Source: a virus. Taken from it: DNA of 37,150 nucleotides. Location: positions 1 through 37,150 of the IMG/VR virus record IMGVR_UViG_3300028596_000037. One strand, 5' to 3'. The position numbers and the translations under genes were made by a program. The notes under the pieces are model-generated. The model did not search any database. It was not told where the DNA came from and saw only the letters and a program-made list of their open reading frames with translations. Positions 1 to 37,150 of this stretch are shown in pieces. Positions within the stretch are counted from its first letter, which is position 1; each line of letters begins with the position of its first letter.

Positions 1-30
1 GCTGTAAGGGGGCTCGTTCCCCCTTACAGC
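1..30. terminator. Perfect 12-bp hairpin, probable terminator of the gene left of the window
   Basis: Bases 1-12 (GCTGTAAGGGGG) pair exactly with 19-30 (CCCCCTTACAGC) around a six-base loop. No T tract follows, so it could be a weak or bidirectional terminator. It sits directly before the ribosome site (GAGGT, 36-40) of the helicase at 47. Its shape matches the hairpins at other gene-cluster ends in this window. Confidence 0.6.
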
Positions 31-46
31 TTACCGAGGTTGATGC

Positions 47-1582
47 ATGCGTTCTGTTGCTACAATCAGTGTCGCGCATAACTACATCAGGATCTTCGGG
101 TTCTACGGTGAGTTCCTGGCTACAGTGATCAAGCCTTTCTGTAAAGCTGAGTTAACCAGGTTCGGTTTGCAGGCAATACCAGGAACCCGTAAAAAGATCC
201 GCGTACCTACTCATGTCTTCGCGAAGTCCAACAACGAGAAGACCGAATACCGCATGCCATCGAGCATGCTCAAGGAGTTTTTAGACTTTGCAGAGTACCG
301 GGGCTACAACAAAGCCCGGGTGGTCATGTTGGAAGAACCAGAGATTACTGGTCATGACGTGACCTTCAATATCCAACCCGAGTACCAGACCCCTCGACCA
401 GACCAAAAGGAATGGATCGATTATCAGTTGGGTCCTGGTCCGTTAAAGGTGAACAACCAGAACACGGGTGGTGGTAAGACGTACATGTCGTTGTTCTCTA
501 TGGCTAAGATCTCCAAGCGCACGCTGGTGACCATTCAGCCACGGTATATCACGACGTGGGAAAACGACATTGCCAAGATGATGCAGGTTGAACCTAAGGA
601 CGTGTTGAAGTGGGAGTTCGCAGACTTACCACGGTTGGCTCAACTCTGTCGAGAAGGTACGATCGATCCGAAGATTATCATCCTGCCTACAACGCGCATT
701 ACTGCGTATCTGAAGCAATGTAAACTCGACCCAAGTCTTCCTAGCCTGGATCAGATCATCGCTGATATCAACCCAGGCTTGCGCATCATCGACGAAAGTC
801 ACGAATCGTTCCACGAAGTCTGCATGTCGCTGTTGTACGGCAACCTGCCCAAGTTCTTCCTGCTATCCGCCACCCTCAAGGGTGACGACCCGTTCATGAA
901 TCGGATGTACAAAGCCGTAGCACCTACAAGTGTGTGGCTGAAGGAACCCGATCCAGAAAACTACATCGACATTGTAGCCTGGCTGTACAGCATCAATACC
1001 CGTAAGCATCGGGTATCGACCATGCAGTTCGGTAGCTACAGTGACATCGCCTTTGAGAAGTCAATCCTGCGCAATCCCAAGCTGCTGGACTTCTACTTCG
1101 AGCTTGCTGATGAGATGTACAGGACGTTCTACTTGGATATCAAGGAGGAAGGGACTAAGTGTCTGCTGTTCTTCACCTTGATTGAAATGTGCCAGTACAT
1201 GGTCAAACGGTTCAGGGAGCGATACCCTGGGGAAGACTTCGACTCTTTCTTGGGGACGTTGGATAAGAAGACTCCGACGAAATACCTGGAGCATGAGAAC
1301 TTAGTAACGACACCTGGCAGTACCGGTACGGGGAAAGACATCCCGGGATCCGTGACTTTGCTGTGTTTTCACACTGTGTTCTCCATTCAACGTAACAAAC
1401 AGATCATCGGACGACTGCGACAATTGTTCGGTAAGTTTGGCGGACGGATTACTCCACGGTTCGTCTTTCCTGTTTGTGTCGACATTCCGAAACACGGCGA
1501 ATGCTTCAAGAAACGCAAGCTGGCCTTGGCTGGTAAGCAGAAGACGTGGCGCACAATGCAATCTAACCTCGAGGCGGCGTAA
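47..1582 (+). CDS. SF2 DNA/RNA helicase, UvsW-like
   Basis: A 511-residue ATP-driven helicase of superfamily 2, probably acting in phage replication or recombination (branch migration, as T4 UvsW does). Visible motifs are a Q-like stretch PRPDQ at 116-120, Walker A GGGKT at 141-145, motif II DESH at 249-252, motif III SAT at 274-276 and motif VI QIIGRLRQ at 452-459 with the two arginines. The first ~110 residues form a separate N-terminal domain, as in UvsW-type proteins. The ATG at 47 has GAGGT six bases upstream; the ATG at 43 is in another frame. It is the first gene after a hairpin and is followed by three small genes on the same strand. The SF2 assignment is firm. The exact subtype and role are inferred. 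Confidence 0.9.
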   Translation: MRSVATISVAHNYIRIFGFYGEFLATVIKPFCKAELTRFGLQAIPGTRKKIRVPTHVFAKSNNEKTEYRMPSSMLKEFLDFAEYRGYNKARVVMLEEPEITGHDVTFNIQPEYQTPRPDQKEWIDYQLGPGPLKVNNQNTGGGKTYMSLFSMAKISKRTLVTIQPRYITTWENDIAKMMQVEPKDVLKWEFADLPRLAQLCREGTIDPKIIILPTTRITAYLKQCKLDPSLPSLDQIIADINPGLRIIDESHESFHEVCMSLLYGNLPKFFLLSATLKGDDPFMNRMYKAVAPTSVWLKEPDPENYIDIVAWLYSINTRKHRVSTMQFGSYSDIAFEKSILRNPKLLDFYFELADEMYRTFYLDIKEEGTKCLLFFTLIEMCQYMVKRFRERYPGEDFDSFLGTLDKKTPTKYLEHENLVTTPGSTGTGKDIPGSVTLLCFHTVFSIQRNKQIIGRLRQLFGKFGGRITPRFVFPVCVDIPKHGECFKKRKLALAGKQKTWRTMQSNLEAA

Positions 1583-1665
1583 GCTGCCTCTCTTTCATTC
1601 AGGTTCCTCGCATGAGCATTATTCACCGCTGTCGCAGTTTCGCTCACATACGGGAGGAACGCACC

Positions 1666-2094
1666 ATGGCACAACCAGAAAAACCAACTAAGGGATTTCT
1701 GATCTTGGAGGCTCCTTCACTTCAAAACTTTGATAACGTAGTTGTATCAGTAGTGCGGGATGCACTGGTTGAATTTCTCTTGAACTACGCCGAGCCCGAA
1801 GAGGCAGTCGACGACAGGTGGTACTACGGAGCGCTTAAAGAGTGCCTGTACGACGATGATGGCGAAGTCAAGGTTGCTAATTTCTTATCTGAGGGAGCTT
1901 GGAGATCTTTCTTAAGGGACGAAATAGGCCAATTCAATGACTATTTGCAAGTGATCAAAGTTCAGTTTGAAACGATCATTGATCTCAACCACTACAACAT
2001 CGAGACGCTCTACGAGTCCTACAACTTGAAGACGATCGATGCGATCATCTACCGCAACACCATCGTGTTGGACATCAGAGGAAAGAAGATATGA
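1666..2094 (+). CDS. Small acidic protein of unknown function
   Basis: 142 residues, acidic, with predicted helices in the middle (residues ~25-45 and 80-115) and a short beta-like end (residues ~128-140). I recognise no family. The reading frame is open upstream to an ATG at 1612, but the ATG at 1666 has an excellent ribosome site (GGGAGGA at 1652-1658, seven-base gap), so that start is used. Its stop overlaps the next gene's start (ATGA), so the two are translationally coupled. It is probably co-transcribed with the helicase, but nothing shows a shared function. Confidence 0.75.
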   Translation: MAQPEKPTKGFLILEAPSLQNFDNVVVSVVRDALVEFLLNYAEPEEAVDDRWYYGALKECLYDDDGEVKVANFLSEGAWRSFLRDEIGQFNDYLQVIKVQFETIIDLNHYNIETLYESYNLKTIDAIIYRNTIVLDIRGKKI

Positions 2095-2492
2095 ACGCAA
2101 CCGCTTTCTCCATTAACCATTCGTTCGACCAGCCGGGTTCGATTGGTACTCACTTCGTCCCGACTCCAGGGGTGGAAGAGTGCAGCAACTACTGGCTGGT
2201 TCTGAAAATGTTGGAGCAGCGTATTCGTAACCTGATGACCGAGGAAGGTTTCCAAGACATCTCCCGGCAACTGGCCTACCAATTCCTTACTCCACCCAAC
2301 AACATCGACACGCCTGCCCAAGTCGAGAAGTGGTTGGATGAGCGCGCTACTGAACTGTACTCGGCCTATGCCACGTACGAAGCTTCGCCCAAGTTCCAGG
2401 AAGGGCTGCAAGTCCTGGTGCCGTATAAAGGCAAGCAATTCAGCATCAGCTCTACCACCTCTAAAGGGATCATGGTGCTGATTTATATCTAA
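2091..2492 (+). CDS. Small protein of unknown function
   Basis: 133 residues, no recognised motif. The centre (residues ~35-100) is helical and charged. The last ~20 residues look beta-rich and hydrophobic and end in MVLIYI. Its ATG overlaps the stop of the upstream gene (ATGA), and the next gene starts ten bases after its stop, so it sits in the middle of a three-gene coupled set. Like its neighbours it has a helical body and a hydrophobic beta-like tail. Whether they are distant paralogues cannot be judged by eye. Confidence 0.75.
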   Translation: MNATAFSINHSFDQPGSIGTHFVPTPGVEECSNYWLVLKMLEQRIRNLMTEEGFQDISRQLAYQFLTPPNNIDTPAQVEKWLDERATELYSAYATYEASPKFQEGLQVLVPYKGKQFSISSTTSKGIMVLIYI

Positions 2493-2501
2493 GGGCTAAC
2501 C

Positions 2502-3083
2502 ATGCACAGTTTTATCCTAAAACTGAACGCAGAGACCCGCGAAGAGCTCTATGCCGATATCGGCATAGAGTTTATGGGGTTCATCCTCATTGAGGCTATT
2601 CACAATATCCTCGTCGCAGGCCAACCTGGCGTCTTGGAGATCGAGGACGATCTCACACGTGAACACAAGACCAATGAATCACAGTTCGATGTTTCTGTGG
2701 ATTACCTCATCGACATTGTTCAGGAGTATAACGAAGCAAACGGCATTTTGCTGACTGACGAGTATTACCGCTTCAACTCCGACTACCACGATCAGTTTGC
2801 CACTAAGCTGGCCGACGCTATTGTTTCGATCGAAGAATCTAATGACTTCACCGAGATCATGGCATTGCAACCTACGTTCAGTGATCCCGAAATTGTGAAA
2901 GGCTTTAAGTTCACGGCCTATCATTACCCTGATCGTGTGTTGTTCTTGGTATACCCTGCTTCGAGCGCAGTGCGACAAGCTTCCCTGGCTGACCTGATCT
3001 TTGATCCACCAGGTACCAATGACCAGGAGCTTTCATTGCAACAGCAACTTGATAACTTCATGCGCACGTATAACAGCGATTGA
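2502..3083 (+). CDS. Acidic protein of unknown function, last gene of its cluster
   Basis: 193 residues, strongly acidic, no recognised domain. The N-terminal third contains a hydrophobic helix (residues ~20-40), followed by an Asp/Glu-rich stretch. A likely beta segment with F, Y and V residues lies near 140-155. The ribosome site before the ATG is weak (AAGGG at 2491-2495), so expression may depend on coupling to the gene upstream. A strong intrinsic terminator follows 14 bases after the stop, which ends the cluster that starts with the helicase. Confidence 0.75.
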   Translation: MHSFILKLNAETREELYADIGIEFMGFILIEAIHNILVAGQPGVLEIEDDLTREHKTNESQFDVSVDYLIDIVQEYNEANGILLTDEYYRFNSDYHDQFATKLADAIVSIEESNDFTEIMALQPTFSDPEIVKGFKFTAYHYPDRVLFLVYPASSAVRQASLADLIFDPPGTNDQELSLQQQLDNFMRTYNSD

Positions 3084-3084
3084 G

Positions 3085-3145
3085 CCCTAGATTTCTACTA
3101 ACCTGCCTCCGCAAGGAGGCAGGTTAGTATTAGGGTTTTTTTTTT
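3085..3145 (+). terminator. Intrinsic terminator with GCAA tetraloop
   Basis: A perfect 14-bp stem (3097-3110 with 3115-3128) closes on a GCAA loop, a stable GNRA type. CCCTA at 3085-3089 can extend the pairing with TAGGG at 3131-3135. Ten T residues follow (3136-3145). It ends the plus-strand cluster. The stem can also form in the RNA of the convergent minus-strand gene ending at 3150, but without a T tract on that side. Confidence 0.9.
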
Positions 3146-3149
3146 GCTT

Positions 3150-4454
3150 TTACTTGATAGCAGTCGCCAAGTTCATTCGGCCTGTCTTACTACCAGCGGT
3201 GTGAGCCGCCTTCATTCGACGCAGCATGGACTCAGTAGGCACACGTACTACTTCAGCACTCAGACGGTTGCCGTATTTACCCAAGCCGTTACCCGAGCAC
3301 ATCTGGCAATAGTTACCTTCGGCTGTAGCACAAAGGTCTACCGAACGTACCGTCAGGACTTTACCGATATTGGCTTTAGCCACTTCAGGGGTAATCAGTT
3401 CAGACACACCCTTCTCGTTGATGTAGTACATACCGATCCAACCCTTATGGGTTTGTTCCAGCATGTAAACAATCTCGCCGAGTTTGGTGTTGCAGTCGAT
3501 ATCAGCAATGCGACGACGCCCTACCAGCTTCAGGATGTCTTTAACCTGAGCACCACCCTCACCAGTTGCCATGGAACGGCTGTACGCACCCGCCACAGCG
3601 GTGTTGATGTAGGTAACCAGTTGTTCAGGATCTACACCCTCATCCAGAGAACGCGTCAAGCCTACCCAACCATCACCCGTCGGGTTCGGTTCGATACCGA
3701 AGGCGAGGAACATACGCTTCCGGGCGTTACTGATGAACTTGTCGTTGATGTAGAAATTAGCGCTAGGACCGCTCAGCTGTTCCTTACGGTCCATCTCCAC
3801 CAGCTCTTCGAGCATATTGGTGAAGGCTACTGGATCGTTTACCTTGCCATCGGCTTCCAGTTGCTTGAGGAGTTCTTCCTTACGTTTGAGGATGGTTGGG
3901 CTGAGGGACAGTGTATCCAACCCACCAGGCTTAACGAAGTAAGTCCCCAGGCCTTCCAGGAAGTAGCAGTGGCGGGTAAACTTCATGCAGTCGTCTACCG
4001 AGGCTTTCCCTTCAGGGACTTCTTGTCCTTCTTCCGGGTTATCCACCATCAAGTCTTTCAACAGACCCTGGATCAGATCCTTGGTGAAATCCTGGTTAAC
4101 ATACTGAACTTTGGCACCGAAGACTTCCCAGAACAGAATGATGTTAAACAACATCAGACCAAAGGTAGACCCGACTGCTTTACCCTGGAGGACTGGGTGG
4201 AAGTCTGCAGGGAACTCGTAGAAGTCATCCATCTCGAACAGAGGGCGTTCCACGTCCCCTTCAATGGATACCTTACCCCCATCGATGTTGGTGTAGTACA
4301 TGCCATCTTCTACCCACACCGCATAAGGGATGTTCTTGAACTGACCGCTGGAGTCTTCGTCTTCGAACTGAATCGAGATAATAGACTGCACAGCAGCTTT
4401 CTCGGCGTAACCTTGGTTGGCTAGCCAGTGTTTATAGAAAGTAAGTTTATTCAT
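3150..4454 (-). CDS. RNA polymerase beta' subunit, C-terminal part (multi-subunit phage RNAP)
   Basis: 434 residues matching the catalytic-centre end of bacterial beta'. A bridge-helix-like segment lies at ~280-315 and is followed by all four zinc ligands seen in E. coli beta': C321 (IDCNT, like DDCGT), then C375, C383 and C386 (YCQMCSGNGLG, like VCAHCYGRDLA). Residues 404-421 (RVPTESMLRRMKAAHTAG) resemble the first trigger-loop helix with its histidine, H418. phiKZ-type phages carry two such polymerases in several polypeptides, one packaged in the virion. Its position next to structural genes suggests the virion enzyme (phiKZ gp80-like), but that is inference. It ends 16 residues after the trigger histidine, so the rest of the trigger loop and the C-terminal part of beta' are absent here. 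Its start overlaps the upstream gene by eight bases. Confidence 0.8.
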   Translation of the reverse strand: MNKLTFYKHWLANQGYAEKAAVQSIISIQFEDEDSSGQFKNIPYAVWVEDGMYYTNIDGGKVSIEGDVERPLFEMDDFYEFPADFHPVLQGKAVGSTFGLMLFNIILFWEVFGAKVQYVNQDFTKDLIQGLLKDLMVDNPEEGQEVPEGKASVDDCMKFTRHCYFLEGLGTYFVKPGGLDTLSLSPTILKRKEELLKQLEADGKVNDPVAFTNMLEELVEMDRKEQLSGPSANFYINDKFISNARKRMFLAFGIEPNPTGDGWVGLTRSLDEGVDPEQLVTYINTAVAGAYSRSMATGEGGAQVKDILKLVGRRRIADIDCNTKLGEIVYMLEQTHKGWIGMYYINEKGVSELITPEVAKANIGKVLTVRSVDLCATAEGNYCQMCSGNGLGKYGNRLSAEVVRVPTESMLRRMKAAHTAGSKTGRMNLATAIK

Positions 4455-5412
4455 TCTCGAGTACCAGGTGATTAACCAGTTCCTCGGCCTTGATCAACGC
4501 TAAGTGATTGGTGTACACCTCGTGCACACGACCCAGCAGCTGATCACGAACCTGGTTGTTGTTGAGATCGCTGATCAAATAGATGCCAATCAGCTCACGG
4601 ATGTACTGAATAGGCATGGGGTCTTCAGGATCGTTCTCCAGAAGCCCTACAAGCTCGTCCTGGAAGAAGTTGATGAACGACTCTACCGATCCCCCTAGTT
4701 GACCGTTATTCTTGATGTGGTGGTACGCCAGGGTGTCCTGGATAGTCACCAGGTTACCTTTCACCCGCTTGACGATGTTATCCGGGAGACTAACCGAAAG
4801 GTCTTCACCCGCCAGGTTATTACGGATGGTAGTGAGAGTAACTTCAGACACATCCTGGATCAGCAGCTCGTAAGTGTCCAATGGGACTTCATCACCCACG
4901 TATTTACCGAACACTAACAGGAAGCGATCGACAGGAGGAATGTCCATTGCCTCGAGGCTATCACGCAAACCAATCAGGTCTTCGTAACCATCCATCTCGA
5001 AAAAGAACTGTCCTATCTTACAGAGCTCAGGGAGATATTCCGCTGTGACGTAATCTTCGTCCAACGTAAATCCGATTTTCTTGAGCAAGTTAATTGTATT
5101 GTTAATTAGCTGTTCATAGACAGCTAACTTCTTATTTGGCAGGTCCAAGTTAGGATCCAGTAGGATATCTTGGACAATACCTGGCAGTAACGACTGCGGC
5201 CTACCCATCAAGGTATCCATGTCGATCTCACCAGGTTCCTCGCCGAGCTGATCGGGGTCAGCCAACAAGATTAAATTAAACGCCTCAACTAATACTTTGG
5301 CCTGTGGTTCAGGTATGTTTACTTTGAACTCATCCCAGAGACCACCAATCACGCTGGAAGCGAGATCTTCTCCTTCCTGCATTATTACCGTGTCGTTGGC
5401 TTCAACCAGCAT
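4447..5412 (-). CDS. Unknown acidic protein coupled to the RNA polymerase subunit
   Basis: 321 residues, acidic, leucine-rich and mostly helical by composition. No catalytic motif, cysteine cluster or membrane segment is visible. It is transcribed first, and its end overlaps the beta' gene by eight bases, so the two should be made together. That linkage suggests a polymerase accessory or assembly partner, or a more N-terminal beta' segment that has diverged. No beta' signature (such as NADFDGD) is present in it. The start is the ATG at 5412, with a purine-rich AAAGG site at 5423-5427 on the minus strand. It shares a 40-base divergent gap with the plus-strand gene at 5453. Confidence 0.75.
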   Translation of the reverse strand: MLVEANDTVIMQEGEDLASSVIGGLWDEFKVNIPEPQAKVLVEAFNLILLADPDQLGEEPGEIDMDTLMGRPQSLLPGIVQDILLDPNLDLPNKKLAVYEQLINNTINLLKKIGFTLDEDYVTAEYLPELCKIGQFFFEMDGYEDLIGLRDSLEAMDIPPVDRFLLVFGKYVGDEVPLDTYELLIQDVSEVTLTTIRNNLAGEDLSVSLPDNIVKRVKGNLVTIQDTLAYHHIKNNGQLGGSVESFINFFQDELVGLLENDPEDPMPIQYIRELIGIYLISDLNNNQVRDQLLGRVHEVYTNHLALIKAEELVNHLVLENE

Positions 5413-5452
5413 AATTCATTCTACCTTTGGTTTATAAAGGAACATAGCATTC
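5413..5452. promoter_or_regulatory. 40-bp divergent gap with TTTATAAA palindrome
   Basis: This is the only DNA between the divergent genes starting at 5412 (-) and 5453 (+). It holds the ribosome sites of both genes and the 8-bp palindrome TTTATAAA at 5431-5438. A symmetrical AT core would suit a bidirectional phage promoter. No sigma70 -35/-10 pair with normal spacing is visible. The promoter call is inference. Confidence 0.35.
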
Positions 5453-6238
5453 ATGGCTAACAAACAGCAAAGCATGCAAGCACGTAAAGCCCAACGCCAA
5501 AAGGCTAAAGCCAAGGGTCGTGCTGACAAAGCCAAGGGCGCTCAACGCCCAGCCACCGCACAACCTACTGGCTCCCAGCTCCAGTACCAGATCGCCACCA
5601 AGGGTATCATCGCTACTGCTCGCCGCTATAGAAAAGCCAAGCGTGCGAAAGACGCCCACAATGGCAAAGCACCGACCAACCTGGAAATCCTGCAGAGCCA
5701 GAGCCAGGCCATCGAAATGATGTGCCCAGTCCACGCCGGTATCGAAGTAGCGACCATTCTGGTAGCCGAAGGCAAACTGCAGCTGGAACAGGCTGACTAC
5801 GACGCCATCGCCAAGTTCGACGAAGCCATCGTCAAGATCGCTGAAGACATCCAGGCCCTGCAGATCCTCATCGAAGCCGAACAGACCTTCGAAGACTTCT
5901 GGGAACTGCATGTCGAGTACATCGACAAGCTGGCCGACATGTTCCAGTTCCGTATCCCGGAAATGATGGAAGTCATGCGTCCTCGTTCCCCGGTAATCAA
6001 CCAGTACGTCCAGGAACACACCCTGCCTGAAGAGAACGAAATGCAGTTCTCCATGCGCATCCACCACGAACGCCTCCAGCGCGTTGCGCCGAAGTACCGC
6101 ACCATCGCCCAGCCGGAAGTACCGGAAGATCTGGCGGAAGAAGCGGCTGAAGGCGAATTCATCGAAGCCGGTGAAGTCTCCATGGCTGAACTGCACCCGG
6201 CTACCGAACCCGCTCCTGTGATCAAAGACCTGAACTAA
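5453..6238 (+). CDS. Lys/Ala-rich helical protein, probable virion or assembly protein
   Basis: 261 residues in three parts. The first is a very basic, Lys/Arg/Ala/Gln-rich N-terminus (residues 1-75), likely disordered and able to bind nucleic acid. The second is a helical core (80-165) with little cysteine. The third is an acidic C-terminus from about 225 (Glu/Ala-rich). No family is recognised. Codons are strongly biased to C/G endings, as in the other well-expressed virion-type genes here. It lies 11 bases ahead of the cysteine-containing gene at 6250, and the two are surely co-expressed. A scaffold-like, tail-assembly or DNA-associated role is possible but unproven. Confidence 0.75.
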   Translation: MANKQQSMQARKAQRQKAKAKGRADKAKGAQRPATAQPTGSQLQYQIATKGIIATARRYRKAKRAKDAHNGKAPTNLEILQSQSQAIEMMCPVHAGIEVATILVAEGKLQLEQADYDAIAKFDEAIVKIAEDIQALQILIEAEQTFEDFWELHVEYIDKLADMFQFRIPEMMEVMRPRSPVINQYVQEHTLPEENEMQFSMRIHHERLQRVAPKYRTIAQPEVPEDLAEEAAEGEFIEAGEVSMAELHPATEPAPVIKDLN

Positions 6239-6249
6239 GGAATAAATAG

Positions 6250-8016
6250 ATGGAAGATATCCACCTGCCCAACGAAGACGCCAGCAAGGCTCCAGCCGAA
6301 GAACGTCTGGTTGTCGATGAGCCCAAAGGTATCCCCGTGCAAGAACCTGTCAAGCGCACCGCCAAGGTCAACGAGGTTCACACTCCGGCCAATACCACCA
6401 TGGCCATCCCGGTGCCGCCGCAGGCGACTATCGTTCGTGCCCTGACCGAAAAGGAAAAGAGTGATGGCTTCATCACCATCTTCCTGGGTAACAGCAAAGA
6501 GTCGCACGACCTGGCTAACCAGCTGCTGACCCCATACATCGAACTGCTCACCATCCGTCGTATGGTCGAAGCACAAGATGTGGAACCGTCGGTGCTGGCG
6601 AAGAAGGAAGAAGACTGGGCTCGTTACGTCGAAGAGAACTACCCAGGCAAGACCGTCGAAGAAATGACCGACTACGCAGCTTCGCTGATGGAGTTCAAGT
6701 CGGAACTGCTCGACGAGCTGCGTGTGCGCAGTAACGCTATCCGCGAAGAAGACATCTCCAACGTGTCCAACCGCGGTGTGTCGGGTACTGGTCACCTGAT
6801 CACCGGTGACATCGTCGGTCGTAAGCCTACTCGTTCGGTAGGTAAGGGCATGAAGTCTTCGGAAGTCATGCGTCGTAGCAGCATTGCTGCTGAAGACGGG
6901 GTACTGACCTACGACCTGGAGTTGCGTAACTCCTTCACCAAGATCACCTTCACCCGTCCGAACAAACTCGAGATGGGTAACATCATCAACGACATCCGCG
7001 CAACCATCAAAGGTTTTGTCCGTCAGGTGAACAACAACTCGGGCACCTTGGCCCGTGTTGCGGCAGCTCGAGTGATCTGGTCGTACATCGTCAAGAAGAT
7101 GACCTACTCCAGCGTCAACGACATTGCAGACTTCAGCCAGCTGACTGCGATCATTCGTTGGAGCGACATGGAGCACATCGCCATGGGTCTCCTGCATGCC
7201 TTCTCGCCGAAAAGCGTGAACATGCACCTGCGTTGCTTGTCGCCTAAGTGCGACTGGAACGAGTTCGCCCAGGTTGACCCGGAGCGCATGGTCCACTGCC
7301 GTCACCACCACACCACTGATGCAGAAGCAGCGGTGTATGCGAACATCTTCAACAACAAGGCCACCCTGTCCACCCAGGAAACCTTGGCGTTGATCAAGAA
7401 CGCAAACTTCGGCCTGGATTCTAACCGCGTCTACAACGAGAACAACTCCATCTACATGGAACTGGGCTCGCCGTCGCTGTCGGAAGCTTTCCAGACCTTC
7501 GACTACTTCGTTGGTCAGATCAACCCGAAACTGGGTGAACTGCGCAGCAAGGTCCTGGACCCGGAAGAGTTCGAGACCCAACGCAACATGCTGCTGCAAG
7601 GTGTAGGTGCTTCCGAGTACATGCACTGGATCTCCAACTACGTGTTGGTAGGTGAGCCGGGTAGCGATGAGAAAGACATCGCATTGGAGCGTTCGCAACA
7701 GGACGACCAGAACGATTACAACCAGGGTCTCCTGGACGTGATCAAGGACAGTCCGTTCTTCAACAAGCACTTGACCAAAGCGGTGTTCTCCAAGACGCCG
7801 TTCCTGTCGAAGACTTTCGTTGGTTTGCAGAACTTCGAATGTCCGAAGTGCAAGAAGAACATGGAAGAATTCCACGACAGTCAGCGTGTTCTGGAACGTA
7901 AGTTGGGCTACACCCCAATCGACCCGATCATGAGTTTTTTTATCCATATCCAGCTTCTGATGGTGGTGGACACCACGGAGGCCATGGAAGCACGGGTAGA
8001 AGCCCTCTCCGAATAG
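6250..8016 (+). CDS. Cysteine-motif (possible zinc) protein, zero-frame product of a candidate frameshift pair
   Basis: 588 residues. The N-terminus (1-60) is Pro/Val-rich and linker-like; 60-320 is mostly helical. Possible metal ligands are C329, C334 and C350 followed by HHH at 352-354, and a CPKC pair at 531-534. Such pairs recall the zinc-bearing baseplate-hub assembly proteins of T4-like phages, but the similarity is weak. The frame crosses seven T residues at 7935-7941 (codons AGT TTT TTT) and stops 24 residues later. The -1 frame is open across the same region and runs on to 8486, giving a possible 745-residue fusion. Codon choice after the T run is normal for this genome in the zero frame, so both products may be made. 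The function is unknown. Confidence 0.8.
   Translation: MEDIHLPNEDASKAPAEERLVVDEPKGIPVQEPVKRTAKVNEVHTPANTTMAIPVPPQATIVRALTEKEKSDGFITIFLGNSKESHDLANQLLTPYIELLTIRRMVEAQDVEPSVLAKKEEDWARYVEENYPGKTVEEMTDYAASLMEFKSELLDELRVRSNAIREEDISNVSNRGVSGTGHLITGDIVGRKPTRSVGKGMKSSEVMRRSSIAAEDGVLTYDLELRNSFTKITFTRPNKLEMGNIINDIRATIKGFVRQVNNNSGTLARVAAARVIWSYIVKKMTYSSVNDIADFSQLTAIIRWSDMEHIAMGLLHAFSPKSVNMHLRCLSPKCDWNEFAQVDPERMVHCRHHHTTDAEAAVYANIFNNKATLSTQETLALIKNANFGLDSNRVYNENNSIYMELGSPSLSEAFQTFDYFVGQINPKLGELRSKVLDPEEFETQRNMLLQGVGASEYMHWISNYVLVGEPGSDEKDIALERSQQDDQNDYNQGLLDVIKDSPFFNKHLTKAVFSKTPFLSKTFVGLQNFECPKCKKNMEEFHDSQRVLERKLGYTPIDPIMSFFIHIQLLMVVDTTEAMEARVEALSE
7935..7941 (+). other. Candidate -1 ribosomal frameshift site (T TTT TTT)
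   Basis: Zero-frame codons AGT TTT TTT (7933-7941) contain the canonical X XXY YYZ heptamer with all T. Slipping back one base after F564 continues as Y-P-Y-P-A-S in the frame that ends at 8486. The -1 frame has no stop between here and 8484, a run of 181 codons. A small stem (7963-7967 with 7972-7976) lies 21 bases downstream, farther than the usual stimulator. A one-base error in the T run would look the same. Confidence 0.5.
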
Positions 8017-8054
8017 AGCCAGTCGGCACAGACGGGAAGATCCAGTTCAGTCGG

Positions 8055-8486
8055 GTGCATGAAGGTGTGACACGGAGCCTGTTAGGTAAACCGATCGATC
8101 ACCTCACACCCGAGGCTCTCATGCTCAACGAATCGATGATGCATGATCTGAACATGGAGTATTACAACCCCAAGACCCGCACTCCGTTCTCTTCGATTGC
8201 ATACCACCCCGCTGAAAATGAGTTCTACCATCAGTGGTCGATTGAATCTGTTGGCGAGTACTACGGGTACCACAAACTGAGTGAAGTTATACCAGTGCGT
8301 GACTACCTGTTGCTCCCTAACTGCATTGTTGATGAATTCGTCAAGGCTGTGAGTAATGGCTTAGACAAACGCGACAAAGTAGAGAAGGAGCGACGACGCG
8401 AACAGAATCCTGGAGGCTTCAGCAAAGACCAATTGGAATTGCTTAAGGCTGCAGGACTGGATGTGGGTAAATTGGGTAAGCCTTGA
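8055..8486 (+). CDS. Continuation frame of the 6250 gene (or a separate small gene)
   Basis: From the GTG at 8055 this frame encodes 143 residues with a well-formed C-terminal domain: Tyr/His-rich in the middle and a basic helix near the end (KRDKVEKERRRE). No start is convincing. The GTG lacks a well-placed ribosome site, and the ATG at 8121 has only GAGG at 8111-8114. The frame is open upstream to the T run at 7935-7941 and reads through a Gly/His-rich linker. The simplest reading is that it is reached by a -1 frameshift from the 6250 gene, adding 181 residues after F564. It may otherwise start internally at 8121. Several rare codons (GGA, AGA, ATA, CGA) lie in the linker. No family is recognised. 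Confidence 0.65.
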   Translation: MHEGVTRSLLGKPIDHLTPEALMLNESMMHDLNMEYYNPKTRTPFSSIAYHPAENEFYHQWSIESVGEYYGYHKLSEVIPVRDYLLLPNCIVDEFVKAVSNGLDKRDKVEKERRREQNPGGFSKDQLELLKAAGLDVGKLGKP

Positions 8487-8497
8487 TCCCTTTGTGG

Positions 8498-8524
8498 CCT
8501 CTGTCCGCCGCTGGCGGGCAGGGG
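8498..8524 (+). terminator. GC-rich hairpin between two plus-strand genes, possible attenuator
   Basis: A 12-bp stem with two G-U pairs (8498-8509 with 8513-8524) and a three-base loop lies just after the stop at 8486. No T tract follows. It may slow or partly end transcription before the gene at 8580, or protect RNA ends. A 10-bp palindrome GCTGATCAGC follows at 8534-8543. Confidence 0.4.
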
Positions 8525-8579
8525 TCATCTTATGCTGATCAGCACTGATTTATTACGCGTACAGAAGAGGACTCCTCAG

Positions 8580-9347
8580 ATGGCCAAAGAACCTACCTCC
8601 CAGGAACTTCAGAAAACTGAAGGCCAGGAAAACACCAACACCGAAACCGCCAAGGATCCGATCGAGATCCCGAACGAAGCCGGTGAAACCAAACAGAAAG
8701 ACAACGGCGGTGAATACGTCGCCCCGACCACCCAGAACGTAGGCACCAACCTGGGTAACCTGTCGGTACCGGCTGCTGCTCCTGCTGCCAAGCCTACCGA
8801 ACCGGTCAAGATCAACACCCAGGGCGAGAACGGTACCAAGGACGAGGCTTCCTACGAGAAGACCCCTGACGTGGTAAACGTAGCGCAGATGATCAATGCC
8901 AAAGGCGACCTGACCACTGACGTCATCGCCGACCGCATTGCGCGCCACATGCTGTACCTGACCGACAAGCGTTCCTTCAAAGACGACAAGCAGCGTCTGC
9001 AGGAACAGGCTTCCTTCATGGAAACCGTCGGCAACTCGCTGCAGCTGGATTTCCCTCAGCACGCTCTGGTCACCGACCTGCTGCTGAACCAGATCCGCGA
9101 AAACCTGGAAGTGTTCGCCAGCGGTGACGCCTTCAAGTTCATGCGTGAGCTGGAGAAGATCCGTTACCCAATGGAATCGATCCGCTTCTACCAGCGGTAC
9201 ATCACGTACCTCACCAAGATCATCCAGCACTACAAGACCCCTGCCCGCCTCAAAACCCACGTCGACCTGGCGTATGTTGCTGACGGTCTGACTCGTGTAG
9301 CGAAGGAAAACATCCAACAGTACTACACCAAAGTCGCCAACCGTTAA
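8580..9347 (+). CDS. Helical protein with disordered N-terminus, probable virion protein
   Basis: 255 residues. Residues 1-100 are rich in Thr, Glu, Pro, Asn and Ala and look disordered. Residues 110-255 are amphipathic helices with regular Leu, Tyr and Arg. No family is recognised. The frame is open back to an ATG at 8532, but the ATG at 8580 has AAGAGGA at 8565-8571 with an eight-base gap, so 8580 is chosen. Codons are strongly C/G-ending, suggesting high expression. It lies ten bases before the inner-body-like gene at 9358, so the two are probably made together as virion components. Confidence 0.75.
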   Translation: MAKEPTSQELQKTEGQENTNTETAKDPIEIPNEAGETKQKDNGGEYVAPTTQNVGTNLGNLSVPAAAPAAKPTEPVKINTQGENGTKDEASYEKTPDVVNVAQMINAKGDLTTDVIADRIARHMLYLTDKRSFKDDKQRLQEQASFMETVGNSLQLDFPQHALVTDLLLNQIRENLEVFASGDAFKFMRELEKIRYPMESIRFYQRYITYLTKIIQHYKTPARLKTHVDLAYVADGLTRVAKENIQQYYTKVANR

Positions 9348-9357
9348 GGAACCCGTC

Positions 9358-10452
9358 ATGATCGACTCCAGCAACTTCGAGGTAGACGAAGCCACCTTCG
9401 AACTGCCTGACCTGCCACACGTCAACGTCATGATGGACGCGATGGATGACTCGGTTGACCAGATGAGCGACGACCCTGACGTCATCGACGGCACCGAGCG
9501 CCTGAACCTGACTGCCGCTCAGCGTTATGCTGAGGGTGTGCTGTTTGCCAACGGTATCGTTCGTGCTTCGGCATTGACCGGTAACGAAGGTGTGTTCTCC
9601 GCCATCGGTGATGGTCTGGGCGCTGTGTGGGACTTCATCGTGAAGACCTTCAAAGCGATCTGGAACTTCTTCTTTGCTCGCGACAACGACAAGATCGCTG
9701 ACGAGACCAAAGCAGGAATCGACGGTAACAACAAGGACGCCCAGGATGCCGCCAACGGCACCCAGTCCGACGAAGACGCCAAGAAGCAAGCAAGCAAGAT
9801 GGCTTCCATTGCCGCCGAAGGCGGTGATGCAGAACTGGCCAAAGAGCTGCGCGAAGCGAAGAGTCCGAAAGAACTCAAAGCTTCGATCAAGAAAGCTCTG
9901 AAGAAGATGGCTCACCTCAACGAGAAGGGCCTGGCCAAAGCCAAGAACGCAGTGAAGAACGCCATCACTGCTAAGAGCTCCTTCCTCAAGATCGTCAGCG
10001 ACGACAAAAACACCAAGTTGAATGATGCCAACGACAAGATGATGGAAAGCGACCACCCGGCCGCCCACCTGCTCATCGAGATGGAAGCAGAAATCAACAA
10101 GGCGATCACTCGTGACCACACCTTCATGCCCAAGCTGCAAAAGGCCATGGACCTGAAGGAAGTCAACGACATCGTCCAGTTCGGCAAAGATATCGACTCC
10201 AACGTCGAATCGATGCGTGGTCTGGGTCGTGCGTTCAATCAACGCAAATCCAAAATGCAATCGGTTATGGCCGAAACCGAGAAGCGTGCTGCTAAAGCAA
10301 AAGACGCCAAAGACAAAGCCGCACTGAAGCAAGAACTTGCTGCCCTGCGTGTCCTGGTTAACCAGGCTGTCAAAGTGTCCAAGCTGATCGAAGCTTCTAA
10401 CCACCGTCTGCTGGTTGCTCACACAGAACTGGTGGAGATGCTGGGTCTGTAA
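9358..10452 (+). CDS. Inner-body-like virion protein with G-x-E cleavage site (paralogue 1)
   Basis: 364 residues. The propeptide (1-77) is acidic and ends at GNE (75-77), matching the S/A/G-x-E rule of the phiKZ prohead protease. The predicted mature part starts GVFSAIGDG and forms an aromatic amphipathic helix ending in FFF (104-106). A long Lys/Ala-rich helical body follows. The motif YAEGVLFAN (57-65) recurs almost exactly in the gene at 27904 (247-255), which proves common descent. The family resembles the phiKZ inner-body proteins that are packed with DNA in the head. The switch from acidic precursor to basic mature protein fits DNA binding after cleavage. It ends before a strong hairpin at 10466. 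Confidence 0.7.
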   Translation: MIDSSNFEVDEATFELPDLPHVNVMMDAMDDSVDQMSDDPDVIDGTERLNLTAAQRYAEGVLFANGIVRASALTGNEGVFSAIGDGLGAVWDFIVKTFKAIWNFFFARDNDKIADETKAGIDGNNKDAQDAANGTQSDEDAKKQASKMASIAAEGGDAELAKELREAKSPKELKASIKKALKKMAHLNEKGLAKAKNAVKNAITAKSSFLKIVSDDKNTKLNDANDKMMESDHPAAHLLIEMEAEINKAITRDHTFMPKLQKAMDLKEVNDIVQFGKDIDSNVESMRGLGRAFNQRKSKMQSVMAETEKRAAKAKDAKDKAALKQELAALRVLVNQAVKVSKLIEASNHRLLVAHTELVEMLGL

Positions 10453-10465
10453 GTACCAAAGCATA

Positions 10466-10510
10466 TATAACCCCTACCCAGGCTCCCGAAGGGCCTGGGT
10501 AGGGGTTATA
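10466..10510. terminator. 18-bp perfect hairpin between convergent genes
   Basis: Bases 10466-10483 pair without mismatch with 10493-10510 around a nine-base loop. It lies 13 bases after the stop at 10452 and four bases before the end of the minus-strand polymerase gene at 10515. The symmetry suits a bidirectional terminator. T tracts are short on both sides. Confidence 0.8.
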
Positions 10511-10514
10511 GCTG

Positions 10515-12311
10515 TTATGCCGCCATTGGAAGCATTACTTCACCTTCTACTGGGTTCATCAGGATTTCACGACGACGACGCAGTTCTGCCAATTCATCGA
10601 CCATTCCCATTTCGCCCAGACGCTCTTCGAACACTGCTGCCATCTGATCTACTTCTGGGAAGCGGAACAGTTTGTGCGACAGGTTGATAGCATTAGCTGC
10701 AGGACTGCTGGCGTAGTTCACTGCAATCTCACGCAGCTGCATCTCGTCTGCACCTTGGATCTGATACACTTCCATCATGGTTGTATGGTTGCTGACGTTT
10801 TCGGTCAGTGTACCGGTTGGGTATGCACCCTCCACGTCCAAGTCGGAAGTAGCTGCTCGACCTTGGCTTTGAACATCGAACAGACCACCGAAGATAAACA
10901 TACCTTGGCTGGCGTTCTTCTCGGTATCGAGCAAAGCAATCCAATCGCCCAAACCAGGGAGACGGCTGGTGAAACGAGTATCGCGTTGCGAAGGAGTCGA
11001 ACCCCACACATAACCGTGGTCACGTGCAATGAAGCTAAGGGTGTCCGAGATAAGCTTAGGCTGCGACACGAAGTTGAAGTATTCGGAATAACGCAACAGC
11101 ATCGGCAACGACAAGGTGAAGTCGAAGGTCTTTTCATTGATCTCTTCGATAGGCCAGTTGTCAGCGATGTTGTAAGACGCATACAGATACTTGTAGTCGG
11201 TCTGCATACCACGGTGCCACTGTGGTGTGCCATTACCCCAATGACGTCCTTCGTCGGTGTACAGCTTGCCTGGTACTTCTTCGCGGTTGGAGATTGCTTC
11301 CAACGAATAGCTTTCCAACTTACCGAACGGGAAACGTTTAATAGCGTAAACAGACATTGCATCTGCCCACTGCCATTTCGCCATGGTCCGTACTGTTGGG
11401 AATTTCTCTTGTGGTTCCAGTGGCGTACGGTCACCGTTCTCTTTAACCTTGTGGGTACGACCCAGGTCCAGTTTGTAGTAACGGAAGTCTTTCGGAATGC
11501 TCTTGTCGCAATAGACCTCTTCGAGATCATAACCTTCACGACGCAAAGCTTCGTCACATGCAGTCATGTCATAGCTGGCATTCCACGACGCCACCCAGTC
11601 CGGTTCCCACTCATGGAACTTACCGATACAGGCTGCTACTACTTGACCCGGTGTGTCAAACAGTTCGTAGACGATCTTACATTGACGACGGTCGACGTGT
11701 TCTTTAAGGTACTTGTCTTCCGATTCTTTTAACTTGCGTAGGATCGTTTCATCGTCTTCTTCTTTGAACCAACTCCGTACCCCCGCCCAGTATGCTTTGG
11801 TCTTCATGGTGACCGAAGCCATCATAATAGGTTTGTCCGGATGGAACATATCCGCTTCAACGTCAAACGCTGCTAACGTGTACGGTTCCTTCTCCTGGAT
11901 CTCCCCATACTTCTCGAAGAACTTACGTTTAAAGTGTACCGGTGGTGTTTGGTCCAAACCGAATACATACTGTTCACTGCTAACGTCGCGAATAGTCGCT
12001 TTATAGTCGGCAGCTCCGTACAGTTGCTTCTTGACTTCAAATGGGATCTTACAACGGGGCAGGTTATACTCGCGCACCATCGAGTTACGAATGTAATCTT
12101 TGTGTTGCTTGAACTTCCGATGCGGTTCTTTAACGATCCACATCGGCTGTTTATAATTCTCCATCGCAATAAAAGAATTACTGCGGGTACCGTCTTCATG
12201 GATGTTGGTGATCTTGGCACACAACAGGTCTTTATTACGGTCAAATTTGTGCTTACTGTAAGCGGCACTCTTACAAACCCGTGCAACGACAGGCGAAGTG
12301 TTCTTGATCAT
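10515..12311 (-). CDS. B-family DNA polymerase, 3'-5' exonuclease part extending to motif A
   Basis: 598 residues. Proofreading motifs are all present: Exo I D150-V-E152, Exo II N244..Y247-D248 and Exo III Y380xxxD384. An FGG (474-476) stands where polymerases have YxGG. Polymerase motif A appears as DLDVEGAYP (490-498), like DxxSLYP. The protein then ends about 100 residues later without motif B (KxxxNSxYG) or motif C (DTD), so it cannot extend DNA alone. phiKZ-related phages such as OBP are known to encode exonuclease and polymerase portions as two polypeptides. The partner is not in this window. No continuation exists downstream, only a hairpin and structural genes. The ATG at 12311 faces the protease gene at 12390. 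Confidence 0.88.
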   Translation of the reverse strand: MIKNTSPVVARVCKSAAYSKHKFDRNKDLLCAKITNIHEDGTRSNSFIAMENYKQPMWIVKEPHRKFKQHKDYIRNSMVREYNLPRCKIPFEVKKQLYGAADYKATIRDVSSEQYVFGLDQTPPVHFKRKFFEKYGEIQEKEPYTLAAFDVEADMFHPDKPIMMASVTMKTKAYWAGVRSWFKEEDDETILRKLKESEDKYLKEHVDRRQCKIVYELFDTPGQVVAACIGKFHEWEPDWVASWNASYDMTACDEALRREGYDLEEVYCDKSIPKDFRYYKLDLGRTHKVKENGDRTPLEPQEKFPTVRTMAKWQWADAMSVYAIKRFPFGKLESYSLEAISNREEVPGKLYTDEGRHWGNGTPQWHRGMQTDYKYLYASYNIADNWPIEEINEKTFDFTLSLPMLLRYSEYFNFVSQPKLISDTLSFIARDHGYVWGSTPSQRDTRFTSRLPGLGDWIALLDTEKNASQGMFIFGGLFDVQSQGRAATSDLDVEGAYPTGTLTENVSNHTTMMEVYQIQGADEMQLREIAVNYASSPAANAINLSHKLFRFPEVDQMAAVFEERLGEMGMVDELAELRRRREILMNPVEGEVMLPMAA

Positions 12312-12389
12312 TGGACTACCTGCATTTTATGCCGACTTTTAGCGCTATACTCATGGCGCCCCAGTTAAACTAAAAAGGAGTATCGCGAT
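12312..12389. promoter_or_regulatory. 78-bp divergent promoter region
   Basis: This gap separates the polymerase (-) and the protease gene (+). It contains TTTTAGCGCTATAC at 12337-12350 with a TAGCGCTA palindrome at 12340-12347, and TTTATG at 12327-12332. AT-rich TATA-like cores also occur in the other two divergent gaps (5413-5452, 20485-20517). The AAGGAG at 12375-12380 serves the protease gene. Promoter function is inferred from position. Confidence 0.35.
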
Positions 12390-13751
12390 ATGATTTCAAT
12401 GGACTTCCTGACCGGCCCACGGGAGGGGATGGAATTTATTGATTTCCAGTCCGCGGACTTCTACGACAAACTTTCTGGGTTCCTCGAATCCAATATCAAC
12501 TCTGCAAACGTGCTGTCGAAAGACTCTGCAGAAGGTATACTGAAAATTGTTGAGGAGTTCACCGGATTCAGGAACGTCAAGATCCACTTCACCGAGACCG
12601 GTAACCTGGCAGTAAACGTGGCGTACTTCTCGCCTAACCACGTGTTCAACAGCGACATGGCTGAAGCCCTGCTCAAGCCTACGCAGTCGTCGTTGTACCA
12701 GTGGTTCACCCAGAACAAAGAAAAAGTCTTCAAAGGTTCGGTTAACTACCGGACAGGTAAAGTGGAAGGTGCCTTCCGCGACGTACCCATTGATCTCTAT
12801 ATCAACGTCAACCTCGACGCCTCCTTCCCAGCCGAACACCGTGACAAATACGGTGTCCCGATACACGGTCTGTTGGCCGGAGGGATCGCTCACGAGAAAG
12901 GCCATTGCTTCGGCGCTTGCGCATTGATGGCCACTGCGGTGAAGGATAACTTCCTCGCCAAAGCTGCGTTGACGTTCTATAAAACGCGCACCAACATCGA
13001 AGACCGTGTGGTGGTGTTGCAGGACATGAATAGCCTCCTGGATCTCAAACCAGCGAAGCAAAGTGAACTGCAAGCGCTCGCACAAGATGAAGACGAATCG
13101 ACCGCTATTATGTATTTCAACAAACTTGTGGTACAGCGCAATCAAACCCGCGCTCTGTCCCTGGGTGTTGAAACCATGTCCTCTGAGGTCATGGCTGATG
13201 CCTACGCGATCCGTATGGGTTGCGACAAGGCTATCCTGGCGGCTATCGGTACCTTCGTCGATAAAGGTTGTATCCAGGTCGTAATGGAATCCTTCATGGC
13301 AGCGTGCTTCTACACCTTGTTTGCAGGTGCCATGCTGTTACCTATCGTCCTGGAGATGATCGTAGCGGGAGCGCCGTTGGCTATCCTACTGATCACGGGT
13401 GTATTCACCTTTGGTATCGCGATGATCCTCGATTACTTCTTTAAAGGGTATTCTGGGATCTACAACGCCGGTCACCGTCGTTTCGAAGATGCCATGCGTC
13501 AAATGATCCACAAGTTGAAAGAAGTCAAGATGGACAGCAAGGAGAAAGCACAGCTGCTGCAAGACCTTGAGAAGTTCATCCAGATCAACAAGACCCTGCG
13601 TCCTTGGTACGACCAGACCATCACCCATCGTTTCTATGGCTGGCTGTTCAACGGTCGTGACTTCAAGCGTCAAGAAGTAGAACACTACACCCAAGCTCTC
13701 GCCAACAACGAAATGAACGTATTGGCTGAAAAACTCAAAACCCTCGCCTAA
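12390..13751 (+). CDS. Membrane-anchored HExxH metalloprotease, M48-like
   Basis: 453 residues. HEKGH at 168-172 follows a hydrophobic helix (GLLAGGIA) and is the zinc/catalytic motif of gluzincin proteases. E266 in SSEVMAD (264-270) has the ExxAD form of the third zinc ligand in family M48 (HtpX, Ste24). Residues ~297-350 hold two hydrophobic segments long enough to cross the membrane. After them, GHRRFEDAM (361-369) recalls the HPxxxxR segment of M48 proteins. The last 80 residues are charged helices. The phiKZ prohead protease is a serine enzyme, so this is a second, different protease. Its place directly upstream of inner-body-like genes suggests a role in virion maturation, ejection or the host membrane. 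The start at 12390 has AAAAGGAG upstream. The fold call is fairly firm; the role is unknown. Confidence 0.7.
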   Translation: MISMDFLTGPREGMEFIDFQSADFYDKLSGFLESNINSANVLSKDSAEGILKIVEEFTGFRNVKIHFTETGNLAVNVAYFSPNHVFNSDMAEALLKPTQSSLYQWFTQNKEKVFKGSVNYRTGKVEGAFRDVPIDLYINVNLDASFPAEHRDKYGVPIHGLLAGGIAHEKGHCFGACALMATAVKDNFLAKAALTFYKTRTNIEDRVVVLQDMNSLLDLKPAKQSELQALAQDEDESTAIMYFNKLVVQRNQTRALSLGVETMSSEVMADAYAIRMGCDKAILAAIGTFVDKGCIQVVMESFMAACFYTLFAGAMLLPIVLEMIVAGAPLAILLITGVFTFGIAMILDYFFKGYSGIYNAGHRRFEDAMRQMIHKLKEVKMDSKEKAQLLQDLEKFIQINKTLRPWYDQTITHRFYGWLFNGRDFKRQEVEHYTQALANNEMNVLAEKLKTLA

Positions 13752-13763
13752 GGAGTCGCGCAC

Positions 13764-14177
13764 ATGTCGCATCTGGCCCTCGTTATCAAATGCAAGCAAG
13801 AACTGGCAGAAGCTGGTGTTCTGTGCGCCGTTCAGCAATCCGAGCTGCTGAGCGAAGCTTACATCCGTGCAGGGATCGCCTACATCCACCGTCACGGTAA
13901 CGTCCTCACCCAGGACATCGAGAAACGTATCTGGAAGATGCTGGACAAGTGGAACTCGGTTTCCCCGATCAACGCTCCCTTCATCAACCAGTCGATCATT
14001 CAGCGTCTGAACCTGCTCCAAGGTGCTCTGGCCAACTTCGGCGCACTGCCTTGCCCGAAAGCGTTCACTGCGGTGGCTGAACTGCCGGAAGAACGTTCCC
14101 TCGACGTCGGCAAACAAGCCTGGTTCCAAGACCTGGTGGATTACCTGGTAAAAGAGATGGAGGCTTGCCATGAGTGA
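13764..14177 (+). CDS. Small helical protein of unknown function
   Basis: 137 residues, helical, with two cysteines near the N-terminus (C12 and C22) and one near the end. No family is recognised. AAGGAG lies eight bases before the ATG and includes the stop of the protease gene. Its 3' end overlaps the next gene by eight bases, so protease, this protein and the inner-body-like protein at 14170 form one translational unit. It may act as a chaperone or partner for one of them. This rests on position only. Confidence 0.7.
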   Translation: MSHLALVIKCKQELAEAGVLCAVQQSELLSEAYIRAGIAYIHRHGNVLTQDIEKRIWKMLDKWNSVSPINAPFINQSIIQRLNLLQGALANFGALPCPKAFTAVAELPEERSLDVGKQAWFQDLVDYLVKEMEACHE

Positions 14178-15702
14178 TGAGGCTGGCGCCCAACTCGATT
14201 CTTATAAACAGATCGACCATGCCAACCCCACCGATGGTGTAAAACCTGGCGACGGCGAACAGCGTATCGACCTGACCGAGTACTACAAAGAGACCGGTCA
14301 GGCTGAAGGCACTGTAATGATGCAGGGTTACGAAGAGATCAGCCTCGGACGTCTGTCCAAGCGTATTGCAATGCTTATCAAGCTGCAGGGGGCTGAGGCC
14401 TTCGATCCCTTCCCTTCCGAACGCAACACTGTCGCCGGGCAAGAAGGTTTCTTCCACACAATCTCCGAGAAGTTCAAGGAGATGATCGAAGGAATCATCA
14501 AGTACATCAAAATGGCGATCAACTGGATCATTGACACCGTTAAGAGTTTCTTCGGTTTCCGTAAGAGTGCGCGTATCACTCGGGAGATTGATGGGAAGCT
14601 TGCGGAACTCAAGGAACAGTTCGAAGAAACCATGCTCGGTCTGGGTTTCCCGAAAGACCATTACAACGTTGAGAACTTCCTCGGTACGTTGCCTGCTGGT
14701 AAGAACGTCAAGTTCCAATTGCTGCTGTTAAAGAGCAAGTTCGAAACTGACCAGGAAAGCATCGACGGTATCAGTGCTGCCCTTCCTCTGTTGGCGCAGG
14801 CAGTCGGTAAGCTGCGTCAGTCAAATGACAAAGCCATGGCGGCTACCAAAGGCCTGAAGAGGGTCATCAACGAAGAGTACACCCGTACGCGGGTACGCAA
14901 GTCTACCAACCAACGTGTGGACAGCCAGAACTCTACCGAAGCCAACCGCATCACCAAGGCTATCCAGGAAGTGAAGACTGCCCTGGACACTGATCCTATC
15001 GTTGATATCCTGGGCAAGGTCTTCGAGACCCTGTACAAGATCAAGTTCAGCAACGAAGAGCTCAGTAACGGTTTCGATAAGGTTCGTACTCAACTGCGGA
15101 ACAGCATCAAGACCGAAACAGTCAAGATCGCCCCGCAAAACGTTACTCACTTGCTCACCGGTATTCAATACCTGAACAAGCGTTATCTGGAAATCTCGGA
15201 TAACGAAGTGGACCTGTCGAGCATCAACTGGAAAGCTTTGGGCGATGTGGTCGATAAGACGGATTCCGACAAGATCAAAGCCATGGCTGACTACTACGGT
15301 TATCCTGCACTCCTGGCTAACTACCAGGGGATGACTGTGGAAGTTCGTAACTTCGTTCAGTACTGCTTCAACGTGTCGAACTCGTTGATGACCGTGCAGA
15401 AGCAAGTCGAGAACTTGGTAGGCTGGTACAACCGTACCCACACCTACTTCTACGCTGGCGTGATGGAAGACATCGATACCTTGATCGCCATGGTAGAAGA
15501 TGCCAAGTCCAAAGGTCACAGTCCCCTCCTCAACAAACACGGCTTGCCGCAACAGCTCTTGTTCATCAAGGAAGCTGATGCGCTGACCCTGATGGAGAAA
15601 CTGTCTTCTAACCTTAACTTCGCTATCGAGAATGATGTGGCGGGTGTTAAGACGTCGATCAACAATTTCTCCAAACAAATCGGATGGGGTAAACAGATAT
15701 GA
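14170..15702 (+). CDS. Inner-body-like virion protein with G-x-E cleavage site (paralogue 2)
   Basis: 510 residues. The propeptide (1-92) ends in AGQE (89-92). The predicted mature N-terminus starts GFFHTISEKF and continues as an amphipathic helix to about residue 130, ending in a phenylalanine-rich turn (SFFGF). This order (G-x-E, then an aromatic helix ending in FF) is shared with the proteins at 9358, 25405, 26827 and 27904. The rest is a long helical body with many Lys, Asn and Thr residues and a Tyr-rich section near 395-440. By family it should be packaged in the head and processed by the prohead protease. It overlaps its neighbours on both sides (8 bases upstream, ATGA downstream). Confidence 0.65.
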   Translation: MSDEAGAQLDSYKQIDHANPTDGVKPGDGEQRIDLTEYYKETGQAEGTVMMQGYEEISLGRLSKRIAMLIKLQGAEAFDPFPSERNTVAGQEGFFHTISEKFKEMIEGIIKYIKMAINWIIDTVKSFFGFRKSARITREIDGKLAELKEQFEETMLGLGFPKDHYNVENFLGTLPAGKNVKFQLLLLKSKFETDQESIDGISAALPLLAQAVGKLRQSNDKAMAATKGLKRVINEEYTRTRVRKSTNQRVDSQNSTEANRITKAIQEVKTALDTDPIVDILGKVFETLYKIKFSNEELSNGFDKVRTQLRNSIKTETVKIAPQNVTHLLTGIQYLNKRYLEISDNEVDLSSINWKALGDVVDKTDSDKIKAMADYYGYPALLANYQGMTVEVRNFVQYCFNVSNSLMTVQKQVENLVGWYNRTHTYFYAGVMEDIDTLIAMVEDAKSKGHSPLLNKHGLPQQLLFIKEADALTLMEKLSSNLNFAIENDVAGVKTSINNFSKQIGWGKQI

Positions 15703-16418
15703 CCTGGGAACAAGTCCTCGAAGAGAAGGTCAAGGCGGAAGAGAGTGTCCGTCAAACCTGCGAGAACACCAAAGCCTTCATGAAAGAAGTGCAAGGTGGT
15801 CTGAAGCTTGCGGTGGCCAAACGGATCATTGAAAAGATCTGGGGCATGGGTGTACAGGGTCGCAAGATGGTGGCGCAGTTGTCTGCCAGTTTCCCTGAGC
15901 GTAACGTAGAAGTCATTCGTTACGAGAACCTGCCCAAAGAAGCCATCCCCAAGTTGGTGGGTCACGTCGAGCCTTGCCAGGCTTTCTACAGGGTCGCCTT
16001 TGAGTATATCAATGAGCTGATCAAAGAGATCCTGGAACTGTGTCAACGTGCAGACGCCAACGACCAACTGGCTCAGCGGCATTTCAACGAGATCCGCAAG
16101 AACGTGTTGAAGTATGTCGACATCGTGCTTTACGATTCGGTGAACTTTGCCACTATCCAGGCGGCTACCAAATGGGCTGATCTGAACCTGTCGTCGATCC
16201 GTGTTGATGACGGTGACTACATGTTCATGACCGAGTTCCAGGAAGAAGTAGGACGTGCCCAAGATGACGTTCTACGTCGTATGCACACCTACGGCGATAA
16301 CTGGACGGCCATCAGTTCGATCGAGTACCACGAAGAGGATCACTTGCACCAAATCAAACTGGTGTACCTGTTCGCGGAATACTTGCACAACCTGGTAAAA
16401 CCACCAGCGGCTGAATAA
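15699..16418 (+). CDS. Helical structural-type protein of unknown function
   Basis: 239 residues, helical, acidic towards the end. It starts within the stop of the inner-body-like gene (ATGA), so it is coupled to it. The segment DDVLRRMHTYGDNWTAIS (about 190-207) loosely resembles the short LysM-like or gpX-like turn of tail proteins (D-x-L-x-x-I-x-x-x-YGD-x-x-W). The match is weak and could be chance. It is the last gene before a 15-bp convergent hairpin. Confidence 0.7.
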   Translation: MTWEQVLEEKVKAEESVRQTCENTKAFMKEVQGGLKLAVAKRIIEKIWGMGVQGRKMVAQLSASFPERNVEVIRYENLPKEAIPKLVGHVEPCQAFYRVAFEYINELIKEILELCQRADANDQLAQRHFNEIRKNVLKYVDIVLYDSVNFATIQAATKWADLNLSSIRVDDGDYMFMTEFQEEVGRAQDDVLRRMHTYGDNWTAISSIEYHEEDHLHQIKLVYLFAEYLHNLVKPPAAE

Positions 16419-16423
16419 GCGAC

Positions 16424-16459
16424 TATACCCTCCTGCCCCGTTAAGGGCAGGAGGGTATA
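16424..16459. terminator. 15-bp perfect hairpin between convergent genes
   Basis: TATACCCTCCTGCCC (16424-16438) pairs exactly with 16445-16459 around the loop CGTTAA. It separates the plus-strand stop at 16418 from the minus-strand stop at 16469. No clear T tract follows on either strand. Position and symmetry suggest a bidirectional terminator. Confidence 0.8.
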
Positions 16460-16468
16460 TAGCTGCAC

Positions 16469-19411
16469 TTAGTTTTGTTTCAGTACAACCATGTTGCGGT
16501 CGTGCGGCATGAACGATACGTCAATAGCTTCCTGCACCGACACCAGACGATCGCTCGACAGACGCAGTACCTTACGGATACTGAAGCCGGTCAGGTCGTT
16601 ATCGTTACTGATGATGTCCACGGTGCTATCACCCGCCAGAGCGTTCAGGTTAATACCTTTAACTTCGGCTGGTGCATGTTGACGCAATGCTTCAATGATC
16701 TCAGCGGTAGAAATCGTCGTCGCATCGAGCAGAATCTCGTTGAGGACTTGCGGCGTAGTGTCCAACAACGATTGCTTGAGGTTAGCGTTCTTATACCCGG
16801 ACTGGTCGAGGTAGTAGATAACAACGAACTGCAAGTCTTGCTTGAGGTAAGACTGGAAGTTGCTGTTGATGATAACCTGTTTGCTGCCGATCTTGCTACG
16901 GGGTTGGAAGAACAGGCCCGTACGGTCCAAGGACACCGAGGAGAAGAATGCCAAGTCTTTGCTGATGACATCGACGAAGTAATCTTTGGTCTCCTTAGCG
17001 AACTCTGCATCGTAGTCGTCGGAGGAGAAGTAGTACGCACCATCAAAGCCGATGAAGTCCAAATGGTACTTAAGGTCACGTGGGGCGAGTTGAACGTATT
17101 TGTTGTTCTCGTCCTTTACGTAGTCACCCTTCACATACTTGTACACCGGGAACCCTTGCGAGTTCTTCATCGGCTCACCAGCCCGATGTTCTACGATCAC
17201 ATCACCGTTGTCATCCAGAACCAGGAAACCTTCGTCGTCACGCTTCAGCTTATCTTCAGTGTAAACGTCGGGGACATCCACGGTGTACTTCTGGTATTGG
17301 GCTTCACCCACCAGAGGCCGCACACGGCTATACAGATTCTGCAAGCGGCTACCCAGCACTACGTTGTAGCTGGTTTCAATCAGTGCTACCTGGGTGTTGG
17401 CATACAGACTCTGATCGATCTTCGCATCAGACGCAGTATCGGTCAAACGAGGATCACCCTGGAACAAGAACAGGAACGTCATGTCCAGGTTCAGCGCACT
17501 ACCCACACTATTCTGCACGTTGCCGTACATACTGAAGTTGTTGAAGTAGAGAATGTCGTTGACATCCACGTCGAAGCGGGTGTCCAGCTTGAACTGCCAG
17601 ATACGTTCGCCGTCTTCAGTCATTCCATACAACGTCGCTTTCATGTTCGCCAGGGTGCTGGAGTCCACGATGTTGATCGACAACTGCATGTTCAGACTGT
17701 CGTTATCCAGCTCTTTATAGCTCTGAGTGGATTCCGTGACGATGGTGATCAGGTAACCGTCATCCTGGTGTTCGATGTCGATAGACCCGATGCCTACCTC
17801 GATCCCCAACGCTGAGTTCTCAGCAATGAAGGTCTGGTGTTTGAATGCTGGAGCATCCAGGTGGTAGGTACGCAACACAGCTTGGTTGTTGGTAGTGTCC
17901 AGCACGTAGTAGAACGGCAGGTACACCAACGTCTGGGTAGCGATCAATTCCACCAATTGCTCACCGGTATAACCCGCGTAAGCATTCTTGGTCATTTGGT
18001 TGACCAGCTGGGTGGTGTAATCAGTCACGTTAAACAACACGTTGTGTGGAATGGTAATACGTTTACCGTTATCCAGCACCACACCACTGGCGACCAAGTC
18101 GTTAGCCGAACCCAGGTAACTGCCCACGAAGCACGACATCGGAGCAAAGAACTTCTTGTTAGCTTGCTGTTGCAGTTCCTTGGTAACCGCGTACTGTCGA
18201 CCGGTCAAGTAGTCGATCGCTTTGACCGCACCGTAACCATAAGTCTGGACAGTACCCACCAGGTTGCTGTCAGTAACAGGCAGACTGCGCACACGCCGAC
18301 CTTGCAGGAAGGATTCCTTGATCTCCACGAAGGTAGGAGGAGCACTACCGCCAGTGGTGACGTCTTTAACGCCCCAAGCAATACCACCCGAGTTACGAAT
18401 ACCTTCTGAGTAAGGACCCAGACGACCAGCACCATAACGGTAGTCCTGGTAGTTGACCTCAGCCTCAGCCAGTGGCACGTCTCGCAGGTCTTTGGTCATC
18501 GCCCCTTTGGTGGTGTAGGTATAGATGTTGATTGTCCCAACACCTGTGCCGTTGACGATATAAACGTCGGGGATCTCGTAGACAAACTGCTTGGTAGTGG
18601 AATCCACATCCAAAGACAGAGTCACTGCGTTCTGGTCGAACACGTCCTGGTTGTAAGCCACTGGGAGTTCTACCAGGGTAGTGCTGTTAGCGCGACGCAG
18701 GAAAGCCCTTACGTTGTACAGGTTGTCGCTATAAGCAATGGTGCCACGGCAACCCGATGACAGGTTAGACGTGATCCCTTCATCTACCTTGCACACCAAC
18801 TGACGTGCTGGGACATCAATGGTCAAATAGTTCTTACCATTGATATTTCGTTGACCTCGTTTCAGGATGTTGTCCGAGATCGGGGTAACGGGGTTGCTAG
18901 TGGTATCGTCATACACCACTTGGAAACCTGTGGCCTGGCGGTAACGGATCTCGATACCGTTTTCAATGGCAAAGGTGAAACCGTTGAACGTAACTTCGGT
19001 GTCTTTCGGAATCAGCAACATTTGGTAGGTAACTGTGCTGCGTCCCACAGTAGCAGTCACGGTCTTGGCCAAAGCGGTGAAAGCTTCGTACTGAATACCC
19101 AGCAACAGGGTTACGTTAGAAGGGGTACCAAACAAACCGACCTTCTCTTCGTCACCCATGTGTTTGGACAAATCCGCGATGTTTCGAGCATGCGCACCAA
19201 ACACCTTAGCGATACCGTCATCTACCCGAGACAAAAAGCCATAGGTGGTACCGATGATCAAGTCGGCACAGAAGACTGCTGGGTGAGTCTTGCTGTTGAG
19301 GCCTACACGACGATCGAACCAAGCGGTCTCGATACTGTTAATGCATTGGTCGATACCCCGTTCAGGGTTATCTGCCAAACTGATAAGTTCTTGTTGCGTG
19401 GTAATAGCCAT
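16469..19411 (-). CDS. Baseplate wedge protein, T4 gp6 / gpJ-like
   Basis: 980 residues from the ATG at 19411, the largest protein here. The N-terminal ~200 residues follow the gp6/gpJ pattern: an early helical domain, then a beta stretch with an IPKDTEVTFNGFTFAIEN phrase like the IPRGT...F section of T4 gp6. Later parts are beta-rich with short repeats of Thr, Val, Asp and Asn, as expected for a baseplate wedge. The frame is open further back to 19459, but the 19411 start overlaps the previous stop as TAATG, the usual coupling in this genome. It is the second gene of a two-gene minus-strand unit. The gp6-like call is by sequence pattern only; a tail or baseplate role is likely. Confidence 0.6.
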   Translation of the reverse strand: MAITTQQELISLADNPERGIDQCINSIETAWFDRRVGLNSKTHPAVFCADLIIGTTYGFLSRVDDGIAKVFGAHARNIADLSKHMGDEEKVGLFGTPSNVTLLLGIQYEAFTALAKTVTATVGRSTVTYQMLLIPKDTEVTFNGFTFAIENGIEIRYRQATGFQVVYDDTTSNPVTPISDNILKRGQRNINGKNYLTIDVPARQLVCKVDEGITSNLSSGCRGTIAYSDNLYNVRAFLRRANSTTLVELPVAYNQDVFDQNAVTLSLDVDSTTKQFVYEIPDVYIVNGTGVGTINIYTYTTKGAMTKDLRDVPLAEAEVNYQDYRYGAGRLGPYSEGIRNSGGIAWGVKDVTTGGSAPPTFVEIKESFLQGRRVRSLPVTDSNLVGTVQTYGYGAVKAIDYLTGRQYAVTKELQQQANKKFFAPMSCFVGSYLGSANDLVASGVVLDNGKRITIPHNVLFNVTDYTTQLVNQMTKNAYAGYTGEQLVELIATQTLVYLPFYYVLDTTNNQAVLRTYHLDAPAFKHQTFIAENSALGIEVGIGSIDIEHQDDGYLITIVTESTQSYKELDNDSLNMQLSINIVDSSTLANMKATLYGMTEDGERIWQFKLDTRFDVDVNDILYFNNFSMYGNVQNSVGSALNLDMTFLFLFQGDPRLTDTASDAKIDQSLYANTQVALIETSYNVVLGSRLQNLYSRVRPLVGEAQYQKYTVDVPDVYTEDKLKRDDEGFLVLDDNGDVIVEHRAGEPMKNSQGFPVYKYVKGDYVKDENNKYVQLAPRDLKYHLDFIGFDGAYYFSSDDYDAEFAKETKDYFVDVISKDLAFFSSVSLDRTGLFFQPRSKIGSKQVIINSNFQSYLKQDLQFVVIYYLDQSGYKNANLKQSLLDTTPQVLNEILLDATTISTAEIIEALRQHAPAEVKGINLNALAGDSTVDIISNDNDLTGFSIRKVLRLSSDRLVSVQEAIDVSFMPHDRNMVVLKQN

Positions 19412-20484
19412 TAAACACGACTCCAGTATTCCATCTCCATGGTATTCGGATTGATCCATGGGTAGGCGTGATAGTTGCCAACGAAGTATTCGCTGAAGTC
19501 CAAACGCTTGTAGTGCTGCTCGCGTACGCTTGGGTGCATGTTCGGGTTGAAGGCGATGGTAATCCGATTGAAGCGATCCACTACCCGCAAGTTGTTATAA
19601 CGGAAGCCAACACTGGGGAAGGTGATCTCCAGCTCGTCTTGACCTTGACCACGTAAGTGATCCTGGGTTCGGTCGATAGTGGCAAAGGCACCTGACGGGT
19701 AGGTGTTAGGCCAGCAATAACCGTTGTTGAAAATACCCTCAACGTTACGCATGTTCTTGTTGAGGATAACCGTGAAGATAGTCGCATCAAAGTCACGGTA
19801 GTTTTGGATCAAGGCGTCGTCGTAAGGTTCCATCCCTTCGTCACCCAAAGACACCCCGTCGATGTAGTGGTTCCACACATCAAACATAAACGGCAGGATG
19901 TTGGGTTTGCACGGCTGGAAGCTCATGCGCATGTCGAAGTCGTAGTTGACTTTCAAGATGCCGTCGACGTACTGGTAGACTTCTTTACGGATACCTGGCG
20001 TGGAACGTGCGACGTTCAGACTGACATCCGGGAATCCGCTGCACACTTTAACCAGGTTGGTAACGGGAGCAATCCACGGATAGAACGGATCGAGGAAATC
20101 CACCGTAGCACTGTTACCCCGAGCCCAAACTGGATCTAACACTCCCTTTACGTAGGCCTGTAAGGTGTTTGCCGGAGGCGACACTAAGGTCTGTAATTGG
20201 GGGTGCAACTCCACGTTTGCATCAGATAAATTGAGGTTTGGGCGGTTCATGAACACCAATCCTATGGTGTCGTCAGGGATGGGGGTCATCTGCTGCCCCG
20301 GACCTAAAATTCTCACGCCCCTCAGCAGGTTAATGAGCGCACTCCGATACCCAGGTCCGCCGTTTTCCCGAAAGGCGTAATCCAGATAATCTTCTACCGT
20401 TTGCCCGGTCAGTGGATTACTGGGAGCTTGGTTGCCAGGTGTACTGTCAAACCATCCATTGACTCTTCTCGGATCGTCGGCCAT
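19411..20484 (-). CDS. Virion structural protein, probable baseplate partner
   Basis: 357 residues, rich in Asn, Asp, Pro, Phe and Tyr, with a beta-sheet composition typical of tail proteins. No signal peptide or membrane segment is visible and no family is recognised. AGGAAG (minus strand, about seven bases ahead of the ATG) gives a good ribosome site. It is first in the unit and is coupled to the gp6-like protein through TAATG, so a shared baseplate role is likely. T4 gp53-like or gp25-like identity was considered, but no matching motif was found. Confidence 0.7.
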   Translation of the reverse strand: MADDPRRVNGWFDSTPGNQAPSNPLTGQTVEDYLDYAFRENGGPGYRSALINLLRGVRILGPGQQMTPIPDDTIGLVFMNRPNLNLSDANVELHPQLQTLVSPPANTLQAYVKGVLDPVWARGNSATVDFLDPFYPWIAPVTNLVKVCSGFPDVSLNVARSTPGIRKEVYQYVDGILKVNYDFDMRMSFQPCKPNILPFMFDVWNHYIDGVSLGDEGMEPYDDALIQNYRDFDATIFTVILNKNMRNVEGIFNNGYCWPNTYPSGAFATIDRTQDHLRGQGQDELEITFPSVGFRYNNLRVVDRFNRITIAFNPNMHPSVREQHYKRLDFSEYFVGNYHAYPWINPNTMEMEYWSRV

Positions 20485-20517
20485 TTCGCTACTTCCTAAA
20501 TATAGAGGTATTCTTTC
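20485..20517. promoter_or_regulatory. 33-bp divergent gap with AT-rich core
   Basis: Only 33 bases separate the starts at 20484 (-) and 20518 (+). The core CCTAAATATAGAGG (20495-20508) carries a TATA-like element together with both ribosome sites (AGAGG on plus, AGGAAG on minus). A promoter in both directions would have to sit here or inside the genes. No sigma70-type pair is evident. Confidence 0.3.
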
Positions 20518-21642
20518 ATGATTGGACCAGTTCTGAACTTTGGTTCTTTACTGCTGGGTGTCGTAAGCAAGTTTTACCCAGATAGCAAAGACATAACGTC
20601 TGCCGCAAACGTCGCAGACCGGGTCGCGCATTCATACAATGTGGTATCCACCACCTCTGTTCACGAGAGCGCACAACGCTCTGTAATCGCCCCAATGGTG
20701 GCGATCGAGGCCGGTGCGGTACACCAGGAATACATGAGCGATCTCATCCAGATCATCATGTTGCGTGACATCGTCGCCACCCTCACCCACCTGTCGCTCC
20801 AGGGTAGCCTGGGCATGGGTGTCAAGGTTGAAAACCTCATCGGTTCGATCAACCCAAAGCGTGCTGGTCTGCTGGCGCTGGCCGGTATCGAAGCCATGGA
20901 TACCAACATCCGTGCCGGTAACGAAGAAGCCAAAGTTCCTGAAGTCCTTAAAGCTGACGACGGCGTCGAATACGTCAACGTCGGTGGCAAGTCGATGCCT
21001 GACCTGGCCGAATACGTTCCGCTGGCTGTCGGCAAAACTGTGCTGGCTTCGGTACAAGCCGAGAACGGCAACAAGTACGACTTCCCACTGACCTTCCGTC
21101 AGATCCCTGTGCCGATGAGCATGAAGGACCTGAAGTTGGTGTTCAGTGCGGCCAAGTCGGAAGATGGCATGTTTGCCCGTATGCTGATGGTCAAGACCGG
21201 TGAGATCACCGTACCTGATCTGATCTCCGGCAAGGACATCATCAAGGAACGCTTCAAGATCAAGAACGAGGACATGTCCGGTTACTACCGTGAAGCCATG
21301 GCCCGTGAAACTAACAACCGTATCGCTGCTGTGCGTACCGGTGTGATCAGTGTGAACAACCTGGCGAACTCGTTCGTGTTTACCCAGGACGGTGCTACCC
21401 AGCTGGAACTGGAAGTCGGTAAACGTTTCTCCAGCCCGTCTGCCCGCGCTGACATCTTCAAGGCGGTCAAGGCCAACACCATCGTCGTCTGCAACGAAGA
21501 CCGCGGTATGTTCACCTTCTACACCCACGGCGAAACCATGCCAGCGGTATACACTCGTAAAGACCTCGCAGTCAAATCGAAGAAGGACGTAGGTTCCAAC
21601 TCGATGGCTGACCTGGTCAAACTGCTCAACGGAGGTGTTTGA
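20518..21642 (+). CDS. Virion-type protein of unknown function
   Basis: 374 residues. The N-terminus (residues 1-20) is hydrophobic with glycine but ends in a Lys/Asp section. Residues 60-125 are helical with many Ile, Leu and Met. The second half mixes helix and strand. No family is recognised. Codon use is strongly C/G-ending, as in the most biased genes here, so it is probably abundant. AGAGG at 20504-20508 is nine bases before the ATG. Its stop overlaps the next start (TGATG). It opens a long cluster that ends at 29804. Confidence 0.75.
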   Translation: MIGPVLNFGSLLLGVVSKFYPDSKDITSAANVADRVAHSYNVVSTTSVHESAQRSVIAPMVAIEAGAVHQEYMSDLIQIIMLRDIVATLTHLSLQGSLGMGVKVENLIGSINPKRAGLLALAGIEAMDTNIRAGNEEAKVPEVLKADDGVEYVNVGGKSMPDLAEYVPLAVGKTVLASVQAENGNKYDFPLTFRQIPVPMSMKDLKLVFSAAKSEDGMFARMLMVKTGEITVPDLISGKDIIKERFKIKNEDMSGYYREAMARETNNRIAAVRTGVISVNNLANSFVFTQDGATQLELEVGKRFSSPSARADIFKAVKANTIVVCNEDRGMFTFYTHGETMPAVYTRKDLAVKSKKDVGSNSMADLVKLLNGGV

Positions 21643-22529
21643 TGGATATTTTGACTTACACCAGCAAGGTGAAGACTTTCTCCGAGTCTGAACTGCAAAC
21701 CCTGCTGGTTAACTTCCAGGTGAGCTGTAAAGACCTCCTGGCCAACATCGAAAACATCAAGGCGAACAACCTGGATGCGGAGATCGAAGCAGCTGCCAAC
21801 AGCTGGGTGTTGACCAAGGCACTCGACAAGCACCTGGAATCCAAAGGCTTCCGTAGCTCGACCCTGCTGGCCAACCTGCAGTTCGGTGTCCAGGCTATCA
21901 ACACCATGATCCCTGGTGTGGAAAAGTTGGTGCGTAGCTACAACACCAAGATCTGGGACGGCAAGCTGGCTACCCTACGTCAGATCAACATCCTCAACCT
22001 GATCGAACACATGGACTTCTGGCTGAACTACACCCGGAACGTGTTCGATGTACTGCTGACCATCAACCTGAACAAGGTCGATCCAGCCAAGTACCTGTCG
22101 GCTCACGACAGCAAGTGGATGAACGGTACCCTGGACTTCTACAAGCAGTTCACCGTGGACCTGATGAAAGGTTCCCGTGTCATGCTGCAAACCCTGGAAA
22201 AGATCCCGGATGTTGAAGTCTCGGAAGTTTCCTTGGATGTCCTGGAATCCACTTCGGGTAAAGCCAACATCGACCTGGTCGGCCGTGGCTTCGGTATCCA
22301 CAACATCAACCCGGTGTTCTGGATTGGCCTGGGGATGAAGAACATCAACCTGGCACGTATCGACAACATGCGTGACAAGAACCAGACCTACGCAATGAAG
22401 ATCTCCCAGGCGATCAACCGTCGCGACGGTGTCAACGATCCGCAGATCGATCGTCAGATCGAGATCTACCAAGAGAAGATCGCGCGGAACGAATACACCA
22501 TCGAACAAATCATCAAGAGCTACGACTGA
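21642..22529 (+). CDS. Helical virion-type protein of unknown function
   Basis: 295 residues, almost all predicted helix with frequent Asn, Ile, Leu and Lys. There are no cysteine pairs or catalytic motifs. The TTG at 21639 could be read as a start, but the ATG at 21642 is used because GGAGGTG at 21631-21637 sits just upstream and it overlaps the previous stop. The final ~40 residues look like a coiled coil. C/G-ending codons suggest high expression. Its stop (TGA) overlaps the next ATG. It is probably part of the inner body or a head-associated complex, judged from neighbours only. Confidence 0.75.
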   Translation: MDILTYTSKVKTFSESELQTLLVNFQVSCKDLLANIENIKANNLDAEIEAAANSWVLTKALDKHLESKGFRSSTLLANLQFGVQAINTMIPGVEKLVRSYNTKIWDGKLATLRQINILNLIEHMDFWLNYTRNVFDVLLTINLNKVDPAKYLSAHDSKWMNGTLDFYKQFTVDLMKGSRVMLQTLEKIPDVEVSEVSLDVLESTSGKANIDLVGRGFGIHNINPVFWIGLGMKNINLARIDNMRDKNQTYAMKISQAINRRDGVNDPQIDRQIEIYQEKIARNEYTIEQIIKSYD

Positions 22530-23035
22530 TGACCGAGTTCGCGCTGGTATCCAATGGTTTCGTGGCGAGTGGGATTCCTGATGCCGAACTGACCGGTATT
22601 TTCAAGAATCTCAAAGCCCTCAAGAAAGACAGTTATGTTGACTTCACTGTTGTGCTCAAAGGTCATATGGCCGTTGAAGTTATTCGTTGCGTTCGTCGTC
22701 TTACTGGCGATTCCTTCCGCGATTGGATGAAAGCCAACAGTGATGGTCCGATCGGCCCGCTGGTCCGCGACCTCCTCAACTACTTGAATGGCAAGGTGGG
22801 TTACCACACGGTACACTCTTCCATTGCCATTCAGGAATCCCGATTGACCCAGGTCGATCATTTCCACTCGGCTGTTTATACCCCGACTACCCGTCAGGAA
22901 AGTTCCTTGGAGCCGCTGTTGAAGCAAGGCATGTCTTTGCATGACTATGACTTCTATCGACTCATGGCAGGCATCGGTGCGGTGGACATCGCCCGGATCT
23001 TCTTACTCTTAGGCGGGGAGAGCTACTATGCCTGA
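22529..23035 (+). CDS. Small protein of unknown function
   Basis: 168 residues, mixed helix and strand, with two or three hydrophobic stretches near the ends but no clear membrane segment. No family is recognised. It is wedged between overlapping neighbours: its ATG shares the previous stop (TGATGA), and the next gene starts eight bases before its own stop. Codon use is less biased than in the genes just upstream. Coupling suggests it acts with the 23028 product. Confidence 0.7.
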   Translation: MTEFALVSNGFVASGIPDAELTGIFKNLKALKKDSYVDFTVVLKGHMAVEVIRCVRRLTGDSFRDWMKANSDGPIGPLVRDLLNYLNGKVGYHTVHSSIAIQESRLTQVDHFHSAVYTPTTRQESSLEPLLKQGMSLHDYDFYRLMAGIGAVDIARIFLLLGGESYYA

Positions 23036-24338
23036 CGCAAGCGAACTTCAACTGGCTGCCGAGATGGCGGTTATCTCCACAGCTAAGTCTGCCGAACTGG
23101 TGGAGCTGGCTGGGAGTACCGACCGCCTGCAGCGCATTCAGGAGGACCTCGACGACCGCAAAGACAACGTGGAAATCGTGAAGCGTATCCTGACCGCCAC
23201 CCAACCTCATCAGTTGGACATGGCGGAAGCAGAACGCATCGACCAGCGTCTGGAACGGGCTGAGGTAGAGATCCCTGCTGTGAGTGAAGCAGAAGGGGTT
23301 CTTGGAGCCGAATGCCTGGGCCGTAGTCTGATGGTCAACGATTTCTTCACTACCCGTCTGATGGGCTGTGAGAACTTCCTGGCTAACTTCTACCAGCAAG
23401 CACGTCAGATCACCCAGTTGATCGGCGCAAACTTCAAAGAAGTCTACCTGGTCCTCACCGAAAGTGTCGACAGCCTCGAGAAGCAAGTGGATCTCCTGGA
23501 GAAACAAATCCAGGCGGCACCCAACTTCAAAGCTGGTACTGACCGTATTGCCCTTGGCGTGCGTCTGTACAACCTGCTCAAGGTAAACGGCAAGATCAGT
23601 GAAGACTGGGTCAGCAACATCAGTAAGCTGCACAGCTCTATCCAGGGCCTGAGCACCAACTATTACCTGAACAGCAAAAACAACCTCAACGCCACCCTGA
23701 GTTACTTCGGTGGTTTCGCTGACGTTGATGATGTGGCAGGTAAGGAACGCTTCTTGTTGCTGCCGAAGGCTATCCCTTCGACTCGCTTTAAGGAGTGCAC
23801 CTACCCGAACCGCGACAACAGCACTAACACTGTGTTGGCGAAGCAATCGGTAGAGTTGATGGGCGGCGCTTACTTCGTTGACGGTCGTCGCGAGAAAGTC
23901 AACCTGGAACCGAAAACGGTCGAGCAGGTAGAAGGTTACATCCAGGGCTACGTAGATTTCGATTTCACGGGCTTTGAGAACAAATCCACCGTAGAGTATC
24001 CGAAAGTCGGTACTGACGTTGCTACGCTGTCCGCTGAGTCCATTAAGGTCATCTGCAAACAGCTGCGTGACATCATCAAAAACTGGCGTAAGGCATTCGA
24101 GGGTGATCACCGCTACAAGCTCGAAGATAGCGACTACAACGATGTCGTCAAAGGCATCTATGAGTCGGCCATGTCGGAAGAGATGAAAAGTCGTGTGCGT
24201 GATGCTTTCAGCACCATCGTACGCAAGAACCAGCTGGAGCTGCTGACCATCCGTGCGGCGGTAAACAACTACCTGGTTCTGGTCTTCAACGGCATTATCG
24301 AGCTCGCCAATACCTCGATTCGTGCTAACGAACCGTAA
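23028..24338 (+). CDS. Helical virion-type protein of unknown function
   Basis: 436 residues. The N-terminal 90 residues are a charged helix with coiled-coil spacing (LVELAGSTDRL, ERIDQRLERAE). The middle has strand-like parts (residues ~200-330) and the C-terminus is helical. AEGVLGAE (about 87-94) contains possible S/A/G-x-E cleavage positions (AEG/GAE), but the aromatic helix seen in the inner-body-like proteins does not follow, so processing is uncertain. The start overlaps the previous gene by eight bases. GGGGAGAG ahead of the ATG gives a usable ribosome site. Confidence 0.7.
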   Translation: MPDASELQLAAEMAVISTAKSAELVELAGSTDRLQRIQEDLDDRKDNVEIVKRILTATQPHQLDMAEAERIDQRLERAEVEIPAVSEAEGVLGAECLGRSLMVNDFFTTRLMGCENFLANFYQQARQITQLIGANFKEVYLVLTESVDSLEKQVDLLEKQIQAAPNFKAGTDRIALGVRLYNLLKVNGKISEDWVSNISKLHSSIQGLSTNYYLNSKNNLNATLSYFGGFADVDDVAGKERFLLLPKAIPSTRFKECTYPNRDNSTNTVLAKQSVELMGGAYFVDGRREKVNLEPKTVEQVEGYIQGYVDFDFTGFENKSTVEYPKVGTDVATLSAESIKVICKQLRDIIKNWRKAFEGDHRYKLEDSDYNDVVKGIYESAMSEEMKSRVRDAFSTIVRKNQLELLTIRAAVNNYLVLVFNGIIELANTSIRANEP

Positions 24339-24351
24339 GTAGGAGTCGGAC

Positions 24352-25356
24352 ATGAACGAGACCAAATGGCTGTACGCCACCGGTATGGAACACCATGTCG
24401 AGTTGGTAGAAGCCAACCATCAGCTGACGAAGCTGTCAGAAGTCCTCCAAGGTCAGATCGTTGGCAACGAGGATTACCAGGAAGTCTTGAGCGGCCTGGG
24501 TGACGGGCTGAAGTCGTTAGGCTCGGGATTGTTCACTTCGGCTGCCTGGGTTACCGGTAAAACGGTAGGTATCTTCGCCAAGGCCCTCGGAGGCACTGGT
24601 AACTTGCTGGTAAGGGCGTTCGCTGATAACGACGTCCTCATCAAGAAACTCGTCCAACAGTTCTCTAAAGGTGATGAGCATGAGATCAAGTTCTCGAAAG
24701 AGAAACTGGCCATGCTTACTGCTGATGGCGATGCGGATGAATTCAGCAAAGACATGGACACCCTGCTGCGCACGCTGGAGCAACTTGACAAGCACGGTAA
24801 GGATCTCCTGACGTTCCTCGACAAGCGTATGGCAATTGCCCGTAAGCTGAAAGGGGTAAAGACCACGGAAGATCTGTTCGCTGTGATTGACGAGAACGAG
24901 AAGCTGCAATACCCAGCTCCTCCTCTGGCGCATACCAGCGGTGACATTTCCAAGTCGGATACCCTGCCTGGCGGTAAAGTGATTGAATTCGATCATAAGA
25001 GTTTCAAGTATCTTATGAACGGAGATGCTCCTGAGTCCTCAGGGGGCAGTGTCACTATGTCCAAATCCGACGTGAGCAGTGTGCTCTCCAAACTGGACAA
25101 AGTGAACAGCATGCACAAACGCGTGAAGTACACCTACGATTCTTACTTGAGCTTCATCAAGACTTGGGGCGAAATGGTCAAGTCGGTGGAGGAAAACTTA
25201 AGCAAGTTGCAGCGGGTTAGCAAGAGCGCGTTGAACGATGCTGAGAAACTGTTAGGTGGTGAACCTGCCGCTCTCGCATTTTATAGCGGATTCACCCCTC
25301 GGGTAGTCAGCTATACTGACCGGTACATTCATGGTGTACTCGGTGTTTTCGTGTGA
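24352..25356 (+). CDS. Possible divergent member of the inner-body family (paralogue 3)
   Basis: 334 residues. A short propeptide would end at VGNE (37-40). The following residues (41-90) form a Gly/Ala-rich amphipathic helix: DYQEVLSGLGDGLKSLGSG, then a longer hydrophobic run with VTGKTVGIFAKALGG. The G-x-E plus helix order matches the paralogues at 9358, 14170, 25405, 26827 and 27904, but the helix lacks their FF ending, so membership is less certain. The remainder is helical and Lys-rich. GTAGGAG lies before the ATG. Two 12-bp palindromes separate it from the next gene. Confidence 0.6.
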   Translation: MNETKWLYATGMEHHVELVEANHQLTKLSEVLQGQIVGNEDYQEVLSGLGDGLKSLGSGLFTSAAWVTGKTVGIFAKALGGTGNLLVRAFADNDVLIKKLVQQFSKGDEHEIKFSKEKLAMLTADGDADEFSKDMDTLLRTLEQLDKHGKDLLTFLDKRMAIARKLKGVKTTEDLFAVIDENEKLQYPAPPLAHTSGDISKSDTLPGGKVIEFDHKSFKYLMNGDAPESSGGSVTMSKSDVSSVLSKLDKVNSMHKRVKYTYDSYLSFIKTWGEMVKSVEENLSKLQRVSKSALNDAEKLLGGEPAALAFYSGFTPRVVSYTDRYIHGVLGVFV

Positions 25357-25390
25357 AACGTTTCAAACACACAATTCCTTCGTTAACGAA
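25354..25390. promoter_or_regulatory. Two 12-bp perfect palindromes before the 25405 gene
   Basis: TGAAACGTTTCA (25354-25365) and TTCGTTAACGAA (25379-25390) are perfect 12-bp palindromes, the second ending 14 bases before the ATG at 25405. The first overlaps the stop of the previous gene (25354-25356). They may be protein binding sites, RNA hairpins or processing sites. No function is known. Confidence 0.4.
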
Positions 25391-25404
25391 ATAAGGATCT
25401 GTCA

Positions 25405-26703
25405 ATGGACATTTTCAACCAATACGCTGGCGCCGAAGAACTGGGTCTGGATGAAGGCGCTGCCTCCGTGGCCGAAGCTGCAGGCGACGCTGCTGAAGCT
25501 GCTGTATCCGCCGAAATCGGCGAAGTGACCGCGGCGCTCGAAGAGCAAACCGCCGAGATCGAAAAGCTGGTCGACAAGGTCGATGACCTGGAAGACGCCG
25601 TCGAAGAAGTCGAAGAAGCTGTTGAAGGCATGGAATCCATGCTGAACTCCGGCAACTTCCACTCGGTCTCCTTCGCCAACATGTACAACCGTGCGCTGAA
25701 GCTGGCTGAAAAGCTGCCTGCTCCGGAAGGCCAGATCATGCTGGGCGACCGCGTTGGTGCCGAGAACATGACCGACGCCGCTACCGCACAGCTGTTCGCC
25801 CGTGCCGGTATCGAATCCTTCGTCGAGCGCGTGAAGGAATACGGCAAGAAGGCCGTCGAGTTCATCAAGCACATCTTCAACCAGGTCATCAACTTCTTCG
25901 TCAGCCTGTTCAACAAGGCCGATGGTCTGACCCGCCGCGAAGCTCAGCTGCGTAAGCGTCTGAACGACGGCGCCAAGATCCGTGACAAAGTCAAGATGGG
26001 CGGCTGGAACGTCTACATCGACTACGCCACCGACGGCCTGAGCAAAGGCTCGAAGAAAGACAAAGGCAACTTCGACAAGACCACCAAGGCTGTTGCCGAT
26101 CTGGTCAAGGCCGCCCAGAAGGGCTCCAGCATGACCGTGGCCGACATCAAGTCGAAGCACGCTGCCGTTGTCACCGCGATCAAAGCGGACGCCAAAGAGT
26201 TCGGCAAGTACAACGAGAAGAAGAACGGTTCCAAAGACGTGATCCTGTCGCAAGCGGCTGGTATCCGTGCAATGGCCAACTTCTCCGAGCCGACCATCAA
26301 CAACTTCGCCGAAGCTGCCGCGGCCATCCGTTCGATCAAGCTGCAGATGGTCAAGGCTCCGGAAGCCAAGAAGATGTCCACCGGCGAAGTCAAGGCCAAG
26401 GCCGACAAGGCTGCTCTGGTTACCGTCCTCGACGGCGTCAAGGGCACCATCGCCGAAATCCGCAGCGACGAAACCGCCAAACTGATGACCGCTTCTGCGC
26501 GTGATCAGCTGGTCGGCACCCTGAACAACATGAAAGCGGGCAACAGCGACAAGTCCGCCGAAATCGATGGTCAGGTCAACGTCGTGAAGGCTGCTTGCTC
26601 CCTGGCTGCTCAGGTTGCTTCGAACACCAACAAGCAGCGCATCAACTCGGCCGGCGCCCACCTGGATGCCGTCGCAGCTCACCTGAGCTTCGGCAGCAAC
26701 TAA
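25405..26703 (+). CDS. Inner-body-like virion protein, probably most abundant (paralogue 4)
   Basis: 432 residues. The propeptide (1-137) is very acidic, with an Ala/Glu coiled coil (45-78), and ends in AGIE (134-137). The mature part starts SFVERVKEYG, continues as an aromatic amphipathic helix to NFFVSLFN (163-170), then a Lys/Ala-rich basic body. Precursor acidity and mature basicity fit a protein that packs DNA only after cleavage. Codon use is the most C/G-biased in the window. The gene also has its own leader palindromes and a strong UUCG terminator, all pointing to very high expression. phiKZ inner-body proteins are its likely relatives. Confidence 0.7.
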   Translation: MDIFNQYAGAEELGLDEGAASVAEAAGDAAEAAVSAEIGEVTAALEEQTAEIEKLVDKVDDLEDAVEEVEEAVEGMESMLNSGNFHSVSFANMYNRALKLAEKLPAPEGQIMLGDRVGAENMTDAATAQLFARAGIESFVERVKEYGKKAVEFIKHIFNQVINFFVSLFNKADGLTRREAQLRKRLNDGAKIRDKVKMGGWNVYIDYATDGLSKGSKKDKGNFDKTTKAVADLVKAAQKGSSMTVADIKSKHAAVVTAIKADAKEFGKYNEKKNGSKDVILSQAAGIRAMANFSEPTINNFAEAAAAIRSIKLQMVKAPEAKKMSTGEVKAKADKAALVTVLDGVKGTIAEIRSDETAKLMTASARDQLVGTLNNMKAGNSDKSAEIDGQVNVVKAACSLAAQVASNTNKQRINSAGAHLDAVAAHLSFGSN

Positions 26704-26721
26704 GTAGCACTGCGTCACTAG

Positions 26722-26770
26722 TAACTACCGGGGGCCTTCGGGTCTCCGGTAGTTATTCCTTTATTTTTTT
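26722..26770 (+). terminator. Strong intrinsic terminator with C(UUCG)G tetraloop
   Basis: Stem 26722-26731 pairs with 26746-26755 and continues inwards through G-U and G-C pairs to a C(TTCG)G loop at 26736-26741, the most stable tetraloop known. A T-rich tract follows (26757-26772). It ends transcription after the 25405 gene. Confidence 0.92.
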
Positions 26771-26786
26771 TTGCATTTTTATTGAG

Positions 26787-26804
26787 ATGCTATAGGTTAA
26801 CCTA
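26787..26804 (+). promoter_or_regulatory. TGCTATAGGTTAA motif overlapping a 12-bp palindrome
   Basis: TGCTATAGGTTAA (26787-26799) recurs with one change as TGCTATAGGCTAA at 34829-34841, also in the gap before a cluster and just after a hairpin/T-tract. Here it overlaps the perfect palindrome TAGGTTAACCTA (26793-26804). It follows the UUCG terminator and precedes the ribosome site (GAGG, 26815-26818) of the next gene. It is a candidate phage promoter or operator. Confidence 0.4.
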
Positions 26805-26826
26805 ATTATCCACTGAGGCATTGGTC

Positions 26827-27900
26827 ATGACCGATACTGTCCTGGCGAGGCGCTTTGTTAATACGCCCACGCTGAAAGAAATTTGGGAACAAGAACACAG
26901 CGCTACTGAAACGGAAGTCGCGGACGAAGAGGTCGATAAACTTTCTGATGAGTATGATCGCTCGTCTGGGATGGAAGGTTATTACCAACTGTGCTTCCAA
27001 CACCTGCAAAGTCCACACCGTGCTGTTTTTGTAGACGGTAACGAAGGGTTCTTTGAAGAGATCGGTAAAGGGATTAGTTACGTTATCGATCAAGTCAAAC
27101 GCTTCTTTAAATGGGTGTTTGGTTTCTTCACCAGTAAGAAGCGCGCCGCAGAGAAGACGTCTGATACCCTGCGTCAATCTATCCATAAGCACGGAGTTAA
27201 ACCGTGGGAGATTGAATACCCTAAAGACTACTGGGTGCTCTGGGGTAAACCGGGTAATCCAGGTAACGACCTCGGCTGGATGTCAAAGAGTATCGACGGT
27301 TATGTCGAGTCGATGAAGAAATGTAAAGAGTACGTCGAGGCAGTCAAGAAGTATTGCACTGACGTTTCACAGATCTCCATCAACAACGAAGGCAATATCG
27401 AGAAAGGTAAGAGCACGTTTGAGAACGTCGCAGAAGCCCTCGATAAACAGATTCGTTCGATCTTCAAGCCTGGTCCTTGGATCGGCGGCCAAACCCTGGA
27501 GATCAAAGAAGGTAAAGTCCTGATGCGCCCTGATCCTAAGATCAAGGCCACCAAGACCCTGAAGTTCAAAACCAGTGAGAAAGTTGTTCTCGATATCCTC
27601 GACAAGGTCGATGTGGCTGTCGATGACTTCGGTAAACTGGTAGTCGATATCTGTACAGCTGAAACCAAAGCTACTGCTTTGCTGGAGCACGTTGGTCAGT
27701 TTGCCAATGCGGCTAAAGAAGCCGGTAAACAGAAACAAATGAATGCCTTGATCGAGAAAGCCAAGAAGTCGATCAACAACATGATGGCCGCCCTGAAGAG
27801 TCTTCAGGGGATGTACTTCCGTCTGATGACGGTGAGTATGAACATTCTGCGTGCCACGGTGAAGTCTCCTGGCGATCAAGAAAAACCTACTAAGGAGTAA
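26827..27900 (+). CDS. Inner-body-like virion protein with G-x-E cleavage site (paralogue 5)
   Basis: 357 residues from the ATG at 26827; GAGG (26815-26818) lies eight bases before it. A TTG six bases earlier is in frame but lacks spacing. The propeptide (1-73) is acidic and ends in DGNE (70-73). The mature part starts GFFEEIGKGI and runs as an aromatic helix to FGFFTSKKR (98-106). A Lys-rich helical body follows, with some strand around 190-240. Codon choice is more mixed than in the 25405 gene, so it is probably made in smaller amounts. It shares its transcript with the genes to 29804. Confidence 0.7.
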   Translation: MTDTVLARRFVNTPTLKEIWEQEHSATETEVADEEVDKLSDEYDRSSGMEGYYQLCFQHLQSPHRAVFVDGNEGFFEEIGKGISYVIDQVKRFFKWVFGFFTSKKRAAEKTSDTLRQSIHKHGVKPWEIEYPKDYWVLWGKPGNPGNDLGWMSKSIDGYVESMKKCKEYVEAVKKYCTDVSQISINNEGNIEKGKSTFENVAEALDKQIRSIFKPGPWIGGQTLEIKEGKVLMRPDPKIKATKTLKFKTSEKVVLDILDKVDVAVDDFGKLVVDICTAETKATALLEHVGQFANAAKEAGKQKQMNALIEKAKKSINNMMAALKSLQGMYFRLMTVSMNILRATVKSPGDQEKPTKE

Positions 27901-27903
27901 TCC

Positions 27904-29406
27904 ATGCGGGCTTATATGGAGTTGGGGCTGGTTGGATTACTGCTTAGCGGTGACGACCGTCCTACTGAGGAACAAAACCCTCAACTGTTTGCTGTACTTC
28001 GTGACATGGGCTTTAACGCCTACTGGAACGAAAGTAAAGAAGAGCTGGTCCAACACGGCCTGCGTCTTCTGGATGTCATCGATACCCAGTTTGAGTACTT
28101 CGATGCATCTGAGCTGAAAGTTAACCGTTTGACCGACAACTACTTGAAAGAGTTGTTTGATCAACTTGGTAACCACTACCGGGAAAACACCCGCGTAATC
28201 TCCATCAGTGTTTGTGCCCTGGGCAACAAAGCTGATAGTGAAGGTTGCACTGACGGGGTAGAACAGTTCCTGGATCGTGCTAAGGAGATCATTGAAGACC
28301 TCTGCGAGAAGTTCGAAGAAGGTACGGGGTTCAATGGTTTCCGTGTAGTGATCGACGAGTTGATGTATATCGAGAAAGTGCTCGGTATCGTCGACGTGTT
28401 TGTCACCAGTCACCTGGGTATGTTGGCGGGTGTGGAAGAATTTGCTCCTGTGGACTTCAACGACGTCCAGCCTGTTCAGGTAGTGGACTGGCATGCAGGG
28501 TTGGAGTGCAACGACACCAACGAGTGTGAGTGCGGTTGTCAGGAACCGGAAGAGGACGAGACCGAAATCCTCGACCACCCTATCCAGTTGCTCCAGGGCT
28601 TGGAAGACTTGCTCAACGGCGTAGAGACTCCTGCAGCTAAATACGCTGAAGGTGTGTTCTTTGCCAATGACATGAAACTGCGTGCATTGGCAGGTAACGA
28701 AGAAGGGGTACTGGATTCCATCAAGGAAGCCGGTATTAAGGCTTACGAGTGGTGCAAAGATGTCCTGGCGTCGTTCTTCGACTTGTTCACTTCGAACACG
28801 GAGAAGGCCAAGGAAGTAGCTGAGACCATGGCTGACGTTGCAGAGACCAACAAGAAAGCTCTGCAGGCCATGGAGAAGAAAGGCTCGGCTATCAATGATG
28901 CCGCCAAGAAAGGTATCTTGGCTCTGGCGGCTAAAGCGGATCCTTCGGGTGGTATGGGTCGCGTGGTAGGTGGTTTGAATACCAGTAACGACGGTAGCCG
29001 TGTAATCGACGGATTGATGGCTCTGTTGAAGAAAGCCGGTACTGCTGACACCAAGGTGCAGGAAAAGCTGAAAAAGGCTCAGACAGCCTTGGATGAGCTT
29101 AAAACGGCTAACAACAAAGCTTCTTCGACCAAAGGCGATAACAAAGAAGTTAACGCCAACGTCAAAGCTAACGTCAACGAAAAGATCAAAGCTGCCCGTG
29201 AAGCCATCAAAGGTATCAAGGCTGAAGCTAAAGGTCACGGTGCCCGGATGAAAGCCATTGAAAAGGCTATCCGTGGCATTACCCCTGCGATCTTCACCAA
29301 GGCGACCGAAGGTGCAGCAGCACCTAAATCCGAAGAGAAACCCGCTAAAGTCGCCAAGCCAGCAGCAACACCTCCTGCTGCCCCAGCCAAAGGTAAGAAG
29401 AAATGA
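27904..29406 (+). CDS. Inner-body-like virion protein with long propeptide (paralogue 6)
   Basis: 500 residues. The propeptide (1-266) is unusually long and acidic. It contains a cysteine cluster (C202, C208, C210, C212) followed by an Asp/Glu stretch. YAEGVFFAN (247-255) matches the protein at 9358 almost exactly, and AGNE (263-266) is the predicted cleavage site. The mature part starts EGVLDSIKEAG, continues to an FFDLF turn (291-295), then becomes Lys/Ala-rich. The C-terminal 40 residues are Ala/Pro/Lys low complexity. A propeptide this long may have its own role before cleavage. Its stop overlaps the next start (ATGA). Confidence 0.7.
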   Translation: MRAYMELGLVGLLLSGDDRPTEEQNPQLFAVLRDMGFNAYWNESKEELVQHGLRLLDVIDTQFEYFDASELKVNRLTDNYLKELFDQLGNHYRENTRVISISVCALGNKADSEGCTDGVEQFLDRAKEIIEDLCEKFEEGTGFNGFRVVIDELMYIEKVLGIVDVFVTSHLGMLAGVEEFAPVDFNDVQPVQVVDWHAGLECNDTNECECGCQEPEEDETEILDHPIQLLQGLEDLLNGVETPAAKYAEGVFFANDMKLRALAGNEEGVLDSIKEAGIKAYEWCKDVLASFFDLFTSNTEKAKEVAETMADVAETNKKALQAMEKKGSAINDAAKKGILALAAKADPSGGMGRVVGGLNTSNDGSRVIDGLMALLKKAGTADTKVQEKLKKAQTALDELKTANNKASSTKGDNKEVNANVKANVNEKIKAAREAIKGIKAEAKGHGARMKAIEKAIRGITPAIFTKATEGAAAPKSEEKPAKVAKPAATPPAAPAKGKKK

Positions 29407-29804
29407 GCCTGGAAAAACTTCACCCCACTACTCTCAAGCGCATCCAGAGTGGCTTGCCTGATGGCGCGGTCATTAAGAGTGTGGATGCTTCGGATGCTGC
29501 TCGCAGTATTTTCGAGGTTGAGATTGCCGGCACTGTTCACGAACTCCCCCTGGAAAAGGTGTGGGTTGACCAGTTCACCTTCAACCAACAGTTGCTGATC
29601 GATGCAACCGAAGGCGAAGACCTCAACACCGTTCTCAAACGTGTGGCGTTCAAGTACCGTATTCCAATGGTGCATGAGCTCGACTTCGATTTGAAGGACA
29701 TGTTTGTTACCTTCGAAGGTCAGGACCGCCGTACGGAGATCCTGCCGATGGCCAAGACCAGTGTTCTGTTCACCGGCAATATCACTGTGATCCTCGCGCA
29801 GTAA
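29403..29804 (+). CDS. Small protein of unknown function, end of cluster
   Basis: 133 residues, mixed helix and strand, acidic. The middle has strand-like segments (FEVEIAGTVHELPLEKV) and the end is beta-like with Phe, Thr and Val. No family is recognised. Its start overlaps the stop of the 27904 gene (ATGA), so it depends on that gene for translation. A 15-bp hairpin follows ten bases after its stop. Confidence 0.7.
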   Translation: MSLEKLHPTTLKRIQSGLPDGAVIKSVDASDAARSIFEVEIAGTVHELPLEKVWVDQFTFNQQLLIDATEGEDLNTVLKRVAFKYRIPMVHELDFDLKDMFVTFEGQDRRTEILPMAKTSVLFTGNITVILAQ

Positions 29805-29813
29805 CCCACTTGT

Positions 29814-29858
29814 ACAGTAATGGGAGGGCAACCCTCCCATTACTGTTTATTTTGTTTG
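29814..29858 (+). terminator. Intrinsic terminator with 15-bp stem
   Basis: ACAGTAATGGGAGGG (29814-29828) pairs exactly with 29832-29846 around the loop CAA. The T-rich TTTATTTTGTTT run follows (29846-29857), though GAGG of the next ribosome site directly follows it. It separates the inner-body cluster from the structural cluster that starts at 29868. Confidence 0.8.
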
Positions 29859-29867
29859 AGGTAAATC

Positions 29868-31397
29868 ATGCTGAAAACTACCGTCCCAGCCGAGGAGGAT
29901 TATAAGTCCTTTATGCGGCCTGCCGTGTTTGATTCATTACGGCAGATGTTGAAGTTTTACGGCCTGGAATCTACTGCTGAGATCTACTTCAACGGCAAGA
30001 ACCAAATTGCCAAGTTGGTCGGTAGTAATGCCAGTGACCAAATCGGAACCAGTCGTTACACAGACGGTATGTTCCGTAACAAGATTTTTGTTGTGGCTGA
30101 GTATGAAGATACCCAGTTCAATACCGGACAGTCTAACCAGCGTCGGGAAATGACTGAACGTCCTGTGTGGTTGTTACCCGGCCACGAAACCGAACCGACC
30201 ATGTTCTACCCAGGCTTCTCTGGGATCAAAGTGAACGTGTCGGTAATTGCCCACTTCAACAGTGAGAAGTCGGCTACTCAGTTCCGTCGTCGTATTAACC
30301 GAGCGCAGGCTAACCAGGTTACCGACATGAACTTCAGCGCCACTGTTCACCTCGGCGTGAATAACGGTATCTTGGCGTTGTTGGAACACATGCACGGGCT
30401 GTACCTGAAGAACGACCCAACTACCCCTGACTTTGGCACCTGGTTTGCTCAATACCGTTGTGTGCCGTTTAAGTACATTTCCAACGTGGCAGGGAAGAAT
30501 GCTCGATTGGTAGTACCCATGAAACTGGATGAGATCGGTATCCAGTTCCGGGAACCTACTGTGGCACAAGTAAGAAACGCCGACGTCTATGGCAAGTTCG
30601 AAGTGGAGTTGGGTTATTCCTTCTACTTCCAGGAGTTCAGTCACTGGGAAATCCAATACCCGTTGAACATCTTCCAAGACGAGATCAGCCAAGACTGGAT
30701 CCCTCGTCCTACGGATTACGCAAACAAGCCGTTCACGGTACGTGTTAACCCGGAGATGTCGTTTGGTCGTTCGCTGACCGATACCCGCAAGCAGCAGACA
30801 CCTTATTACCTGAAACTCCCCAACCACGACAACTGGGCCATGCCGAAGATGCCGTGGGTACAACCTATCATCCAGGTACGCTTAGCGATGGATGATGAAC
30901 CTGAGCAAGATCTCATCAACATCTTTGAGATCCCAGGGTTTGTTTGGAGCGAGAAAGTCAAGCAGTACATCCTGCGTCGACGTGACGTGGCGTTCTTCCA
31001 ATTCATTACCCCTTTCCTGATCACTGTGTACAGCAATGACATCCGTGTCTTACCTGGACGCTTGAGCATGGATGAGAATGGCCTTATAAGGCTCTCTGGG
31101 GCCCCTGACATGCGAAATACTTACCGAGTCTTGGTAACCCTTGACTACGCAGTAAGAGACTATATGGAGCACTTCTGGGAGGACCTACGCAATAACCCAG
31201 ATGACGAGGAATTACTCCCGGTAATCTTCCCTGGGTTTGACTGGGCTAACTTGCCTAAACCGTGGGCTAACCACGCCGATGAAATCCGTAAAGGCATCGA
31301 CAAAGGTCGTGGTCTTCCAGAGATGGACTTCAACCGTTACATGGCTGCGTTGGGCTTACACGCTCACGTACTAATCGAGGATCGCCGCAATGGCTAA
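29868..31397 (+). CDS. Large structural protein, probable tail or neck component
   Basis: 509 residues, beta-rich by composition, with many Phe, Tyr, Trp and Asn. No enzyme motif, membrane segment or cleavage signature is visible. GAGG at 29859-29861 lies before the ATG. It is first of four coupled genes; the next overlaps it by eight bases. Codon use is more mixed than in the inner-body genes. The set resembles the tail/baseplate blocks of large myophages, but no specific T4 or phiKZ counterpart is recognised. Confidence 0.7.
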   Translation: MLKTTVPAEEDYKSFMRPAVFDSLRQMLKFYGLESTAEIYFNGKNQIAKLVGSNASDQIGTSRYTDGMFRNKIFVVAEYEDTQFNTGQSNQRREMTERPVWLLPGHETEPTMFYPGFSGIKVNVSVIAHFNSEKSATQFRRRINRAQANQVTDMNFSATVHLGVNNGILALLEHMHGLYLKNDPTTPDFGTWFAQYRCVPFKYISNVAGKNARLVVPMKLDEIGIQFREPTVAQVRNADVYGKFEVELGYSFYFQEFSHWEIQYPLNIFQDEISQDWIPRPTDYANKPFTVRVNPEMSFGRSLTDTRKQQTPYYLKLPNHDNWAMPKMPWVQPIIQVRLAMDDEPEQDLINIFEIPGFVWSEKVKQYILRRRDVAFFQFITPFLITVYSNDIRVLPGRLSMDENGLIRLSGAPDMRNTYRVLVTLDYAVRDYMEHFWEDLRNNPDDEELLPVIFPGFDWANLPKPWANHADEIRKGIDKGRGLPEMDFNRYMAALGLHAHVLIEDRRNG

Positions 31398-32679
31398 AGC
31401 TGCTATTAACCCGTTGGGGCATGAAGTAGCCCCAGAACCAGAAGCCCCCAAGATCTACAGTGACCAGTACCGCCACTCGATCGTGGAATCGGTAGTCCCG
31501 CCTGAAACCTCCATGCTCAGCCTGGTGCCAGGTACTCCGACAATCAACGAGTACTATCGCCAACGTTTGGAAGGGGATGAAGAACCTGGTCCGTTCAACC
31601 CAGACGACTCGGCTACTTACCAGTCGTATGTACGCATCCGTAAGCTGATCATCAAAGATGACGGTGACGGAGCCTACAACTTCGACCCTACCAAGGCAGA
31701 AGCCGGTACCAACTACACCGGTTCTGTGGTTATGGAAATCCCACCTATCCGTGGTGACGTGTTCATCCGTGATATCGGTGATGGTAACGCCGGTCTGTTC
31801 CAAATCACCGAGCAGATTGAGCCGCCAGCCTTTACTGCGAACAAGGTGTACCGCATTACTTTTGTGATGGTCGGTATCCTCCAGCGCTACTGGGCAGAAG
31901 AACTGGAGCGTCGTGTTGTTCAGGAAATGGTCTACAGCCGTGATTCGGCTCTGTCGGGTGGTGTGGGTGTTATCTCCCCTGAAGACTTTGACCTGGAAGG
32001 TGAACTGTTCAAGTGGCGAGCAACCATCGGCAACTGGATCATGCGTAAGTTCTGGTATAACCCAGAAAAGACCATCGTCTGGGAAATCGAATCGGGTCGC
32101 ACGGTGTATGACCAGTACCTGGTGAACTTCATCATTTCCACCATGGATCCCGATACCCGCAACATGTATCCGTTCATTAACCAGTTCTCCACGCAGTACG
32201 GTGGGCGTGACTACGGAATGTACGGTACGATCAACATCTGGGAAGTATTACTCCGCGGTGATTGGAACCTGTTGTCTCAGTGTGAGAACAAGGCGACCAT
32301 CATTTCGGTAGACCGACTGGTGGATACCCGTCTGTACGGTAACTTGCGTTCCAGTTCCATCGATTACTTCGTGGCGACTGACCCAGAACAGTACAAGTTG
32401 TACAAGGCATATTACAACATGGATGGGTACCCAATCTTGCGTCCTAGCAAGGAGTTTGGGATTACCTATCTGTTCAGTGAGGAGTTTTACCAGGGCAACC
32501 CACAGGGTGAGTTCGAAAAGCTCATTGTGGACGTTGTACGCGATCGTATCGTCCCTCGTAAACGTCTCCTCGAATATTGCAAAGGCTACTTTGCCCTGAC
32601 TCCTCGGGAACAGATCTACTACGGTCCTATCCTGATGATGATGATCCAAGTAAGCCGTCGATTTGGAGTACCGTCATGA
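31390..32679 (+). CDS. Structural protein, possibly T4 gp14-like neck protein
   Basis: 429 residues. The middle (about 115-165) carries a GDVFIRDIG...LFQITEQIEPPAF...YRITFVMVG pattern that resembles the beta core of T4-type neck proteins (gp14). The match is suggestive only. The remainder is beta-rich with Trp and Tyr. It overlaps both neighbours (8 bases upstream, ATGA downstream), so it is made in step with them. No catalytic or zinc motif is present. Confidence 0.55.
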   Translation: MAKAAINPLGHEVAPEPEAPKIYSDQYRHSIVESVVPPETSMLSLVPGTPTINEYYRQRLEGDEEPGPFNPDDSATYQSYVRIRKLIIKDDGDGAYNFDPTKAEAGTNYTGSVVMEIPPIRGDVFIRDIGDGNAGLFQITEQIEPPAFTANKVYRITFVMVGILQRYWAEELERRVVQEMVYSRDSALSGGVGVISPEDFDLEGELFKWRATIGNWIMRKFWYNPEKTIVWEIESGRTVYDQYLVNFIISTMDPDTRNMYPFINQFSTQYGGRDYGMYGTINIWEVLLRGDWNLLSQCENKATIISVDRLVDTRLYGNLRSSSIDYFVATDPEQYKLYKAYYNMDGYPILRPSKEFGITYLFSEEFYQGNPQGEFEKLIVDVVRDRIVPRKRLLEYCKGYFALTPREQIYYGPILMMMIQVSRRFGVPS

Positions 32680-33407
32680 CAATGGTTGCAACGCGCTACG
32701 AGGAAGTTCGTAAGCGCTTGATCGAACTCCGCATGCGCCTGCAACACCGTAAATATGGCATGTGGGTTGCCCCTGAGAAACTGATGTCGTTGGAAGAGAT
32801 CCGTGACCGTCCTACCTTGCACAAGGAAGGCTACGCCAACGACAAGGACTACTACACCCAGCCGCAGATGCGACGCTTCACCATTCCAATGATCCTGGAG
32901 TTCTTGCCGAACATCAACAACGCCAAGGAGTTGGGTTTTGAAAACTCCTCCAAGGTGATTGTTGAGATCTACGAGAATATCCAGGAATACAACCGCCTGT
33001 GGGTAGAGATCATCAAGAACGTCCCGGAGTTTCAACACCCCCCACTCTGGGAGTTGCGAGCTATCGAGAAGTTGGCATACGTCCTCTACAGGGATTGGCG
33101 TCAGATCAAGCCTTATGACCGTCGTGCTGAACAGCGTAAACTGGCACAAGACGATTCAGCCCTTAATCAACGAGGGCTGTTAGGCTTGGCTGCACTGTTC
33201 ACTGCAACCAACATGCACCACAAGCGGAAAGATGACTTTAGCTTCGTCAGTTATCTGGACGAGATCTGTCCAGATGGTGAGCAGTTCATGTTGCCAGAGT
33301 CTTTGGCACAAGACAGCTTCTTTGGCGGACCTAACCAGTTCGATGGTTTGGGGTCGGTGGATCCTGCAGGTGGCGCTAACCCTAACTGGATCTTTCAGGA
33401 AGGTTAA
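32676..33407 (+). CDS. Structural-type protein of unknown function
   Basis: 243 residues from the ATG at 32676, which overlaps the previous stop (ATGA). The frame is open back to 32577, but that start would overlap the upstream gene by 100 bases and has no ribosome site. The N-terminal 30 residues are a basic helix (RYEEVRKRLIELRMRLQ). The core is helical with Tyr and Trp. The last 40 residues are Gly/Pro/Asp-rich, probably flexible. No family is recognised. Confidence 0.7.
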   Translation: MTMVATRYEEVRKRLIELRMRLQHRKYGMWVAPEKLMSLEEIRDRPTLHKEGYANDKDYYTQPQMRRFTIPMILEFLPNINNAKELGFENSSKVIVEIYENIQEYNRLWVEIIKNVPEFQHPPLWELRAIEKLAYVLYRDWRQIKPYDRRAEQRKLAQDDSALNQRGLLGLAALFTATNMHHKRKDDFSFVSYLDEICPDGEQFMLPESLAQDSFFGGPNQFDGLGSVDPAGGANPNWIFQEG

Positions 33408-33409
33408 TC

Positions 33410-34753
33410 ATGGAAGCTCCTCGTTCCTTACAGAACTTAATCTCCTACGCTAACTTCGTTAACGACACACAGAAGAATGAGCGGTTGTTCACCATGACCG
33501 CCATGGCTATCACCCCCACCGAGCAGATAGAACTGTTGATCCCTAACGGCTTTGCTCGGTTGTGTCGTTTTAACACAGGGCGTTCGGACGATTGCCGCAT
33601 TCGTGTGCAGATTCAACCAGGTGTTTACCAGAACCGTATTGTCCCACATCGCGACAACCTCTACATTGAGGTAGTGGAACAAACGGGTATGGATCGGGTA
33701 ATGACACGTTACCGGGCTACCCCGATTGATGCAGATGACCCGGCCATGGAAGGTAACAACACTGCAACGGCTAACCTGGAGTCGAAAGACGCTGTCAACA
33801 TGATCACTGTCCAGTTCCAGTTGTATGAACCGGGCTTTGGCAAACTGCGTAATGAACCAGTGTCTGATATCCTGGTGATGTCGACACTGGACAACGCCAT
33901 GCATGATCTGTTGTGCGAACCAGGTGAGCAATTAGGTCTATCGGGTCCGGATGCCTGGAAAGGTGTGGATATCGAATACCCGATCGATAACGACCGGACG
34001 TTTAAACAGATCGTGGTGCCTTTTGGTACTCGGCTGATTGACCTGGGGTCTTTCCTCCAGAACGACGACCAGTTTGGTATCTACAACACCGGGTTGGGGA
34101 TGTATTACCGAAAAGGTTTGTGGCGCATCTATCCGTTGGTAAGGATGGGGCGTTACGAGAAAGCTCGTCGGGTCCTCAACATCTACCGTCTACCTGAGAA
34201 CGTATTCCCTACCTTGAAGAACACTTGGATCATGGACGACAAGTCCTTGACCATTCTGTCTACAGGTGGGGGTGCGGTCAACGAAGACGATACCGACATC
34301 GATCGTCAAAACAAGGGTGTGGGTAAACGCATTATCTCTGCCGACGCTGTGATGGGTGAAACTGGTCGTTACTACAGTAAAGGTCAAGCCGCCACTACCC
34401 GTGGTGACTCCCTGTCTGAGTATAAGACCGTCAACCGTCAAAGTGGTGAGGAATGGGTGCCTACGGTTGTCACCCCTACTGGCAACATCTGTAAGCACCT
34501 GACGGAAAGTGCCTTGAATGACGTGTCGATCACGACACTGACCTGGCATAACTCCATGGCAACTCTGATTGATCCGTGCATGCCTGTGCGTTACTACTAC
34601 ATGAGTGGCGGTGAATCGCTGATGTATCGTGAAGGTAGTGTGGCAGGTATCCGTTCAGATTACCAGATGGACACTCAGAGTGCTCAACCCATCTTCCGGG
34701 AACACAGTGCTATCTCGATCCAGATCGGGATGGAGGAATATTCGGTCAAGTAG
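33410..34753 (+). CDS. Structural protein, possibly baseplate hub-like (gp27-type)
   Basis: 447 residues, beta-rich. Residues ~40-100 and ~185-245 each read like the pair of related domains of tail-hub proteins: strand-rich, with QPGVYQNRI..RDNLYIEV early and VPFGTRLIDLGSFLQ..FGIYN later. This is a pattern resemblance, not a firm match. GGAAGG ahead of the ATG gives a ribosome site. It is last in the four-gene unit, and an unusual structured region follows the stop. Confidence 0.5.
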   Translation: MEAPRSLQNLISYANFVNDTQKNERLFTMTAMAITPTEQIELLIPNGFARLCRFNTGRSDDCRIRVQIQPGVYQNRIVPHRDNLYIEVVEQTGMDRVMTRYRATPIDADDPAMEGNNTATANLESKDAVNMITVQFQLYEPGFGKLRNEPVSDILVMSTLDNAMHDLLCEPGEQLGLSGPDAWKGVDIEYPIDNDRTFKQIVVPFGTRLIDLGSFLQNDDQFGIYNTGLGMYYRKGLWRIYPLVRMGRYEKARRVLNIYRLPENVFPTLKNTWIMDDKSLTILSTGGGAVNEDDTDIDRQNKGVGKRIISADAVMGETGRYYSKGQAATTRGDSLSEYKTVNRQSGEEWVPTVVTPTGNICKHLTESALNDVSITTLTWHNSMATLIDPCMPVRYYYMSGGESLMYREGSVAGIRSDYQMDTQSAQPIFREHSAISIQIGMEEYSVK

Positions 34754-34854
34754 TTTCCTAGTAGCCCAACTATCTTAATGTATTAATCTGTCTGGGAAAC
34801 CGGGTGGAGGGAACGGTTGGGTTATTTTTGCTATAGGCTAAGCGGAGCTATAGC
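34753..34854 (+). promoter_or_regulatory. Structured intergenic leader with pseudoknot-like pairing
   Basis: Two 9-bp stems, each with one G-U pair, cross each other: GTTTCCTAG (34753-34761) pairs with 34792-34800, and TAGCCCAAC (34762-34770) pairs with 34816-34824. The order 5'-5'-3'-3' is that of a pseudoknot. Five T residues follow (34825-34829), as in a terminator, then TGCTATAGGCTAA (34829-34841). A third 7-bp hairpin GCTATAG/CTATAGC (34830-34836 with 34848-34854) precedes the ribosome site of the next gene. Confidence 0.5.
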
Positions 34855-34878
34855 GACATCCTTAGAGGAGGTATGGGA

Positions 34879-35298
34879 ATGATGACACCTCAAGGTATTA
34901 TCAACTACCACAGGATCGGCCGTAAGGTCCAACAATTGGAAAAGGAGTTAACTATGCAACAAGAAGACACTTTGGAATCCCTGGTTTCTGAACAACCTGC
35001 AACATCCGATGAAAACAAGTTTGCCTGGGCTGCTGATATTTTCCGCGAAGCAGAAGAGTTCCGACGCACCAAACGCGCTGAGATGAAAGCACTGATTGGC
35101 GTCGACAAGCTGTCTGATTATCCACAGGGTCCTCGGAGCGCGGTAAGCTGTCTGGTAGTGCTTCTCCACCAACGCAAGGAAGACATGAACAAGTGGAATG
35201 CTTTCATCATCCACGAACTCCTCGACCTCGTGCCTGGCAATAGTAACGGCTACTTCGAGAAGATCGCCCAGCCAGGCGTTGCGGTGCTCGCTTCGTAA
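34879..35298 (+). CDS. Small helical protein of unknown function, two possible starts
   Basis: 139 residues from the ATG at 34879, helical with Glu and Arg. No family is recognised. Three ATGs cluster here (34873, 34879, 34882). GGAGGT at 34867-34872 best serves 34879. A second in-frame ATG at 34954 has its own AAGGAG (34942-34947) seven bases upstream and would give a 114-residue form lacking the basic helix (GRKVQQLEKEL). Either or both may be used. It follows the structured leader and precedes the cysteine-motif gene at 35310. Confidence 0.7.
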   Translation: MMTPQGIINYHRIGRKVQQLEKELTMQQEDTLESLVSEQPATSDENKFAWAADIFREAEEFRRTKRAEMKALIGVDKLSDYPQGPRSAVSCLVVLLHQRKEDMNKWNAFIIHELLDLVPGNSNGYFEKIAQPGVAVLAS

Positions 35299-35309
35299 GG
35301 AGAGCTAAC

Positions 35310-35528
35310 ATGCGTAAAGAAAACCATCCCCCTGTCCGTGTCTGGGAGAAACCCAACCTCCGTAATACCGTACCGGATATGGGACCGCCTGGCATCCTCC
35401 ATGTCAGTTGCTCTTGTCGAGAACCGTGTAATTGCCATGGGCTTATACGGTTAAGGCTTTTACAAGAGTACCGTGCTGAGAAGGCAGCCAAAGCCTACAC
35501 CCTTTACGCCCAGCAGCAATCCTACTAA
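35310..35528 (+). CDS. Small Cys-rich protein of unknown function
   Basis: 72 residues. C34, C36, C40 and C42 with H43 make a compact C-x-C-x3-C-x-C-H cluster, which could bind zinc or another metal. The N-terminal 30 residues are Pro/Arg-rich. The C-terminal half is a basic helix (IRLRLLQEYRAEKAAKAYTLY). AAGGAGAG lies ahead of the ATG. A perfect 16-bp hairpin follows the stop. It may be a small regulator or host-takeover factor, but that is a guess. Confidence 0.7.
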   Translation: MRKENHPPVRVWEKPNLRNTVPDMGPPGILHVSCSCREPCNCHGLIRLRLLQEYRAEKAAKAYTLYAQQQSY

Positions 35529-35542
35529 GCAAACATAATCCA

Positions 35543-35578
35543 TATACTCCAGGGAGCCTTGCGGCTCCCTGGAGTATA
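35543..35578. terminator. 16-bp perfect hairpin between convergent genes
   Basis: TATACTCCAGGGAGCC (35543-35558) pairs exactly with 35563-35578 around a TTGC loop. It lies between the plus-strand stop at 35528 and the minus-strand stop at 35593. The symmetric stem suggests a bidirectional terminator. Confidence 0.85.
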
Positions 35579-35592
35579 GGTTCGCTTATGCC

Positions 35593-37128
35593 TCAGAGGG
35601 CATCCCAATCCTTCACTTGATTTCCGTTCTCATCAAATTTGTAAGTCAGACTTCGGCGGAACATTGGCTTGCCATTGATATCGTGCTTCAACCCCTTAAC
35701 CGGATCGATATCGTAGATACCAAAGCGTTTCTCCGGAGCACACCCCTCACCCCGTTGTTTACCCACACAGTACGTCCAGTAGTTCTTGAACGAAGTCTTA
35801 GCAACGTGGAACGTGATCTCGACGTCCACTTCGTTGGTAATCTTCGTCGACGTTTCAGTGAGGGATTTACCCGCTACTTCCCGTGCGAAATAAACTTCCG
35901 ACTCTTCATCGGATTCTTGCAACTTCTTCTTCGCATCTGGAGACAGCTGATGCGGTGTAGCGAAACAAATACCACGCGCAATGATGAACGCACGGATCTT
36001 GCGGAAGTGCAACTGGAGTTTGTCAGACTTCGATTCACCTGGCAGTTTGTCGTAGTTCTGCAGACCGCAGTAGTCGTAACCGTAGAAGATGATCTCGTGG
36101 CCTTTCATCTCCAGACGACGAACACGGTTGAACATAGCGTTGCAGTCGTCTTTGCTCGATTCGATCTGGTTGATGATCAGGAACCAGCCATTGTCTTTGA
36201 AGCAGTTGACAATAGCGTTAACGATCTCATCACGGTCAGCGATCTGGAAGTCAGCTTCGATGTCATGACGGACAGTCAATGCCAACTTGTACATCCGCAT
36301 GATAATCAGATCCATGGTATCCTCAGCAGACTCTTGGAGGATAGTAGGGATCTTCGTCGGGTTACGCAGCATAGGCTTGTTGTACAAACCAATCGACGCA
36401 GTGATGTGAGCCATGGTCAGAGACTTACCACGGTTGGTCAGTGCGTTCAACAGGTAGAACTTGCTGCGACGGAATCCACCATCCGGCTCTAAGGCTTCGT
36501 TGAGACCTTGCAGACCAGACTTGAGGATACCTTCCTTACTGTTCTCCTTCTTTGCCATCTCAATGATGCCGTGGAAGGATTCAGGATCATCCGACGTTAC
36601 CGTGTAGACGATTTCCGATTGACGTTCTTCATAAGCTACTGTCATCCGTTCGTTGATCATGTCCGCCAGTTGTACCCATTCTTCTTTGGATACTTCGGAG
36701 TGATCTTTGTAGAACAGACTCTTAACCGCCTTACGCCAACGGTTACCAAATTCTTTGCCTTCGAGGCTCAGACGGATCTCGCTGATGTGCTTGTAGATCA
36801 GTCGACGGGTCATCTCTTCCTTCTCGAGATCCTCCAACCCATCTTCAATTGCTGCCTTCAGATCTTCGTCGCCCTTACAGAACAACCGCACACGCATCAT
36901 CAAGTTTGATTTTATAAGCACGACATCGTCGGAAGGCTGGTCAATCAGCCACGAGATAGTTGCTCTGATGCTATCCCGAGCCTCCTTGTCCTGTGCGAAC
37001 ACATCCGGAGGAGGAGCTGGCAGCTCGTCTAAAGTTTCCTCGAGTTCCTTTAGAAGATTTGTATCATCCAGTTTCTTGGCCTGGTAAATTGCCGACAGCA
37101 GTTTAACCAATACCAGCAAGTCATTCAT
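35593..37128 (-). CDS. DnaB-like replicative DNA helicase (RecA fold)
   Basis: 511 residues. The C-terminal half has the DnaB order: Walker A ALTNRGKS (229-236, with Ala in place of the usual Gly), a Walker B-like strand EIIFYGYDY (345-353, D352), then the ATPHQLS motif (390-396) with the sensor glutamine. Near the end, GKQRGEG resembles the KxRNGxxG arginine finger loop of DnaB. The N-terminal ~200 residues are helical and do not obviously match the DnaB N-domain. It should unwind phage DNA ahead of the polymerase as a hexamer. The ATG at 37128 has AAGGAG upstream (minus strand, 37136-37141). What precedes the gene is outside the window. Confidence 0.85.
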   Translation of the reverse strand: MNDLLVLVKLLSAIYQAKKLDDTNLLKELEETLDELPAPPPDVFAQDKEARDSIRATISWLIDQPSDDVVLIKSNLMMRVRLFCKGDEDLKAAIEDGLEDLEKEEMTRRLIYKHISEIRLSLEGKEFGNRWRKAVKSLFYKDHSEVSKEEWVQLADMINERMTVAYEERQSEIVYTVTSDDPESFHGIIEMAKKENSKEGILKSGLQGLNEALEPDGGFRRSKFYLLNALTNRGKSLTMAHITASIGLYNKPMLRNPTKIPTILQESAEDTMDLIIMRMYKLALTVRHDIEADFQIADRDEIVNAIVNCFKDNGWFLIINQIESSKDDCNAMFNRVRRLEMKGHEIIFYGYDYCGLQNYDKLPGESKSDKLQLHFRKIRAFIIARGICFATPHQLSPDAKKKLQESDEESEVYFAREVAGKSLTETSTKITNEVDVEITFHVAKTSFKNYWTYCVGKQRGEGCAPEKRFGIYDIDPVKGLKHDINGKPMFRRSLTYKFDENGNQVKDWDAL

Positions 37129-37150
37129 TCAGACTACTCCTTAGGAGCGT

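Follow-up and report, generated by a model that had tools for sequence, protein, structure and literature searches.

The frameshift site of phage P2 is T_TTT_TTG. In P2 (E/E+E') and in lambda (G/GT) tail assembly chaperones are produced by frameshifting (Xu, Hendrix and Duda, 2004, as cited in PMC5009743 and PMC9024508), and GeneTack experiments gave 7% frameshifting for one cluster of phage tail assembly chaperones (PMC3711429). Among jumbo phages, the tail chaperonins gp181 and gp182 of phage G form a frameshift-based pair that is absent in virion MS (PMC8570332). The locus described here lies in a viral sequence of 37,150 nucleotides (positions 1–37,150 of IMG/VR record IMGVR_UViG_3300028596_000037, referred to below as the window). 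It resembles P2 E/E+E' in having a T-run heptamer, and both P2 and lambda G/GT in that its protein is probably missing from virions, but the protein is far larger (588 aa, with a predicted long form of 745 aa) and has no match in Pfam. Compared by features, it is also like the phage G pair in belonging to a jumbo phage, in being putatively frameshift-based and apparently in escaping detection by virion MS. The phage G pair stands in a tail gene cluster with a tape measure gene, and genes of the lambda G/GT type are placed between those for tail tube and tape measure. The present gene instead has a virion RNA polymerase gene on one side and a DNA polymerase gene on the other; no tape-measure gene was recognised among its neighbours (phrog_28183, phrog_14374, phrog_21850, the beta subunit of an RNA polymerase, and DNA polymerase), though one may be present unrecognised.

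The upstream gene (6250–8016, + strand, as are all features of the locus given below) has 588 codons, ends with TAG at 8014–8016 and is preceded, in a context judged from sequence, by a Shine-Dalgarno-like AAGGAA (6237–6242) before its ATG at 6250. Its product belongs to phrog_4585 and has as counterparts PHIKZ077, EL ORF047 and 201phi2-1 gp136. Seven consecutive T residues occupy 7935–7941, and positions 7930–7944 are read in the zero frame as ATG AGT TTT TTT ATC, so that T_TTT_TTT is an X_XXY_YYZ heptamer in the phase of this gene. Read in the −1 frame from the run, the translation begins FFYPYP and meets no stop until TGA at 8484–8486, 181 codons beyond the two slipped Phe codons or 183 counted from the slip site; this extension (7935–8486) belongs to phrog_19747, with EL ORF048 and 201phi2-1 gp135 as counterparts. 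Fusion of the two frames gives 745 aa with the junction at F564–Y565. Re-reading of the sequence confirmed the heptamer, the open −1 frame and the coordinates of the 588- and 745-residue products as predicted in a first-pass annotation of this DNA. The codons at the run are unusual for the window, in whose genes Phe is encoded by TTC 382 times vs 100 times by TTT; among the 24 Phe-Phe dipeptides of its 29 genes TTT TTT is used for the slip-site pair only. The slip site is also the only intragenic T-run X_XXY_YYZ heptamer in the window, the two other runs of at least six T's being intergenic. Long T runs lie at gene ends, one of ten T's at 3136–3145 between the ends of gene 2502–3083 and the convergent gene 3150–4454, the other of nine T's at 26764–26772 after gene 25405–26703, and both are probably transcription terminators.

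Conservation of the junction was examined in 22 annotated genomes, 30 IMG/VR loci, six more distant phages (phiKZ, 201phi2-1, SPN3US, 2050HW, pPa_SNUABM_DT01 and Wellington) and the window, which together gave 49 distinct sequences. The IMG/VR loci were picked by way of the peptide TPIDP, blind to the T run; a search of IMG/VR with the single window protein gave no match and the loci were found with an alignment as query. At the DNA level no relatives of the window were found in the phage collection searched. A heptamer TTTTTT[T/C/A] was present at the same place and in exact X_XXY_YYZ phase in all 49 distinct sequences (22/22 annotated relatives, 30/30 IMG/VR loci and all six distant phages), with T7 in 26, T6C in 22 and T6A in one; phiKZ (PHIKZ077), 201phi2-1 (gp136/gp135), EL (ORF047/048), OBP and SPN3US are among the members of this set. 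The first T is supplied at the wobble position by six different codons (AGT, AAT, GCT, ACT, GTT and GGT). From the codon usage of each gene, and with shared ancestry ignored, joint retention of the heptamer has a probability of about 1e-64, a figure to be taken only as a rough index given the kinship of the genomes. By tblastn, 69–75 phage records have a match to the zero-frame protein and 48 a match to the −1 domain; almost all are from jumbo phages. A PHIKZ077 query at a loose threshold retrieved 236 records. As judged from these sequences, the gene with its putative slip site is conserved across the EL/phiKZ-type jumbo phages. The record of Pseudomonas phage vB_PQ1 has many broken frames, duplicated stretches and unreliable gene calls; its T7 site is intact.

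The first-pass annotation had allowed that the T run might hold a one-base sequencing error and had proposed an alignment of homologues as a check. Homopolymers are error-prone, and the two frames do make up one continuous domain order, as would be expected if an error of sequencing or assembly had split a single fused gene. In all 49 distinct genomes, which come from many laboratories, the two frames are nevertheless separate, the zero-frame tail being short and the −1 frame open over a long stretch, and in none are they fused; the T run is kept in phase throughout, and the zero-frame tail is conserved in length and constrained. As every independent genome checked has the same break, an error in the window is excluded by its relatives, and we consider its probability negligible.

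In the EL, OBP and Vibrio groups the zero-frame tail has 22–28 codons and the −1 part 162–185 codons, and alignments of the −1 part have F1, F2, P4, P6 and L25 invariant. As these residues include F1 and F2, conservation starts at the slip site itself. In the window the tail (24 codons, 7942–8013) is also read in the −1 frame, and this overlap is a region of slower change over all codon positions. Substitutions were compared by codon position in 15 independent pairs, using codons 1–22 of the overlap vs the upstream codons. Upstream, positions 1/2/3 change at about 0.2/0.1/0.44, and in the overlap at 0.13/0.13/0.19; a third-position value as low as 0.19 was found in 0 of 20,000 resampled upstream windows. 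Past the zero-frame stop, third-position periodicity reappears in the −1 frame. The reduced third-position change together with the downstream periodicity indicates that both frames are used for protein, the zero-frame tail being under purifying constraint, and the overlap thus offers a clean case of dual coding for evolutionary study. Directly before the zero-frame stop the EL-type group has GAAGCCCTCTC(C/G)GA conserved at the nucleotide level (window 7996–8016), and the OBP-type group has AGAGGA...TCTTTC conserved likewise in the region of its stop; dual coding or an RNA element may account for this.

These data bear equally on whether the downstream frame could be a second gene with a start of its own, used by re-initiating or translationally coupled ribosomes. 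Annotators do assign separate starts to the two frames, and in the window a GTG at 8055 would begin an ORF (8055–8486, called mechanically). This GTG is the first start available and has no Shine-Dalgarno match of the kind tested, in agreement with the first-pass view that the downstream ORF has no convincing start, and no promoter-like site was seen in the region. Among the relatives the first possible −1 start falls anywhere between codons 6 and 87 and lacks a conserved Shine-Dalgarno-like match; −1 residues are conserved from the slip site on, upstream of most candidate starts, and constraint acts on both frames of the overlap. With no conserved start among the relatives, we rejected an independent start, judged that the ORF at 8055–8486 is not an independent gene and regard the two-gene explanation as very improbable.

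The reading already put forward in the first-pass annotation is supported by the conserved phase and tail length, by constraint in both frames and by the absence of a start shared among the relatives. From sequence comparison it is highly probable that programmed −1 ribosomal frameshifting at 7935–7941 generates a short and a long product. The majority of ribosomes would read 6250–8016 and release the 588-aa protein, while some of those with tRNA-Phe in both P and A sites on T_TTT_TTT would slip back by one base, pass the zero-frame stop and make the 745-aa protein, whose residues 1–564 would be common with the short form and would be followed by some 180 aa forming a different domain. The slipping agent would be the ribosome and not the polymerase. 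The main rival is transcriptional slippage: at the T run the phage's RNA polymerase would insert an extra U, and a share of the transcripts would then carry the fusion as one continuous reading frame. These phages carry their own multisubunit polymerases (in the window a phrog_2962 beta subunit, 3150–4454), a core of six T's is common to all the genomes, and the search for stimulators described below revealed no conserved ribosomal element. Six or seven T's are, however, a short run for efficient slippage by a polymerase, and there has been no selection for a longer one: Z is C in 22 of the 49 sequences and eight T's were never seen. A fixed X_XXY_YYZ phase with Z left free is what tandem tRNA slippage requires. 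Polymerase slippage thus appears improbable, though less so than a second gene.

The six-T core holds also for two contigs related to 201phi2-1 (L103 and L104), in which the site reads G_TTT_TTT instead (at about 4362 in L103/L104) and the −1 frames are 70–76% identical to that of 201phi2-1. A G at this position spoils first-base re-pairing in the P site and counts against the frameshift reading; with the −1 frame kept, these contigs amount to a natural test of the requirement for P-site re-pairing. Some bacterial frameshift sites work without a stimulator, and at the present site the group alignments revealed neither a conserved structure downstream nor a conserved Shine-Dalgarno stimulator upstream. 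RNAalifold gave zero pairs downstream of the slip site in the EL-type alignment and weak pairs only in the OBP-type alignment, and an Rfam search gave no match of note. A hairpin 7 nt past the heptamer in the window falls short of significance (z = −1.5; 15 of 200 shuffles equally stable) and is absent as a shared feature in the relatives. As no stimulatory structure is supported, the frequency of frameshifting is not predictable; the efficiency would probably be a few per cent.

What the two products might do was approached through the fold of the zero-frame protein. This protein and the −1 domain belong to PHROGs that are both listed as of unknown function. An AlphaFold2 model of the zero-frame protein has a pLDDT of 83.8 and a pTM of 0.83; the model of the −1 domain (pLDDT 62) was too poor for use. 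Foldseek against BFVD returned jumbo-phage relatives first and, lower down, a T4-like baseplate hub assembly protein (E 9.9e-4, prob 1.00), a second T4-like hub assembly protein (prob 0.97) and an ACP17 hub assembly chaperone (prob 0.82); the target TM of the T4-like hub assembly matches is 0.49 and the protein names are annotations. In the PDB, neither Foldseek and VIA-align with the zero-frame protein (nothing over noise) nor sequence searches (no significant match) gave a counterpart, although it should be noted that other domains were perhaps under-tested in the structure search, and the absence of a match is no evidence for a new fold. The depositors of one relative annotated the protein as gp26-like. 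An annotation as a 'ZipA-like cell division protein', which appears in some records, was rejected for want of Pfam support.

The remote fold similarity is thus to the gp26/gp51 family of T4 (PF12322, phrog_150), to which there is no sequence-profile match: comparison by hhalign was not significant, and the protein is therefore not filed in PF12322. A search of the genome with PF12322 gave no match anywhere, which is uninformative. Four cysteines (Cys329 and Cys334, codons within 7234–7251; Cys531 and Cys534, a CPxC motif at 7840–7851) are invariant in 49/49 relatives, resembling the two pairs of conserved cysteines of T4 gp26; the CPxC pair is presumed to be the second half of a zinc site. In T4 the short gp26 and the longer gp51 both match PF12322 (T4 record, 2803–4229), making them paralogues of different length. 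They come from two genes on opposite strands, whereas the present pair apparently comes from one gene by frameshifting, and by analogy it could be the one-gene equivalent of gp26/gp51. At its C-terminal part T4 gp51 has a further match, to phrog_634 (hub assembly catalyst).

The zero-frame counterpart is not marked as MS-identified in the notes of the 201phi2-1 record and the protein is missing from the MS list for RisingSun lysate (PMC6034870, Table 4), as expected of an assembly factor. The analogy with tail chaperones drawn in the first-pass annotation has thus gained a fold-level likeness to T4-type hub assembly proteins, and has been left without a Pfam match or a recognised adjoining tape measure. 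From the fold and the MS lists together, we regard a role in tail or baseplate-hub assembly as plausible, evenly balanced between probable and improbable. The protein would then be a non-virion assembly factor whose action depends on how much short form is made relative to long, as with lambda G/GT. A doubtful extension is that one ancient −1 frameshift, on which all phiKZ-type jumbo phages depend, yields a hub-assembly chaperone, a homologue of gp26/gp51, as two isoforms. T4 would in that case have exchanged such a frameshift pair for duplicated genes, or the change would have run the other way.

Frameshifting of this sort is a known mechanism, but the literature searched, subscription papers being outside its scope, contains no report of it in this gene across the phiKZ-type jumbo phages. 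In the annotated records examined the pair is entered as two separate, mostly 'hypothetical' proteins. By tblastn the zero-frame protein occurs in more than 200 public phage records, the slip site itself having been examined in 49 distinct genomes. Despite the intense study of phiKZ and related phages, the conserved putative long isoform is missing from their annotations and probably also from the databases used in proteomic searches. The slip site is a directly testable candidate recoding event in nucleus-forming phages, and could provide a first lead to baseplate assembly in these phages, where a tail chaperone is seemingly unreported. Downstream of the locus, the mechanically called ORF 8532–9347 has no good ribosome-binding site at its start (8532), and the ATG at 8581, with AGAGGA upstream, is the likelier start.

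Follow-up and report, generated by a model that had tools for sequence, protein, structure and literature searches.

The closest described systems are the inner-body and ejection proteins of the phiKZ-like jumbo phages, which are processed by a prohead protease (gp175 in phiKZ, gp245 in SPN3US). Their leaders are lost through several cuts, each on the C-terminal side of a glutamate within [SAG]-x-E, and the protease motif has been reported as S/A-X-E for phiKZ (PMC9026906). Mapped cuts include AQE-125 of SPN3US gp53, located by mass spectrometry, and ASE-20 of SPN3US gp45, with gp53 and gp54 being cut immediately ahead of the peptides GWKETLKDLFER and SLWDDIK (PMC10052503, Table 2), as well as SQE-122 of phiKZ gp86, likewise located by mass spectrometry (PMC5694885), which corresponds to SQE-116 in the revised gene. 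A more distant parallel is the processing by T4 gp21, where head proteins are also cut after glutamate and lose their leaders (PMC5694885).

We analysed a window of 37,150 nt, part of the genome of an EL-like jumbo phage (chimallin group). As judged from the sequences, at least seven of its proteins, although different elsewhere, carry a common N-terminal cassette, consisting of paired predicted cut sites and an amphipathic helix. The processing of inner-body proteins is already known; what is new is the shared cassette and the preference for glycine at P3. We did not find such a cassette described in the open-licence literature that was searched.

Results and Discussion

Cassette proteins of the window

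Genes are named here by their first position in the window and all of those described lie on the + strand. The initial annotation had assigned a G-x-E site to six proteins, and all six tripeptides are present at the residues given for them, as are the mature N-termini predicted from them (GVFSA, GFFHT, DYQEV, SFVER, GFFEE and EGVLD). Protein A (9358..10452, EL gp050 position; phrog_21850, 5.5e-43) contains GTE at residues 45–47 (9490–9498) and the main site GNE at 75–77 (9580–9588), followed by a helix at about residues 78–107; within its family the linker ‘AQ.Y..GVL.A’ is conserved. Protein B (14170..15702, EL gp054 / phiKZ gp86 position; phrog_14541, ‘virion structural protein’, 8.8e-124) shows GYE 53–55 (14326–14334), GAE 74–76 (14389–14397) and the main GQE 90–92 (14437–14445) ahead of a helix at about 93–133. 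In protein E (25405..26703, EL gp063, internal head protein; phrog_5750 ‘internal head protein’, 6.4e-84) three upstream sites, GAE 9–11 (25429–25437), GME 75–77 (25627–25635) and GAE 118–120 (25756–25764), precede the main GIE 135–137 (25807–25815) and its helix, and all four are kept in 28/28 rows of the ortholog alignment. Both G-x-E of protein F (26827..27900, EL gp064 position), GME 48–50 (26968–26976) and the main GNE 71–73 (27037–27045) with a helix at about 74–104, are likewise found in 28/28 rows. The same holds for GLE 232–234 (28597–28605) and the main GNE 264–266 (28693–28701), again followed by a helix, in protein G (27904..29406, EL gp066 position; phrog_27616, 1.3e-77), which has a leader of 263 residues with a Cys motif (about 28507–28539) in 28/29 rows. 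The motif YAEGVxFAN indeed recurs, as YAEGVLFAN in 9358 and YAEGVFFAN in 27904. Five of the helices contain FF, but the earlier statement that they end in it fails across the 27904 orthologs.

Two further proteins are cassette-like. Protein D (24352..25356, EL gp062 position; phrog_15369, 4.2e-95) possesses the main GNE 38–40 (24463–24471), kept in 29/29 rows, with a Gly/Ala-rich helix, and an upstream GME 11–13 (24382–24390) that is kept in only 13/29 rows. It is the weakest case among the predicted cassettes, since this upstream site is poorly conserved and the protein is absent from profile A1 described below. Protein C (23028..24338) had been overlooked, so that the tally of six was too low; it contains GAE 93–95 (23304–23312), conserved in 29/29 rows, and the main GCE 113–115 (23364–23372), which is [GAS]xE in 29/29 and GxE in 28/29 rows. 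The paired upstream sites had also escaped notice.

The tally likewise missed two additional predicted substrates with conserved G-x-E of their own, each found in 29/29 rows. The first, 12390..13751 (EL gp052 position), lacks the cassette helix, and its GME 13–15 (12426–12434) aligns column for column with the mapped ASE-20 of SPN3US gp45 (hhalign 5e-12). The second, 20518..21642 (EL gp058 / SPN3US gp50 position), is homologous to SPN3US gp50 (hhalign 3.3e-16) and phiKZ gp89 (2.9e-25); its GIE 123–125 (20884–20892) lies in the region shared with the ATE of gp50 but in a different alignment column.

Conservation of the predicted sites

For the conservation analysis of the seven families we removed identical sequences (9358, 6; 14170, 9; 23028, 10; 24352, 9; 25405, 10; 26827, 3; 27904, 1), BLAST hits below 60 bits (9358, 3; 25405, 1; 26827, 2; 27904, 3; none in 14170, 23028 and 24352) and hits not spanning the site (one each in 24352 and 27904, none in the other five). 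The remaining rows are mutually related, with near-identical pairs retained, and the 27904 rows include EL twice (L001, L035). A [GAS]xE was kept at the main site in 198/199 ortholog rows, namely 26/27 for 9358, 30/30 for 14170, 29/29 each for 23028 and 24352, and 28/28 each for 25405, 26827 and 27904; in the single exception (9358 row L044) the GNE is displaced by one column. Such a conserved [SAG]-x-E at one position is what is expected of substrates of a phiKZ-type prohead protease. The seven window proteins contain 25 GxE altogether, and conservation of at least 95% was observed for 7/7 main sites, 8/14 upstream and 0/4 downstream tripeptides. Simple counting of GxE was rejected as evidence because the number per protein is near the expectation from shuffled sequences, with no excess. 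The distribution is uneven: leaders are enriched in GxE (414 observed vs 159 expected) and mature parts are depleted (178 vs 255), with the mature parts of 23028 showing the opposite trend (66 vs 36.5). A second GxE lies 12–60 residues upstream of the site in 192/205 rows, and the net charge of the leader is negative in 200/206. Counts over 205 rows, including those for leader enrichment and P3, omit the one row of 206 that lacks the site. We had intended 12390 and 20518 as ‘non-cassette’ controls and dropped both from the comparison of GxE conservation, as their GxE is fully conserved; in the remaining controls 8532, 13764, 15699, 21639 and 22529 no GxE reached 95% conservation.

Glycine occupies P3 in 204/205 rows, in contrast to A-X-E in SPN3US and S/A-X-E in phiKZ. 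The initial annotation had given the phiKZ motif as S/A/G-x-E, of which S/A agrees with the published motif and Gly does not (PMC9026906). With phiKZ reported as S/A-X-E, the strict P3 glycine is a feature of the lineage. Compared by phage, Gly is found at P3 in EL, OBP, Miami and the pTD1-like phages; SPN3US has Ala, phiKZ Ser/Ala and the Goslar hits Val/Ala. The capsid protein follows this pattern, with ATE-130 of SPN3US aligning with GAE-120 of EL, GNE-101 of RisingSun, GAE-101 of FishSpeaker and GME-90 of CF8. The cognate protease gene is absent from the window, which covers 37 kb of the genome, and homologs were found in 12/12 relatives searched, as in the phiKZ-like systems. The 11 EL-like homologs among these all carry GLE or GCE near residue 207, and the AQE-203 site of the SPN3US enzyme is close to this GLE but in a different column. 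The motif also differs from the L/I-X-E of T4 (PMC9026906), and leaders of 40–266 residues contrast with the 10–20 residues in T4 (PMC5694885); the cassette proteins do not show this combination typical of T4 internal proteins.

Comparison with mapped cuts and with proteins of related phages

Profile A1, covering site and helix, was built from 26 rows of EL-like phages only, without 24352. Its hits at 9580 (9358) and 27037 (26827) are both to training rows. Against SPN3US and phiKZ together it gave four hits (E 0.003–0.03), three of them in register with [SA]xE: SPN3US gp53 at E125, phiKZ gp86 at E116 and gp93 at E156. The fourth, SPN3US gp54, is out of register, its first matched residue (138) falling on model position 15, so that the agreement with mapped cuts of homologs holds for gp53, gp86 and, by the alignment described above, gp45. 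In both gp53 and gp54 the new N-terminus opens an amphipathic helix, as predicted here. A search of 201phi2-1 with A1 gave no hit, despite the reported cut of gp148 at SQE-113 (PMC5694885). Comparisons of whole families with single SPN3US or phiKZ proteins were mostly weak: hhalign gave 55.9% for 25405 vs phiKZ gp93 and 3.6% for 14170 vs phiKZ gp86, though in register, and no link for 9358, 26827 and 23028.

The link to the phiKZ inner-body proteins (Pfam PF12699, phiKZ_IP; gathering cut-off 27 bits) that had been anticipated for the whole set exists for a part of it. 25405 (103 bits, 2.8e-29) and 23028 (135 bits, 5.1e-39) are members, 27904 matches below the cut-off (16.5 bits) and through the cassette alone (residues 266–314, profile 91–139), and 9358, 14170, 24352 and 26827 have no match. 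The gene order around the tail gene is conserved as in the phiKZ-like systems, which differ in that here the cassette is carried by seven or more proteins, and for several of these no relation to phiKZ proteins is detectable. From the conservation, the in-register mapped cuts of SPN3US and phiKZ and the PF12699 link, the main-site glutamates proposed as cut sites are very probably sites of the prohead protease; for this phage the cutting itself is deduced from its relatives.

In a crude phage lysate of the relative RisingSun, 7/9 cassette proteins were detected compared with 24/234 other proteins (Fisher p 8.6e-6). The detected orthologs and paralogs are gp5, 59, 68, 71, 72, 73 and 189; gp8 and gp69 were not detected in this lysate.

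Proposed maturation and alternative readings

Taken together, the window probably encodes at least seven head or inner-body precursors of an EL-like phage, all with a common N-terminal maturation cassette and all cut by the phage’s own prohead protease. The cassette would open with an acidic leader and a first, upstream G-x-E; a short linker would lead to the second G-x-E, and behind this would come G/S-F and a helix that is amphipathic and mostly aromatic. Precursors would enter the prohead uncut, and the protease, which in this lineage appears to require glycine at P3 in capsid protein, protease and inner proteins alike, would cut after the glutamates, as mapped in SPN3US and phiKZ, turning the leader into short peptides and the helix into a new N-terminus. 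In the last and weakest step, the helix may serve to pack mature proteins against one another within the inner body. This is our first choice for its role, held tentatively and at somewhat less than even probability, with membrane action and other roles sharing the remainder about equally.

The proteins had been described as one expanded inner-body family. Profile comparison links most families through the cassette, and the bodies past the helix show no detectable relation: body-only hhalign of 21 pairs reached a probability of 14.9% at best, which does not support a single homologous family, and 49 control pairs gave at most 2.3%. As the cassette connects most families and no relation is detectable among the bodies, these profiles indicate a common cassette rather than a single protein family. 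It is nevertheless a real possibility, if somewhat on the improbable side, that one paralogous inner-body family grew by duplication and diverged past recognition outside the cassette. Tandem copies exist, for example three in L033, and 9358 matches 26827 with 98.7% over 29–356 vs 32–338, cassette included; against this stand the body-only values. Neither of the AlphaFold models, of 9358 and of 25405, has a PDB match in Foldseek at E 0.001 or better. Lower-ranked hits (ABC transporters, helical toxins) were dismissed as helix-bundle noise.

The cassette of leader, linker and helix could also be a signal that targets the precursor to the prohead core, in the manner of the T4 capsid targeting sequence, with cutting merely discarding the signal; T4 propeptides have been described as targeting signals (PMC10052503). 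Its occurrence on proteins with unrelated bodies, the acidic leaders and the conserved 9358 linker fit this reading, which we regard as doubtful: the most widely shared part is the helix, and this is retained in the mature protein and would not be needed for a discarded signal.

A rather unlikely role, of similar or lower probability, is that the freed N-terminal helix acts on the host inner membrane at ejection, aiding DNA entry or the formation of the early (EPI) vesicle. The helices are amphipathic and aromatic, inner-body proteins have been reported to be injected (PMC13282480), and SPN3US gp47, at the 14170 position, has a transmembrane helix predicted by its authors (PMC5694885), with a hydrophobic stretch after its expected cut at ALE-111; EL and OBP are also listed as chimallin-encoding. 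The hydrophobic moment of the best 18-mer is 0.52–0.69 in the seven window proteins, compared with a median of 0.44 and a 95th percentile of 0.65 over 310 background segments, which is high but not extreme, and we rejected it as proof of a special helix. The usual threshold for lipid-binding helices in a combined score of charge and moment is about 1.3; the cassette helices score 0.2–1.3, lowest in 24352 and 27904, unlike typical lipid-binding helices. In the 9358 model (pLDDT 86), where the GxE sites lie outside long helices, the cassette helix continues into the body as a single helix of 51 residues (83–133), which also speaks against a free membrane helix. Quite improbable is the broader idea of a clade-wide activation device, in which the prohead cut would expose membrane-active helices for an entry channel or the early vesicle and the P3 preference of the protease would have changed together with all substrates.

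That there is no processing and G-x-E plus helix is a conserved N-terminal fold resembling the protease motif by coincidence would agree with the chance number of GxE and with the 25405 site lying within a predicted helix (125–148; model pLDDT 77), but is very improbable given the in-register mapped cuts, the G-x-E shared with the capsid protein, the paired sites and the GxE enrichment confined to leaders.

Conclusion

In jumbo phages, inner-body and ejection proteins change so quickly that homologs are difficult to identify; EL gp54, for example, was judged by the SPN3US authors to be too far from phiKZ gp86 for the relation to be detected (PMC5694885). With a short cassette profile from EL-like phages, phiKZ gp86 and SPN3US gp53 are both picked up at the positions where their cuts have been mapped, and OBP, Miami, pTD1 and Goslar yield candidate inner proteins. 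Thus the set of processed proteins may be predicted from sequence, with exact mature N-termini being given. Furthermore, the glycine preference predicts a measurable difference among the proteases of EL-like phages, SPN3US and phiKZ.

Results and Discussion

The initial annotation had described six proteins with a G-x-E cleavage site followed by a helix and had read them as inner-body precursors; all six tripeptides and the six predicted new ends were found exactly as given. A frequency test revealed no excess of G-x-E over the shuffled expectation; conservation is the test that matters. We collected the best matches from 39–40 loci (four named phages and contigs), removed identical and weak rows and built one alignment per family, including a seventh protein, 23028 (families are named by the start coordinate of the window gene). 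The site, meaning the main G-x-E directly before the helix, is kept in 26/27 ortholog rows of 9358, 30/30 of 14170, 29/29 each of 23028 and 24352 and 28/28 each of 25405, 26827 and 27904, although these are not independent counts since the rows are related. In the same rows none of the four downstream G-x-E serving as internal control was kept at 95%, and the other [SA]xE of these proteins are mostly lost among the orthologs, with SVE 274 (23028) and SDE 40 (26827) as exceptions. The original observation holds, and on firmer ground than first claimed.

A second, upstream G-x-E is conserved in six of the seven families: GTE in 9358 (27/27), GYE in 14170 (29/30), GAE in 23028 (29/29), GAE, GME and GAE in 25405 (28/28), GME in 26827 (28/28) and GLE in 27904 (28/28), whereas the upstream GME of 24352 is kept in 13/29 rows only. 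Altogether 192 of 205 rows carry a G-x-E 12–60 residues upstream of the site. The leaders contain 414 G-x-E versus 159 expected and the mature parts 178 versus 255, with 23028 as an exception showing an excess in its mature part. The mature parts of 14170 (19 vs 52), 24352 (19 vs 44.5), 26827 (16 vs 34) and 27904 (2 vs 20) fall below the shuffled prediction, as though selection disfavoured unwanted cuts. In the 9358 family the linker consensus is approximately LT-AQ-Y--GVL-A-G, and the YAEGVxFAN motif noticed initially falls between two predicted cuts. Two cuts are likewise mapped in SPN3US gp53, at AQE-95 and AQE-125 (PMC10052503, Table 2). The leader of the 27904 protein has cysteines in the pattern C-x(5-8)-C-x-C-G-C or a near variant (28507–28539; 28/29 ortholog rows). 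This motif would be lost with the leader at the predicted cut; possible roles are metal binding or tethering of the leader.

Comparison of the full-length families with hhalign (21 pairs) gave 98.7% for 9358–26827 and 9358–27904, 97.0% for 9358–14170, 95.0% for 25405–26827, 94.9% for 9358–25405, 88.9, 85.3, 78.8 and 75.9% for four further pairs and at most 36% for the remaining 12; 23028 and 24352 have weak links to the others. Without the cassette (acidic leader, paired G-x-E, linker and helix) the highest of the 21 values was 14.9%, and 49 control pairs of cassette and neighbour families reached 2.3% at most. Judged from these alignments, the proteins share a cassette and are not one family. 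A 9358-type protein occurs in three tandem copies in one contig (L033, 19056–22300) and in two copies in several others. EL gp165 (L012, 2030–3085), CF8_0210 (L015, 1946–2917) and OBP gp262 (L093, 1020–2108) are cassette proteins outside the main cluster, adjoining DarB-like or SNF2/helicase genes.

The 37,150-base record is classed as a fragment, and its tail gene (16469–19459, minus strand) matches 272 phage records and most resembles phage EL and relatives, at 51.6% identity. EL, RisingSun and FishSpeaker share the order of genes that runs from the RNA polymerase beta subunit via DNA polymerase, the tail genes and the internal head protein to a DnaB-like helicase, and CF8 shares it with changes. 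EL and OBP are among the phages listed as encoding chimallin (PMC10299810). Two nearly full-length open frames antisense to real genes (6235–7947 and 25402–26718, minus strand; 570 and 438 aa) are probably codon-bias shadows.

A site-plus-helix profile (A1) built from 26 EL-like rows matched SPN3US gp53 and gp54 and phiKZ gp93 and gp86, and nothing else in these two phages at E up to 1; 201phi2-1 gave no match. Model position 3 (Glu) corresponds by coordinates to gp53 E125, gp93 E156 and gp86 E116, and gp54 is out of register. AQE-125 of gp53 is a mapped cut (PMC10052503, Table 2). For gp86 PMC5694885 reports a cut at SQE-122; the six-residue shift would be explained by a revised gene start, because elsewhere in the protein SQE occurs only at 338. 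The same source reports a cut at SLE-13 for gp93, and in the accessible open-licence literature we found no report of a cut at SLE-156. GME-15 of the 12390 protein shares an alignment column with ASE-20 of SPN3US gp45, likewise a mapped cut (PMC10052503, Table 2). The 12390 site (12426–12434) and one in the 20518 protein (20884–20892) are two more conserved G-x-E, both without the cassette helix.

A homologue of the SPN3US protease gp245 was present in all 12 relatives searched. EL-like proteases have GLE or GCE near residue 207 (11/11), close to the SPN3US auto-cut AQE-203 in a different alignment column, and a second conserved G-x-E near residue 250. The capsid proteins of EL, RisingSun, FishSpeaker and CF8 show G-x-E-[GS]-F exactly at the position of SPN3US ATE-130. 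Thus EL-like capsid protein, protease and inner proteins all have G-x-E where SPN3US has A-x-E. The A1 matches in OBP, Miami and pTD1 also have G-x-E, 13 of 14 in register and the other (OBP L079) offset with a GME nearby. The three Goslar matches have V, V and A at P3, the first motif residue, which at this number is only a hint; in Goslar the matches sit in much longer proteins (L092, 20884–23688 and 1118–4495).

Nine RisingSun genes match the profile, six of them being training rows selected before the lysate table was read. Seven (gp5, 59, 68, 71, 72, 73 and 189) are among the 31 proteins that a published analysis found in crude lysate, compared to 24 of 234 other proteins (Fisher p 8.6e-6); gp8 and gp69 are absent from that list. 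According to the RisingSun paper, another group also found gp5, 59, 73 and 189, among others, for EL.

Conclusion

Processing of such proteins is already known in phiKZ-like phages, and cleavage at the EL-like sites is predicted from sequence. In the accessible open-licence literature we found no description of a cassette common to at least seven otherwise unlike proteins, nor of a strict P3 Gly common to inner proteins, capsid protein and protease. In 200 of 206 rows the leader carries a net negative charge; the mature parts are net positive throughout in 9358, 25405 and 26827 only. In the 9358 model, which is all-helical, neither site falls within a long helix, and one helix (83–133) begins just after the predicted cut. 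The 25405 model has the site inside a helix. Targeting of the proteins to the prohead by the cassette and action of the helix on the membrane are both live alternatives. SPN3US proheads remain at the inner membrane without the protease (PMC7411985), which packing, membrane action or targeting could each explain. As the amphipathic helices differ in charge and moment from typical lipid binders, we prefer packing within the inner body as their role.

Follow-up and report, generated by a model that had tools for sequence, protein, structure and literature searches.

A predicted M48-type metalloprotease with a putative propeptide and membrane hairpin, encoded among the structural genes of a phiKZ-type jumbo phage

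Introduction

What would a zinc protease do among the structural genes of a jumbo phage? The question arises from a 37,150-base virus record, analysed here at its full length (the window), whose gene content marks it as a fragment of a jumbo phage of the phiKZ type, with genes for a helicase, a DNA polymerase, the beta subunit of an RNA polymerase, and internal head and other structural proteins. In an initial annotation one gene of the window was read as an M48-like metalloprotease that could mature virion proteins, act in the host envelope during entry or lysis, or cut a host defence protein. The family of this protein, its predicted active site, its membrane segment and its likely place in the infection cycle are considered here in turn. 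The features of the locus are summarized in Table 1.

Table 1. Features of the protease gene and its syntenic neighbours (positions are those of the window)
Feature	Position	Strand	Remarks
M48-like metalloprotease gene, 453 aa	12390..13751	+	PHROG 2767; homologue of EL ORF052, phiKZ gp84 and SPN3US gp45
Predicted propeptide, residues 1-15, ending in G13-M14-E15 ([AGS]-x-E)	12390..12434	+	Site of the prohead-protease type
HExGH zinc-binding/catalytic motif, H168-E169-K170-G171-H172	12891..12905	+	Invariant except x
Insert separating the two zinc motifs, residues 179-263, helical and resembling a four-helix bundle	12924..13178	+	Predicted secondary structure and fold matches
ExxAD, E266-V-M-A-D270, third zinc ligand motif	13185..13199	+	E266 and D270 invariant; in profile register with ZMPSTE24
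Hydrophobic block formed by residues 301-351, probably a membrane hairpin	13290..13442	+	Hydropathy; 25/25 homologues
Y358-x5-R364, probable counterpart of H(P)-x5-R in M48	13461..13481	+	Alignment with the family and HtpX
DNA polymerase (phrog_3011), syntenic upstream neighbour	10515..12311	-	Same order in RisingSun, OBP, SPLA10, Proteus phage 10 and others
Virion structural protein, 137 aa (phrog_14520), syntenic downstream neighbour	13764..14177	+	
Virion structural protein, 510 aa (phrog_14541), syntenic	14170..15702	+	Position of SPN3US gp47 / phiKZ gp86

Locus and gene neighbourhood

The order of genes around the protease gene is kept in EL, RisingSun, OBP, SPLA10, Proteus phage 10, PCH45, Eowyn, pEa_SNUABM_48 and SPN3US. 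First comes a long gene of opposite strand, labelled DNA polymerase in several of these phages, and then the protease gene, a protein of about 140 aa and virion proteins or proteins of unknown function. In phiKZ the order 084-085-086 is kept and the upstream gene differs (083). By position as well as by sequence, phiKZ gp84 and EL ORF052 are syntenic homologues of the window protein. The gene two places downstream of the protease gene corresponds in position to phiKZ gp86 and SPN3US gp47, both ejection proteins in the view of Thomas and colleagues (PMC5694885).

Two further observations were made on the neighbouring genes. A 239-aa open reading frame at window positions 15699-16418 contains HEEDH at residue 211 and gave no family match; this motif is probably due to chance. 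In the internal head proteins encoded at 23028-24338 and 25405-26703, [AGS]xE triplets recur within the first 200 residues, several to many per protein, as expected of substrates of a prohead protease.

Family membership

The protein matched PHROG 2767, a family of unknown function, with an E-value of 1.4e-85 over residues 8-452. With the window protein as query, tblastn retrieved 93 phage records, and more than 200 each were retrieved with the SPN3US and the phiKZ homologue. The phiKZ gp84 query also retrieved the members from phage AH04 and from Vibrio phages that are related to the window protein. EL ORF052 shares 45% identity with the window protein over the full length, and SPN3US gp45 about 17%, again in a full-length alignment that includes the motifs.

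The family has been described before. Iyer et al. 2021 name AMR59696.1 as a conserved zincin-like metallopeptidase of the 'Group 1' (phiKZ-type) jumbo phages and propose a role in maturation (PMC7824862); AMR59696.1 corresponds to SEGD1 gp047 and has the same sequence as SPN3US gp45 (100% identity). This is the single instance found in which phiKZ gp84 or SPN3US gp45 is called a protease in the literature. Among sequence records, the homologue of Serratia phage Moabite is labelled an M48 protease on the basis of HHpred, with phiKZ084 cited, and that of AH04 is labelled a peptidase. The record of phiKZ gp84 lists a structural head protein, and neither this record nor that of EL ORF052 assigns a function. 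Given these descriptions, the window protein is a new environmental member of an already published family, and the statement of the initial annotation that an M48-like enzyme in this setting was not known to be described has to be withdrawn. The published note on this same family, as far as its available text extends, contains neither the propeptide site nor the position of the hairpin nor the replacement of histidine by tyrosine reported below; no priority is claimed for them.

Predicted zinc-binding motifs and conservation

HEKGH at residues 168-172 and ExxAD at residues 266-270, noted in the initial annotation, are found in the translation at exactly these positions, the latter as EVMAD. 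H168, E169, G171, H172, E266 and D270 are invariant in sets of 9, 21 and 25 homologues, with identities to the window protein down to 16%. The fully invariant columns among the 25 also include R275, G277 and R364, and A269 of ExxAD is kept in 22. Position 358 is occupied by tyrosine in 24 of the 25 homologues and by histidine in one (phage Eowyn). It lies six residues ahead of R364, just as H276 precedes R282 by six residues in E. coli HtpX, and both of these HtpX residues belong to the positions conserved in a set of four M48 proteins from E. coli. Judged from the alignments, the M48 motif set (HExGH, ExxAD, Y/H-x5-R) appears to be complete, with tyrosine replacing histidine in nearly all members.

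The window contains one match to a back-translated HExGH, and 15 of 100 shuffled versions contain at least one, so that HExGH alone is weak evidence. A chance origin of the motif was rejected because of its family-wide invariance. Comparison of the window protein with sequence L011 gave a dN of 0.32 and a dS of about 4 (saturated), which indicates purifying selection.

One residue of the motif is unusual. K170 (codon AAA, 12897-12899) is the sole charged residue at its position among the 25 aligned proteins; the other 24 have I, L, V, M, C or F. In the zincin HExxH consensus an uncharged residue is usual here. The lysine may be a real variant, and since it is unique and runs against this rule, the window copy may also be impaired or carry a contig error. 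A scan of viral contigs found no other contig encoding the local stretch IAHEKGHCFG.

Hydrophobic block

At a Kyte-Doolittle value of at least 1.6 the window protein has a single continuous hydrophobic block, residues 301-351. Two membrane-length segments at about 297-350 had been proposed initially; the hydrophobic region is present, in one continuous block rather than two, and is split into helices in the AlphaFold model (279-315, 317-325 and 330-353), which is compatible with a hairpin. A hydrophobic stretch between ExxAD and Y/H-x5-R was found in all 25 members, and an N-terminal hydrophobic stretch in none of them.

The position of the block separates the protein from the M48 proteins of E. 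coli. HtpX and BepA, LoiP and YcaL share with it HExxH and ExxAD, and their H-x5-R appears to be represented by Y358 and R364. In HtpX, however, the hydrophobic segments are found ahead of HExxH and in the interval from HExxH to ExxAD, whereas the sole block of the window protein follows ExxAD, and BepA, LoiP and YcaL show no more than a hydrophobic stretch at the N terminus. An HtpX-type arrangement was therefore rejected. The arrangement had first been likened to both HtpX and Ste24. In the M48A CAAX proteases ZMPSTE24/Ste24p, HExGH and ExxAD align in register with those of the window protein, at a similar distance from each other. Ste24 is organised around a seven-helix membrane barrel; the window protein differs in having one hydrophobic block, located after ExxAD, and an insert between the motifs that is not hydrophobic.

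Relationship to M48 peptidases

Searched as a single sequence against Pfam, NCBIfam and PDB, the window protein gave no M48 match; matches were obtained only from family profiles or from divergent members. Comparison with M48 profiles had been suggested in the initial annotation as a check, and its outcome is mixed: Pfam M48 (PF01435) leaves the window protein unmatched and matches several members, of which Moabite (20.4) lies above the curated cut-off of 20.3 and Proteus phage 10 (20.0) and SPN3US gp45 (17.7) lie below it. In a search of the family profile against PDB the best matches were ZMPSTE24/Ste24p (E 0.009), with HExGH and ExxAD in register, and the profile of a smaller alignment matched Ste24p with E 0.0036. 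Alignment of the family to the four E. coli M48 proteins with hhalign gave a P-value of 2.5e-5, confined to the HExxH region; alignments to BepA alone or to HtpX alone were weak.

The full-length protein was modelled with AlphaFold at a pLDDT of 76.8. Its VIA list mixed Ste24p (Z 6.4) with unrelated helical proteins, and a core model of residues 16-297 was built for this reason (pLDDT 85, pTM 0.84). The best VIA match of the core was Ste24p, over 161 residues, with a Z of 7.4, a value within the range where the tool warns of a mere common arrangement. Matches over the whole domain come from metalloenzymes (Ste24p, ZMPSTE24, 3c37, BlaR1 and YbeY), and the one to Ste24p lends indirect support to a common site of H168, H172 and E266; most others cover the helical bundle only, and those confined to the insert are helical bundles. 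Foldseek gave no significant match in PDB for the full model or the core, which was not taken as a sign of a different fold. In a library of predicted viral structures the model matched a zincin protease of AR9 and predicted phage M48 proteins. With modest Z values and no significant Foldseek match, the predicted fold is supportive of M48 and not proof. Together with the invariant motifs and the profile matches to ZMPSTE24/Ste24p, these modest structural matches uphold the initial reading of an M48-like metalloprotease among structural genes.

Predicted propeptide site and head packaging

SPN3US gp45 was detected by mass spectrometry in the virion proteome and annotated as 'Head. Processed at ASE-20' (PMC5694885), and it is listed again as a substrate of gp245 (PMC10052503). 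ASE is present at residues 18-20 of its sequence, and the glutamate of this site aligns with E15 of the window protein. This glutamate is invariant in all 25 homologues, and P3 is occupied by G, S or A throughout (16, 6 and 3, respectively), in agreement with the S/A/G-X-E rule of the phiKZ protease (PMC13282480). About 25% of shuffled sequences contain some [AGS]xE among their first 25 residues. The 25 homologues are related and do not count as independent tests, but the columns beside the site are poorly conserved. The region of residues 1-15 is modelled as disordered (pLDDT ~31). Cleavage at the site is proven by mass spectrometry only in SPN3US gp45; packaging in the head is well supported, and both packaging and trimming probably extend to the PHROG 2767 proteins in general. 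No amber mutant marks SPN3US gp45 as essential (PMC5694885).

The 'zincin protease' g051 of the Bacillus jumbo phage AR9 (L042 40783-42060) resembles the window protein as an M48-like relative in having HEIGH, ExxAD and HP-x4-R; unlike the phiKZ-type members, it lacks a hydrophobic block as well as an [AGS]xE close to its start, and could be an ancestral or soluble form. Zinc motifs without both of these extras are consistent with propeptide site and hairpin going together in the sampled phiKZ-type branch, for which AR9 is a single and thin point of comparison. The pair is in turn consistent with a packaged, membrane-acting enzyme. In the same phage, the record of g078 (L043 12477-15572) states that this virion RNAP-associated protein is found in virions only as a proteolysed piece.

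Proposed role

The reading preferred here, to which we give an even chance, is that of an M48 (gluzincin)-type metalloprotease that is packaged in the head, trimmed in the prohead, ejected, anchored in a host membrane and engaged early in cutting a membrane or membrane-proximal protein. The short propeptide would direct the protease into the prohead and perhaps keep it inert. After its removal by the prohead protease, the mature enzyme would stay in the head until ejected with the DNA and the virion RNA polymerase. The hydrophobic hairpin would then insert into the host inner membrane or the membrane of the early-infection vesicle, where the active site would cut its target. H168, H172 and E266 are predicted to bind zinc, E169 to activate water, and Y358 to stand in for the histidine conserved in M48. 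The synteny with genes of ejection proteins counts in favour of this reading. The early infection vesicle contains injected virion proteins (PMC12908238), and in the papers on SPN3US gp45 the protein is described just as a head protein. That phiKZ-type (nucleus-forming) phages inject a dedicated, membrane-anchored M48 protease from the virion, matured at an invariant site by the prohead protease and acting at the host inner membrane or helping the early vesicle to form or open, is put forward tentatively. The literature search found no test of a role as injected protease or in host-membrane cleavage.

Of the three roles named at the outset, entry or action in the host envelope fits best, and maturation of the virion is possible and less favoured. 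A maturation protease would make further cleavages of head and inner-body proteins inside the prohead, as proposed by Iyer et al. 2021 (PMC7824862). The enzyme does reside in the head among many processed proteins, and the AR9 record of a virion RNAP protein present only as a proteolysed piece points the same way. The SPN3US study, however, attributed the 14 cleavages that it mapped, in nine head proteins, to gp245 (PMC10052503); it looked for gp245 sites, and its map gives no hint of a second enzyme, though it was not designed to find one. The protease is moreover itself a substrate of the prohead protease, and a conserved membrane hairpin has no obvious use in the head. We regard maturation, the main rival, as unlikely on this evidence.

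Packaging and ejection would also suit an enzyme that is delivered into the cell and there, at the membrane or in the cytoplasm, cleaves one particular protein of host defence or regulation, and phage peptidases aimed at the host are noted in general by Iyer et al. (PMC7824862). The authors of that paper expect such peptidases to be patchy and variable, whereas this gene is single-copy, fixed in its syntenic place and strongly conserved across hosts. Counter-defence or takeover, which only a substrate would set apart from the ejected membrane enzyme, is judged quite unlikely. A structural or catalytically dead protein of the head, retaining the M48 fold with zinc as a stabiliser, would account for K170 in the window copy and for the low Pfam M48 scores. 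Loss of E169 in some members would be expected of a dead scaffold, and this residue is invariant in all 25 homologues, as are both histidines and E266; we consider a dead protein very unlikely.

How jumbo phages cross the envelope, deliver a large load of proteins and build a membrane vesicle in the first minutes of infection is poorly understood. For these early steps, a conserved, head-packaged protease with a probable membrane hairpin is a concrete candidate that can be mutated, and its invariant prohead-protease site helps to make the maturation enzyme and the injected enzyme testable alternatives.
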